Below, in pieces: positions 1-43,859 of a stretch of DNA of 43,859 nt. Origin of the DNA: Lachnospiraceae bacterium (GTDB lineage Bacteria > Bacillota > Clostridia > Lachnospirales > Lachnospiraceae). The position numbers were made by a program, and so were the translations under genes. Under the pieces are notes generated by a model that worked only from the letters and a program-made list of their open reading frames with translations, did no database searches and had not been told where the DNA came from. The stretch lies in the NCBI GenBank assembly GCA_017938485.1, contig JAGBBM010000100.1:1-43859 (forward strand), given 5' to 3'. The stretch's first letter is position 1; each line of letters begins with the position of its first letter.

Positions 1-730
1 CATATATCACATCAAACAAGTCAAGTATCTCTAAATCCGACAGCACAGCACCACCTATATCAAATGTAATTATCTTGAATTTCAAACTATCTCTAAGGTA
101 ATTAAGCAACCACTCAATCTGTGTTTTCCCAATGCACTCTGCATCTTTGAAATATTCAACTAACTGCACATACCTACAACCCCTTTGATCAACTTCCATA
201 TTTGTTATGTCTTCTACAAGCCTCGAATTCATCTGAGAAAGATAATAGGAAAACTCCTGTTTATATACTTCCATACCCATAGGAGGATACTCCTCTAATC
301 CAAAATATATACCATCACCATAATGATAGGTTAATCCCTTCGCAAATCGTGTTTTTCCACTTCTGCCTAAAGGAGAAAAAACTGCGTAAACATCACATGC
401 CTTGTAGTCCTTTTTTATCTTTCCCTTTACATATTCCTCAATCTGCTTGGTTATACATTGAAGATTCTGATATTTGTATATGTAGCACTCTTTTTTACAC
501 ATATCTTTATCATCGCATATATAAGCCATCGGCACTCTTACATCATCTATGTCCATCTTTTCATCTACTAGTAATACATCTATTTGTTCTTTAATTAAGG
601 ATGAGTTAAGATGTTCCCAACTAGTATAAGCTTTCGCTCTTATATGAACATTTTTTTGCTTATTAATGTAGTCTACCAAACCTACAACATAGGCTCTGTC
701 TTTGTCATAGACACCCAGATTAAATCCCAT
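1..730 (-). CDS. TadZ/CpaE-like P-loop ATPase, 3' end outside the window
   Basis: Reading the minus strand from an ATG at 730 gives an uninterrupted frame of about 243 codons that runs off the left edge. The first ~100 residues look like a receiver-type domain (it contains LLVDEKMD). A deviant Walker A, SPLGRSGKT, follows at about residues 118-126, and a hydrophobic strand ending FDIGG comes later. This layout is that of the CpaE/TadZ family, MinD/ParA-like ATPases that place the Flp (Tad) pilus machinery at the membrane. The GRSGKT loop differs from the usual KGGxGK form, so ATP turnover may differ. The start overlaps the end of the upstream prepilin peptidase gene by 11 bases, so the two are co-transcribed. 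The rest of the pilus genes should lie just outside the window. Confidence 0.75.
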   Translation of the reverse strand, partial: MGFNLGVYDKDRAYVVGLVDYINKQKNVHIRAKAYTSWEHLNSSLIKEQIDVLLVDEKMDIDDVRVPMAYICDDKDMCKKECYIYKYQNLQCITKQIEEYVKGKIKKDYKACDVYAVFSPLGRSGKTRFAKGLTYHYGDGIYFGLEEYPPMGMEVYKQEFSYYLSQMNSRLVEDITNMEVDQRGCRYVQLVEYFKDAECIGKTQIEWLLNYLRDSLKFKIITFDIGGAVLSDLEILDLFDVIY

Positions 731-1190
731 ATAATACACCACCAATATATATAGCTGTTCCCGCTAGTATAAACACCGAAAAATGTGTTGTTGTAAATCC
801 ATTCCTCAATTTTCCTGAGACTAACTTTCTTACAATCAGAAAAAGAGCATATATTCCACATAAACTCATGGATATAATAATAACTTTTATAACACCTGAA
901 AAAATAATTGATCCAATAAATGAATATAACTTGATATCTCCTGCCCCTAAATAACCAAAGCAGAATAATAGAAATAAGATAGCTATAGGTATAAAAATCC
1001 ATACCAAGCTAAAAAATAAACCTTTTAAACCTGCCGCAACAAAGCTGTATATAACACCTATTCCCCAGCTAGTATAGCTAAGCCAATTAGGTATCTTAAA
1101 GCTTCTACTGTCGTAATATACTGCCACCGACAATACAACTAATATTAAAATATATCCTATGCACTCTCGCCTCCTTTTTTCTTTCTGCAC
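720..1190 (-). CDS. tadV: Flp/Tad prepilin peptidase (A24A family, TadV/CpaA-like)
   Basis: Membrane aspartic protease that would cut the leader from Flp-type pilins. The two catalytic aspartates of the A24 family are visible: Asp27 in YYDSRSFKIPN and Asp85 in GAGDIK, numbered from the GTG at 1190. At ~156 residues with several membrane segments it has the short CpaA/TadV form, without the methylase domain of PilD. The next gene on the same strand, overlapping by 11 bases, is a TadZ-like ATPase, which supports a pilus operon. The start is uncertain. The GTG at 1190 lies at or before the predicted transcription start, while a perfect AGGAGG (1175-1170) lies downstream of it and points to about 1160, where the in-frame codon is ATA. 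Homologues usually begin close to this hydrophobic stretch. Confidence 0.8.
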   Translation of the reverse strand: MQKEKRRRECIGYILILVVLSVAVYYDSRSFKIPNWLSYTSWGIGVIYSFVAAGLKGLFFSLVWIFIPIAILFLLFCFGYLGAGDIKLYSFIGSIIFSGVIKVIIISMSLCGIYALFLIVRKLVSGKLRNGFTTTHFSVFILAGTAIYIGGVLYGI

Positions 1191-1192
1191 TG

Positions 1193-1222
1193 ACTATAGC
1201 ACACTCTTTTTTTACTTGTAAA
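1193..1222 (-). promoter_or_regulatory. Promoter for the tadV-tadZ operon
   Basis: On the minus strand TTTACA (1222-1217) and TATAGT (1198-1193) are separated by 18 bases. Transcription would begin near 1186, inside the apparent GTG-started coding sequence, which argues for a later translation start. Confidence 0.5.
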
Positions 1223-1295
1223 GCTCCAAATTGGAAACCAAATGTCGCAAATTTGAAATTTATTAATAACCTTTTTTCTTGCTTAAACCGCATAA

Positions 1296-1367
1296 AATAA
1301 GGGTTATTGCTATCTTTTAACCAGAACCTCAAAGTTCATAATCTCAAAAAATGCAAAAACCCTTATT
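1296..1367. repeat. Inverted repeat with 15-base arms
   Basis: Bases 1296-1310 and 1353-1367 are complementary at 14 of 15 positions (AATAAGGGTTATTGC against GCAAAAACCCTTATT), around a 42-base centre. It sits between the stop of the DHH gene (1384) and the Tad operon promoter. It could form a terminator-like hairpin, but there is no U tract directly after the stem in the minus direction, so its role is unclear. Confidence 0.4.
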
Positions 1368-1383
1368 AAAAAAATATATGTAA

Positions 1384-2301
1384 TTATGCCTGATAGTTTA
1401 CTATCTCATCGATAAGCTTTGGAAGCATCTCGTCCATATTGTCGTCACTAAACTGACAAGTACCAACCTTCTTGTGACCACCACCACCATACTTAAGCAT
1501 AAGACTTCCAACATCTACATTTGAAGTCTTGTTGATGATACTATATCCAACTGCTGCTGAACATCCTACACCACCCTTACCATTTACAATCCACACAGAA
1601 ATGTTCTGCTCTGGATATAAGCTGTAAATCATAAATCTATTGCCTGTATAGATAGGGTCAACTCCTCTTAAGTCAGTGATTATAACATCCTTCTCTACAC
1701 GAGTATAGGTCTTAACCATCTCTTTGAACTTTTCAGTCTGCTCATTGTATACCTCAATTCGCTCCTGAACATCTGGAAGAGCAAGTATCTCCTCTGTAGT
1801 CATTGTTCTACATGCATCAATAAGCTGCTCCATAAGCTTGTAGTTAGGAATTGTAAAGTTTCTCCATCTTCCAAGACCTGTTCGTGGATCCATCAAAAAT
1901 CCTATAAGTATCCAGCCTGTTGGATTAAGAATCTCGTCAACAGTAAGGTTACCTGAATCCACCTTATCTACAGCTTCCATCATCTCATCAAACTGTGGAA
2001 ATCTCTCCTTACCACCATAATATTCATAAATAATTCTAGCACATGATGGTGTAATTCTACTTTCGCCCTTATACTTTCCTTCAAGCTCTAGTCTTTCATG
2101 CTCGCTTGAATGGTGGTCAAACCAAAGACCACAACCCTCTACAAAAGGTACATTTGCAAGACAATCATTCTCTGTAACAGGAACAAGTCCATCCTGTAAA
2201 TCCTTTGGATGAGCAAAAGTCCAACAATCAATAATTCCCGCTTCCTTAAGAAGGGCGCCACAAGCTAATCCGTCGAAGTCTGAACGCGTAACTAATCTCA
2301 T
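1384..2301 (-). CDS. DHH family phosphoesterase (nanoRNase/exopolyphosphatase-like)
   Basis: A 305-residue member of the DHH/DHHA1 phosphoesterases, metal-dependent enzymes that hydrolyse phosphodiester or phosphoanhydride bonds in small nucleotides, short RNAs or polyphosphate. The N-terminal SDFDG motif is at residues 7-11, the name-giving DHH triad in FDHH at 61-64, and the DHHA1-type GGGGH at 272-276. The order and spacing suit a complete enzyme. Substrate cannot be read from sequence: relatives include NrnA, c-di-AMP phosphodiesterases and proteins labelled exopolyphosphatase. No membrane or RecJ domains are fused. It is transcribed alone, divergent from spmB, with a good AGGGGA-like ribosome site a few bases before the ATG at 2301. 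Confidence 0.85.
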   Translation of the reverse strand: MRLVTRSDFDGLACGALLKEAGIIDCWTFAHPKDLQDGLVPVTENDCLANVPFVEGCGLWFDHHSSEHERLELEGKYKGESRITPSCARIIYEYYGGKERFPQFDEMMEAVDKVDSGNLTVDEILNPTGWILIGFLMDPRTGLGRWRNFTIPNYKLMEQLIDACRTMTTEEILALPDVQERIEVYNEQTEKFKEMVKTYTRVEKDVIITDLRGVDPIYTGNRFMIYSLYPEQNISVWIVNGKGGVGCSAAVGYSIINKTSNVDVGSLMLKYGGGGHKKVGTCQFSDDNMDEMLPKLIDEIVNYQA

Positions 2302-2329
2302 ATTTTTTCCCCTTTACATCTTCATATTT

Positions 2330-2358
2330 TTTACGAAAATCTCATATGTATATACTAT
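2330..2358 (+). promoter_or_regulatory. Promoter for spmB
   Basis: TTTACG (2330-2335) and TACTAT (2353-2358) are separated by 17 bases, 34 bases before the spmB ATG. In the same gap the minus strand has TTGAAA (2380-2375) and TATAGT (2359-2354) with a short 15-base spacer, a possible promoter for the DHH gene; the two overlap. Confidence 0.45.
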
Positions 2359-2392
2359 ATTATTTTTGTAATATTTTCAAGGAAATCTTGCG

Positions 2393-2917
2393 ATGTCTGT
2401 TCTTCTCATTTTATCAAAGTATGCCATACCTGTAGTTATTGGCTATATTGTTTTATATGGTGTATGCAAAAAAGTGTCCGTTTACGACGTTTTTTTGGAG
2501 GGTGTACGTGATGGTTTTAAGATTGTAATTGATATCGCACCTACCCTAGTTGGACTACTTGTTGCAGTAGGCATTTTTAGGAGTTCTGGTTTCCTAGAAT
2601 TAATGTGCGGTATTTTCACACCTATTACAAACTTTTTCAATATACCAAGCGAGCTTCTTCCTGTGGCAATTGTAAGAATGTTTTCCTCCTCCGCTGCAAC
2701 AGGTATGACTCTGGATGTATTTAGAACCTTCGGCCCAGACTCCTACTTAGGCAATACTGTTTCCATTATGATGAGTAGCACGGAAACCATTTTCTACACA
2801 ATGTCAGTCTACTTTCTCGCCATAGGAGTAACAAAAACCAGATGGACCTTGCCCGCCACACTCATATGCACCATATCCGGAGTAATTCTAAGCATAATTT
2901 TAGGAGGACTTATGTAG
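2393..2917 (+). CDS. spmB: Spore maturation protein SpmB-like membrane protein
   Basis: A 174-residue membrane protein of the nucleoside-recognition (Gate) domain family, the usual length for SpmB. Visible marks are the DIAPTLVGLLVAVGIFR segment, the VRMFSSSAATGM motif and the STETIFYTMSVYF motif, which fit SpmB closely. In Bacillus and Clostridium SpmA and SpmB act together in spore-core dehydration and heat resistance. Here spmA is absent on either side, so either it is elsewhere or this gene has a sporulation-independent transport role, as in non-sporulating Lachnospiraceae that keep the family. AAGGAAA lies about 8 bases before the ATG. Its last five codons form the outer arm of the giant palindrome that follows. 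Confidence 0.85.
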   Translation: MSVLLILSKYAIPVVIGYIVLYGVCKKVSVYDVFLEGVRDGFKIVIDIAPTLVGLLVAVGIFRSSGFLELMCGIFTPITNFFNIPSELLPVAIVRMFSSSAATGMTLDVFRTFGPDSYLGNTVSIMMSSTETIFYTMSVYFLAIGVTKTRWTLPATLICTISGVILSIILGGLM

Positions 2918-3409
2918 TTTAACTATCCCCGTCCACATCCTAGGTGTTTTCTATCTGTTTTTCTTTTTGCAACTTCACGGCTTCAAGTGTATCTAAGGCT
3001 TAAGCTTTCGATTTTTGATTACGCGCCACTTCCATAAACTCACATGTCTCGGGGAATATATATGGATTTTTGAAGACAATTAGCTTGTACCAAATATCAA
3101 GATTTTATAATTTGCGATGAAGGCACTGCGAGAGTGATGTCTGAGTTGCACATAGTGCAACGAGTTTCACGACAGCAGTGCTAATCAAACATCGCAAATT
3201 TAAAATCTTAGATATTTGCACAAGCGTAGAGTTGCGAAAAAAATCCATATATATTCCCCAAGACATGCTCAGACAGTATGTCCGTGGCGCGATTTATCGA
3301 AAGCTTTTAAGCCTAAGATACACTAAGAATCCTAATTGTCAAAAAGAAAAACAGATAGAAAACACCTAGGATATGGACGGGGATTAGTTAAATCACATAA
3401 GTCCCCCTA
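2901..3409. repeat. Giant imperfect palindrome, site 1 (convergent junction spmB / radical SAM)
   Basis: About 509 bases that fold end to end into one long interrupted hairpin. The outer arms (2901-2966 with 3341-3409) pair almost perfectly and include the last five codons and stop of spmB. Inside are blocks identical or nearly so to site 2 at 20417-21014. They include motif P at 2967-2984 (TTGCAACTTCACGGCTTC), motif Q at 3072-3087 (GAAGACAATTAGCTTG), inverted P at 3222-3238 and inverted Q at 3331-3340. P faces inverted Q and Q faces inverted P, giving two asymmetric internal loops. The tip has a small TTGCAC/GTGCAA hairpin around 3145-3159. The stretch has no credible gene. It could act as a two-way terminator, as a structured RNA or as a DNA hairpin element. 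Confidence 0.9.
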
Positions 3410-3412
3410 CCT

Positions 3413-4417
3413 TTACCAAAGCATTATGGAGTAGTCTCCCTGCTTGGCCTCTCTTTCCGCCATACGCTTGTGAAGAGTATTTAAAACCATTTTTTTGTTA
3501 CCAGACCATGTTGGTGATATTAGTATGGATTTTGGTCCATCTCCCGTCACACGGTGAATAACTATGTTTGGATTAATTTTTTGGAGTGCATCTATAACCA
3601 AATCTATATATTCATCCATCTCCATAGTCTTGAACTTTCCTGCTTCGTAGTCAAGTGCTAAGTCTGTATTCTTTAGCACGTGCAATAGCTGTAGCTTCAT
3701 TCCGAAAGGTTTTATCTGTCTATGTTTGTCGTAGTCAAATATTCCCTGTTCTACATAGAATACAGTTTCTAACATCTCTTCCTTTGTCTCCCCTGGAAGA
3801 CCAAATATTATGTGAGTGATATATGGTATGCCAACGTTTCCAAGCTTTAACACTGCTTCTTCATAGATAGATAAAGGATATCCTCTTCGTATATAATCTG
3901 ATGTTCTCTCATGTATAGTCTGGAGACCAAGCTCTACCCAGATGAATTTCTCTCTTCCAGATACAGAATACTTATCCTTAAGCTCTCTTAAGAGTCCTAA
4001 AACTTCCTCCCCCAGACAATCTGGTCTAGTTGCTATGGATATTCCAACCACACCTTCATATTCTAAGGCTTCTATCCAAATACGTCTAAGGTACTCCACA
4101 TCACCGTAGGTATTGGTGAAAGCCTGAAAATATATAACAAACTTATCTCCAACTGACTTGTTAAACTTATTTATGCCATTTTCTATTTGTTTCTTTACCC
4201 ATTCTGTGTCAAAAAAAGCTTCGCGGATTTCTCCTGCGAAATCCCCACTTCCACCAGCACTGCAAAATATGCAACCACGAGTATCCAAGGTACCGTCACG
4301 ATTGGGGCAGGTAAGTCCTGCATCCACTGCAATCTTATATACCTTCTGTCCATAGGTATGCTTGAAATATGCATTTAAAGAATAATAGGATTTACCTAAC
4401 CAATCAACTTTTTCCAT
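3413..4417 (-). CDS. Radical SAM protein, TIGR01212/YhcC family
   Basis: A 334-residue radical SAM enzyme. The cluster-binding cysteines are Cys37, Cys49 and Cys52 in CPNRDGTLDTRGCIFC, the wide C-x11-C-x2-C spacing that marks the YhcC/YtqA (TIGR01212) family. Further family marks are YFQAFTNTYG, ISIATRPDCL, WVELGLQT and HIIFGLPGET. The family is related to the Elp3-like radical SAM proteins; its reaction is not settled. The ATG at 4417 lies 5 bases after the stop of the surface-protein gene, so it is probably translated from the same message. A decayed copy of its first ~55 codons lies at 7050-7212, on the other side of the surface-protein gene. The gene ends at the right edge of palindrome site 1. 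Confidence 0.9.
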   Translation of the reverse strand: MEKVDWLGKSYYSLNAYFKHTYGQKVYKIAVDAGLTCPNRDGTLDTRGCIFCSAGGSGDFAGEIREAFFDTEWVKKQIENGINKFNKSVGDKFVIYFQAFTNTYGDVEYLRRIWIEALEYEGVVGISIATRPDCLGEEVLGLLRELKDKYSVSGREKFIWVELGLQTIHERTSDYIRRGYPLSIYEEAVLKLGNVGIPYITHIIFGLPGETKEEMLETVFYVEQGIFDYDKHRQIKPFGMKLQLLHVLKNTDLALDYEAGKFKTMEMDEYIDLVIDALQKINPNIVIHRVTGDGPKSILISPTWSGNKKMVLNTLHKRMAEREAKQGDYSIMLW

Positions 4418-4422
4418 GTAAT

Positions 4423-6954
4423 TTAGTTCTCTTTCCTCTTAATGCAATACATATGTGCCATAGCAACACCACATATGGTCATAAGCATAACCATTAGTTC
4501 TAAGTTAAAACCATCTCCTGTATCTGGTGATGAATCAAAACGCACATATCCACATGCGTCGCAAGTGCCGTCTGCATCACTGGAATACGTATGAACACAA
4601 GCCATTTTAAAGAAATATTCAATAAGGGTGTCTTTTGACCCTATTTCGTACGCTTCCTCATCTAAGACTGTACCATTTACAACAATGACCATATCTTCTG
4701 AGAAAACGTAGCCATCGTTCGCCATAATCCAAAATCTTACACCGTAATCCATACCTTCCACAAAGTAATCATGCACATAGATGTATCTGTCGATGTCACC
4801 TTGTAACCAATCTACACTGTAAGTATCAACCTTATAATTGGAATTGGCTGGAACAGTTATAGTCGGTGATATACTAGAATGATTTCCTGCCACAGGCTCG
4901 GTTACTGTAAACTCTACTTTATCAATAACCTTCATACCCTCTTGAAATTCCTTTTGATACAAATAGTATTTCCCGTTAGCAACCTCATCTTCTTCTAAAT
5001 TACCATTGATATATACAGCAGTTTTTTCATCAAATGTAAATCCGTCTTTTGCCTCAACCCAAACATCAACCGCATATACTTTCCCAGTTTCAAAAACACC
5101 TGAGAATTCATCATAAGAGCTAGTTTTCAAATTGTAAACCATCCAGATTGCTTTAGCAGTATAATTTGCACCTGCCGGAACACTAACATCCGTTTTGGCT
5201 TTTTCTCCAACTTTCATCACAGGTATATTGTCAATCTTAATATCTGGCAAAACATCTTCAAAAGAATATATCTCTGATAAGCTGATATACGCTTTTTCAA
5301 TCCCAGCATCTTGTGAACAATCAACTCCATCATAATAAACATCGGCAAACTGTGAAAATTCATACCCCTCCTTAGGTACAATATGCATACTCACCATATA
5401 ACCTCGTCCATCTTCAAAGGATGTTACAGGTTCATGGGTTGTACGATCATACCACTGGGCATGGTCAATATAATAGTTTGCTCCATCAGGAACCTTAAAG
5501 GAAACTGAGGAGACCTCCTTTCCAACCTCTGGATCAGCCGAACTAATTATCTCTACTTTGTCTATAACTTCGTGGAAGGAAAAGGTCTTTTCATATCGCA
5601 TAAACTGTCCATCTATACCATAAAGTTGTTCATCCACACCATATGCATTTACAATTACATTCTCAGCAAATTCATATCCGTTCTTTGACATCACCTCCAC
5701 AGCAAGAGTATAGCTTTTTCCATTCTCAAATTTACCTGTAGCAATATTCATATTACCATCATCCAAAACCCATGCAGCCATGGCAGTGTATGGTGCATCC
5801 TGTGGCACTGATATCTCAAACCAAGCATCAGATTCACCACTATCTATAGGCTCTCCTACTGAAGCTTTAGGAAGTTCAAATAAAGTAACCTTATCAATAA
5901 TTTCTGCAAAGGAATACTTTAATTGCACATCTATGTGTGTAACGTCAATTGGATAGCCACCATAAGATTCACCACCTATAAATACATCAACAAACGCATC
6001 TTGTGGAAATGAATATCCTACCTTAGGGAAGATATCCAGCGTAAGATAGTAAATACATCCATCAGAGAAAGTTCCTTCCACATTGCCATTATCATCCATC
6101 CATCTGCCATAAACTACATATTGTTCAGTCTCCAAAATTGGTATATCTACATCTGAAAATGTCTCCCCCAAAGTAGCCACTGGCACCTTATCTTCAGGGA
6201 TAACCACTTCATCTATGAAAGGGGCATAACTTACATAATATTCTATTGAACAATTAAGATAATCTATACGATTACAATAAAATTCTTTACCGTTTACATA
6301 GGAAATAAGAGAGTCATTAAAAGCATAGCCATCTTTTGTTTCAACAATATATTCAATTTTATATATATTTCCATCAGCAAAAGTATGGGTATCATCTATA
6401 GGTATATAGCCTGTTCCATCATACATATACCAATTTCCAGTTACATCGTATTCTGTTCCTGTCTCACTGTATGGTTCGGCTCTATCTCCTATGTTGCCCT
6501 CTGGCATGCCAGTCAAATCAACTGTATCAATAGTACCAAGAGTATCAGGAGTACACGTAAACCCTATTATCGAAGCAGGTGATTCAGCACCGCCTAATGG
6601 AAGGCAGTTTTCAGTACTTCCATTTATCTTAACCTCAGTGTTTTCTGTTAATGTGTATCCTGGTTTAGGTGTAACATCAAAGTAAGTGCCGTAATCATTA
6701 AGTGTTTCAATAGTATCTACCTCGTACTGATTAAACTCATTCCATTTTGACCGTGCTGTGACAGTATACTCAGTGTACTCAGCCACATAATCAACTGTAC
6801 CACTTCCACCAATTAATGGAATAGTAACCGTAATATCCACCTCTGTTATAGGTGTATCCGCCGCTTTTGTAACAGGATTTGGGGTTTCCACTACAGTTAA
6901 AACCATTGCAAACACCACAAAGAAACTAAATAATTTTCGCATAATTTTTTTCAT
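4423..6954 (-). CDS. Seven-module cell-wall-anchored surface protein
   Basis: An 843-residue secreted protein. It has an N-terminal signal peptide (MKKIMRKLF then a hydrophobic core, cut near AAD, about residue 33), then seven diverged modules of about 105 residues. Each module starts near IDKV, carries a VPxxANY strand and a W, and ends in a KDGYxF...VYINGN-like segment. The tail holds an HTYSSDADGTCDACG segment with a CxxC pair, a sortase-type SPDTGD signal, a hydrophobic helix and a basic end (KRKEN). Wall anchoring by a sortase that reads SPxTG is inferred; no sortase is in the window. Ligand unknown: the modules look like immunoglobulin-like adhesin or binding repeats. A GAAAGGAG site precedes the ATG. 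Nothing in it suggests an enzyme. Confidence 0.85.
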   Translation of the reverse strand: MKKIMRKLFSFFVVFAMVLTVVETPNPVTKAADTPITEVDITVTIPLIGGSGTVDYVAEYTEYTVTARSKWNEFNQYEVDTIETLNDYGTYFDVTPKPGYTLTENTEVKINGSTENCLPLGGAESPASIIGFTCTPDTLGTIDTVDLTGMPEGNIGDRAEPYSETGTEYDVTGNWYMYDGTGYIPIDDTHTFADGNIYKIEYIVETKDGYAFNDSLISYVNGKEFYCNRIDYLNCSIEYYVSYAPFIDEVVIPEDKVPVATLGETFSDVDIPILETEQYVVYGRWMDDNGNVEGTFSDGCIYYLTLDIFPKVGYSFPQDAFVDVFIGGESYGGYPIDVTHIDVQLKYSFAEIIDKVTLFELPKASVGEPIDSGESDAWFEISVPQDAPYTAMAAWVLDDGNMNIATGKFENGKSYTLAVEVMSKNGYEFAENVIVNAYGVDEQLYGIDGQFMRYEKTFSFHEVIDKVEIISSADPEVGKEVSSVSFKVPDGANYYIDHAQWYDRTTHEPVTSFEDGRGYMVSMHIVPKEGYEFSQFADVYYDGVDCSQDAGIEKAYISLSEIYSFEDVLPDIKIDNIPVMKVGEKAKTDVSVPAGANYTAKAIWMVYNLKTSSYDEFSGVFETGKVYAVDVWVEAKDGFTFDEKTAVYINGNLEEDEVANGKYYLYQKEFQEGMKVIDKVEFTVTEPVAGNHSSISPTITVPANSNYKVDTYSVDWLQGDIDRYIYVHDYFVEGMDYGVRFWIMANDGYVFSEDMVIVVNGTVLDEEAYEIGSKDTLIEYFFKMACVHTYSSDADGTCDACGYVRFDSSPDTGDGFNLELMVMLMTICGVAMAHMYCIKRKEN

Positions 6955-7003
6955 GTAACCTCTCCTTTCAAACTAGTAATTAACTACGGGTAACCTAGTC
7001 TAA

Positions 7004-7009
7004 ATTATA
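7004..7009 (-). promoter_or_regulatory. Extended -10 promoter for the surface-protein gene
   Basis: On the minus strand TTGGTATAAT carries a TGn extended -10 with a perfect TATAAT (7009-7004), about 50 bases before the ATG. The -35 region (TGTGTGAC) is weak. The promoter lies just downstream of the radical SAM remnant, so the surface gene has its own start of transcription. Confidence 0.5.
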
Positions 7010-7049
7010 CCAAAAAAGCATACGTCACACAATATTTTAATACTTATAT

Positions 7050-7212
7050 TTAACTACATAAAAACACAGCTGCGGATACAATACTTCCACCCCTATTAGG
7101 GCACAAAAGTCCTGCATCCACAGCTATCTTATGTATATCTTTTGTCCATATGCATTTTTAAAATAATCATCTAGAAAATAATATAATTCCCTACAACATT
7201 ATCTCTTTGCAT
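7050..7212 (-). pseudogene. Decayed 5' fragment of a radical SAM (YhcC-type) gene
   Basis: The minus strand from the ATG at 7212 reads MQRDNVVG, matching MEKVDWLG of the intact gene. After a frameshift it reads ELYYFLDDYFKNAYGQKIY (matches KSYYSLNAYFKHTYGQKVY), and after another KIAVDAGLLCPNRGGSI (matches KIAVDAGLTCPNRDGTL). It ends at VFLCS-stop, where the intact enzyme has CIFCSA. The first cluster cysteine is kept and the second is lost (to Val). Only about 55 codons survive. The ATG is 5 bases after the stop of the upstream gene (7218), exactly the spacing between the surface gene and the intact radical SAM gene at 4417. The fragment is therefore a relic of a duplication or insertion at this locus and cannot make a working enzyme. 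Confidence 0.85.
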
Positions 7213-7217
7213 TACGT

Positions 7218-7682
7218 TTATACACCTGCATCCTCACTAGTTGTATCTTCATTATCAGTTGCCTGTGCTGTCTCTGGTTGACTTGTCGCTGCAACATAGG
7301 CTTTGCTATTTTGACTTAAAGAATACGGATTTGTGTACATAGAATTTGTGTATGTAGAATTTGCAGACTGCGAATTCATAGAATTCAAAATCTGTACACA
7401 TGCTGCTAAATTGTTTGCCAAAGCAGTTAGATTAGCATTGTCAATTTCTGCCAATTCCTTTATTCTCTTGGTATTCTTTGCAGTACGCTCATGATTCTTT
7501 GCATTTTCAAGAATAAGTCCCATAGATGAAGCAATCAGCATAACTATTAGTATGCCTACCAAGGTTGCCAAAATCCACCAATTACCCATGTCTTCTCTCA
7601 TGGTATAACCAGCAATTATACATCCTGCCCATCCAGCGATAATGAGTAACCACATAAAAAAGCTTAACAATCTTCTCCACAT
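7218..7682 (-). CDS. Small membrane protein of unknown function
   Basis: A 154-residue protein I do not recognise. The N-terminal half has two hydrophobic helices (about residues 4-26 and 32-56) separated by a short charged loop. A charged, helix-prone stretch follows (ENAKNHERTAKNTKRIKELAE), then a Ser/Asn/Thr-rich tail with repeats of the SxYTNSMYTNPYSL kind and an acidic end. It would sit in the membrane with the soluble tail on one side. A GGGGGA ribosome site precedes the ATG, and an extended TGATATAAT -10 box lies at 7736-7728 on the minus strand. The next reading frame downstream was once a radical SAM gene and is now a relic. Confidence 0.6.
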   Translation of the reverse strand: MWRRLLSFFMWLLIIAGWAGCIIAGYTMREDMGNWWILATLVGILIVMLIASSMGLILENAKNHERTAKNTKRIKELAEIDNANLTALANNLAACVQILNSMNSQSANSTYTNSMYTNPYSLSQNSKAYVAATSQPETAQATDNEDTTSEDAGV

Positions 7683-7779
7683 AATAAACTCCCCCTTTCA
7701 TCTTGCAAAAGCAATAGATTTATATCCATTATTATATCACTTAATACAGATATACGCTATTAAATTCTTATTTACAATG

Positions 7780-8271
7780 CTACCATTCGTATCTGTGTAG
7801 CTGTCCTGCTTCTTCAAGTCCAGGAAAGTCCTGCTGCCTTAAGGCCTCATATACCATAATAGCCACAGAGTTAGAAAGATTTAGGGACCTCTCCCCAGGC
7901 ATCATAGGAATTCTCACGCAAGTTTCCTTATTGTCGAGAAGAATCTCCTCTGGTATACCTCTGCTCTCTGGTCCAAACATTATATAGGCGTCCTTCTCAT
8001 AAGTTACATCTGTATATTTCTGCTTAGACTTTGTTGTTGCCATGTATATTTTAGCATCAGGATTTTTGGCAAGAAAATCCTCAAAATCCTCATACACGGT
8101 AACATCAAGCTTTGGCCAATAATCAAGGCCTGCTCTTTTTAACATTTTATCGTTAATCTGAAATCCCAGAGGCTCAATCAAATGAAGACGCGCACCTGTT
8201 GCTACACAAGTGCGCCCTATATTTCCTGTATTTGCTGGCATCTCTGGTTCATATAATACTATATTAAGCAT
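7780..8271 (-). CDS. trmL: tRNA (cytidine(34)-2'-O)-methyltransferase TrmL
   Basis: SPOUT-fold methyltransferase that methylates the 2'-O of the wobble nucleotide (C/cmnm5U34) in leucine tRNAs. Family marks are NIVLYEPEMPANTGNIGRT at the start, IEPLGF, MFGPESRGIP and the knot motif RSLNLSNSVAIMVYEALRQ. With the ATG at 8271 the protein is 163 residues, the usual TrmL size. A TTG seven codons upstream is possible but the homologues begin at MLNIVLYEP, and GAGGAT lies about 10 bases before the ATG. It is the last gene of a minus-strand run, 23 bases after the aminotransferase stop. No strong terminator follows. Confidence 0.9.
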   Translation of the reverse strand: MLNIVLYEPEMPANTGNIGRTCVATGARLHLIEPLGFQINDKMLKRAGLDYWPKLDVTVYEDFEDFLAKNPDAKIYMATTKSKQKYTDVTYEKDAYIMFGPESRGIPEEILLDNKETCVRIPMMPGERSLNLSNSVAIMVYEALRQQDFPGLEEAGQLHRYEW

Positions 8272-8294
8272 AATAAACCATATCCTCTTCAAAA

Positions 8295-9464
8295 CTAATT
8301 ATTTCTAAGTCTACTTATAAAGTTATTCAAACGCTTCATAGCTTCCTTAAGCTCATCAATTGAGTATGCGTATGAAATTCTAATAAAGCCCTCACCGCAA
8401 TCACCAAAAGCCGTTCCTGGAACTACAGCAAGCTCTTCCTCCTGAAGGAGTCTTGTGGCAAACTCATCGGAAGTCATACCAAACTCTTTGATGCAAGGGA
8501 ACATATAAAACGCTCCAAGTGGCTCAAAGCAAGGAAGGCCCATCTCCTCAAAGGTTCTCATAAGGAAATGTCTTCTCTGGTCGTAAGAAGCCTTCATACG
8601 TTCAATGTCCTTATCACCCTCCTTGATAGCGCTTATGGCAGCGTACTGGCTGGTAGTAGGTGCACACATAATTGCGAACTGATGAATCTTTGTCATCTGT
8701 TCAGCTATAAGCTGTGGTGCAAGAGCATAACCAAGTCTCCATCCAGTCATAGCATATGCTTTGGAGAAACCATTTATAATGATTGTTCTCTCCTTCATAT
8801 CTGGAAGTGAACCGATAGTGAAATGTCCTGCATCACCGTATGTAAGCTCTGAATATATCTCGTCAGATATAACAATAATATCTTTTTCTTTACAAATCTT
8901 GGCAATTGGCTCTAAGTCTTCCTTAGTCATAATTGCTCCTGTTGGGTTACCTGGGAAAGCAAGGATAAGAATCTTTGTCTTATCCGTAATAGCATCAAGT
9001 AACTCCTGTGGTGTAAGTCTGAACTGATTCTCGTTTTTAAGAGGAATAGTTACAGGTACACCTCCTGCAAGCTGAACACATGGAAGATATGATACATAAC
9101 ATGGCTCAGGGATAATAACCTCATCTCCTGGGTCAAGCATAGCACGAAGGGCAAGGTCTATACCTTCACTACCACCAACAGTGATAAGCGCTTCCTTCTT
9201 GTAATCATAATCTACATTGTATTTTCTCTTATACCACTTACAGATTTCTTCTCTAAGCTCAATAAGACCTGAGTTAGATGTGTAGAAGGTCTTACCCTTT
9301 TCAAGAGAATAGATACCCTCCTCACGAATATGCCAAGGTGTGTCAAAATCTGGCTCACCAACGCCAAGAGATATAGCATTTGGCATCTCACTTACTATGT
9401 CAAAGAATTTTCTAATTCCTGATGGTTTAATCTCACTTATTGTTTTTGATAATGGATTTCTCAT
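8295..9464 (-). CDS. Class I/II PLP-dependent aminotransferase (aspartate/aromatic type)
   Basis: A 389-residue fold-type I aminotransferase. Visible are the N-terminal SLGVGEPDFDTP motif, the cofactor stack region GGSEGIDLA, the NPTG substrate loop, the SDEIYSEL aspartate motif, the PLP-binding lysine in NGFSKAYAMTGWRLGY (near residue 234) and the C-terminal FIRISYA arginine. It would move an amino group between an aromatic or other amino acid and 2-oxoglutarate (PatA/AraT-like). The exact amino acid cannot be read. The ATG overlaps the stop of the Lrp-type regulator gene by one base (TAATG), so translation is coupled and the regulator may control this operon in response to an amino acid. 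Confidence 0.9.
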   Translation of the reverse strand: MRNPLSKTISEIKPSGIRKFFDIVSEMPNAISLGVGEPDFDTPWHIREEGIYSLEKGKTFYTSNSGLIELREEICKWYKRKYNVDYDYKKEALITVGGSEGIDLALRAMLDPGDEVIIPEPCYVSYLPCVQLAGGVPVTIPLKNENQFRLTPQELLDAITDKTKILILAFPGNPTGAIMTKEDLEPIAKICKEKDIIVISDEIYSELTYGDAGHFTIGSLPDMKERTIIINGFSKAYAMTGWRLGYALAPQLIAEQMTKIHQFAIMCAPTTSQYAAISAIKEGDKDIERMKASYDQRRHFLMRTFEEMGLPCFEPLGAFYMFPCIKEFGMTSDEFATRLLQEEELAVVPGTAFGDCGEGFIRISYAYSIDELKEAMKRLNNFISRLRNN

Positions 9465-9946
9465 TACGGTATAATCGCCAACCTTTCGTCCTGTTTTACA
9501 ACATCAAACTTGATGCCGTGGTCTTTGTACTTCTTAAGTACGAAATGAGTTGAAGTACTGATAACAGTTTCCATAACCGCAAGCTTTTCTGACACGAATC
9601 TTGAAACCTCTCTAAGAGTTTTTCCCTGAATGATTACTGTAAAATCAAAAGCACCAGCCATAAGGTAAACTGCATTTACTTCCTCGTAGTTATAAATTCT
9701 CTCTGCAATTTTATCAAAGCCCTGTCCTCTCTGTGGTGTAACCTTAACCTCAATAAGAGCTGTAACCTTTTCCTCAGCCACCTTATCCCAGTCAATCATA
9801 GTGTGGTATCCACAGATAACCTTACTATCCTCCATGGCTTTGATGTCACTGGCGACTGCGTCTTCAGGAAGGCCAAGCATGCTGGCTATATCTTTTACAG
9901 TAAGTCTACTGTCATTCTCTAAGAGTTTCAAAATGTCGTTGTTCAT
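9464..9946 (-). CDS. Lrp/AsnC family transcriptional regulator
   Basis: A 160-residue Lrp/AsnC (feast-famine) regulator. An N-terminal winged helix-turn-helix (NNDILKLLENDSRLTVKDIA...) is followed by a RAM/AsnC effector domain with VTALIEVKV and the VYLMAGAFDFTVIIQG motif, which forms the amino-acid-binding interface between subunits. Members bind DNA as octamers and sense amino acids. Coupling to an aminotransferase by a one-base overlap suggests it regulates that gene or its own operon. The ATG follows a GAGGT site at normal distance; the gap to the upstream AIR-synthase-like gene is only 39 bases. No operator could be identified with confidence. Confidence 0.9.
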   Translation of the reverse strand: MNNDILKLLENDSRLTVKDIASMLGLPEDAVASDIKAMEDSKVICGYHTMIDWDKVAEEKVTALIEVKVTPQRGQGFDKIAERIYNYEEVNAVYLMAGAFDFTVIIQGKTLREVSRFVSEKLAVMETVISTSTHFVLKKYKDHGIKFDVVKQDERLAIIP

Positions 9947-9985
9947 TGACTCATACCTCTTTTCTAAAAAATTGATTATTCTACA

Positions 9986-10969
9986 TTAGTATGCAGAAAC
10001 TATCTTGTATATTTCATCACCTTTTACCGGTGCTAAAAATCTTTTTTCTACACTATCTCCAAGGGACACATACCTATCTTTTGTATCCGTTATAGCGCCT
10101 ATAATACAGGCAAAAACGCCTTCCTCCTGCAAGGATTTTACCACTTCCGTGCCATCCTTTGCAACTATAAGCAAGGAGCCTGTACCCTCCAACATATATG
10201 GATTTATATCAAATATCTCACAAAATTCTATGGTTTCCTGTCTGATAGGAATATCATAGTGATTTATACACATACCTTTTCCAAGCTTAACACCTAGCTG
10301 CCACAAAGCACCATAGACTCCGCCATAGGAAACATCATGCATATAACATACATTGTCTGAAAGCTTAGCCGCGATACTAGCTTCCTTATCAACTCTGTAC
10401 ATTGTCTCCCCGAAATATCCACCTTGGATATATCCCTTAGATAATCGGCTATTCAATACATCCTCTTTTTCCTTTACTAAAATATCACTGCCCAAAATCC
10501 CAGCATATTTGGTCATAACTATCTGATAGCCCTCTTTAGCCTTCTTTGGCATCTGAGCTTGCTCCCCTACAACTCCCACAACACTAACTGTAAATGTAGG
10601 GATTAAGTAAGCCTCGCTAATCTGAGTGTTACCACCTAAAATCTGCACCTTTTCTTCATCTGCAAACTGGTTGAACTCTTTCATATAGTTCTTAACCATA
10701 GCTTCTTCTGTAGTCGCAGGTAACATAAGCTGCAAACGTACCCCCAAAGGTTTCCCTCCCGAAGTAGCTAAGTTATTCATAGCCTTACACCAAGAAAGCG
10801 CTGGAGTTCTTCCCCAACCTTCTGACCAGATTATAACCTCATCTTGCATTATAATGCCAGCATAATCATCACCTACACCTGTACCTGAAACCAGATTTTT
10901 ATTGTGTTTTCTGATATGCTTGGTAACTGAACGGGTAAGTACAAGTTCATTTAATGTTCCCTGCTCCAT
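9986..10969 (-). CDS. AIR synthase-related (PurM/HypE-like) protein
   Basis: A 327-residue protein of the PurM superfamily, in which an N-terminal ATP-binding domain and a C-terminal domain form a dimer. Seen are GVGDDYAGI near residue 32, the NNLATSGGKPLG segment, a glycine-rich MTKYAGILGSDIL strand, the HDVSYGGVYGALWQL motif typical of HypE-type proteins, and a C-terminal GTGSLLIV. HypE itself makes the cyano ligand of NiFe hydrogenase and ends in a conserved cysteine; this protein ends in SAY without one, so it is not a standard HypE. Stand-alone family members have no assigned reaction. It is preceded by a 32-residue membrane peptide gene on the same strand and followed by the Lrp regulator. 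Confidence 0.75.
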   Translation of the reverse strand: MEQGTLNELVLTRSVTKHIRKHNKNLVSGTGVGDDYAGIIMQDEVIIWSEGWGRTPALSWCKAMNNLATSGGKPLGVRLQLMLPATTEEAMVKNYMKEFNQFADEEKVQILGGNTQISEAYLIPTFTVSVVGVVGEQAQMPKKAKEGYQIVMTKYAGILGSDILVKEKEDVLNSRLSKGYIQGGYFGETMYRVDKEASIAAKLSDNVCYMHDVSYGGVYGALWQLGVKLGKGMCINHYDIPIRQETIEFCEIFDINPYMLEGTGSLLIVAKDGTEVVKSLQEEGVFACIIGAITDTKDRYVSLGDSVEKRFLAPVKGDEIYKIVSAY

Positions 10970-11012
10970 AATTATGCCGCCTTTCTTGAAAAATGTCCGG
11001 CTTCGTGGTATC

Positions 11013-11111
11013 CTAACCTAAAAGAAGACCTATAACTAAAGCTGCTGTAAGTAAAAATGCAATGGCTGATGCGATTTTTCTTTGTGTTTTCTTGTTACTA
11101 AAATTAATCAT
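11013..11111 (-). CDS. 32-residue single-pass membrane peptide
   Basis: A very short frame, MINFSNKKTQ then RKIASAIAFLLTAALVIGLL and LG. It has a strong GGAGGTGG ribosome site six bases before the ATG at 11111. A basic N-terminus precedes one hydrophobic helix of about 20 residues that ends almost at the C-terminus, so it should insert in the membrane with the charged end in the cytoplasm. I do not recognise a family. The gene is 43 bases upstream of the AIR-synthase-like gene on the same strand and diverges from the TPR-like gene at 11140, whose ribosome site is on the other strand in the same gap. The excellent ribosome site and tight fit are the reason to call it real. Confidence 0.6.
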   Translation of the reverse strand: MINFSNKKTQRKIASAIAFLLTAALVIGLLLG

Positions 11112-11139
11112 TTTATCCACCTCCGAAAGGATTATTGTT

Positions 11140-11763
11140 ATGAAATATATTAATGGTTTTTTAATACTGCTGTTATTATATGTAAGCTACCTTACAGCCC
11201 GTGGCGTTGCAAACTATAACAAAACCACCGAAAGAAACAAAAAGAATTTCTGGGCTAAGGAAGTCGAAGCAAACTCCGTAAGAAGAGCTGATATATCAAA
11301 TCTTGATTACATTGTAATCCCTACAGATGAACTTCCTTTAGCTGAAGCTGAAACTCTTGGCTGTTCGTCCCAAATTGTCTCCTTAAAAAAGCTCTCTGAG
11401 AAGAAGATAATCAATCTTTCTTCATACACTAATACCGATCTTAAACTTATGTATGGCCCAGCAAACTTGGACACCTTATCTTCCTACGATAACAACTATA
11501 CCGAGTTAATCAGACTACTCAATAAAATCGGCGAGATACTTATGGAAAATAACAATATAAACCTGGCAAAACCATTTTTAGAATATGCCATATCTATAGG
11601 TTCAGATATAAGTAATACCTACGCTAACTTGGGAAGCATATATCTGGCTCAAAACGAGCAAAATTCCTTTGATGGTCTTTTGAACTCTGCAGAAAATCTC
11701 ACTTCCCTATCAAAGTCTGCAATAATAACTAAGCTCAATAATATCAAATCATCGGACAAATAG
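11140..11763 (+). CDS. Membrane-anchored protein with a TPR-like C-terminus
   Basis: A 207-residue protein from the ATG at 11140, chosen because GAAAGGA lies before it and the upstream in-frame codons overlap the divergent small gene. One N-terminal hydrophobic helix (KYINGFLILLLLYVSYLTA) acts as signal anchor. The middle part is not recognised. The end, from about residue 140, reads like TPR helices (LNKIGEILMENNNINLAKPFLEYAISIGSD then NTYANLGSIYLAQNE). It probably sits outside the cell, tethered to the membrane, in a protein-protein role. Its stop lies inside a small two-way hairpin terminator shared with the convergent DUF815 gene. Confidence 0.6.
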   Translation: MKYINGFLILLLLYVSYLTARGVANYNKTTERNKKNFWAKEVEANSVRRADISNLDYIVIPTDELPLAEAETLGCSSQIVSLKKLSEKKIINLSSYTNTDLKLMYGPANLDTLSSYDNNYTELIRLLNKIGEILMENNNINLAKPFLEYAISIGSDISNTYANLGSIYLAQNEQNSFDGLLNSAENLTSLSKSAIITKLNNIKSSDK

Positions 11764-11783
11764 CAACCATTTGCCCGATGATT
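11748..11783. terminator. Two-way hairpin terminator between convergent genes
   Basis: ATCATCGGACAAAT and ATTTGCCCGATGAT pair over 14 positions with one mismatch around a 7-8-base loop. ATTATTTTAT follows on the plus side. It covers the stop codon of the plus-strand gene and lies 4 bases from the stop of the minus-strand gene. Confidence 0.75.
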
Positions 11784-11786
11784 ATT

Positions 11787-13088
11787 TTATGCTCTACCAG
11801 CAAGATAGTTAATAAATTGTTGGGCTGTTCTACCAGATATTCCTCCGTGAGACATCTCCCATTTATTTGCTTCCTGACATAATTCTTCCTCAGTAAGAGT
11901 AACCTCAGGATATTTTTTTGCCAGTTCCACAACAATATGGTTAAACTCCTTTTTAGAAGGACGGGAGAAACTTATTGTAACACCAAATCTATTTACGAGA
12001 GATAACTTCTCCTGAATAGTATCTGATTTATGAAGCTCCACATCCATATCATTTCTGTCATTCCAAGTTTCTTTTATGAGATGTCTTCGATTAGAGGTTG
12101 CATATATAAGCACATTGTCAGGCTTGGTCTCAAGACCACCTTCTATAACCGCTTTCAAGTACTTATACTCAATCTCAAACTCCTCAAAAGACAAATCATC
12201 CATATATATGACAAACTTGTAATTTCTATTCTTTATATGAGATATAACAGCAGACAAATCCTTAAACTGGTGCTTATATATCTCTATCATTCTAAGTCCC
12301 TGTTCGTAATACTGATTAATAATAGCCTTGATACTGGTTGACTTACCGGTACCGCTATCACCAAAAAGAAGTACATTGTTAGCTTTTTTGCCCTGAACAA
12401 AAGCTTCTGTGTTATCAATAAGCTTTTTCTTCTGAATCTCATATCCTATGAGATCATCAAGAACTACCTTGTCTGTGTTGTTGATAGGAAGAAATTCTAA
12501 TTCCTTTCCCTCATCATGTCTTATGCGAAATGCCTTGTTGAGGCCAAACATTCCCACACCATACTGCTTGTAAAAATCCGTCATAATGGTAAATATTTCC
12601 TCAACATCCGTTGCTTCACTTATACTATCACTGATTCGTCTAACCTTTTCGCTGACATTCTGATTGTACATCTGCTCTTTTTTGGGAAGAGATGTATAAT
12701 TGGTTATAGTTGTAAAGCAATCAATGGAAAGGTCTTTTTCTATAGCTGAAAAATCATATTCAAATAACTTCTTGAATATACGGTAATCATTTTTCGCAAA
12801 AGTATTTACACTGCCATCTCTTGCTCCAACCTTCTCACAGGTAAGTGTAAATGAATTCTCATTTGTGATAAGTAAAAATGCAAGGTAATCCTGCCACAAA
12901 TTCCTATTGAATCCATAGCTTGTTGCCACATCAAGTATTCTCTTTATCTGCTGATATATTCTGCTTACAAGCTCATCCTTAGTTGCATTTTTATTATCCC
13001 AATCCTTGAATATATCTGCAAGCTTGTATAATATACAGTCTTCGCCTAATTCTCTATATAAAACCAATCCGGCTATATCCTTGTACAT
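11787..13088 (-). CDS. DUF815-family AAA-type ATP-binding protein
   Basis: A 433-residue protein of the DUF815 family, AAA-related ATPases of unknown function common in Firmicutes and proteobacteria. The N-terminal ~190 residues are family-specific and largely helical. The ATPase core begins with [21 protein letters not shown], with Walker [10 protein letters not shown] near residues 243-251 and Walker [11 protein letters not shown] near 295. A sensor segment [13 protein letters not shown] and the family [16 protein letters not shown] end follow. It could load or remodel a protein or nucleic acid; I cannot name the target. It starts 24 bases after the AI-2E-type exporter stop, with AGAGGAG upstream, so the two genes form an operon. 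Confidence 0.85.
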
Positions 13089-13112
13089 GGTAGGTCTCCT
13101 CTTATCCTATGC

Positions 13113-14450
13113 TTATTTTTTCTTCTTCGCAGTCTTTTCTTCCTGCTTTTCCTTCACTACCTCTTCGGTTTCTTCCGATATATCTTCTTTATCAGCTTCT
13201 GCCTCAGTTTTATCTTCAACATCCTTTTTACCTTCATCAACAGGTGTTACATTCTTATTTTTAGGCTGGAAAAGTCTTCTTCTAGTACTCATAAGAGGCA
13301 TAACCTCTTCTGGAACCTCTTTTTTATCTACATCTATATTCTTGTTTTTAAGCTTTCTCATAATAAGGCTTCTTGTGTATGCATAAATAACTGATACAAG
13401 TGGTATGAATACGAACATTCCCACAACACCCATCAGTTCTCCACCTACTAAAACTGCAAGGAGTACCCAAATTGCATTTAAGCCAATTCCCTCTCCCACA
13501 AGTCTTGGGTAGATTACATAGTTTTCTATAAACTGAACCACAAAGAAAAGTATGATAAAACCTAACACATACTTTGGTGAATCCACCAATATAAGGAATG
13601 CACCTATGAACAAACCAATAAAGCCACCAAATATAGGAATAAGAGCTGTAAATGCCATAAGAATTCCTATAGTAAGAGGGTATGGCATACCACAAATCTT
13701 CATAGCTATAGCTATCATGGAACCAAAGATTACACCTTCTCTAAACTGGCAAGTAAAGAATTTTGCAAAGGTTGTGTTTGCAATTTTACCAAAGACCATC
13801 ATCTCATCCGCTGTACTCTCTTTAAAAACAGCATAACAAATCATCTTAGTCTGTCTACCAAGCTTCTCTTTCTGTGTAAGAATGTATATAGAAAATACCA
13901 ATCCTATAAATATATTTACAATTGCACTGATTATGGATGAAAAAATTGATACAGTTGTAGTTATGATACTTTCACCACTACTCTTAAATATACTTCCTAC
14001 CTCATCCCAGTTTATCTCAATTTTCATAATCTCCTCTGTAATCTGAGGATATTTTTCAGTATACTTTAATACCCATGCCTTGGCGTCTTCCCATACACCC
14101 GGTAATTTTTCTCCAATAGTTGCAAAGGTGGTACTAAGCTCAGGAACAACCTTAAATATTACTAGTACTATAACACAAATCACCAGCAAATAAGCCAACA
14201 CCATACTAATGGCTCTTTTAAATTTATATAACTTGCTCTCTTTATTTTTAAATAAAGATGCCTCTATGCCCTTCATCGGTATATTTATAACAAAGGCTAT
14301 ACCACATCCGAGCAAAAATGGAAACAAAAGAGCTATCAGCTTACTAAACAATGAAACTATAAATCCTGTGTGGTTAACAAGATAAATAAGCACTACCGTA
14401 AAAGTAATCACAAATAAAATGGTCTGCAATGCCTGTTTCTTTTCTTTCAT
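13113..14450 (-). CDS. AI-2E family transporter (PerM/YdbI-like)
   Basis: An integral membrane protein of the AI-2E transporter family (formerly UPF0118). With the ATG at 14450, chosen because AGGAGG lies five bases before it, it has 445 residues. About eight hydrophobic helices are visible: two near the N-terminus, one at 75-95, one at ~170 and a cluster from 245 to 385. They include the family segments FGSMIAIAMKICGMPYPL, ALIPIFGGFIG and FVVQFIENYVIYPRLVG. The last ~75 residues are a charged Lys/Glu-rich cytoplasmic tail (DVEDKTEAEADKED) not seen in most relatives. Members are linked to Na+/H+ antiport or export of small molecules; the name does not prove AI-2 transport. Confidence 0.85.
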   Translation of the reverse strand: MKEKKQALQTILFVITFTVVLIYLVNHTGFIVSLFSKLIALLFPFLLGCGIAFVINIPMKGIEASLFKNKESKLYKFKRAISMVLAYLLVICVIVLVIFKVVPELSTTFATIGEKLPGVWEDAKAWVLKYTEKYPQITEEIMKIEINWDEVGSIFKSSGESIITTTVSIFSSIISAIVNIFIGLVFSIYILTQKEKLGRQTKMICYAVFKESTADEMMVFGKIANTTFAKFFTCQFREGVIFGSMIAIAMKICGMPYPLTIGILMAFTALIPIFGGFIGLFIGAFLILVDSPKYVLGFIILFFVVQFIENYVIYPRLVGEGIGLNAIWVLLAVLVGGELMGVVGMFVFIPLVSVIYAYTRSLIMRKLKNKNIDVDKKEVPEEVMPLMSTRRRLFQPKNKNVTPVDEGKKDVEDKTEAEADKEDISEETEEVVKEKQEEKTAKKKK

Positions 14451-14515
14451 ACAATCCTCCTGCATACAAAATATGTATTATAAATTAGTATCTCCACATT
14501 TTTCCATAATAATAT

Positions 14516-14543
14516 AGCATACCTCAATTAAAAATTTTGTCAA
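14516..14543 (-). promoter_or_regulatory. Promoter for the AI-2E transporter/DUF815 operon
   Basis: A perfect TTGACA (14543-14538) and TATGCT (14521-14516) with a 16-base spacer on the minus strand, 65 bases before the ATG. Confidence 0.55.
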
Positions 14544-14561
14544 TGGGTTATTTCCTATCTA

Positions 14562-14590
14562 TTTACGGAATTTCCCCCGTCTGATATAAT
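14562..14590 (+). promoter_or_regulatory. Promoter for the TPR glycosyltransferase gene
   Basis: TTTACG (14562-14567), a 17-base spacer and a perfect TATAAT (14585-14590) with the extended TGA before it. It lies 31 bases before the ATG and is arranged back to back with the divergent promoter. Confidence 0.65.
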
Positions 14591-14621
14591 TATTTTATAT
14601 TCGAAAAAGGAGGACATTCCT

Positions 14622-15686
14622 ATGATTACAATATCTGTTTGTATGATTGTTAAAGATGAAGGTATGCGGCTTGCCAGATGTCTCGACTCCCTCACTTGTA
14701 TCGCCGACGAGATTATCATTGTAGATACAGGTTCAAAGGATGACACAAAAGAAGTGGCTAAAAGGTATACCGATAAAATATATGATTTCCCTTGGATTAA
14801 TGATTTTGCAGCAGCTAGAAATTTTGCTTTTTCCAAAGCAACTTGTGACTACGTTTATTCAGCAGATGCGGACGAAGTTATTGACAAGGTAAATCAGCAC
14901 CGTTTTACTCAGATTAAACATGTTCTTCTCCCTGAGATTGACGTAGTTCAGATGAAGTACATCAATATGATGGACAACAATTCCGTTTACAATTCAAAAG
15001 TTGAGCTCAGACCAAAATTGTACAAGAGAATTCGAACTCTAACTTGGGTTGATCCTATACATGAAACTGTTGTCTTAGAACCTGTTATCTACGACAGTGA
15101 AATTGAGATTCAGCATATGGCTGCAGGGCATCACACAAAAAGAGATTTGGCTGCCCTCCTCAATACTTTTGACAGTGGTAAACCTTTTTCAAAAAAGCTT
15201 CACGATATGTACGCTAAAGAATTATTCATCTCTGGTGATGACTCTGACTTCCTAAAGGCTCAACATGTCTTCGAGGAAACCATCAGTCAAAAAAGCCGTT
15301 CCGAGGATGAAAAAGCTGACGCTGCTTGTGTGCTTGCTCACTGTTATCGCTTACAGGGTAACTATAACGAGTTTTTCAAGCTCTGTCTCAAGAACATTGC
15401 AACTTCTCCTTGCGCAGAAATCTGCATGGAATTAGGTGAATATTTTTTCAGCTTAGAAGATTATGAGGAAGCTTCTATCTGGTTTCAAAATGCAGCTACA
15501 GAAACAGAAAGCATCATAACCGTAAGGAGTTCCGGAGACCTACCCCTTAGACGTCTTTCCGACTGCTACAACAAGCTTTCTCTTTTCCATGCATACAAAA
15601 ATCCTATGCTTGCACGAAACTACACTGCAGAAGCAGAAAAATTATCCCAAGCCGCAGAAAACTGGAAGCTCCCAGAAGAATTATAG
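14622..15686 (+). CDS. Family 2 glycosyltransferase with TPR-like tail
   Basis: A 354-residue protein with an N-terminal GT-A fold. It begins ISVCMIVKDEG, carries the nucleotide-binding IIIVDTGSKDDT, then FAAARNFAFSKA and the metal-binding SADADE motif. It would transfer a sugar from a nucleotide donor in the cytoplasm. From about residue 200 the sequence turns to TPR-like helices (KADAACVLAHCYRLQGNYNEFF). The gene is a paralogue of 41629-42684, sharing the same order and motifs. Such GT2-TPR proteins (SunS/WaaE-like) occur in Lachnospiraceae flagellin and surface glycosylation regions, but the acceptor is unknown. AAAAGGAGG precedes the ATG. The 3' end abuts palindrome site 3. Confidence 0.85.
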   Translation: MITISVCMIVKDEGMRLARCLDSLTCIADEIIIVDTGSKDDTKEVAKRYTDKIYDFPWINDFAAARNFAFSKATCDYVYSADADEVIDKVNQHRFTQIKHVLLPEIDVVQMKYINMMDNNSVYNSKVELRPKLYKRIRTLTWVDPIHETVVLEPVIYDSEIEIQHMAAGHHTKRDLAALLNTFDSGKPFSKKLHDMYAKELFISGDDSDFLKAQHVFEETISQKSRSEDEKADAACVLAHCYRLQGNYNEFFKLCLKNIATSPCAEICMELGEYFFSLEDYEEASIWFQNAATETESIITVRSSGDLPLRRLSDCYNKLSLFHAYKNPMLARNYTAEAEKLSQAAENWKLPEEL

Positions 15687-15689
15687 AAA

Positions 15690-16122
15690 GCCACATCCCC
15701 CGCAAGTTCCAAACCTTCGAAGAAGGAGCAAGATATGAGCCTTAAAAAGTGAATATATATGTTGTGCAAACTCGCTCTCGCTCTTTCCTCACGCAGGGGT
15801 ACTAAGACTCGGTCTCGGATATAGTCAGAAAATAATAGGCATAAGAAAACCGTTTGAACACGCGGGCACTTAGCTAAAAAAGATAGGATGTAGATATCGA
15901 TTTTAATCGTATAATCTACATCCTATCTTTTTTGCTTAGTACCCTTGCGTAGTGAGACGAGCGAAAGCGTGTTTTCGACATGCCTATTATTTTCTGGCTA
16001 TATCCAAGACCAAGTCTAAGGACCCGCGTTCGCAAACGGTTTGCTAACATATATACTCACTTCTTCAAGGCTCATATTCTTGCCCCCTATTCAAAAGACT
16101 GGAACTTAGGGGGCAATGTGGC
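15690..16122. repeat. Giant imperfect palindrome, site 3 (convergent junction GT2-TPR / sbcC)
   Basis: About 433 bases that fold into an interrupted hairpin. The outermost pairing joins GCCACAT (15690-15696) with ATGTGGC (16116-16122), so the right arm runs into the last five codons of sbcC. The sequence is unrelated to sites 1 and 2, but the plan is the same. Motif P is at 15788-15807 (CTCACGCAGGGGTACTAAGA) and motif Q at 15858-15874 (ACACGCGGGCACTTAGC). Then come a tip hairpin, inverted P at 15935-15956 and inverted Q at 16016-16032. Between P and Q a stem of about 38 bases (with GGATATAG...AATAATAGGCAT) pairs with its partner around 15979-16015. No gene is credible here. Confidence 0.88.
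15876..15933. repeat. Tip hairpin of palindrome site 3
   Basis: A perfect 20-base stem: AAAAAAGATAGGATGTAGAT (15876-15895) pairs with 15914-15933. A further CGATT/AATCG stem lies inside the loop. With A and T tracts at its base it would work as an intrinsic terminator in both directions. Confidence 0.85.
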
Positions 16123-18565
16123 TGCCTTTTATTCCTCTTTCCACTACTATTTTGTTGTCTATGCGTTCTTTTAGTAGGTCTACGTGAGATATTATGCCTA
16201 TGGCTCTGCTTCCAGTGTCGCTTAGTTCTGTAAGTATGGCAAGGGCCTTCTCCAGGGAATTGGAGTCAAGAGAGCCGAAACCTTCATCTATAAACATAGA
16301 ATCAAGTCTTATACCTCCGGAACTGTAGGAAATTACATCGGACATACCAAGTGCCATAGAAAGAGATGCCATAAAGGCCTCTCCTCCTGACAAGGTTTCC
16401 CCACGTCTAACCTTACCGGTATTATTGTCCAGTACGTCTATCTCAAGACCTGTGTGACTAGCTTTTGTGATAGCTTCCGTTCTTCTTACAAGCTGGAATC
16501 TGCCACCGGTCATCTTACTTAGTCTTATATTGGCAAGCTCTATTATCTGCTCAAAAAATTTTGCCTGAACAAAACTTTCAAAATCAAACTTACCCTTTGT
16601 AAATCCACCACCGTTAGCAGTTTGACTTAGGTCATCATATATTTTCCACTCTTCTTCTATGACCTCAAACTCTTCTTTTTCTCGGAAAATATTATGGAGG
16701 GCAGTCTTGTTACAGCTTATACTGAGTTCTAAGGTTTTTTCCTCCCTCTCAAGCTCTTTTATCTTAGTTTGACTTAAGTCACAATCTTTTTCTAAAGGAG
16801 CAACATCTGTAAGGCTTTTCTTTTTCTTCTCTAGCAATTCTCCATCCTTATCAATAAGCTCTTGGTAGGTTTTTATTGCTACTGTATATTTATCTACAGC
16901 ATCCTTTGCCTTTTGTCCCTGTTTTTCTATCTTATCGATTTCTTGGAGACATTGTTCATAAGCTTTGGCTGCTTCTTTATGGCTCTTATAAGTAAGTTTT
17001 TCTTTCTTTGAAGATATATTTTCCTGTATCTGTTTTTGCAAAAGCAAGTTTTCTTGTTCTTTTAGCACCAAGGAGTTCTTTGTTTCCCTTTTCTTTTGCA
17101 GTTCCTCCAATTCCTCTTTTAATTTTTCTCTCAAAGAACCAATATCAAGGCTTAATTTTTCCTGTGTGCTCTTTAGTCTGTCTCTTTCTTTTTTTGCATT
17201 TTTAAGTTCCTCTTCCGTACATACTGTATCAGTTAAAGGCTGCTTATTTGGATGACTCTTTGAACCACAAACCGGGCATGCATCTCCATCACTTAACCTA
17301 GAGGCCATAATTCCCGCCTGACTTCTCAGGAATTCGTCAGACATTCGCTCATAGGCTATACTTGCCTCATTTTTTTCCTTTTCAAGATTTTCGTACTTGG
17401 CTGTATGTTTTTTTATATCCTCCTCCAAAGAAGCTATATTTTTCTCAGAAATAGTTATATTCTTTTCCCAAGCTTCCACTTCCTTTTTTGAAGAGATAAC
17501 ATCCTTTTCCTTAAGGCTCAGTTCTTCGAAAAGCTTATCTAATTCTTCATATAAAACAAGACTTTCTTTTATGAGTATGGCTTTTTCATTTATGGATGCA
17601 ATATCCTTTTTCTTTTCTTCCCATAGCTCATACTCCCCTTTAGCTTTCTCCAACTTAGGCTGAGCCTCTGCCATATCCTTTTTTGTTCTTTCAAGCCTTT
17701 TTTCAACTTCTTTATAGGACTTTTGTTTTTCATTTTCCTTGGCAAGTTTCTCTAATGTAGTTTCATAACTTTTCTTATATTTATTTTTTTCTTCTTTAAG
17801 TATTTTTATTTTTTCTTCAGATTTTTCTATAGCATTCTCTAAATCCTCTATAAACTCTGGGAGCACATACACGTTTTCACTTTGAATAAGCTTTGCATAA
17901 TCCTCCATATTTTCAAGACTGGCACCCTTTGCATACTGGATAAGGGCCTGCTTTTTCATAGCTCTTTTTCCGTACAGCTCCTTTGCCTTAAACTTTAGAG
18001 TCTTTTGTAAGTTTTCGTATATCTGAGTTTTAAAAATATTTCTAAATATATTTGCTCTATCAGAAGACTTTGCCAATAGAAGTTTGAGAAATTCTCCCTG
18101 GGCAATCATAGATACATTTACAAATTGCTCTCTGTTAATCCCCATTATCTCAGTTATCTTTTCCGTAACTGCAGATGCACCGGTTTCAACTACCTGTTCT
18201 TCATTCCCAAGCTCATACAAGGTAGCATCCGCATTTTGCTTCATGGTTCCGCTTCCTCTTTGCTTTGCTCTCTCAAATTGGGGAGTTCTCACAACCTTAT
18301 ACACTGTGTCCTCATAAGAAAATGTATAAGTCACTCTAGTGATGGCATCCTCCTTTGCAAAATCACTTCTTAACATGGTAGATTTTCGATTGTTGCCACT
18401 AGCCTCTCCATAAAGAGCAAAGGTTATGGCATCAAATATAGTAGTTTTTCCTGCTCCCGTATCTCCGGTAACGAGAAAAAGTCCCTGGGAAAGCTTGGAA
18501 AAATCTATTACCTCTTTTCCTGAAAAAGGTCCGAAGGCCTCTATAATTAGCTCTTTAGGTCTCAC
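16106..18565 (-). CDS. sbcC: Nuclease subunit SbcC (Rad50-like ATPase)
   Basis: ATPase subunit of the SbcCD complex, which opens DNA hairpins and cuts protein-blocked ends. The N-terminal half-ATPase has Walker A GDTGAGKTT at residues 34-42. Two long coiled coils follow, joined by a zinc hook CPVC near residue 430. The C-terminal half carries the LSGGEAFMASLSMALG signature and Walker B MFIDEGFGSLD. At ~820 residues it is shorter than the usual ~1000-1050, through shorter coiled-coil arms. The GTG at 18565 is preferred because AGGAGG lies 8 bases before it; the ATG at 18571 is only 2 bases after AGGAGG. It overlaps sbcD. Its last codons lie inside palindrome site 3, notable because this enzyme attacks hairpins. 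Confidence 0.92.
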   Translation of the reverse strand: MRPKELIIEAFGPFSGKEVIDFSKLSQGLFLVTGDTGAGKTTIFDAITFALYGEASGNNRKSTMLRSDFAKEDAITRVTYTFSYEDTVYKVVRTPQFERAKQRGSGTMKQNADATLYELGNEEQVVETGASAVTEKITEIMGINREQFVNVSMIAQGEFLKLLLAKSSDRANIFRNIFKTQIYENLQKTLKFKAKELYGKRAMKKQALIQYAKGASLENMEDYAKLIQSENVYVLPEFIEDLENAIEKSEEKIKILKEEKNKYKKSYETTLEKLAKENEKQKSYKEVEKRLERTKKDMAEAQPKLEKAKGEYELWEEKKKDIASINEKAILIKESLVLYEELDKLFEELSLKEKDVISSKKEVEAWEKNITISEKNIASLEEDIKKHTAKYENLEKEKNEASIAYERMSDEFLRSQAGIMASRLSDGDACPVCGSKSHPNKQPLTDTVCTEEELKNAKKERDRLKSTQEKLSLDIGSLREKLKEELEELQKKRETKNSLVLKEQENLLLQKQIQENISSKKEKLTYKSHKEAAKAYEQCLQEIDKIEKQGQKAKDAVDKYTVAIKTYQELIDKDGELLEKKKKSLTDVAPLEKDCDLSQTKIKELEREEKTLELSISCNKTALHNIFREKEEFEVIEEEWKIYDDLSQTANGGGFTKGKFDFESFVQAKFFEQIIELANIRLSKMTGGRFQLVRRTEAITKASHTGLEIDVLDNNTGKVRRGETLSGGEAFMASLSMALGMSDVISYSSGGIRLDSMFIDEGFGSLDSNSLEKALAILTELSDTGSRAIGIISHVDLLKERIDNKIVVERGIKGSHIAP

Positions 18566-19721
18566 TCTCATCACCTCCTAAGATTTCTTTTATGATATCT
18601 TCTTCACGCTGACTCATAGTTTTATTATTCATAAATTCATAGTACTCACTAAAAAGTTCAAAAGGATTTTTTCCTTTTAAGCTAACTATTTTATCCTCCT
18701 CTTTTACAACCATATCCTTTTTGTATTGTATGGTAAGAAGGTTCGGATACCATCTAAGAAGCTTATTGGCACCATCTATTACTCTTTCTTCATTTGTTAT
18801 AATAGCGCAAATATAGTCCTCTCTGTCTGTGCCCTCAGCATTCACCACTTCCTCTGACGTAAGTTCCTCCAATGTACCTTTTATAACTCTCACATCTCTT
18901 GGCATAACCAAAGGAATTCTATCCATAGATATATTATGTTTTTCTTTTATATCAATAATCTCTATTGACTTTGTATCTAAGCTCTCAGAGAAGGAATACT
19001 TAAGGGGTGAACCTGAATATCTAATATGTTCTTTACCTATATACTGTCTTCTATGCAAATGTCCCAATGCAACATAATCAAAATCATCCACAATTTCATA
19101 AGAAATATTATCTAATCCACCCACATTTACATTTTCAGACTCACACCTGTCTGGCATAAGCCCAGATTTCTTTAATTCTTCCTCTTCATACACTGCACCC
19201 TTTGGTGTGGCTGTGATAAACTGATGAGCTACCAATATGTTTCTCTTATTATAATCTATATCTGTTCCACTTATTATCTTAGCAAATGCAGCTTCATAGC
19301 TATCCTCCCCAACGTACACAGGTTTAATAAATGGAACCATATATATGTTTATCTCTCCATATTCATCACTAAGAGCAATCCTTTGTGCCTCTTTTTCAAA
19401 ATTCTCCTGAAAATATACCCCTTCCTTAGACATAATCCTACTGCCAAAGGATATTCGTTCCATACTGTCATGATTACCACTTATGGCAAAGAGTTTTATA
19501 CCTGCGTCTCTTAACTTGCTTATAAATTCATCGAATACCTTTACTGCCTCTGCGGATGGAGTCGGTTTATCATATATATCTCCCGCAACTATAAGCCCAT
19601 CCACCTTCTGTTCTTTTAGGATTTTAAGAATTTGTTCAAGAATCATTTCCTGATCTTTTATCAAACTTACATCATGCAATTTTTTCCCAATATGTAAATC
19701 TCCTGTGTGTGCTAACCTCAT
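18555..19721 (-). CDS. sbcD: Nuclease subunit SbcD (Mre11-like)
   Basis: Metal-dependent exo/endonuclease partner of SbcC. The calcineurin-like phosphoesterase motifs are in order: MRLAHTGDLHIGK (residues 1-13), VAGDIYDKPTPSAEA, ISGNHDSMERI, then HQF and the C-terminal metal site ALGHLHRRQYIG. At 388 residues it has the normal length, including the C-terminal capping domain that meets SbcC. An AAGGAG site lies before the ATG at 19721. The two subunits overlap, giving equal production. The complex removes hairpins and cruciforms in Escherichia coli and Bacillus; its presence next to two giant palindromes (sites 2 and 3) is either chance or meaningful. Confidence 0.95.
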   Translation of the reverse strand: MRLAHTGDLHIGKKLHDVSLIKDQEMILEQILKILKEQKVDGLIVAGDIYDKPTPSAEAVKVFDEFISKLRDAGIKLFAISGNHDSMERISFGSRIMSKEGVYFQENFEKEAQRIALSDEYGEINIYMVPFIKPVYVGEDSYEAAFAKIISGTDIDYNKRNILVAHQFITATPKGAVYEEEELKKSGLMPDRCESENVNVGGLDNISYEIVDDFDYVALGHLHRRQYIGKEHIRYSGSPLKYSFSESLDTKSIEIIDIKEKHNISMDRIPLVMPRDVRVIKGTLEELTSEEVVNAEGTDREDYICAIITNEERVIDGANKLLRWYPNLLTIQYKKDMVVKEEDKIVSLKGKNPFELFSEYYEFMNNKTMSQREEDIIKEILGGDESET

Positions 19722-19891
19722 ATTATCACTCCTTAAAATACAAAAAATCTATCATAGTAAAATATCAACGTATAAATCGCTTTTTAATCTTTTTTTCCCT
19801 TTATCATTCAAAAATCATATGTTAAAATATAAGATAATTATATCACAGATTATATCATATTTTAGATATATTTTGGGGGAGGCATATTACT

Positions 19892-20416
19892 ATGGGAAGA
19901 AAAGCATCCAAAGCAACAGAAAATATTTACTACATAGCAAGAATGGAGGCAGCCAAGACAAACCCTTCTTACTCCAGCAGAGAAAAAGCTGCTATGAAGC
20001 TGGGTATCGAAAGAAGTAGACTTGCTCGTATCGAACTTGGTCAGATTGAACCTTACGCAGAAGAAGTCGACATTATGTCAACTGCATATAGTGCACCACA
20101 CCTTTGCATTGATTATTGCAACAATTTATGTCCTATTGGTATTCGCAGACTGGAAGAGCAATATAGAGCCAGTGAGCCTAGCTCTATAGAACGCTTAGTT
20201 TTAAAGTTCCTTAGTTCCTCTCAAAATATGGAAAATATATCCAAAATTCTTGTTGAGATAACTCAGGATGGCAAAATAGACCAAAATGAAATTTCAGACT
20301 TACAGTCTATCTTTGAAGCAATGGATTCCGTGTCTAAAAACATTGACTCTATCAAGCTCTGGGTCATGAAAAACCCACAGCTAAAACCATACTTCAAATT
20401 TGAATCTATCGACTAG
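19892..20416 (+). CDS. XRE-like helix-turn-helix regulator
   Basis: A 174-residue protein with a cro/CI-type helix-turn-helix at about residues 28-62 (SSREKAAMKLGIERSRLARIELGQ), then a Cys-containing linker (CIDYCNNLCPIG) and a helical C-terminal domain. The latter has ITQDGKIDQNEISDL, seen in small Firmicute XRE proteins and resembling an EF-hand loop but lacking some ligands. It likely binds DNA; target unknown. GGGGGAGG lies about 9 bases before the ATG. Upstream are two copies of ATTATATCA (19837-19845 and 19849-19857), one turn apart, that could be its own operator. The stop codon is directly followed by palindrome site 2. Confidence 0.75.
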   Translation: MGRKASKATENIYYIARMEAAKTNPSYSSREKAAMKLGIERSRLARIELGQIEPYAEEVDIMSTAYSAPHLCIDYCNNLCPIGIRRLEEQYRASEPSSIERLVLKFLSSSQNMENISKILVEITQDGKIDQNEISDLQSIFEAMDSVSKNIDSIKLWVMKNPQLKPYFKFESID

Positions 20417-21014
20417 CCCCTGAAACACACTTTTTTAAGGGACGAACTAACCCACCCTAGGGCCTCTATATATGGGTTGTGATTACTTCGCAACTTCACG
20501 GCTTCAAGTGTATCTATAGGCTTTAAGCTTTCGATTTTTGATTACGCGCCACTTACATAAACTCGCGTATCTTGAGAAAGGAACCGGCGGATTTTGAAGA
20601 CAATTAGCTTGTACCAAATATCAAGATTTTATAATTTGCGATGAAAGGCACTGCGGAGAGCTGTTTGAGGAGCATAATTCAAGGAAAGAAAAAGGAAACT
20701 GCAATCGCTTCATTTATGAAAACGATTGCAGTTTCCTTTTTCTTTCCTTGAAGATGCGACGAGTTCTCGAGAGCAGTGCCTAATCAAACATCGCAAATTT
20801 AAAATCTTAGATATTTGCACAAGCGTAGAGTTGCGAAAAATCCGCCGGTTCCTTTCTTAAGATACACTCAGACATATGTGCGTGGCGCGATTTATCGAAA
20901 GCTTCTAAGCCTAAGATACACTAAGAATCCTAGTTGTCTTCAGTAATCACAACCCATATATAGAGACCCTTAGGGTGGGTTAGTTCGTCCCTAAAAAAAG
21001 TGTGTTCCAGGGGG
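20417..21014. repeat. Giant imperfect palindrome, site 2 (convergent junction XRE / rsmI)
   Basis: About 598 bases starting at the base after the XRE stop codon. The outer arm (20417-20486) pairs with 20942-21014 over some 70 positions with about four mismatches. Within lie motif P at 20487-20505 (TTCGCAACTTCACGGCTT), Q at 20596-20611 (GAAGACAATTAGCTTG), inverted P at 20821-20837 (AAGCGTAGAGTTGCGAA) and inverted Q at 20929-20941 (CCTAGTTGTCTTC). The blocks around P and Q match site 1 nearly base for base, but the stem from about 20554 to 20590 and its partner 20838-20870 differ from site 1 on both sides while staying complementary. The tip carries an extra long hairpin. No gene is credible here. 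Confidence 0.92.
20678..20752. repeat. Tip hairpin of palindrome site 2
   Basis: A perfect 30-base stem (20678-20707 with 20723-20752) around a 15-base loop. The arm begins TTCAAGGAAAGAAAAAGG and ends CTGCAATCG. Site 1, otherwise so similar, has only a 6-base hairpin at this place, so this piece has been gained or lost. Confidence 0.92.
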
Positions 21015-21021
21015 ACAGTGG

Positions 21022-21864
21022 TTATAATTCCTTGGAGTATTCGTAGATGTCGCGTTTTGGGACACCGCGGTCTTTTGCCACCTGTTTGGTGGCCTCTTTT
21101 TTGTCAAGGCCTTCAGACATATACATTTTGATGTGGTCCGGTATAGACATAGACTCCCACTTCATTTGCTCTTCCATGATGAGGTTTTCTCTAGAAATAC
21201 CTTTTATGACAATTATACACTCACCCTTTGGTTCTGTTGTTTCATAGTGGGTAATAGCATCCTCAAGAGTGGTTTTAAAGAAGGTCTCATGCTTTTTAGT
21301 CAGCTCACGACATATGGTTGCTTCCCTGTTTCCAAGCTTAGAGTTAAGCTCTGACAGGGTCTTTAAAAGTCTGTGGGGAGCTTCATATATGATAATGGTT
21401 CTGGTTTCCTTTTCAAGCTCATCCAAAACCTGCTTGCGTTCTTTTTTGTCTGATGGAAGAAAAGCCTCAAAGGCAAATCTTCTTGTAGGAAGTCCCGATG
21501 CAATAAGAGCATTTATAGCGGCACAGGCTCCTGGAACAGGTACAACAGTTATTCCTGCCTCATAGCACTGTCTTACAAGCTCTTCTCCCGGGTCAGATAT
21601 ACCAGGTGTGCCCGCGTCAGTTATGACAGCTATATTAGTTCCTGCTACAAGCTTTGCAACTAATTCTTCTGCTTTTTCGTATTTGTTATGCTCGTGATAG
21701 CTTGTCATAGGAGTCTTTATATCAAAATGATTCAAAAGCTTTATGCTGTTACGAGTGTCTTCTGCTGCAATCAAATCTACTTCTCCTAATATTCGAACAG
21801 CTCTATATGTCATATCTTCAAGATTGCCTATAGGTGTGGCAACCAGATATAGGATTCCCTGCAT
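21022..21864 (-). CDS. rsmI: 16S rRNA (cytidine(1402)-2'-O)-methyltransferase RsmI
   Basis: SAM-dependent methyltransferase of the tetrapyrrole methylase fold that 2'-O-methylates C1402 in the 30S decoding centre. Seen are LYLVATPIGNLEDMT at the start, IAAEDTRNS, the TDAGTPGISDPG loop, VPVPGACAAINAL and the GLPTRRFAFEAFLP motif. The C-terminal extension (DHIKMYMSEGLDKKEATKQVAKDRG) is the normal RsmI end. With the ATG at 21864, six bases after AGGAGG, it has 280 residues; an earlier in-frame ATG has no room for a ribosome site. It is the last gene of the tmk-holB operon and meets palindrome site 2 eight bases after its stop. Confidence 0.93.
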   Translation of the reverse strand: MQGILYLVATPIGNLEDMTYRAVRILGEVDLIAAEDTRNSIKLLNHFDIKTPMTSYHEHNKYEKAEELVAKLVAGTNIAVITDAGTPGISDPGEELVRQCYEAGITVVPVPGACAAINALIASGLPTRRFAFEAFLPSDKKERKQVLDELEKETRTIIIYEAPHRLLKTLSELNSKLGNREATICRELTKKHETFFKTTLEDAITHYETTEPKGECIIVIKGISRENLIMEEQMKWESMSIPDHIKMYMSEGLDKKEATKQVAKDRGVPKRDIYEYSKEL

Positions 21865-21906
21865 ACCCATCCTCCTATTTTAATTCTCTAATAAACTAAA
21901 CTTTTG

Positions 21907-22656
21907 TTACTTGTCACTCTCATATCTATGTAACAAATCCTCTGTGTAGCTTCCATCCTTGTTATATACTACCAAGGTTGGTTCTACTTTAACCATAGGT
22001 TTTCCACCTTTATTTGCCTCAATAAGAACCATATTAGGTTCCTTATCCAGATATGGTTGAACCATGCATATTCGTTTAGGTTCCAAACGGTACTTAGATA
22101 AAAGTCTTATAATCTCCGCCAACCTAAATGGTTTATGAACCATGGCGAAATTGCCACCCTCTTTTAAAAGATAGGCAGCTGCCTTTACCACATCCTCCAG
22201 ATTGAGCAGTATCTCATGACGGGCAATATTCTTAGGTTCCGTTTCATTTAACAACCCGTGAGTCTCTGATATATATGGTGGATTTGAGGTTACAACATCA
22301 AAAGAGGCCGCCTTGAAAATACAAGGTACCTCTTTTATATCTCCACAGACTATGTCGATATCCTCTGACAAATTGTTATATACTACGCTTCGTCTCGCCA
22401 TATCTGCACTATATTCTTGAATCTCTAAGCCTGTAAAATGTGCACCCTTGTCTCTTCCCTTCATGAGTATAGGGATAACACCTGTTCCAGTTCCAAGATC
22501 TATTACATTTCCCTTTGGCTTAGAGGTAGCAAAATCTGAGAGTAATACTGCGTCCATTCCAAAGCAGAAAATGTCCTTATTCTGAATAATGTGATAACCT
22601 CTGCACTGTAAATCATCTAATCTTTCTCCTGTTTTTAGGATATCACTATTCATCAT
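21907..22656 (-). CDS. trmN6: tRNA1(Val) (adenine(37)-N6)-methyltransferase-like protein TrmN6/YabB
   Basis: A 249-residue class I SAM methyltransferase. Motif I is VIDLGTGTGVIPILM, the acidic ribose binder sits in GLEIQ, and the N6-adenine catalytic motif is SNPPY. The order and the opening ERLDDLQCRGYHIIQ match YfiC/YabB, which make m6A37 in valine tRNA. In Bacillus the same gene (yabB) follows holB and ricT; yabA, which lies between them there, is missing here. The start overlaps the end of ricT by 11 bases (ATGATGAATAG), implying translational coupling. Confidence 0.88.
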   Translation of the reverse strand: MMNSDILKTGERLDDLQCRGYHIIQNKDIFCFGMDAVLLSDFATSKPKGNVIDLGTGTGVIPILMKGRDKGAHFTGLEIQEYSADMARRSVVYNNLSEDIDIVCGDIKEVPCIFKAASFDVVTSNPPYISETHGLLNETEPKNIARHEILLNLEDVVKAAAYLLKEGGNFAMVHKPFRLAEIIRLLSKYRLEPKRICMVQPYLDKEPNMVLIEANKGGKPMVKVEPTLVVYNKDGSYTEDLLHRYESDK

Positions 22657-23557
22657 CTAACTTAGATTTTCCTTCCTTACGCTCAAGTGCCTCAAGTTTC
22701 TTTAACTCCTCGTCACTAATCTTGTCGTCACTACGTCTCTTCTTTGGCTTATACTTTATCTCTTCAAGCTTATACTCTTCAACTTCCTTAGTATCGTCAT
22801 CTAATGTCATAATGAGTTTAACCTTCTGTCTTAAAACATTTACAGACTTAACCTCACCCTTCTTGCCGTCAATGGTTTTAACTATATCTCCTACATTAGG
22901 AAGCTTACTGTTAAGATACTCGTAGGTCTCCTGCTCATGGCTAAGGCAACACATAAGTCTTCCACAAACTCCAGAAATCTTGGTAGGATTGAGAGACAAG
23001 TTCTGTTCCTTTGCCATCTTTATAGATACTGGTGCAAACTCAGAAAGGTGCTTGTTACAGCAAAGCTCTCTACCACATATACCTATTCCACCAACTATCT
23101 TTGTCTCATCTCTTACACCAATCTGGCGAAGCTCGATACGAGTCTTAAATACTGCAGCCAAATCCTTAACCAACTCTCTAAAGTCAATTCTTCCATCAGC
23201 TGTAAAGTAGAACAATACCTTATTGTTATCAAAAGTATACTCAGCCTCTATAAGCTTCATATCAAGTCCATGTTTCTTTATCTTCTCCAGACATATGTCG
23301 AATGCCTTCTTGCTGTTGTCCTTATTGGCAAGGAATCTTGCCTCATCGTCCTTTGTAGCAATTCTTATAATTGGCTTAATTGGAGTATGCATCTTGCCCT
23401 CATCTATCTTGCGTCTGCCAAGTGCAACCTTACCATACTCTACGCCTCTTGCGGTCTCAACTATAACACAGTTGCCCGCCTCCACTTCATACTTAAGTGG
23501 ATCAAAAAAATATATTTTTCCGTTCTCTCTAAAACGAACGCCTATAACCTCTTTCAT
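22646..23557 (-). CDS. ricT: PSP1-domain protein RicT (YaaT)
   Basis: A 303-residue PSP1 protein, orthologue of Bacillus YaaT/RicT, part of the RicA-RicF-RicT complex that works with RNase Y in mRNA maturation and affects biofilm, competence and sporulation. The cysteine pairs CGRELCCNKHL and CGRLMCCLSHEQ are present; in Bacillus these take part in holding Fe-S clusters. A charged tail of Lys/Glu follows the core. An AAAGGAGAA site precedes the ATG at 23557, which directly follows the holB stop. Neither ricA nor ricF is in the window. Confidence 0.9.
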   Translation of the reverse strand: MKEVIGVRFRENGKIYFFDPLKYEVEAGNCVIVETARGVEYGKVALGRRKIDEGKMHTPIKPIIRIATKDDEARFLANKDNSKKAFDICLEKIKKHGLDMKLIEAEYTFDNNKVLFYFTADGRIDFRELVKDLAAVFKTRIELRQIGVRDETKIVGGIGICGRELCCNKHLSEFAPVSIKMAKEQNLSLNPTKISGVCGRLMCCLSHEQETYEYLNSKLPNVGDIVKTIDGKKGEVKSVNVLRQKVKLIMTLDDDTKEVEEYKLEEIKYKPKKRRSDDKISDEELKKLEALERKEGKSKLDDE

Positions 23558-24547
23558 CTAAAAATTCTCCTTTAATGTGAGCAATAAAAGCTCCATAGTA
23601 ATGTCAAAATTAGCATTGACATCTAATCTGGTCTTTGCCTTTGCTATGGCATCTATCTTATCCTCGATGGCCTTATAAGAAAGTACCTGAGCCTGCTTCT
23701 TCATAGTAGAATACTCGCCCTTAAACAAAAGCTTATCTATATTGCCTGTAACCTTAAGCATAAGCACATCTCTGTACCACATCATCATAAGGTCCATATA
23801 GTCGTTGATGGACATCTTAAATTTTTGCATATGCTCCAAGGCATAGGCAAGCTCATCCACATCCAGATGTTGAATCTTTTTCATAACATCCACAACAGAA
23901 TCAATAACCTGAACATACTCTGAATTATCCGCAAGCTTTATAGCCTTACCTAAATTACCCTGAGCAAAGTCCAAGCAAAAGTAAGCTCTATCTTCTGTAA
24001 GATTCATTTTCTTCATAAGATATTCTAACATATCCCTTTCTCTTACAGGCTTGGTATTTAATACCATACATCGAGATATAACTGTCTCTAGCATCTTGTT
24101 AAGATTAGACGTAAGCAACAATATAATACCATATTCAGGCGGTTCTTCAATAGTTTTTAAGATGGCATTTTGTGCCTGTGGATTCATAAGCTGTGCATCT
24201 GGAATAATATATATCTTATATCTGCTCTCATATGGCTTTGTGGCAATAGAATCCACAACCTGAGTTCTAACCTCATCAACAGATATAATTCCCGGCTTCT
24301 CATGACTTACTGTAATAATATCAGGATGGTTTCCTGATGCCATCTTGATACAGGATTTACATGTTCCACAAGGCTCAGTTTCCCCTTTTTCGCACTGTAA
24401 TGTAGCTGCAAAGGCATTGGCAAGCATCTTCTTACCACTATCAACCTCGCCACTAATAATATAGGCGTGACTAATCTTATCCTGCTCAATACTGCTTCTA
24501 AAGTGTCTTATAATATCCTCATGACCAACAATATCTCTAAAATACAT
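23558..24547 (-). CDS. holB: DNA polymerase III delta' subunit HolB
   Basis: Clamp-loader subunit that helps load the sliding clamp. At 329 residues from the ATG at 24547 (AGGAGG eight bases upstream) it has the normal size. The AAA core starts FRDIVGHEDIIRHF. It has a deviant P-loop GEVDSGKK, as delta' does not hydrolyse ATP. The zinc module is in CEKGETEPCGTCKSC, followed by the VDEVR motif, PDAQLMNPQAQNAILKTIEEPP and the SRC of the arginine finger (ISRCM). It lies between yaaR and ricT as in Bacillus. Confidence 0.93.
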   Translation of the reverse strand: MYFRDIVGHEDIIRHFRSSIEQDKISHAYIISGEVDSGKKMLANAFAATLQCEKGETEPCGTCKSCIKMASGNHPDIITVSHEKPGIISVDEVRTQVVDSIATKPYESRYKIYIIPDAQLMNPQAQNAILKTIEEPPEYGIILLLTSNLNKMLETVISRCMVLNTKPVRERDMLEYLMKKMNLTEDRAYFCLDFAQGNLGKAIKLADNSEYVQVIDSVVDVMKKIQHLDVDELAYALEHMQKFKMSINDYMDLMMMWYRDVLMLKVTGNIDKLLFKGEYSTMKKQAQVLSYKAIEDKIDAIAKAKTRLDVNANFDITMELLLLTLKENF

Positions 24548-24559
24548 ACGCCACACCTC

Positions 24560-25000
24560 CTAGGTCGAAATATCAAGTAAAAGTCCTCTTATATCATCAA
24601 TCTTACCGAGAATAGCAAGATTATCCTTCTCTTCCTTAAGTAACTCTGTAGCCAGCTCATCAAGGGTCTTATCCACCTGTCTCACTATGCCATATACTCT
24701 ATGTCTTCCTCTTCTGTCGAGGAAATTCTCTCTGGAAAACTCATGGGAACGAGACACTATCTCGTTCATAAATTCCTTAATAGTAGAGCGATACTTCTTC
24801 ATATCCTTAATATCCATATGCTTTGCTATACGGGAACCCTGTTCCTCAATACTCTTCATAAGAGATGTGAGCTTTTCCTGTAACTGACTTTCCTCTATGT
24901 TTTTAACGAGAGTAAATTTGAAGTCTTCGTTACTGGTCTCTTTATGTTTTGGAGCTTCCATCTGAGTTAACTGTTGAAGCTGATTAACTTTTATATCCAT
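24560..25000 (-). CDS. yaaR: YaaR family protein (DUF327)
   Basis: A 146-residue, largely helical protein of the DUF327/YaaR family, found almost always between tmk and holB in Firmicutes. Seen are [18 protein letters not shown], the [20 protein letters not shown] core and the [16 protein letters not shown] segment. Function is unknown. The ATG at 25000 is chosen because AGGAGA lies six bases before it and homologues begin MDIKVNQ-like; an upstream frame to 25048 would overlap the ribosome-site region. In Bacillus the cyclic-di-AMP receptor gene darA (yaaQ) lies between tmk and yaaR; it is not here. Confidence 0.85.
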
Positions 25001-25054
25001 ATTTACTCTCCTTTCTAAGAATAGATGTGACGGAAGTTTTTCCGTCATATATAA

Positions 25055-25681
25055 TTACTTATTCAAAATCTGTTCCACATAGGCAACTATCTGATTATGT
25101 ATATCCTCTATACTCATAGTTGCATCTATAGTTCGAATTCTCTCCGGTGAAAGCTTTGCTAAGCTTCTATAACCCTCTGCCACTTTCTCATGGAAATCTA
25201 AGGCCTCAAGTTCCATACGGTCAAGCTCTGCTTGCTCTTTTTTTCGTCCAATCCCCACCTTGGCAGGTAAATCCAAATGTATGGTAAGATTTGGCATAAT
25301 TCCCTGTATGGCAAACTCATTTATCTTGTATACATTTTCAACGCCAAGTGCTCTTGCCATTCCTTGATACACAGCTGAGGAATCTACAAATCTATCACTT
25401 ATAACTGCTTTTCCTTCCTCCAAAGCCGGTTTAATAACCTGACTTACAAGCTGAGCTCTGGCGGAAGCGTAAAGAAGTGCCTCTGTCATATACCCCATCT
25501 CTGTGTAATCCTTATTAAGAATAATACCTCTTATGGCTTCACTTATTACAGTACCTCCCGGCTCTCTGGTTATAATAATCTCATCATAACCCTTATCCTC
25601 AAGATACTTCTTAAGTAACTCTATCTGTGTACTTTTTCCCGAACCGTCCGGTCCCTCCATAGAAATAAATATTCCCTGCAT
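25055..25681 (-). CDS. tmk: Thymidylate kinase
   Basis: Phosphorylates dTMP to dTDP with ATP. Seen are the P-loop GPDGSGKST at residues 10-18, the DRFVDSSAVYQG motif (DRX), the TREPGGT loop with its arginine, and LDLPAKVGIGRK before the lid. Length 208 residues is normal. The ATG at 25681 is preferred; a start three codons earlier has almost no spacing from the GGGGG ribosome site. It is the first gene of the tmk-yaaR-holB-ricT-trmN6-rsmI operon, whose promoter lies about 80 bases upstream. Confidence 0.95.
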   Translation of the reverse strand: MQGIFISMEGPDGSGKSTQIELLKKYLEDKGYDEIIITREPGGTVISEAIRGIILNKDYTEMGYMTEALLYASARAQLVSQVIKPALEEGKAVISDRFVDSSAVYQGMARALGVENVYKINEFAIQGIMPNLTIHLDLPAKVGIGRKKEQAELDRMELEALDFHEKVAEGYRSLAKLSPERIRTIDATMSIEDIHNQIVAYVEQILNK

Positions 25682-25755
25682 AATGTACATCCCCCATAGT
25701 CTATATCGTCATATATATGGTTTACTGTTACCTTTGTTAAATCTATTGCATAGAT

Positions 25756-25776
25756 ATAAATGATTATATCATTTAT
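25756..25776 (-). promoter_or_regulatory. -10 box of the tmk operon inside a perfect 9-base dyad
   Basis: ATAAATGAT and ATCATTTAT flank a 3-base centre (25756-25776). On the minus strand the middle reads TGATATAAT, an extended -10 box with a perfect TATAAT at 25768-25763. The -35 region is weak (GGTAAA). A protein bound to the dyad would cover the promoter. Confidence 0.45.
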
Positions 25777-25806
25777 ACATGTATTTTACCATAAACTATT
25801 TTTATC

Positions 25807-27711
25807 TTAACTTATTAATTCAAATAATTCATCTTCCGGAACTGCTTTCGAGAAGTACCAGCCCTGTAGATACTGACATCCAAAACTAGAAAGCCTATCC
25901 TTCATCTCCTCTGTTTCAACGCCTTCCACAATAATATTAAGCTGGAGAGCATTTAACATACATATAGTGTACTCCAATGTGGTACCTGCCTTGTCGTTTT
26001 TGAAGGCTTCCCACACCATATCCTTATCAATCTTTATAAAGGCAAATGGCATATGGTTTATGTAGCCGATATTTGCATAACCAGAACCATAATCATCAAG
26101 AGACACCTTAACTCCATTATCAACTAAATCATATAGATTTGCATTTACCACAGCATAGGTTGTCATAGCTGCAGTTTCGGTAATCTCAATATTTATCTGA
26201 CTTGGTAGCACCTCATACCTACTCAACTGAGCTAATATCTTCTTGGAGTAATCCTTTTGCATAAGCTGTAGTGGACTAACATTGATATCTATATACTCTA
26301 TTGATGTGTCAGATAACTTTTTCTCTCTAATAAATCTGCATACATTCTCAAAAACCAAATCCCCCAGCGTATTAATAAGACCTGTCTTTTCAGCTATTGG
26401 AATAAACAATTCTGGGGAAATCCAACCTAGCTCAGGGTCATTAATTCTTGCCAATGCTTCTGCAGAGTTATATATATTCTTTTCAGTGGAATATATAGGC
26501 TGATAATGTACCTCCACCGTTTTATTTTTTATTGCTCTTTTTACTGCCTTTTCTATCTGTTTTATGTAATATATTTTATCTAAATCCATATCTTTGGCAT
26601 AGCTGATATCACTCTTTTTTGATGCTTTTGCACTTTCCATAGCGTAATCTATTACCTCCATAAGGCTAGCGCTATCCTCTGCATCCTCAGGGCAACGAAT
26701 GATACAAGTAGTTGCAGTCATAATAATATCCTTGTCCCCTTCAAGCCAAAATCTGGACATACGATTTTTAATTCTTTGAGCGATATTATATGCTGCTTCA
26801 TCTTCTCCTTCTACAACTATGCAAAACTGATCTGCATTAAAATGAAAAACTTCATTATGTCGCTCCATATCATCCAAATATGTACCAAACTCATGCAAAA
26901 GTTTATCTCCAATAGAGACACTCAGACTTTGATTAACAAATTTAAAATCATCTAAATTAACAACTACAATATTAAATGCTTTTTTAGATGAAAACCTGTC
27001 ACGGAGAAATTCACAGAAAAAGTTTCTGTTCAGCTGTCCTGTAACCTCATCTGTTACTGCTGTTGGACTTATCTGATATATGTACATAACCACACACAAT
27101 ATGGCGATTGCAAAGTTAAGCATAGGTGCAAATTTTAAGACTTGGGCAATTCCGCAAGCCACACCACTTAAAAATAAAAATACAGTGATATTAGTTTTTA
27201 AGAATTTGAAGTCCTCTTTTCTTTTTGCAAACATCCATACGCATAAAGCTATCATAACTCCATCAACTACGTATAAAATGTATCCTATACCTGCAGCGGC
27301 ATATTTTCCATCCTCTAATGTCATTATTCTATTATGCCATAAATTCGGTATACAGATTAGAGCTATAATTAACCAGGAAAAATTAAAAATCCAAGTTAAC
27401 ACCTTGTTTTTCCGCACATCAATATGAGCCATAGTCATAAAGCAATATGTAAGTGCTATAATAAAACTATGTATAAAAAATAACTGTATAGATGTTGTGT
27501 AATAAGCATAATGAAAAGGTATAACATTACTGTATCTTACAATCAAATATCCAACTGTTTCCAACAAGGTAGCAAAAAAAGCACACACAATCACAAGGAA
27601 AAACCACCTGAAACTTTTTAGAGGTACTTTTTTCCCTAACATATACCATATAAGTAGCATAATTAAAAAGAAAATCGCTACATAATCAAATGATAAATTG
27701 GTGTATGCCAT
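25807..27711 (-). CDS. Membrane GGDEF-EAL protein, degenerate GGDEF and apparently intact EAL (c-di-GMP phosphodiesterase)
   Basis: A 634-residue protein with about seven or eight N-terminal membrane helices (residues 8-235), a GGDEF-fold domain (about 240-370) and an EAL domain (about 390-634). The GGDEF signature is replaced by FNADQF near residue 293, so cyclase activity is unlikely. The EAL domain keeps EALAR, the DINVSP asparagine, NIEITETA, LDDYGSGYAN, FIKIDKDMV, EGVETEEM and LQGWYFS, so it should hydrolyse cyclic di-GMP. The membrane part would sense an outside or membrane signal. AAGGAG precedes the ATG. No terminator separates it from the tmk operon downstream, so read-through is possible. 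Confidence 0.88.
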   Translation of the reverse strand: MAYTNLSFDYVAIFFLIMLLIWYMLGKKVPLKSFRWFFLVIVCAFFATLLETVGYLIVRYSNVIPFHYAYYTTSIQLFFIHSFIIALTYCFMTMAHIDVRKNKVLTWIFNFSWLIIALICIPNLWHNRIMTLEDGKYAAAGIGYILYVVDGVMIALCVWMFAKRKEDFKFLKTNITVFLFLSGVACGIAQVLKFAPMLNFAIAILCVVMYIYQISPTAVTDEVTGQLNRNFFCEFLRDRFSSKKAFNIVVVNLDDFKFVNQSLSVSIGDKLLHEFGTYLDDMERHNEVFHFNADQFCIVVEGEDEAAYNIAQRIKNRMSRFWLEGDKDIIMTATTCIIRCPEDAEDSASLMEVIDYAMESAKASKKSDISYAKDMDLDKIYYIKQIEKAVKRAIKNKTVEVHYQPIYSTEKNIYNSAEALARINDPELGWISPELFIPIAEKTGLINTLGDLVFENVCRFIREKKLSDTSIEYIDINVSPLQLMQKDYSKKILAQLSRYEVLPSQINIEITETAAMTTYAVVNANLYDLVDNGVKVSLDDYGSGYANIGYINHMPFAFIKIDKDMVWEAFKNDKAGTTLEYTICMLNALQLNIIVEGVETEEMKDRLSSFGCQYLQGWYFSKAVPEDELFELIS

Positions 27712-27742
27712 ACAATACTCCTTAACAGAAAATATTATATTT

Positions 27743-27771
27743 ATTATATCATATTATTGTATCGTAGTCAT
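27743..27771 (-). promoter_or_regulatory. Promoter for the GGDEF-EAL gene
   Basis: On the minus strand ATGACT (27771-27766), a 17-base spacer and TATAAT (27748-27743) with an extended TGA before it, 32 bases before the ATG. Confidence 0.55.
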
Positions 27772-27785
27772 TATTTTCCTATGAT

Positions 27786-27815
27786 AAAAAGCCCATCTAA
27801 TAAAGATGGGCTTTT
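27786..27815 (-). terminator. Intrinsic terminator of the ATP synthase operon
   Basis: On the minus strand AAAAGCCCATCT, a short loop, AGATGGGCTTTTT: a GC-rich stem ending in a T run, seven bases after the atpC stop. Confidence 0.9.
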
Positions 27816-27822
27816 GCTAAAA

Positions 27823-28230
27823 TTATTTCCATTTGTTACCGAGTTGCATACGAACTACGGAACGTTTTAAGGCAAGCTCTGCACGATTCAAATCCTGCGA
27901 ATCATCCTTAAGACGTCTTTCGGCTCTAATACGAGCTTCCTCGGCTCTTTTTATGTCGATTTCATCTGGCCACTCAACACTCTCAGCTAACATAGTGATG
28001 GAATCTCCAAGCACCTCTGCAAAACCAGAAAGGAGCGCTGCTTCTTTGGTATCGCCATTTTCCTCAACAATTTTTAATACACCAGGTGAGATAACCACTG
28101 TCATAGGGATGTGCTTAGGATATATACCTAAGATACCCTCTGTTGTGTTGAATTCTATGAAGGATACCTGTCCTTCGTAGAACACTCTGTCCGGTGCCAT
28201 TATCTTAACATCCATTAACTTGTCTGCCAT
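27823..28230 (-). CDS. atpC: ATP synthase epsilon subunit
   Basis: Subunit of the F1 central stalk that couples rotation to catalysis and can inhibit ATP hydrolysis. The 135-residue protein has the usual beta-sandwich (MDVKIMAPDRVFYEGQVSF, then GILGIYPKHIPM and LLSGFAEVLGDSITMLAE) followed by a two-helix C-terminus (RAEEARIRAERRL). It is the last gene of the operon, 32 bases after atpD, with the terminator directly behind it. Confidence 0.95.
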   Translation of the reverse strand: MADKLMDVKIMAPDRVFYEGQVSFIEFNTTEGILGIYPKHIPMTVVISPGVLKIVEENGDTKEAALLSGFAEVLGDSITMLAESVEWPDEIDIKRAEEARIRAERRLKDDSQDLNRAELALKRSVVRMQLGNKWK

Positions 28231-28262
28231 ACGAAATATACCTCACTTTCTATTTTTAGAGG

Positions 28263-30525
<2,263 letters not shown>

Positions 30526-30543
30526 GACTTTTCACCTCACAAA

Positions 30544-32082
<1,539 letters not shown>

Positions 32083-32092
32083 TTAATTCTAA

Positions 32093-32632
32093 TTATGCAT
32101 TTGCCAGAGCCTTTGACATACCAGCAAGCTTTGTCTTGATACTGCTGTCAACTACTCTGTCTTCGATTCTTATTACGAGACCTCCGATTAAGGACTTGTC
32201 TACCTTGTAGTCAATTTCCATAGAAGTGTAATGGGTTGTCTCCAATAATCTTTTTTCCACAGAAGCTTTTTGGGCTTCGGATAATTCTATGGCACTTGTA
32301 ACACTAGCAACACCAATGTTCTTTGCCCTTTTTACCTGCTTGATAAAATAATTGAAAATATCAATAATGGAAGTTATATGTCCCTTTTCAACTACCATAA
32401 TCATAAGACCGGTAATCTCGTCAGAAACTCTCTTACCAAAAATTCTCTCGATAAGGTTCTTCTTTTCTGATTTTTCAATCTGTGGATGATTAAGTAATCT
32501 GATAAGCTCCTCGTTATCTTTTAAGATAAGAACCAGCTCATTTACTTCCTCGTAAAGACTATCAAGCATATTCTCTTCTACTGCTAATTCGAAGAGTGCA
32601 TTTCCATAGGTTGTATCTACTTGCTTAGCCAT
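32093..32632 (-). CDS. atpH: ATP synthase delta subunit
   Basis: Peripheral-stalk subunit joining F1 to the b dimer. The 179-residue protein starts with the six-helix domain (TTYGNALFELAVEENMLD), carries FINYFIKQ-like FNYFIKQVKRAKNIGVASVTSA, and ends with the conserved KSLIGGLVIRIEDRVVDSSI block. Its start overlaps the atpF end by 16 bases, so the two peripheral-stalk subunits are translated together. Confidence 0.94.
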   Translation of the reverse strand: MAKQVDTTYGNALFELAVEENMLDSLYEEVNELVLILKDNEELIRLLNHPQIEKSEKKNLIERIFGKRVSDEITGLMIMVVEKGHITSIIDIFNYFIKQVKRAKNIGVASVTSAIELSEAQKASVEKRLLETTHYTSMEIDYKVDKSLIGGLVIRIEDRVVDSSIKTKLAGMSKALANA

Positions 32633-33198
32633 GTATCATCACCCATTTCCTTCAAGGTCTCATCGATTAATGCAGCCTGTTTTGCATCGTCCATGGAACC
32701 TTCTACAAACTTACCAGCCATAACTGTAGCTACGCCGATAATCTCCTGCTTAACCTCATCCTTGACCTTATTCTTTTCTAAGACAGCCTCCTGATTAGCT
32801 CTATTTATAATTCTTGCAGCCTCTTCCTTAGCCTCAGCCACAATAGCTTCCTCATTCTTAACAGCTTTCTTCCTAGCTGCAGAAAGGATTTCACCAGCCT
32901 CATCATCAGCTTTCTTAATCTTTTCATCGTATTCTGCCTTTAACTTTGCTGCATCTTCCCTGTCTTTTGCCGCGCTGGCAATATCATTTTGAATCTTATT
33001 CTGTCTGTCATTAAGAATTTTCTTAACTGGCTCAATTAAGATATATGACAAGAAAATAAACAGTAAGAAAACGGCTAAACCTTGTATCAGTATGTCAAAT
33101 AGAAGCTGAGCATCGAGACCAAATATACGACCAGGCTCATTTTCCGCGAGAAGCATTCCATTTGAAACCATACTAAAACCAGTACCTGTAAATGTCAC
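32617..33198 (-). CDS. atpF: ATP synthase b subunit
   Basis: Peripheral-stalk b subunit, 193 residues. The N-terminal part has one membrane helix (LLFDILIQGLAVFLLFIFLSYILIEP, about residues 32-57) and the rest is a long charged coiled coil of the usual DREDAAKLKAEYDEKIKKAD kind. The start is GTG at 33198, seven bases after a perfect AGGAGG; the ~30 residues before the membrane helix are longer than in many relatives. Confidence 0.93.
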   Translation of the reverse strand: MTFTGTGFSMVSNGMLLAENEPGRIFGLDAQLLFDILIQGLAVFLLFIFLSYILIEPVKKILNDRQNKIQNDIASAAKDREDAAKLKAEYDEKIKKADDEAGEILSAARKKAVKNEEAIVAEAKEEAARIINRANQEAVLEKNKVKDEVKQEIIGVATVMAGKFVEGSMDDAKQAALIDETLKEMGDDTWLSK

Positions 33199-33243
33199 CG
33201 TTAATCCTCCTTTCGGTCTAATAAAATAATAGACTCGCTAATT

Positions 33244-33525
<282 letters not shown>

Positions 33526-33540
33526 TTATTTTGCTAAATG

Positions 33541-34272
33541 CTATGCCTCCACATTTCTCTTATCTGCTATAAAAGTCATTGTAAGCATACAGAATACATA
33601 TGCCTGAATAGCTCCTGAGAATAAGTCGAAATATACGTGAAGTGCTGATGGAATACCAAGCTGGAATAGCCAAGGAAGCATTCCGTAGTAAAGAGCCATC
33701 ATAACTGTTCCTGCCAATATGTTACCAAAGAGACGAAGTGACAGAGAGATTGGTGTTGCAATCTCACTGATTACATTGATAGGGAAGAATAAGAATATAG
33801 GTTCAAACATTCCCTTAAGGTATCCCCACTTCTGGTATCTAATGGCTGCATACTGTATCATTGTGAATGAAATCAATGCAATACAGAATGTTGTTCCATA
33901 ATCAGCAGTTGGCGGTCTTAATCCAAAAAGACCTGATATATTCGAAATGAAAACGAATATAAACAGCGTACCAATGTAATTGATATACTTTTTACCGGCT
34001 TTACCCATGCTTCCATTTACAAAGCCTATAAGAGCTCCTATAACTATCTCAACACCTACAGCAAACTTGCTTGGTGCATCCTTAGTTTTAAGAACGCTAC
34101 GTCTTGCTGCTAAGGCGAGAATGGCTATGGCAAGTATAACTATAAATGTACACACATGAGTTGTAGTAATGTATACCGTTGTGCCAAAGAAATTCAGCGG
34201 ATAAAGCTCATGAACGTAGAAGTCTACTTCCGGCTTAATCGTATCAAACCCTATGGCCACACCATTAGTCAT
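33541..34272 (-). CDS. atpB: ATP synthase a subunit
   Basis: Stator channel subunit that passes the coupling ion to the c ring. The 243-residue protein has five to six membrane helices and the essential arginine, Arg180, in SLSLRLFGNILAG. Nearby FSGAIQAYVFCMLTMTFI is the last helix. The ATG at 34272 follows GGAGGG; the frame runs six codons further upstream over that ribosome site. The c-ring residues predict that the ion is Na+. Confidence 0.95.
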   Translation of the reverse strand: MTNGVAIGFDTIKPEVDFYVHELYPLNFFGTTVYITTTHVCTFIVILAIAILALAARRSVLKTKDAPSKFAVGVEIVIGALIGFVNGSMGKAGKKYINYIGTLFIFVFISNISGLFGLRPPTADYGTTFCIALISFTMIQYAAIRYQKWGYLKGMFEPIFLFFPINVISEIATPISLSLRLFGNILAGTVMMALYYGMLPWLFQLGIPSALHVYFDLFSGAIQAYVFCMLTMTFIADKRNVEA

Positions 34273-34293
34273 ATGTTCACCCTCCTTCATATA

Positions 34294-34761
34294 TTATTTT
34301 TGTTCTATATCAAGAGTGTCCTCCACTCCTTCAATCATATCCTCTTCTGTGACTGGTTCCACGTAAGAAGGTTCATCTTTTCGCAATCTTTTTCTGATAA
34401 ATGGATTAAGCAATGCCCCTATCTTAAGGGAAAGCAATCCAACAGATACTCCCACAAAAGCAGCCCAGTGAATCATTACGGCTATGGCCATAGCCACTCC
34501 ACAAAGTGTAAGCCTTATCATACTTCTTGATGTGGCAAAACCCTTTGCATTTTTTTCTGGGAGCTCTAGCATCCTATCTAGGCAATCATAGATACCATAG
34601 GCCTGTAGACAAGCTCCCAGCCCACCTGCAACAATAGCTATAGCAAATATCCAATATGGTCTTACTACAAATGCGCCTATGAGCATAAAAAACACCACCG
34701 ATATAGCTATGCCAATATATAACTCTTTTAATACCTTCCTCGGTTCTTCATTTCTGCTCAT
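34294..34761 (-). CDS. atpI: ATP synthase subunit I-like membrane protein
   Basis: A 155-residue protein with four hydrophobic helices, in the position of the small AtpI protein that helps assemble the c ring or import Mg2+ in other bacteria. Sequence similarity to AtpI is weak, as is usual: visible are IGIAISVVFFMLIGAFVV, YGIYDCLDRM, SMIRLTLCGVAMAIAVMIHW and a short charged tail. It overlaps the AtpZ-like gene by 14 bases and precedes atpB by 21 bases. The name rests mostly on place and topology. Confidence 0.75.
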   Translation of the reverse strand: MSRNEEPRKVLKELYIGIAISVVFFMLIGAFVVRPYWIFAIAIVAGGLGACLQAYGIYDCLDRMLELPEKNAKGFATSRSMIRLTLCGVAMAIAVMIHWAAFVGVSVGLLSLKIGALLNPFIRKRLRKDEPSYVEPVTEEDMIEGVEDTLDIEQK

Positions 34762-34972
34762 CGTTTCCTAAATACCTGCGAATCAATATATACACGGACT
34801 TAAAACCTGCAATTACACCAAGAACAATGAACCATACCAACAGTTTAGTTCCAAAAAACTTGTCCACCGCCCAGCCAAGTCCTATACACAAAAATATAGT
34901 GGTAAGCATAGTAAATCCAATCTGTGTTATAAGATATATCATCTTCCATACTTGATTGTTATTGTCGTTCAT
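34748..34972 (-). CDS. AtpZ/AtpI-type small membrane protein (ATPase_gene1 family)
   Basis: A 74-residue protein with two membrane helices (IGFTMLTTIFLCIGLGWAVD and LLVWFIVLGVIAGFKSVYIL), the ATPase_gene1 (AtpZ) pattern including the FG-x-LGxxxD-like GLGWAVDKFFGT. AtpZ and AtpI form a membrane complex linked to Mg2+/Ca2+ transport in some bacteria. It is the first gene of the ATP synthase operon. The ATG at 34972 is chosen by GGTGGAG upstream; the frame continues to 35008 but those codons overlap the ribosome site. Confidence 0.8.
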   Translation of the reverse strand: MNDNNNQVWKMIYLITQIGFTMLTTIFLCIGLGWAVDKFFGTKLLVWFIVLGVIAGFKSVYILIRRYLGNDEQK

Positions 34973-35010
34973 AGACCTACTACTCCACCTTTTGTATAAA
35001 CATAACAAAT

Positions 35011-35039
35011 ATTATATATTATTCCTCAGTTTTTTTCAA
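35011..35039 (-). promoter_or_regulatory. Promoter for the ATP synthase operon
   Basis: TTGAAA (35039-35034), 17-base spacer and a perfect TATAAT (35016-35011) on the minus strand, about 40 bases before the first ATG. Confidence 0.75.
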
Positions 35040-35174
35040 TAAATTCCACTGTTTTTCATTTATTTTTTCTATTCTTTTTTTTAGGGCATTTTTTGCAATT
35101 TTATTATTTACATTGATTTTGTGATTTGATAATATACTTAACAGTTTGTTATGTGTTTTTACCAAGGAGTTTTT

Positions 35175-36263
35175 ATGGATAGTTATCACAGTAATAATAA
35201 TTTAGATACAATTTTTGCCACTGGAAATGAAGAAGATTCTATTCTTAAAGCAATAGATATTCTTAAAAATGGTGGTCTTGTCGCTTTCCCTACAGAGACA
35301 GTCTATGGTCTTGGTGCCAACGCTTTGGACGCAGATGCTTCAGCAAAGATATATGCTGCAAAGGGAAGACCTAGCGACAATCCCTTAATCGTTCATATAG
35401 CTGATACCAAGGACGTGTACCAGCTTGCCGAGGAAGTTCCCCAAAAAGCAATTATGTTGATGGAAGCCTTTTGGCCAGGGCCACTTACCATTATTCTTCC
35501 AAAAAAGGATATTGTTCCTGACGGAACTACCGGAGGGCTTAAAACCGTGGCTATTCGTATGCCATCCCACCCTGTGGCGCTAAAGCTTATCAAGGAAAGT
35601 GGCTTATATATTGCAGCCCCTAGTGCCAACACCTCTGGCAGACCTTCTCCAACCACAGCAGGGCATGTAGCTGAGGATATGACAGGACGAATTGACATGA
35701 TTCTTGATGGAGGTGCTGTAGGCATAGGAATTGAATCTACCATAGTTGACTTAACGGGCGATATTCCTGCTATACTAAGACCTGGTTTTATAACAAAGCC
35801 TATGTTAGAAAATATTATCGGAGAGGTAACTATAGACCCCGCTCTTATTAACCCAGATTCTAACCTCAGACCAAAAGCCCCTGGCATGAAATATACTCAC
35901 TATGCCCCAAAGGGTGAACTTACCATTGTAGAAGGCGAAACCTCTATTGTGGATTTTACTTGCGACAGTGAAATAATTACCGCTATAAATGCAATTATTC
36001 AAGAAAAAGTCACCTCAGGATTTAAGGTTGCGGTTATTACAACAGAGGAGAATGCAGCATACTATATTTGCGACAATGTCTTAATTGTGGGTAACAGAGA
36101 AAAGGGGGAAACCATCGCTGCAAATCTATATAGTGTATTAAGACAGTGCGATGAACTAGAAGTTGATTATATATACAGCGAATCCTTTAACGACGGAGAG
36201 TTGGGGGGAGCCATTATGAACAGGCTACTCAAAGCTGCTGGACAGAGGGTTATAACTGTGTAA
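35175..36263 (+). CDS. ywlC: Threonylcarbamoyl-AMP synthase (Sua5/YwlC type)
   Basis: Makes threonylcarbamoyl-AMP from threonine, bicarbonate and ATP for the t6A37 modification of ANN-decoding tRNAs. At 362 residues it is the long Sua5 form: a YrdC domain with GGLVAFPTETVYGLGANA, KGRPSDNPLIVHI, the SAPSANTSGRPSPT-like block and VGIESTIVDL, then the linker (PGMKYTHYAP) and a C-terminal Sua5 domain. The ATG at 35175 follows AAGGAG; an upstream in-frame ATG has no such site. In Bacillus ywlC and rpiB lie beside the atp operon; here the pair is kept beside it but in divergent orientation. Confidence 0.93.
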   Translation: MDSYHSNNNLDTIFATGNEEDSILKAIDILKNGGLVAFPTETVYGLGANALDADASAKIYAAKGRPSDNPLIVHIADTKDVYQLAEEVPQKAIMLMEAFWPGPLTIILPKKDIVPDGTTGGLKTVAIRMPSHPVALKLIKESGLYIAAPSANTSGRPSPTTAGHVAEDMTGRIDMILDGGAVGIGIESTIVDLTGDIPAILRPGFITKPMLENIIGEVTIDPALINPDSNLRPKAPGMKYTHYAPKGELTIVEGETSIVDFTCDSEIITAINAIIQEKVTSGFKVAVITTEENAAYYICDNVLIVGNREKGETIAANLYSVLRQCDELEVDYIYSESFNDGELGGAIMNRLLKAAGQRVITV

Positions 36264-36302
36264 CTAATTATTATTTTACTATTTTTTTGTTTATTCATTT
36301 TA

Positions 36303-36331
36303 TTGACTTATATTTTTTATCAACCTATAAT
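36303..36331 (+). promoter_or_regulatory. Promoter for rpiB
   Basis: TTGACT (36303-36308), a 17-base spacer and a perfect TATAAT (36326-36331), about 50 bases before the ATG. Confidence 0.75.
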
Positions 36332-36381
36332 CAATATATGTGATAAGTTTAATAATTTTAGACATAATGGAGGATATATTT

Positions 36382-36807
36382 ATGATAGCAATCGGTTGCG
36401 ACCACGGAGCATTTGATTTGAAGAATGAAATTATTAACCACTTAAAGAATAGAGGTTTTGATGTAAAGGATGTGGGATGTTATGACACATCTTCCTGCGA
36501 TTATCCTGTATATGCGAAGGCAGTTACAGATTCCATCACAAGTGGTGAATGCGAGCTTGGAATTCTTGTTTGCGGCACAGGTATTGGTATGTCTATGGCT
36601 GCCAACAAAGTAGAGGGTATCCGTGCTGCTCTTTGCGGAGACTGTTTCTCAGCTAAAGCAACCAGAGAGCACAACAATGCCAATGTTCTTTGTATGGGTG
36701 CCAGAACCACAGGTCCAGGCCTTGCCCTTATGATAGTGGACAACTTCGTTGACACACCGTTTTCCAACGACGAGCGCCACATCAGACGAATCAATATGTA
36801 CTCATAA
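36382..36807 (+). CDS. rpiB: Ribose-5-phosphate isomerase B
   Basis: Interconverts ribulose 5-phosphate and ribose 5-phosphate in the pentose phosphate pathway. A 141-residue RpiB/LacAB-fold protein with GCDHGAFDLKNEI at the start, catalytic Cys64 in LVCGTGIGMSMAANK, and EHNNANVLCMGART. The ATG at 36382 follows GGAGG; an in-frame ATG 14 codons earlier lacks one. The product could also supply ribulose 5-phosphate to the TarJ-like enzyme near the right end, though that is only a pathway link. Confidence 0.95.
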   Translation: MIAIGCDHGAFDLKNEIINHLKNRGFDVKDVGCYDTSSCDYPVYAKAVTDSITSGECELGILVCGTGIGMSMAANKVEGIRAALCGDCFSAKATREHNNANVLCMGARTTGPGLALMIVDNFVDTPFSNDERHIRRINMYS

Positions 36808-36815
36808 TACAATAT

Positions 36816-36861
36816 AAAAAAGGGCTGTTGCAAAAATTATAAGCGCAACAGCCCTTTTTTT
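36816..36861. terminator. Two-way terminator between rpiB and the GT-D fusion gene
   Basis: AAAAAGGGCTGTTGC (36816-36831 with one extra A) and GCAACAGCCCTTTTT pair as a GC-rich stem around a loop of about 12 bases, with A and T tracts on the outer sides, so it can work on both strands. Confidence 0.9.
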
Positions 36862-36869
36862 ATATAATT

Positions 36870-38927
36870 CTAGTAACATCTAGCGATTATTTGCGACTCG
36901 TAGATTGGGTCAGAAAGCTCTTCCACATTGTCGCCCCCAGCCACTTCATTGTTGTATTTATGTTTTACCTCTGTCTTCTTGCCTTTTCCTGCAAGCATCC
37001 ACTCGTATTCCATATCAATGTGTCCTATATCGAGAGCTTGATACCCTGCTTTTGCCAAATCGTAGGCAAGAACTGTAGCGGTTGCTCCCATGGCAATAAG
37101 GATAAGTTTATCCTTATCCTGTTTTAACGCTTCCCCTAAAATGTCTTCATATCTGTCAAAGGCATTTACAGCTGGGCCAAGAATTCGTGTAATACTCTTT
37201 GCATTATCAAAAAGATCATTACCTACTCCCATACGAGTCTTTTCACCTTCAATGATTACTAAGTTCTTACCCTCCCAGATACGACGAAGATTATCAAAAC
37301 GCTTTCTTGGAGCATCAGTGTTATTATCCTTGTAACTTGCGTATGGTCTTGTTAGGTATGCATCATAATAAACTCTATTCATATCAAGGAGTTTGTAGTG
37401 TTGTGCTCTCACCTCTGGACTTAAATACGCTCTTATATTATATCTACAGTCATCATTATACTTAACTAAATCACCGTAAATATCAGCTATACAAATAAGT
37501 ACATCATCTTCATACGAAACAAAAATTTCCTTCAACCTTTTACCTAGCTTAGGATTAGCATTTTGAAACTTCTGTCTATTATCTCCTGCCATAACAGCAA
37601 ACTCTCCATCTCCAAATCTGCTTATGGACTTACCCTCATTCACAATCATATCTATTGCTTTGTCACCAGATTCAACAATAGGATATTGTGGTCTTGTCAT
37701 ATCGTCAAACAGCTCATATTTGAGATTATTGATTGAACAATTCATAGCATATTGATTTATAGATATTTTAGACAAATTCATAGATAGATTTTCCAAAGAA
37801 TCATTGTTAGTCTTAACTGCACCAGCAAGCCTTGATATAAGCATTTTATCTGAAATTTCTACAGGTCGCTCCTCTACCTTAACCATCTTTTGAATTGTTT
37901 TCTCCTCAAATATAGGTAAATCCACCCCCGATATAACTGAAATCCCGAACAACGATGCCATATCCATAAATTCCACATTATGTTTGCTACGATTAGTCAC
38001 ATAGGCATCTACAACATTAAACAACCCTCGCAAATCATCAATTGCACCCACATACAAATTAACGTAGCAGTTAACATCCTCATATTCAGAAAAAATAGCA
38101 TCTAAAAGCTCCAACTTATCCTGTAAATAATCATCTTCTTCCACAAATAATAAAAGTTCTTTATTGGTATTAGCATAAGTTTTTGCAAATCCATCGATTA
38201 CCATTGGATATATTGGGTAATCCTGTTCAAAATCAGGTATACATAGAAATACTTTTTCTTCATCTTGATTGCATTTTTCAATTTTTTGTACGTTCGGAAT
38301 CTTAATAGAGCCTATGTCCCTTACAGCATCTTCTAAATGTTTTGATATGAATGCGTCTATATCTCCGTATAGTTCTCCAACACAGGATAAAACTTTTTCC
38401 TCATCCCAGTTCCACCATCTAATAAGGTGTAACGCATCTCTTTGATGGTCATCAAATCTGTATCCTATTATTCTTGCCGGATTACCAGAAACTATAGCAT
38501 ATGCCGGTACATCTTTTGTAACAACCGAGCCTGCTGCTACAACCGCACCGTTACCTATAGTAACACCACTCATTATTGTAACTTTTTCTCCTATCCAGCA
38601 GTCATTCATAATAATAATTTGACCTTTTCGCTTTATAATCTCTGGACGGTTGTATACTGCTCCTAATATCCTTCCCTGACAAGGCTTCCTATAATCATGA
38701 TTCATATCCACAATAAAAGTTACATCATGCGCTATAGAAGAATATCTTCCTACCTGTAAATTATAAATACACGACTTGTCCAATACGTTATCCACCATAG
38801 CTTCCTCAATATAGCTATCTCTTCCAATGGTAAGTATAGGAAATAATTTACCCTCATTAAACAAATCATTATTATATTCTGTTTCCGTTCTTATACTATA
38901 TTCGGGTACATTTAATTTGAAACGCAT
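36870..38927 (-). CDS. Acetyltransferase / glycan-modifying / GT-D glycosyltransferase fusion
   Basis: A 685-residue three-part protein. Residues ~1-190 are a left-handed beta-helix acyltransferase of the CatB/maa type: MSGVTIGNGAVVAAGSVVTK, then AIVSGNPARIIG. Residues ~220-400 look like a Rossmann-type transferase half (VFLCIPDFEQDYPIYPMVIDGFAK, with LLLFVEEDD), not clearly assigned. Residues ~415-685 are a GT-D (DUF1792, SP_1767-type) glycosyltransferase with the DGE motif in ISRFGDGEF near residue 438 and LDIGHIDMEYEWM near the end. It would both acetylate and glycosylate a glycan or glycoprotein in the cytoplasm. It starts one base after the CgeB-like gene stop, so the two are coupled. 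Confidence 0.8.
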   Translation of the reverse strand: MRFKLNVPEYSIRTETEYNNDLFNEGKLFPILTIGRDSYIEEAMVDNVLDKSCIYNLQVGRYSSIAHDVTFIVDMNHDYRKPCQGRILGAVYNRPEIIKRKGQIIIMNDCWIGEKVTIMSGVTIGNGAVVAAGSVVTKDVPAYAIVSGNPARIIGYRFDDHQRDALHLIRWWNWDEEKVLSCVGELYGDIDAFISKHLEDAVRDIGSIKIPNVQKIEKCNQDEEKVFLCIPDFEQDYPIYPMVIDGFAKTYANTNKELLLFVEEDDYLQDKLELLDAIFSEYEDVNCYVNLYVGAIDDLRGLFNVVDAYVTNRSKHNVEFMDMASLFGISVISGVDLPIFEEKTIQKMVKVEERPVEISDKMLISRLAGAVKTNNDSLENLSMNLSKISINQYAMNCSINNLKYELFDDMTRPQYPIVESGDKAIDMIVNEGKSISRFGDGEFAVMAGDNRQKFQNANPKLGKRLKEIFVSYEDDVLICIADIYGDLVKYNDDCRYNIRAYLSPEVRAQHYKLLDMNRVYYDAYLTRPYASYKDNNTDAPRKRFDNLRRIWEGKNLVIIEGEKTRMGVGNDLFDNAKSITRILGPAVNAFDRYEDILGEALKQDKDKLILIAMGATATVLAYDLAKAGYQALDIGHIDMEYEWMLAGKGKKTEVKHKYNNEVAGGDNVEELSDPIYESQIIARCY

Positions 38928-38928
38928 A

Positions 38929-40092
38929 TTATATCATCTCCAACATCTGTTTTAATCGTATGTCATATGTATGACATGCCTTAACTTTCTCATAACCACT
39001 CTTTGCTATAGCATTTCTTTCCTCATCATGGGCAAGATAGTACTCAATCTTGCTGAGCAAATCCGGTATGCTATCATAGAGAACAATATCCTCTCCCGGA
39101 ACAAAAAGCTCTGGAATCTCCGCCTGATAATTGGATATAAGGAATCCACCAGCTCCCATAATATCGAAAATTCTAAGTGGAAGTCCGGTCTTTATAGGGC
39201 GGTTGGTAAGATTAAGATTAATCTTACTACACTTAATTATCTTAGGCATCATAGTGTTTGAATCCGCTCCGCCACGATTATTAACCTTTGGTATAGGTGT
39301 GGTATCACTTAGTGTCCAAAGATCCATCTTGAAACGCTCGCTTATAGCATTGAAGGTTCTTATGCGCTCCTGCTCAGTGCATTTATGACCAATGTATGTA
39401 TCTGCCACAATTCCTTTAACATCTTCAATGTAATCTGCACCAAGAGGTATCCAGTCAGCATACTTTTTAAACTCTTCGGCCCACTCATCTGTTATAGAAT
39501 CCTCAAGGAAATTATATCCATAAACATTTAACTGGGCATTTATAAGGCCATCAACATAGCCTCTGATATAATCTGGTAAATCCTTTTCTATCTGGTTGTA
39601 ATTACACTTTTCTGAATAAAGAGAGCCAACAAAAGATATGTCACAATCAAACTGTTTATGATCCTCAGCAGTCACCTTTATACTGTCCCACTCATCTATG
39701 TCACAAGCCATAGGCATATGGAAAATACAATCTGGATTTAAAGGTGCAAACTTCTCATACTGCATTCTATCAAGAAGAAAAACTCTGTTGGTAGGATAAG
39801 CAATAGTTTCTGAATATAACTGAAAGCTAGGTGAGTCCACAGTCCATGATACATAAGGAACCTTGAGCAATTTGCATGCTCTAGCTATAATAGGCTGAAA
39901 GTTAATAGTAAAAACACAGCCTGTATCCGGATTACTCTGAACAAGTTCAACCAACTCCATAAGATATCCCTTGTCGTAATCCACACTCTCAAATTCTCTT
40001 GTCATATCTACAACAGTGTGTCCGAGACGTTTTAAAGCTCTATCAACACCCTTTTCACATATACTTTTCCATTTACAAAATATAATCTTCAT
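38929..40092 (-). CDS. CgeB-like glycosyltransferase (GT-B fold)
   Basis: A 387-residue protein like the CgeB/DUF3880 family. The N-terminal half (MKIIFCKWKS, then VPYVSWTVDSPSFQLYS and FHMPMACDIDEWD) matches the DUF3880 region. The C-terminal half has the glycosyltransferase nucleotide-binding block (KINLNLTNRPIKTGLPLRIFD, then IMGAGGFLISNYQAEIPELF and a closing HTYDIRLKQML). Members decorate spore coat or flagellar glycans. Donor sugar and acceptor are not readable. AGGAGG precedes the ATG. It is followed directly by the GT-D fusion gene and preceded by the CDP-polyol transferase-like gene 80 bases upstream. Confidence 0.85.
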   Translation of the reverse strand: MKIIFCKWKSICEKGVDRALKRLGHTVVDMTREFESVDYDKGYLMELVELVQSNPDTGCVFTINFQPIIARACKLLKVPYVSWTVDSPSFQLYSETIAYPTNRVFLLDRMQYEKFAPLNPDCIFHMPMACDIDEWDSIKVTAEDHKQFDCDISFVGSLYSEKCNYNQIEKDLPDYIRGYVDGLINAQLNVYGYNFLEDSITDEWAEEFKKYADWIPLGADYIEDVKGIVADTYIGHKCTEQERIRTFNAISERFKMDLWTLSDTTPIPKVNNRGGADSNTMMPKIIKCSKINLNLTNRPIKTGLPLRIFDIMGAGGFLISNYQAEIPELFVPGEDIVLYDSIPDLLSKIEYYLAHDEERNAIAKSGYEKVKACHTYDIRLKQMLEMI

Positions 40093-40172
40093 CTATATTC
40101 CTCCTATGCTAGCCTAATTCTACCAAAACATATTAGTCTAATATAATTCTAAATGACCTTGCATTTTTTTAC

Positions 40173-41531
40173 TTACACTTCTGGATTTTGTATCATAACT
40201 GGTATCCCTATTTCCTCACACAATTGAACTACACTGCTTAGGTCACCATAATATGCATCGGCAAGATGCATAGCTAAATCAAGATTTGGCGTGGTATCAT
40301 ATATGCCCCAGCCCTCATCTATATAAGCATCAACTATTCTATCAAACTCCTCAAGAAGCTCCTTTCTCATCGCCTCTATAGTAGCACGAAGCAACGGATG
40401 AGGCCTCCATATAAGTGCCACCTCATCTTTGTTTTCCCTAAAGGTTTCTATGGTTCTTTTTATCTTTCCTACCATCTTTTCTCTATGGGTGAGAAGCGCT
40501 ACCACACTTGTATTATAAAAGATAATTTTCTTTCTTGTTCCGTCTGATTTGTTAATAACAGACTCCCAATCCTCGGGTACCTCCACCTTCTTGGAACGGG
40601 CAATAAATGCCTTATCAAACTTAGGTGAGCCAAGGCCTAGGATTTTTTTCTCCCAATAAAATCTAGTCTTTTCTCCTGCCTCACGGACCATAACATTTAT
40701 ATACGCCTGCCTCATAGCCTCTGACTGAACTATAACAGTGTGGGCATGAATCACAGCTGGAACAGTCACAAAATTCTCTACACCTGCTACATTATCCGGA
40801 TTAATTTCATTTAGGACAAAGTATGGTATGTAAACCAGATTATCCGTATATTGTTTCAAATTCTTAGAATAAAAGAAGGGATGCACACTTGTAACGTAAT
40901 TTGAACCATCGTAAGGATTATGAATAAATATCACATCTGGATGTCTGCTTTCGAAATTATAATCATTATAGTGAGTTATGGTCACATCCTTTGGAAACTT
41001 GTCCCCCTCATAGTGCATAGTCTTGAAATTCCCCTCTGAATCCTTGTCATAATAGGGAATAGGCACAACATATACATCTGTGTTTACATCCTCTTTCGCC
41101 GCCAAGTAAACGCTTTCAAGAGAATCCCACATAGAAGAGTTGTACGGACAAAATACTACTTCCTTTTTTATTTTTATGTACTTTGCAAGACTTTCCTTTA
41201 GACGCAAAATATAATCCGTAAAATCCTTCTGACACTGATTGTAATCCACGCTATCCTTCTCGTCATTAGTCTGCTCTGACATACAAATAAGTTTCTGATA
41301 CAAGCCATATACATATTCACAATACTCTTCGAGAAGGGAAACTGTAGGATGGCCTTCCCCCTCAAATTCCTCAATCATAGTCCCCATGCTTATGGCACAG
41401 CTCTGGCAATCAGAAAGAAGTTGCAATACAGGCTCTATATCACCTTTTTTTAATCCTTGCAAAACAGCATCATGAGCTTCCGCAAAAAGAGGTATAAAAT
41501 TGTCTAACTGTTCTTTTTCTCTCTTCCTCAT
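40173..41531 (-). CDS. CDP-glycerol/ribitol phosphotransferase-like protein
   Basis: A 452-residue protein I assign only tentatively. The N-terminal ~130 residues are helical. The rest looks like a GT-B protein of the CDP-glycerol glycerophosphotransferase kind: VVFCPYNSSMWDSLESVYLA, then FIHNPYDGSNYVTSVHP and IIFYNTSVVALLTHREKM. ALIWRPHPLL and DLAMHLADAYYGDLSS follow, where the HP and the DLSS resemble the substrate-binding HPR and SS/T motifs of TagF/TarL. The TarJ- and TarI-like genes nearby would supply CDP-ribitol, which fits. It could instead transfer another group. AGGTGAG precedes the ATG. Confidence 0.6.
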   Translation of the reverse strand: MRKREKEQLDNFIPLFAEAHDAVLQGLKKGDIEPVLQLLSDCQSCAISMGTMIEEFEGEGHPTVSLLEEYCEYVYGLYQKLICMSEQTNDEKDSVDYNQCQKDFTDYILRLKESLAKYIKIKKEVVFCPYNSSMWDSLESVYLAAKEDVNTDVYVVPIPYYDKDSEGNFKTMHYEGDKFPKDVTITHYNDYNFESRHPDVIFIHNPYDGSNYVTSVHPFFYSKNLKQYTDNLVYIPYFVLNEINPDNVAGVENFVTVPAVIHAHTVIVQSEAMRQAYINVMVREAGEKTRFYWEKKILGLGSPKFDKAFIARSKKVEVPEDWESVINKSDGTRKKIIFYNTSVVALLTHREKMVGKIKRTIETFRENKDEVALIWRPHPLLRATIEAMRKELLEEFDRIVDAYIDEGWGIYDTTPNLDLAMHLADAYYGDLSSVVQLCEEIGIPVMIQNPEV

Positions 41532-41628
41532 ATACTCACCTAAAAATCAACAAGTTCATTGAATAGTAAAATATAATTTGTTACAATAGTTTTAATATAT
41601 AAACATCACAAAAGGAGGATGACCCCTT

Positions 41629-42684
41629 ATGATATCTGCTTGTATAATCACAAAAAACGAATGCGATAATCTTAATATATGCTTGGAGCGTCTCTCCCGC
41701 TATCCCTTTGAGATAGTGGTTATCGACACAGGTTCCACCGACGACACAAAAAAAGTTGCAAAGAAATATACTAGCTGTGTCTACGATTTTGTCTGGTGCA
41801 ACGATTTTTCTGCAGCAAGAAATTTTGCCATATCTAAGGCCACTAAGGACTACATCCTCATGATAGACACAGATGAGTTTGTAGACTCTTTAGATTATGA
41901 GGCCCTGGTTGCTCAAATCAAAGCAAATCCTGATGCTGTAGGTCGCATCCACCGTAAAAATGTATTTGAAAGCGATGGCTCAGATATGATTAGCAATGAG
42001 CTCATCAACCGTTTATTCCCAAAGAAATTATATCACTATCAGGGTACAATCCACGAACAGGTTGTGTACATAGATGACCCCCAAAAAACCTATGAAACCT
42101 ACGTCACATCACTTTTTTCAACTCATGTGGGGTATCAGGGTGGTCAGGCTCTTCGCCTGGAAAAAGCCAACCGAAATCTTAAGCTACTTTTAAAGGAGCA
42201 TGAAAAAGACGAAACTGATACATACATACTATACCAAATCGGCAAGGCATATTACTATATGCGGGACTACCAAAATGCAATTACTTACTTTGAAAAAGCT
42301 ATGGATTATCCTATGAATAATCGCCTAGTCTATGTCATAAATATTATGTCAACCTACGTATACTGTCTCATAAATACAAAGCAGTTCGCCAAAGGACTTA
42401 TGTTAGAAGCTGTATATGATGATTTCGCTCACAGTGCAGATTTCCTATTTGCCATGGGGCTTATATATATGCACAACGCACATTTTGAAAAAGCAATTAA
42501 AAGCTTTCTTGATGCCACCAAGATAAAGGACTGCGATGTGGAGGGAGTTAATACCTTCCTTGCTTATTACAATGTAGGTGTCATCTGGGAATGCCTTGGC
42601 AATAAGGAAAAAGCCATAAGCTACTACAAAGAAAGCGGCACATATTCTCCTGCTCTTGAAGGTATCAAACGCTGCTTAAATTAA
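41629..42684 (+). CDS. Family 2 glycosyltransferase with TPR tail
   Basis: A 351-residue paralogue of the protein at 14622-15686. The GT-A part has ISACIITKNEC, IVVIDTGSTDDT, FSAARNFAISKA and the metal motif MIDTDEF. From about residue 190 there are clear TPR repeats (YILYQIGKAYYYMRDYQNAI, LLFAMGLIYMHNAHFEKAIKSF-type and VGVIWECLGNKEKAISYYKES). It probably glycosylates a protein in the cytoplasm and uses the TPRs to hold it. AAAAGGAGGATG lies before the ATG. It is flanked by the polyol transferase-like gene (divergent) and the TarJ-like gene (convergent), all part of a surface-glycan region. Confidence 0.87.
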   Translation: MISACIITKNECDNLNICLERLSRYPFEIVVIDTGSTDDTKKVAKKYTSCVYDFVWCNDFSAARNFAISKATKDYILMIDTDEFVDSLDYEALVAQIKANPDAVGRIHRKNVFESDGSDMISNELINRLFPKKLYHYQGTIHEQVVYIDDPQKTYETYVTSLFSTHVGYQGGQALRLEKANRNLKLLLKEHEKDETDTYILYQIGKAYYYMRDYQNAITYFEKAMDYPMNNRLVYVINIMSTYVYCLINTKQFAKGLMLEAVYDDFAHSADFLFAMGLIYMHNAHFEKAIKSFLDATKIKDCDVEGVNTFLAYYNVGVIWECLGNKEKAISYYKESGTYSPALEGIKRCLN

Positions 42685-42717
42685 TAATTATAACCTGTAT
42701 ATATTAAAAAAATATTT

Positions 42718-42748
42718 GGGTGTAAATGAGTATTACTCATTTACGCCC
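42718..42748 (-). terminator. Hairpin terminator of the TarI-TarJ-like operon
   Basis: GGGTGTAAATGAGT and ACTCATTTACGCCC form a 14-base stem with one G-T pair and a 3-base loop. On the minus strand it is followed by AAATATTTTTTT. It includes the stop and last codons of the dehydrogenase gene. Confidence 0.85.
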
Positions 42749-43791
42749 ATTATCTTTACATAGTCTTCTGTTTTATCTCTCATAATATGGAAGCCTGCCT
42801 CAAGCTCACCCATAGAATATCTGTGGGAAATAAGCTTCTCAGGAGCAATAGTTCCATCTCCAAGACATTTTACCACATAATGCCAATCGTCATTATCATC
42901 CCCTGTAAAGGATGAATTCCAGGTTCCGGTAACCTTTAGCTGGTTACGAAGAATCTTCCAGTATGTAGCCTTATCTAAACTCATGTCTGAATAAGGATTA
43001 CCTACAAACACTATACCTCCTGCAGGCATAGTAGCCTCAATCGCTTCACTAACCACTTCATTTTTTCCAACGCACTCAAAGAAAAGGTCCACACCATAAT
43101 TTGCAGTCTTCTCTTTAATCCAAGCACCTGCATCAGTGGTCTTACTATCGCAGTAATTATCCTCAGAAACACCAAGTTCTAAGAGCTGTTTTTTCTGGAA
43201 TTCTTTATTGCCAACAGCAAGAATATTTTTAACTCCTGCCTGCTTCAAAAACATAACAAGTAAAAGTCCAATAGTACCAAGTCCCCATACAGCTACCGTA
43301 AGCTTAGAGACATCCTTCTCATCCATAAGCAAAAAACCTCTTCTCATAGAATGCACCGCCACTGCCATAGGTTCAAGCATAGCCGCCTGCTCAAAGGTAG
43401 CACGATTCGGAAGTTCAATAAGATTAGCCTCTGGAACTGCTACAAGCTCAGTGAAACCACCATCTGTTCTAGAGCCAAGGTAACTATAATTTCTACACAT
43501 CTCATACTGCATCTTCTTACAAGGACCACATTCCCTACATGGAATAAGTGGAAATATGCCAACCCTTTTTCCTGCCCAAGAGGAATTGCAATCAGACACA
43601 ACCTGTCCCGAAAACTCGTGACCTAAAACTAAAGGATGCTTGTGAGCCCCAGTCTGATAAGCACGAGGTATGTCAGAGCCACAGATACCTGCTGCCTTAA
43701 CCTTAACAAGAACTTCTCCAGCCTTTACAACTGGTTCATCATGGTCTTCGTATCTAAAATCATTTACACCATGTAATACCCATGCCTTCAT
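42733..43791 (-). CDS. Zinc-dependent dehydrogenase, TarJ-like (ribulose 5-phosphate to ribitol 5-phosphate)
   Basis: A 352-residue medium-chain zinc dehydrogenase. Catalytic zinc ligands Cys37 (GICGSD) and His58-Glu59 (LGHEF) and the structural zinc cysteines 85, 88, 91 and 99 (CRECGPCKKMQYEMC) are present. The coenzyme fold is VAVWGLGTIGLLLVMFLKQ. By sequence alone it could be a sorbitol, galactitol-phosphate or TarJ enzyme. The gene overlaps by four bases (ATGA) the end of an IspD/TarI-like cytidylyltransferase gene. That pair makes CDP-ribitol in Firmicutes, so TarJ activity is the best guess. A hairpin terminator covers its last codons. Confidence 0.8.
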   Translation of the reverse strand: MKAWVLHGVNDFRYEDHDEPVVKAGEVLVKVKAAGICGSDIPRAYQTGAHKHPLVLGHEFSGQVVSDCNSSWAGKRVGIFPLIPCRECGPCKKMQYEMCRNYSYLGSRTDGGFTELVAVPEANLIELPNRATFEQAAMLEPMAVAVHSMRRGFLLMDEKDVSKLTVAVWGLGTIGLLLVMFLKQAGVKNILAVGNKEFQKKQLLELGVSEDNYCDSKTTDAGAWIKEKTANYGVDLFFECVGKNEVVSEAIEATMPAGGIVFVGNPYSDMSLDKATYWKILRNQLKVTGTWNSSFTGDDNDDWHYVVKCLGDGTIAPEKLISHRYSMGELEAGFHIMRDKTEDYVKIMGVNE

Positions 43792-43859
43792 TCTGTCACC
43801 ATCCTTTCAAATCTATCCAAGTCCGCCTTGGTAGTAATCTTAAAATTCATCTCATCACC
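43788..43859 (-). CDS. C-terminus of an IspD/TarI-like cytidylyltransferase, start outside the window
   Basis: Only the last 23 codons are present, reading GDEMNFKITTKADLDRFERM then VTE and stop. The NFKITTKADL segment is the typical end of the IspD/TarI nucleotidyltransferases, where it reads like N-K-I-T-T-P-E-D-L. In this position, overlapping a TarJ-like dehydrogenase by four bases, it is more likely TarI (ribitol-5-phosphate cytidylyltransferase) than IspD of the isoprenoid path, but the fragment cannot decide. Confidence 0.65.
   Translation of the reverse strand, partial: GDEMNFKITTKADLDRFERMVTE

Follow-up and report, generated by a model that had tools for sequence, protein, structure and literature searches.

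Giant palindromes between facing genes of a Lachnospiraceae bacterium: probable mobile, self-nesting repeats shaped by template switching

ERIC, NEMIS and Correia sequences are bacterial MITEs or intergenic repeat units, and REPINs are hairpin units, often in inverted pairs, that lie outside genes in tens of copies and are built on a REP sequence of about 20 bp. Palindromes as long as those described below are considered unstable in bacterial genomes, with SbcCD cleaving them in Escherichia coli. MITEAba12 (PMC6382973) and RU-1/2/3 (PMC2759123) are likewise presented as bacterial MITEs or intergenic repeat units. The integron attC site is an imperfect palindrome that is read as folded single-stranded DNA and whose structure is kept while its sequence varies, according to PMC2727003 and PMC6393395. 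Template switching between inverted-repeat arms, as set out in PMC8604942, homogenises the arms and inverts the spacer. No description of a self-nesting palindromic repeat of the present kind was found in the open-access library searched.

The window, by which we mean the whole analysed stretch of 43,859 nt, contains three giant palindromes of 509 bp (site 1), 597 bp (site 2) and 465 bp (site 3), which are the only hairpins scoring at least 64 in a scan of it. ORF calls place six convergent junctions in the window (2917/3413, 11763/11787, 15686/16106, 20416/21022, 36807/36870 and 42684/42733); three of them hold a palindrome and no other gap does, in agreement with the original prediction. All three fold far more stably as RNA than shuffled sequence: the z-score is -24.5 for site 1 (2910-3412; none of 100 shuffles equally stable), -27.0 for site 2 (20410-21022; none of 20) and -17.6 for site 3 (15690-16105; none of 100). 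Their features are as follows.

2901-3409, no strand: site 1 palindrome, family A, at the convergent junction between genes for a Gate-domain protein (plus) and a radical SAM protein (minus)
2901-2917, plus: 3' end of the coding sequence of the left gene (LGGLM*), with its mirror image at about 3387-3412, non-coding DNA directly past the stop of the right gene
2925-2969, plus: left outer arm of site 1, 98% complementary to 3340-3384 and absent from other copies
2966-3340, plus: body of site 1, common to nine other full family-A copies at 87-97% identity
3340-3384, minus: right outer arm of site 1
15674-16138, no strand: site 3 palindrome, family B, two units alternating in orientation, between genes for a glycosyltransferase (plus) and SbcC (minus)
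15752-16055, plus: body of site 3, common to other family-B copies
15843-15975, plus: inner family-B unit (Q-tip-P'), matched by covariance model R1 at 102.9 bits
15876-15933, no strand: tip stem of site 3 with an A-run and a T-run, bidirectional-terminator-like by eye
16106-16138, minus: coding 3' end of SbcC (GSHIAP*), mirrored in the left gene's end and 3' UTR, the GSHIAP part at about 15687-15701
20417-21013, no strand: site 2 palindrome, family A with a longer tip, between genes for an HTH protein (plus) and a tetrapyrrole methylase (minus)
20487-20669, plus: left half of the family-A body at site 2, 87% identical to site 1
20678-20752, no strand: additional inverted repeat of 33 bp, present at the site 2 tip and missing from site 1
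20755-20938, plus: right half of the family-A body at site 2, 87% identical to site 1

Both the SbcC and the SbcD gene adjoin site 3, and loci L038-L041 in the comparison carry a tip stem different from that of site 3.

Alignment bears out the predicted order P, Q, tip, P', Q' at every site: outer-left and inner-right segments agree at 26/32 aligned bases at site 1, 46/56 at site 2 and 34/38 at site 3, and Q and Q' at 9/9, 11/12 (20596-20607 with 20930-20941) and 24/30, respectively. Two further claims stood in part. Sites 1 and 2 do have two blocks of about 184 bp in common, at 87% identity rather than the near-identity proposed, and the layout of two asymmetric P/Q loops is present, with the loops forming just a portion of each hairpin, whose stem sequence is for the most part site-specific. 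The suggested switch to a P-P and Q-Q register was rejected as an equilibrium structure, the forced fold being 29-75 kcal/mol less stable in five of six cases, all but Q:Q' at site 2, where it could not be computed.

The palindromes belong to dispersed families with a shared design, as had been foreseen. The window's genome holds ten full copies of family A, site 1 included, at 87-97% identity, and twelve near-full copies of family B, site 3 included; both are scattered among unrelated flanks, and the outer 45 bp or so of site 1 is not common to the other family-A copies. The family-B covariance model R1 has matches in 36 of 37 genomes of the genus and in 115 of 397 genomes drawn from the family Lachnospiraceae. 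Restriction to one genus, suggested by an exact pattern that hit just five assemblies, was dropped on this family-wide spread. An order-level draw of 392 genomes, whose share from outside the family was not given, yielded 48 positives, all 48 from Lachnospiraceae. R1 matches are most numerous in genomes G036 (70), G011 (61) and G034 (50), with about 40 each in G004 and G035 and 26 in the window's own genome, G000. A common end, GGCTGTCGCACTAAGAATATT, sits on hairpins with different interiors and was hit, at up to three mismatches, 42, 25 and 73 times in G036, G011 and G034 (reversed control, 0); inspection by eye did not detect it in the family-A and family-B copies of the window's genome. Comparison of one unit (L262) with plasmids and of site 1 with phages gave no match. 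Rfam returned nothing in the window, and at ten unit-bearing loci any match at the unit fell short of the threshold of its family, so a known RNA family was rejected.

The family-B unit is a hairpin of about 90-130 nt with a branched core. In an alignment (A2) fitted to the covariance model, and thus favouring structure, both partners had changed in 17 of 24 pairs and the covariation score was 0.395 against 0.154 when shuffled, a value that none of 500 shuffles reached; the covariation anticipated by the original prediction is present to this extent. Another test, with shuffled and slid controls, exceeded them in score and in cells paired; in pairs and in pair types it did not. The loop of a mini-hairpin reads GAAA, GAGA, GGGA or GGAA in 66 of the 75 rows that have its GC-N4-GC frame. 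In our reading each unit is a hairpin of asymmetric build, and its conserved arms P and Q' together form a branched core that stays fixed.

The order P, Q, tip, P', Q' follows because one asymmetric unit is nested within another in the opposite direction. Orientation alternates in all 21 fully recognised double units, some of which (e.g. L118/L126) are orthologous to one another, and giants would arise when one unit comes to sit inside another's loop in the opposite direction, a route suggested by this anatomy. Interiors are flipped between species at orthologous sites (L139/L152 and L149/L159), and at sites 1 and 3 the neighbouring genes' conserved coding ends are mirrored in the outer arms. 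Where the left gene at site 1 ends LGGLM*, four of its five further orthologues end LGQLM*, LGMLM*, LGMMM* and LGMMM* and the fifth LGMLLPV*; the GSHI of SbcC at site 3 reads GSRI and GSKI in two orthologues. A gain of mirrored residues by the radical SAM protein was ruled out, its stop preceding the mirrored stretch. These traces point to polymerase template switching within the palindromes, which may have made the arms alike, inverted the spacer and copied flank across, and which would explain the mirrored site-specific stems, the flipped interiors and the mirrored gene ends together. Such switching should erase the P/Q asymmetry too, so something must maintain it, probably selection on the core. 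The strict alternation counts against our preferred reading in having no demonstrated mechanism; it may reflect the loss of same-direction nests by deletion between their direct repeats.

Differences between relatives are consistent with mobility. In relatives, 58 loci around the genes of sites 1 and 2 gave hairpin scores of at most 77, the window's genome reaching 381 and 496, and several of the relatives' junctions instead hold a terminator-like hairpin of about 40-50 bp or almost no gap; since the nearest relatives compared are just 83-85% identical in protein, this absence dates the giants poorly. For a single unit there is one clean, close filled/empty pair, G036:C16 and G011:C10, in which a whole hairpin was inserted at a site without a terminator and no target-site duplication was recognised. 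One further presence/absence case is clear by gap size. Insertion into existing terminator loops alone was dropped as a general rule on this clean empty site, on several giants that by eye lie between two terminators, and on the coding sequence within the arms at sites 1 and 3; it may hold for some giants in named assemblies, where the base is terminator-like. We likewise abandoned the idea of an autonomous element spanning distant pairs of ends in G034 and G036, because the four stretches opened (two with N runs) gave only separate short elements around ordinary genes and no recognised transposase.

The predicted enrichment in convergent gaps holds for the giants, 20 of 24 in one sample and 17 of 26 in another (both samples include the three window sites), compared with 49 among 327 neighbouring ORF pairs, and fails for single units in other genera (17 convergent, 45 co-directional and 14 divergent of 76, against 38, 164 and 34 of 236). 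Giants would collect between facing gene tails mainly since long hairpins are tolerated there. The fixed strand relative to the upstream gene that a cis-acting RNA needs was not found in co-directional cases, which split 44:39 of 83 (p 0.66; the sum of 6:5, 20:7 and 18:27); the 20:7 sample by itself departs from random (p 0.019), and the larger one gave 18:27. The idea of an element purpose-built for transcription from either neighbour is thus not supported, opposite nesting explaining the order and units elsewhere being blind to gene orientation.

We somewhat favour reading the palindromes as mobile, dispersed, MITE-like palindromic repeats that conserve their structure, were shaped by template switching and are moved by a putative enzyme. 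They resemble bacterial MITEs and repeat units in being short, non-coding, palindromic, dispersed and intergenic, with insertion differences between relatives, and differ in their covarying branched core, mirrored site-specific stems, alternating self-nesting to 0.4-0.6 kb and outer arms in which host gene ends are mirrored. Neither a transposase nor an autonomous copy was found for them, which speaks against our reading, as does the clean pair in which no target-site duplication was recognised. A conventional MITE, whose terminal inverted repeat (GGCTGTCGCACTAAG...) a DDE transposase recognises so as to move the hairpin in trans, the fold being a by-product, would account for the common end on different interiors and for the whole hairpin at a terminator-less site; we consider it unlikely, given the four stretches with no recognised transposase and the end not noticed in the window genome's copies, and it would leave the core and the alternation unexplained. 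REPINs share the extragenic hairpin units in inverted pairs (e.g. L261) and the high copy number, and G004 and G035 each have a match to the Y1 (TnpA-REP) transposase that moves such repeats. The present unit is nevertheless far larger than a REP and branched, and Y1 (PF01797, E<=1e-6) was detected in no more than 8 of the 37 genomes of the genus, and in neither the three richest nor G000, which makes a REPIN/RAYT system very improbable.

A functional RNA or a bidirectional terminator or insulator under selection at convergent junctions seems to us quite improbable, less so than REPINs. It would suit the strong covariation with GNRA loops, the enrichment of giants, the look of the site 3 tip and the 12 of 20 convergent giants with both hairpin ends within 10 bp of stop codons. 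It fits poorly with the random strand of single units, the orientation-blind placement in other genera, the two separate ordinary terminators that by eye already flank giants L003 and L005-L009, and the relatives that manage without giants at sites 1 and 2. A bolder reading, to which we give a low probability, is that of a Lachnospiraceae-wide mobile element that a putative undescribed enzyme would recognise in its folded, single-stranded form, a branched hairpin bearing the GCGAAAGC mini-hairpin. The element would insert in opposite direction into hairpin loops including its own, and copy target flank across, giving giant nests between facing genes. A copying enzyme that may read the folded single strand recalls attC, a working analogy in which membership is not claimed, the present repeats forming nested giants. 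Both arm homogenisation and spacer inversion, the marks of quasipalindrome template-switch mutation (PMC8604942, PMC7202029), are found here; the repeats on which the process is described there are short ones of yeast and E. coli, whereas here it would span hundreds of bases and reach neighbouring gene ends.

The genomes of one genus retain dozens of units, the window's genome doing so with SbcC and SbcD beside site 3. Comparable sites range from empty through single and double to apparently triple hairpins, a natural series from which comparative genomics can read the birth, growth, flipping and tolerance of palindromes. Facing genes are also seen with their last codons mirrored through palindrome growth. 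The repeat family further points to a putative enzyme in a bacterial family that is common in the gut.

Three convergent gene junctions in the window hold a palindrome.

Palindromes of the window and their flanking genes
2901-3409, site 1 palindrome (family A), between convergent Gate protein and radical SAM genes
15674-16138, site 3 palindrome (family B), between convergent glycosyltransferase and SbcC genes
20417-21013, site 2 palindrome (family A), between convergent HTH protein and tetrapyrrole methylase genes

At the scan threshold the window holds no further hairpins, and the HTH assignment at site 2 comes from a Pfam match under the cut-off. Folded as RNA, the three sites are more stable than their dinucleotide shuffles by 17.6 to 27.0 standard deviations. 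The order P, Q, tip, P', Q' (P and Q being conserved arms, primes their inverted counterparts) was borne out at all three, Q:Q' being the weakest part. SbcC and SbcD are a pair cleaving palindromes in other bacteria; their genes (16106-19721; SbcD recognised by its SbcD_C and metallophosphoesterase domains) neighbour site 3. A query with the SbcC C-terminus (E<=1e-20) matched 13 of 37 genus genomes and found no match in the three unit-richest ones, G036, G011 and G034.

The palindromes form a real family, and the covariance-model search of Lachnospiraceae revealed abundant family-B copies. R1, the model of the family-B unit, has matches in 36 of the 37 genus genomes including the window's own (maximum 70 per genome) and in at least 115 of 397 family genomes drawn, own genome included, a lower bound from nine candidates scored per genome. 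All 48 positives in an order-level draw of 392 genomes belong to the same family. An exact pattern was found in five assemblies (three titled Lachnospiraceae, two Clostridium sp.) of an 84,980-species collection that may omit records close to the window's own. No Rfam match reached threshold for sites or units in the window and the unit-bearing loci, and literature searches in an open library listed no description of such an element. Rfam matches close to units of other genera are a Clostridiales-1 RNA and a glycine riboswitch (L260 96-231; L261 1171-1264).

In its own genome, site 1 has nine more full-length matches besides both halves of site 2 and one short form, and family B has twelve near-full matches there, site 3 included, along with one partial match and several short forms. 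Family-A copies match one another except in the outermost 45 bp or so at either end, where the arms are mirrored within every site and differ from site to site. Since the short forms (L014, L044, L046, L056) hold outer half-arms only, with few bases between, the basic building block is a single asymmetric hairpin. By eye, a third conserved loop pair, CGAGTTCCAACTGTTTGAG.. / ..GTGATTACGAGTTTGGGAACTCG, surrounds the family-B short form in L044, L046 and L056 (contigs C57, C20 and C97 of the own genome), and a GATGAA/AATCAAACATC pair recurs there and in the family-A tip. Another hairpin type of about 150 bp, which ends in GGCTGTCGCAATAAGGATTTT and differs in its interior, lies at L131 3427-3576 and 7368-7517 and at L138 4502-4648; the DKZK assembly bearing both loci was taken as G034 on matching coordinates, and the exact end occurs about 20 times in G034. 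Long hairpins of up to 578 bp with no recognisable P or Q arms (L128 5219-5454, L158 3680-3908, L159 7126-7703) are perhaps further families.

The family-B core was examined for covariation in two alignments. In 33 cores selected out of 60 extracted, a hand-set structure of 24 pairs (outer stem, second stem, 12-pair stem with a small bulge, two-pair mini-hairpin) is paired in 97.9% of cells; covariation in it scores 0.105 where shuffles score 0.054 (0/500 as high), but counts of pairs and of pair types are not above shuffles (93/500 and 401/500). In 75 R1 matches (54 sources including other genera, 68 distinct rows), an alignment fitted to R1 and hence biased towards the modelled structure, the core exceeds both shuffled and slid controls: 95.0% paired against 81.7%, both-side changes in 17 pairs against 9.9 and a score of 0.395 against 0.154, each with 0/500 shuffles as high, the slid controls being only 37-44% paired. 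The mini-hairpin loop is GAAA in 35 of these rows, GAGA in 27, GGGA in 3 and GGAA in 1 (repeats counted); nine of the 75 depart from the strict GC-N4-GC frame, and in some of these the pairs look changed by eye. Extraordinarily stable DNA mini-hairpins have GNA or GNNA loops, according to PMC4686876, where a d(GCGAAAGC) paper is cited for them. The loop is compatible with an RNA GNRA loop and with such a DNA mini-hairpin; because it fits both, the family-B fold cannot separate RNA from single-stranded DNA.

The order of the arms follows from nesting. Single units run P..Q' or Q..P', and one unit nested in the opposite direction inside another gives P, Q, tip, P', Q' without extra design. Among 51 named loci, all 21 hairpins showing four arms of two units alternate (nine P-first, twelve Q-first), these cases being partly non-independent as L118 and L126 are orthologous. 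Same-direction nests are absent from this set; deletion between direct repeats may have removed them. Two un-nested adjacent units in opposite directions occur at L261 1501-1776 (G374:C42), and G374:C55 and G121:C3 also carry closely spaced inverted pairs of units. The proposed register switch finds no favour energetically, since the alternative register loses 29 to 75 kcal/mol of stability relative to the nested fold in the five computable cases.

Enrichment in convergent gaps holds for the giants (long hairpins) and fails for units of other genera. With neighbours taken from uncurated longest-frame ORF calls (60 to 90 aa minimum), hairpins of at least 330 bp with both neighbours called are 20 convergent, 4 co-directional and 0 divergent (n=24; four more miss a neighbour), and own-genome giants, an overlapping set that shares sites 1-3, are 17, 9 and 0 (n=26; one more lacks a neighbour), against 49 of 327 background ORF pairs convergent. 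Short hairpins of 100-240 bp divide 9:13:1 (n=23). Among 80 regions from top-scoring R1 hits of the family survey, the 76 other-genera units with both neighbours divide 17:45:14, resembling the background of 38:164:34 (n=236), so the convergent bias is a property of the giants. Co-directional single units, counted Q-first:P-first along the transcript, gave 6:5 (by hand), 20:7 (p 0.019 on its own) and 18:27, the larger last set leaning oppositely (p 0.23). Because the sum is 44:39 (p 0.66), a function of the units in the transcript that needs one strand is unlikely.

Orthologous sites record insertion and rearrangement. Across 58 loci of relatives that surround the genes of sites 1 and 2, no hairpin exceeded a score of 77, whereas the window's genome reaches 381 and 496; relatives that retain the convergent pair usually have a small gap there, often with a compact terminator-like hairpin. 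In one clean comparison of close relatives, a single unit has been inserted in G036:C16 at a spot that in G011:C10 is 61 bp long and free of hairpins; a G036:C17 unit against a 4-bp gap is clear by size, and two more filled/empty comparisons are less clean. Giants occupy orthologous positions in L118 and L126; the entire interior is inverted between orthologous L139 and L152, and L149 and L159 carry a single unit in opposite directions. At site 1 the left gene's coding end, LGGLM*, is mirrored directly past the right gene's stop, and four of five other orthologues of the left gene end similarly. At site 3 the end of SbcC, GSHI (two orthologues have GSRI and GSKI), has its mirror image in the 3' UTR of the left gene. 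Gene ends tend to be mirrored likewise in L006, L035, L036 and L040, without orthologue support. In L035 and L031 (C74 and C34 of the own genome) both stop codons lie inside the palindrome, which is why the facing genes end in the same codons (SKVL*; ..DI*).

Polymerase template switching leaves homogenised arms and inverted spacers, as described in PMC8604942. The most likely mechanism behind the giants combines mobile units, nesting and such switching: hairpin units would disperse, as the observed dispersed copies suggest, would sometimes nest, and template switching would then perfect, extend and flip the palindrome up to coding sequence unable to change. As to what moves the units, a Y1 transposase is present in G004 and G035 (about 40 R1 matches each), and searches of the three richest genomes and of the window's own found none; an end sequence that three genomes have in common is a hint of a DDE enzyme, although no autonomous copy was recognised in the stretches inspected. 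The bidirectional RNA switch of the original prediction is disfavoured; the family is a new, unusual variant of dispersed palindromic repeats.
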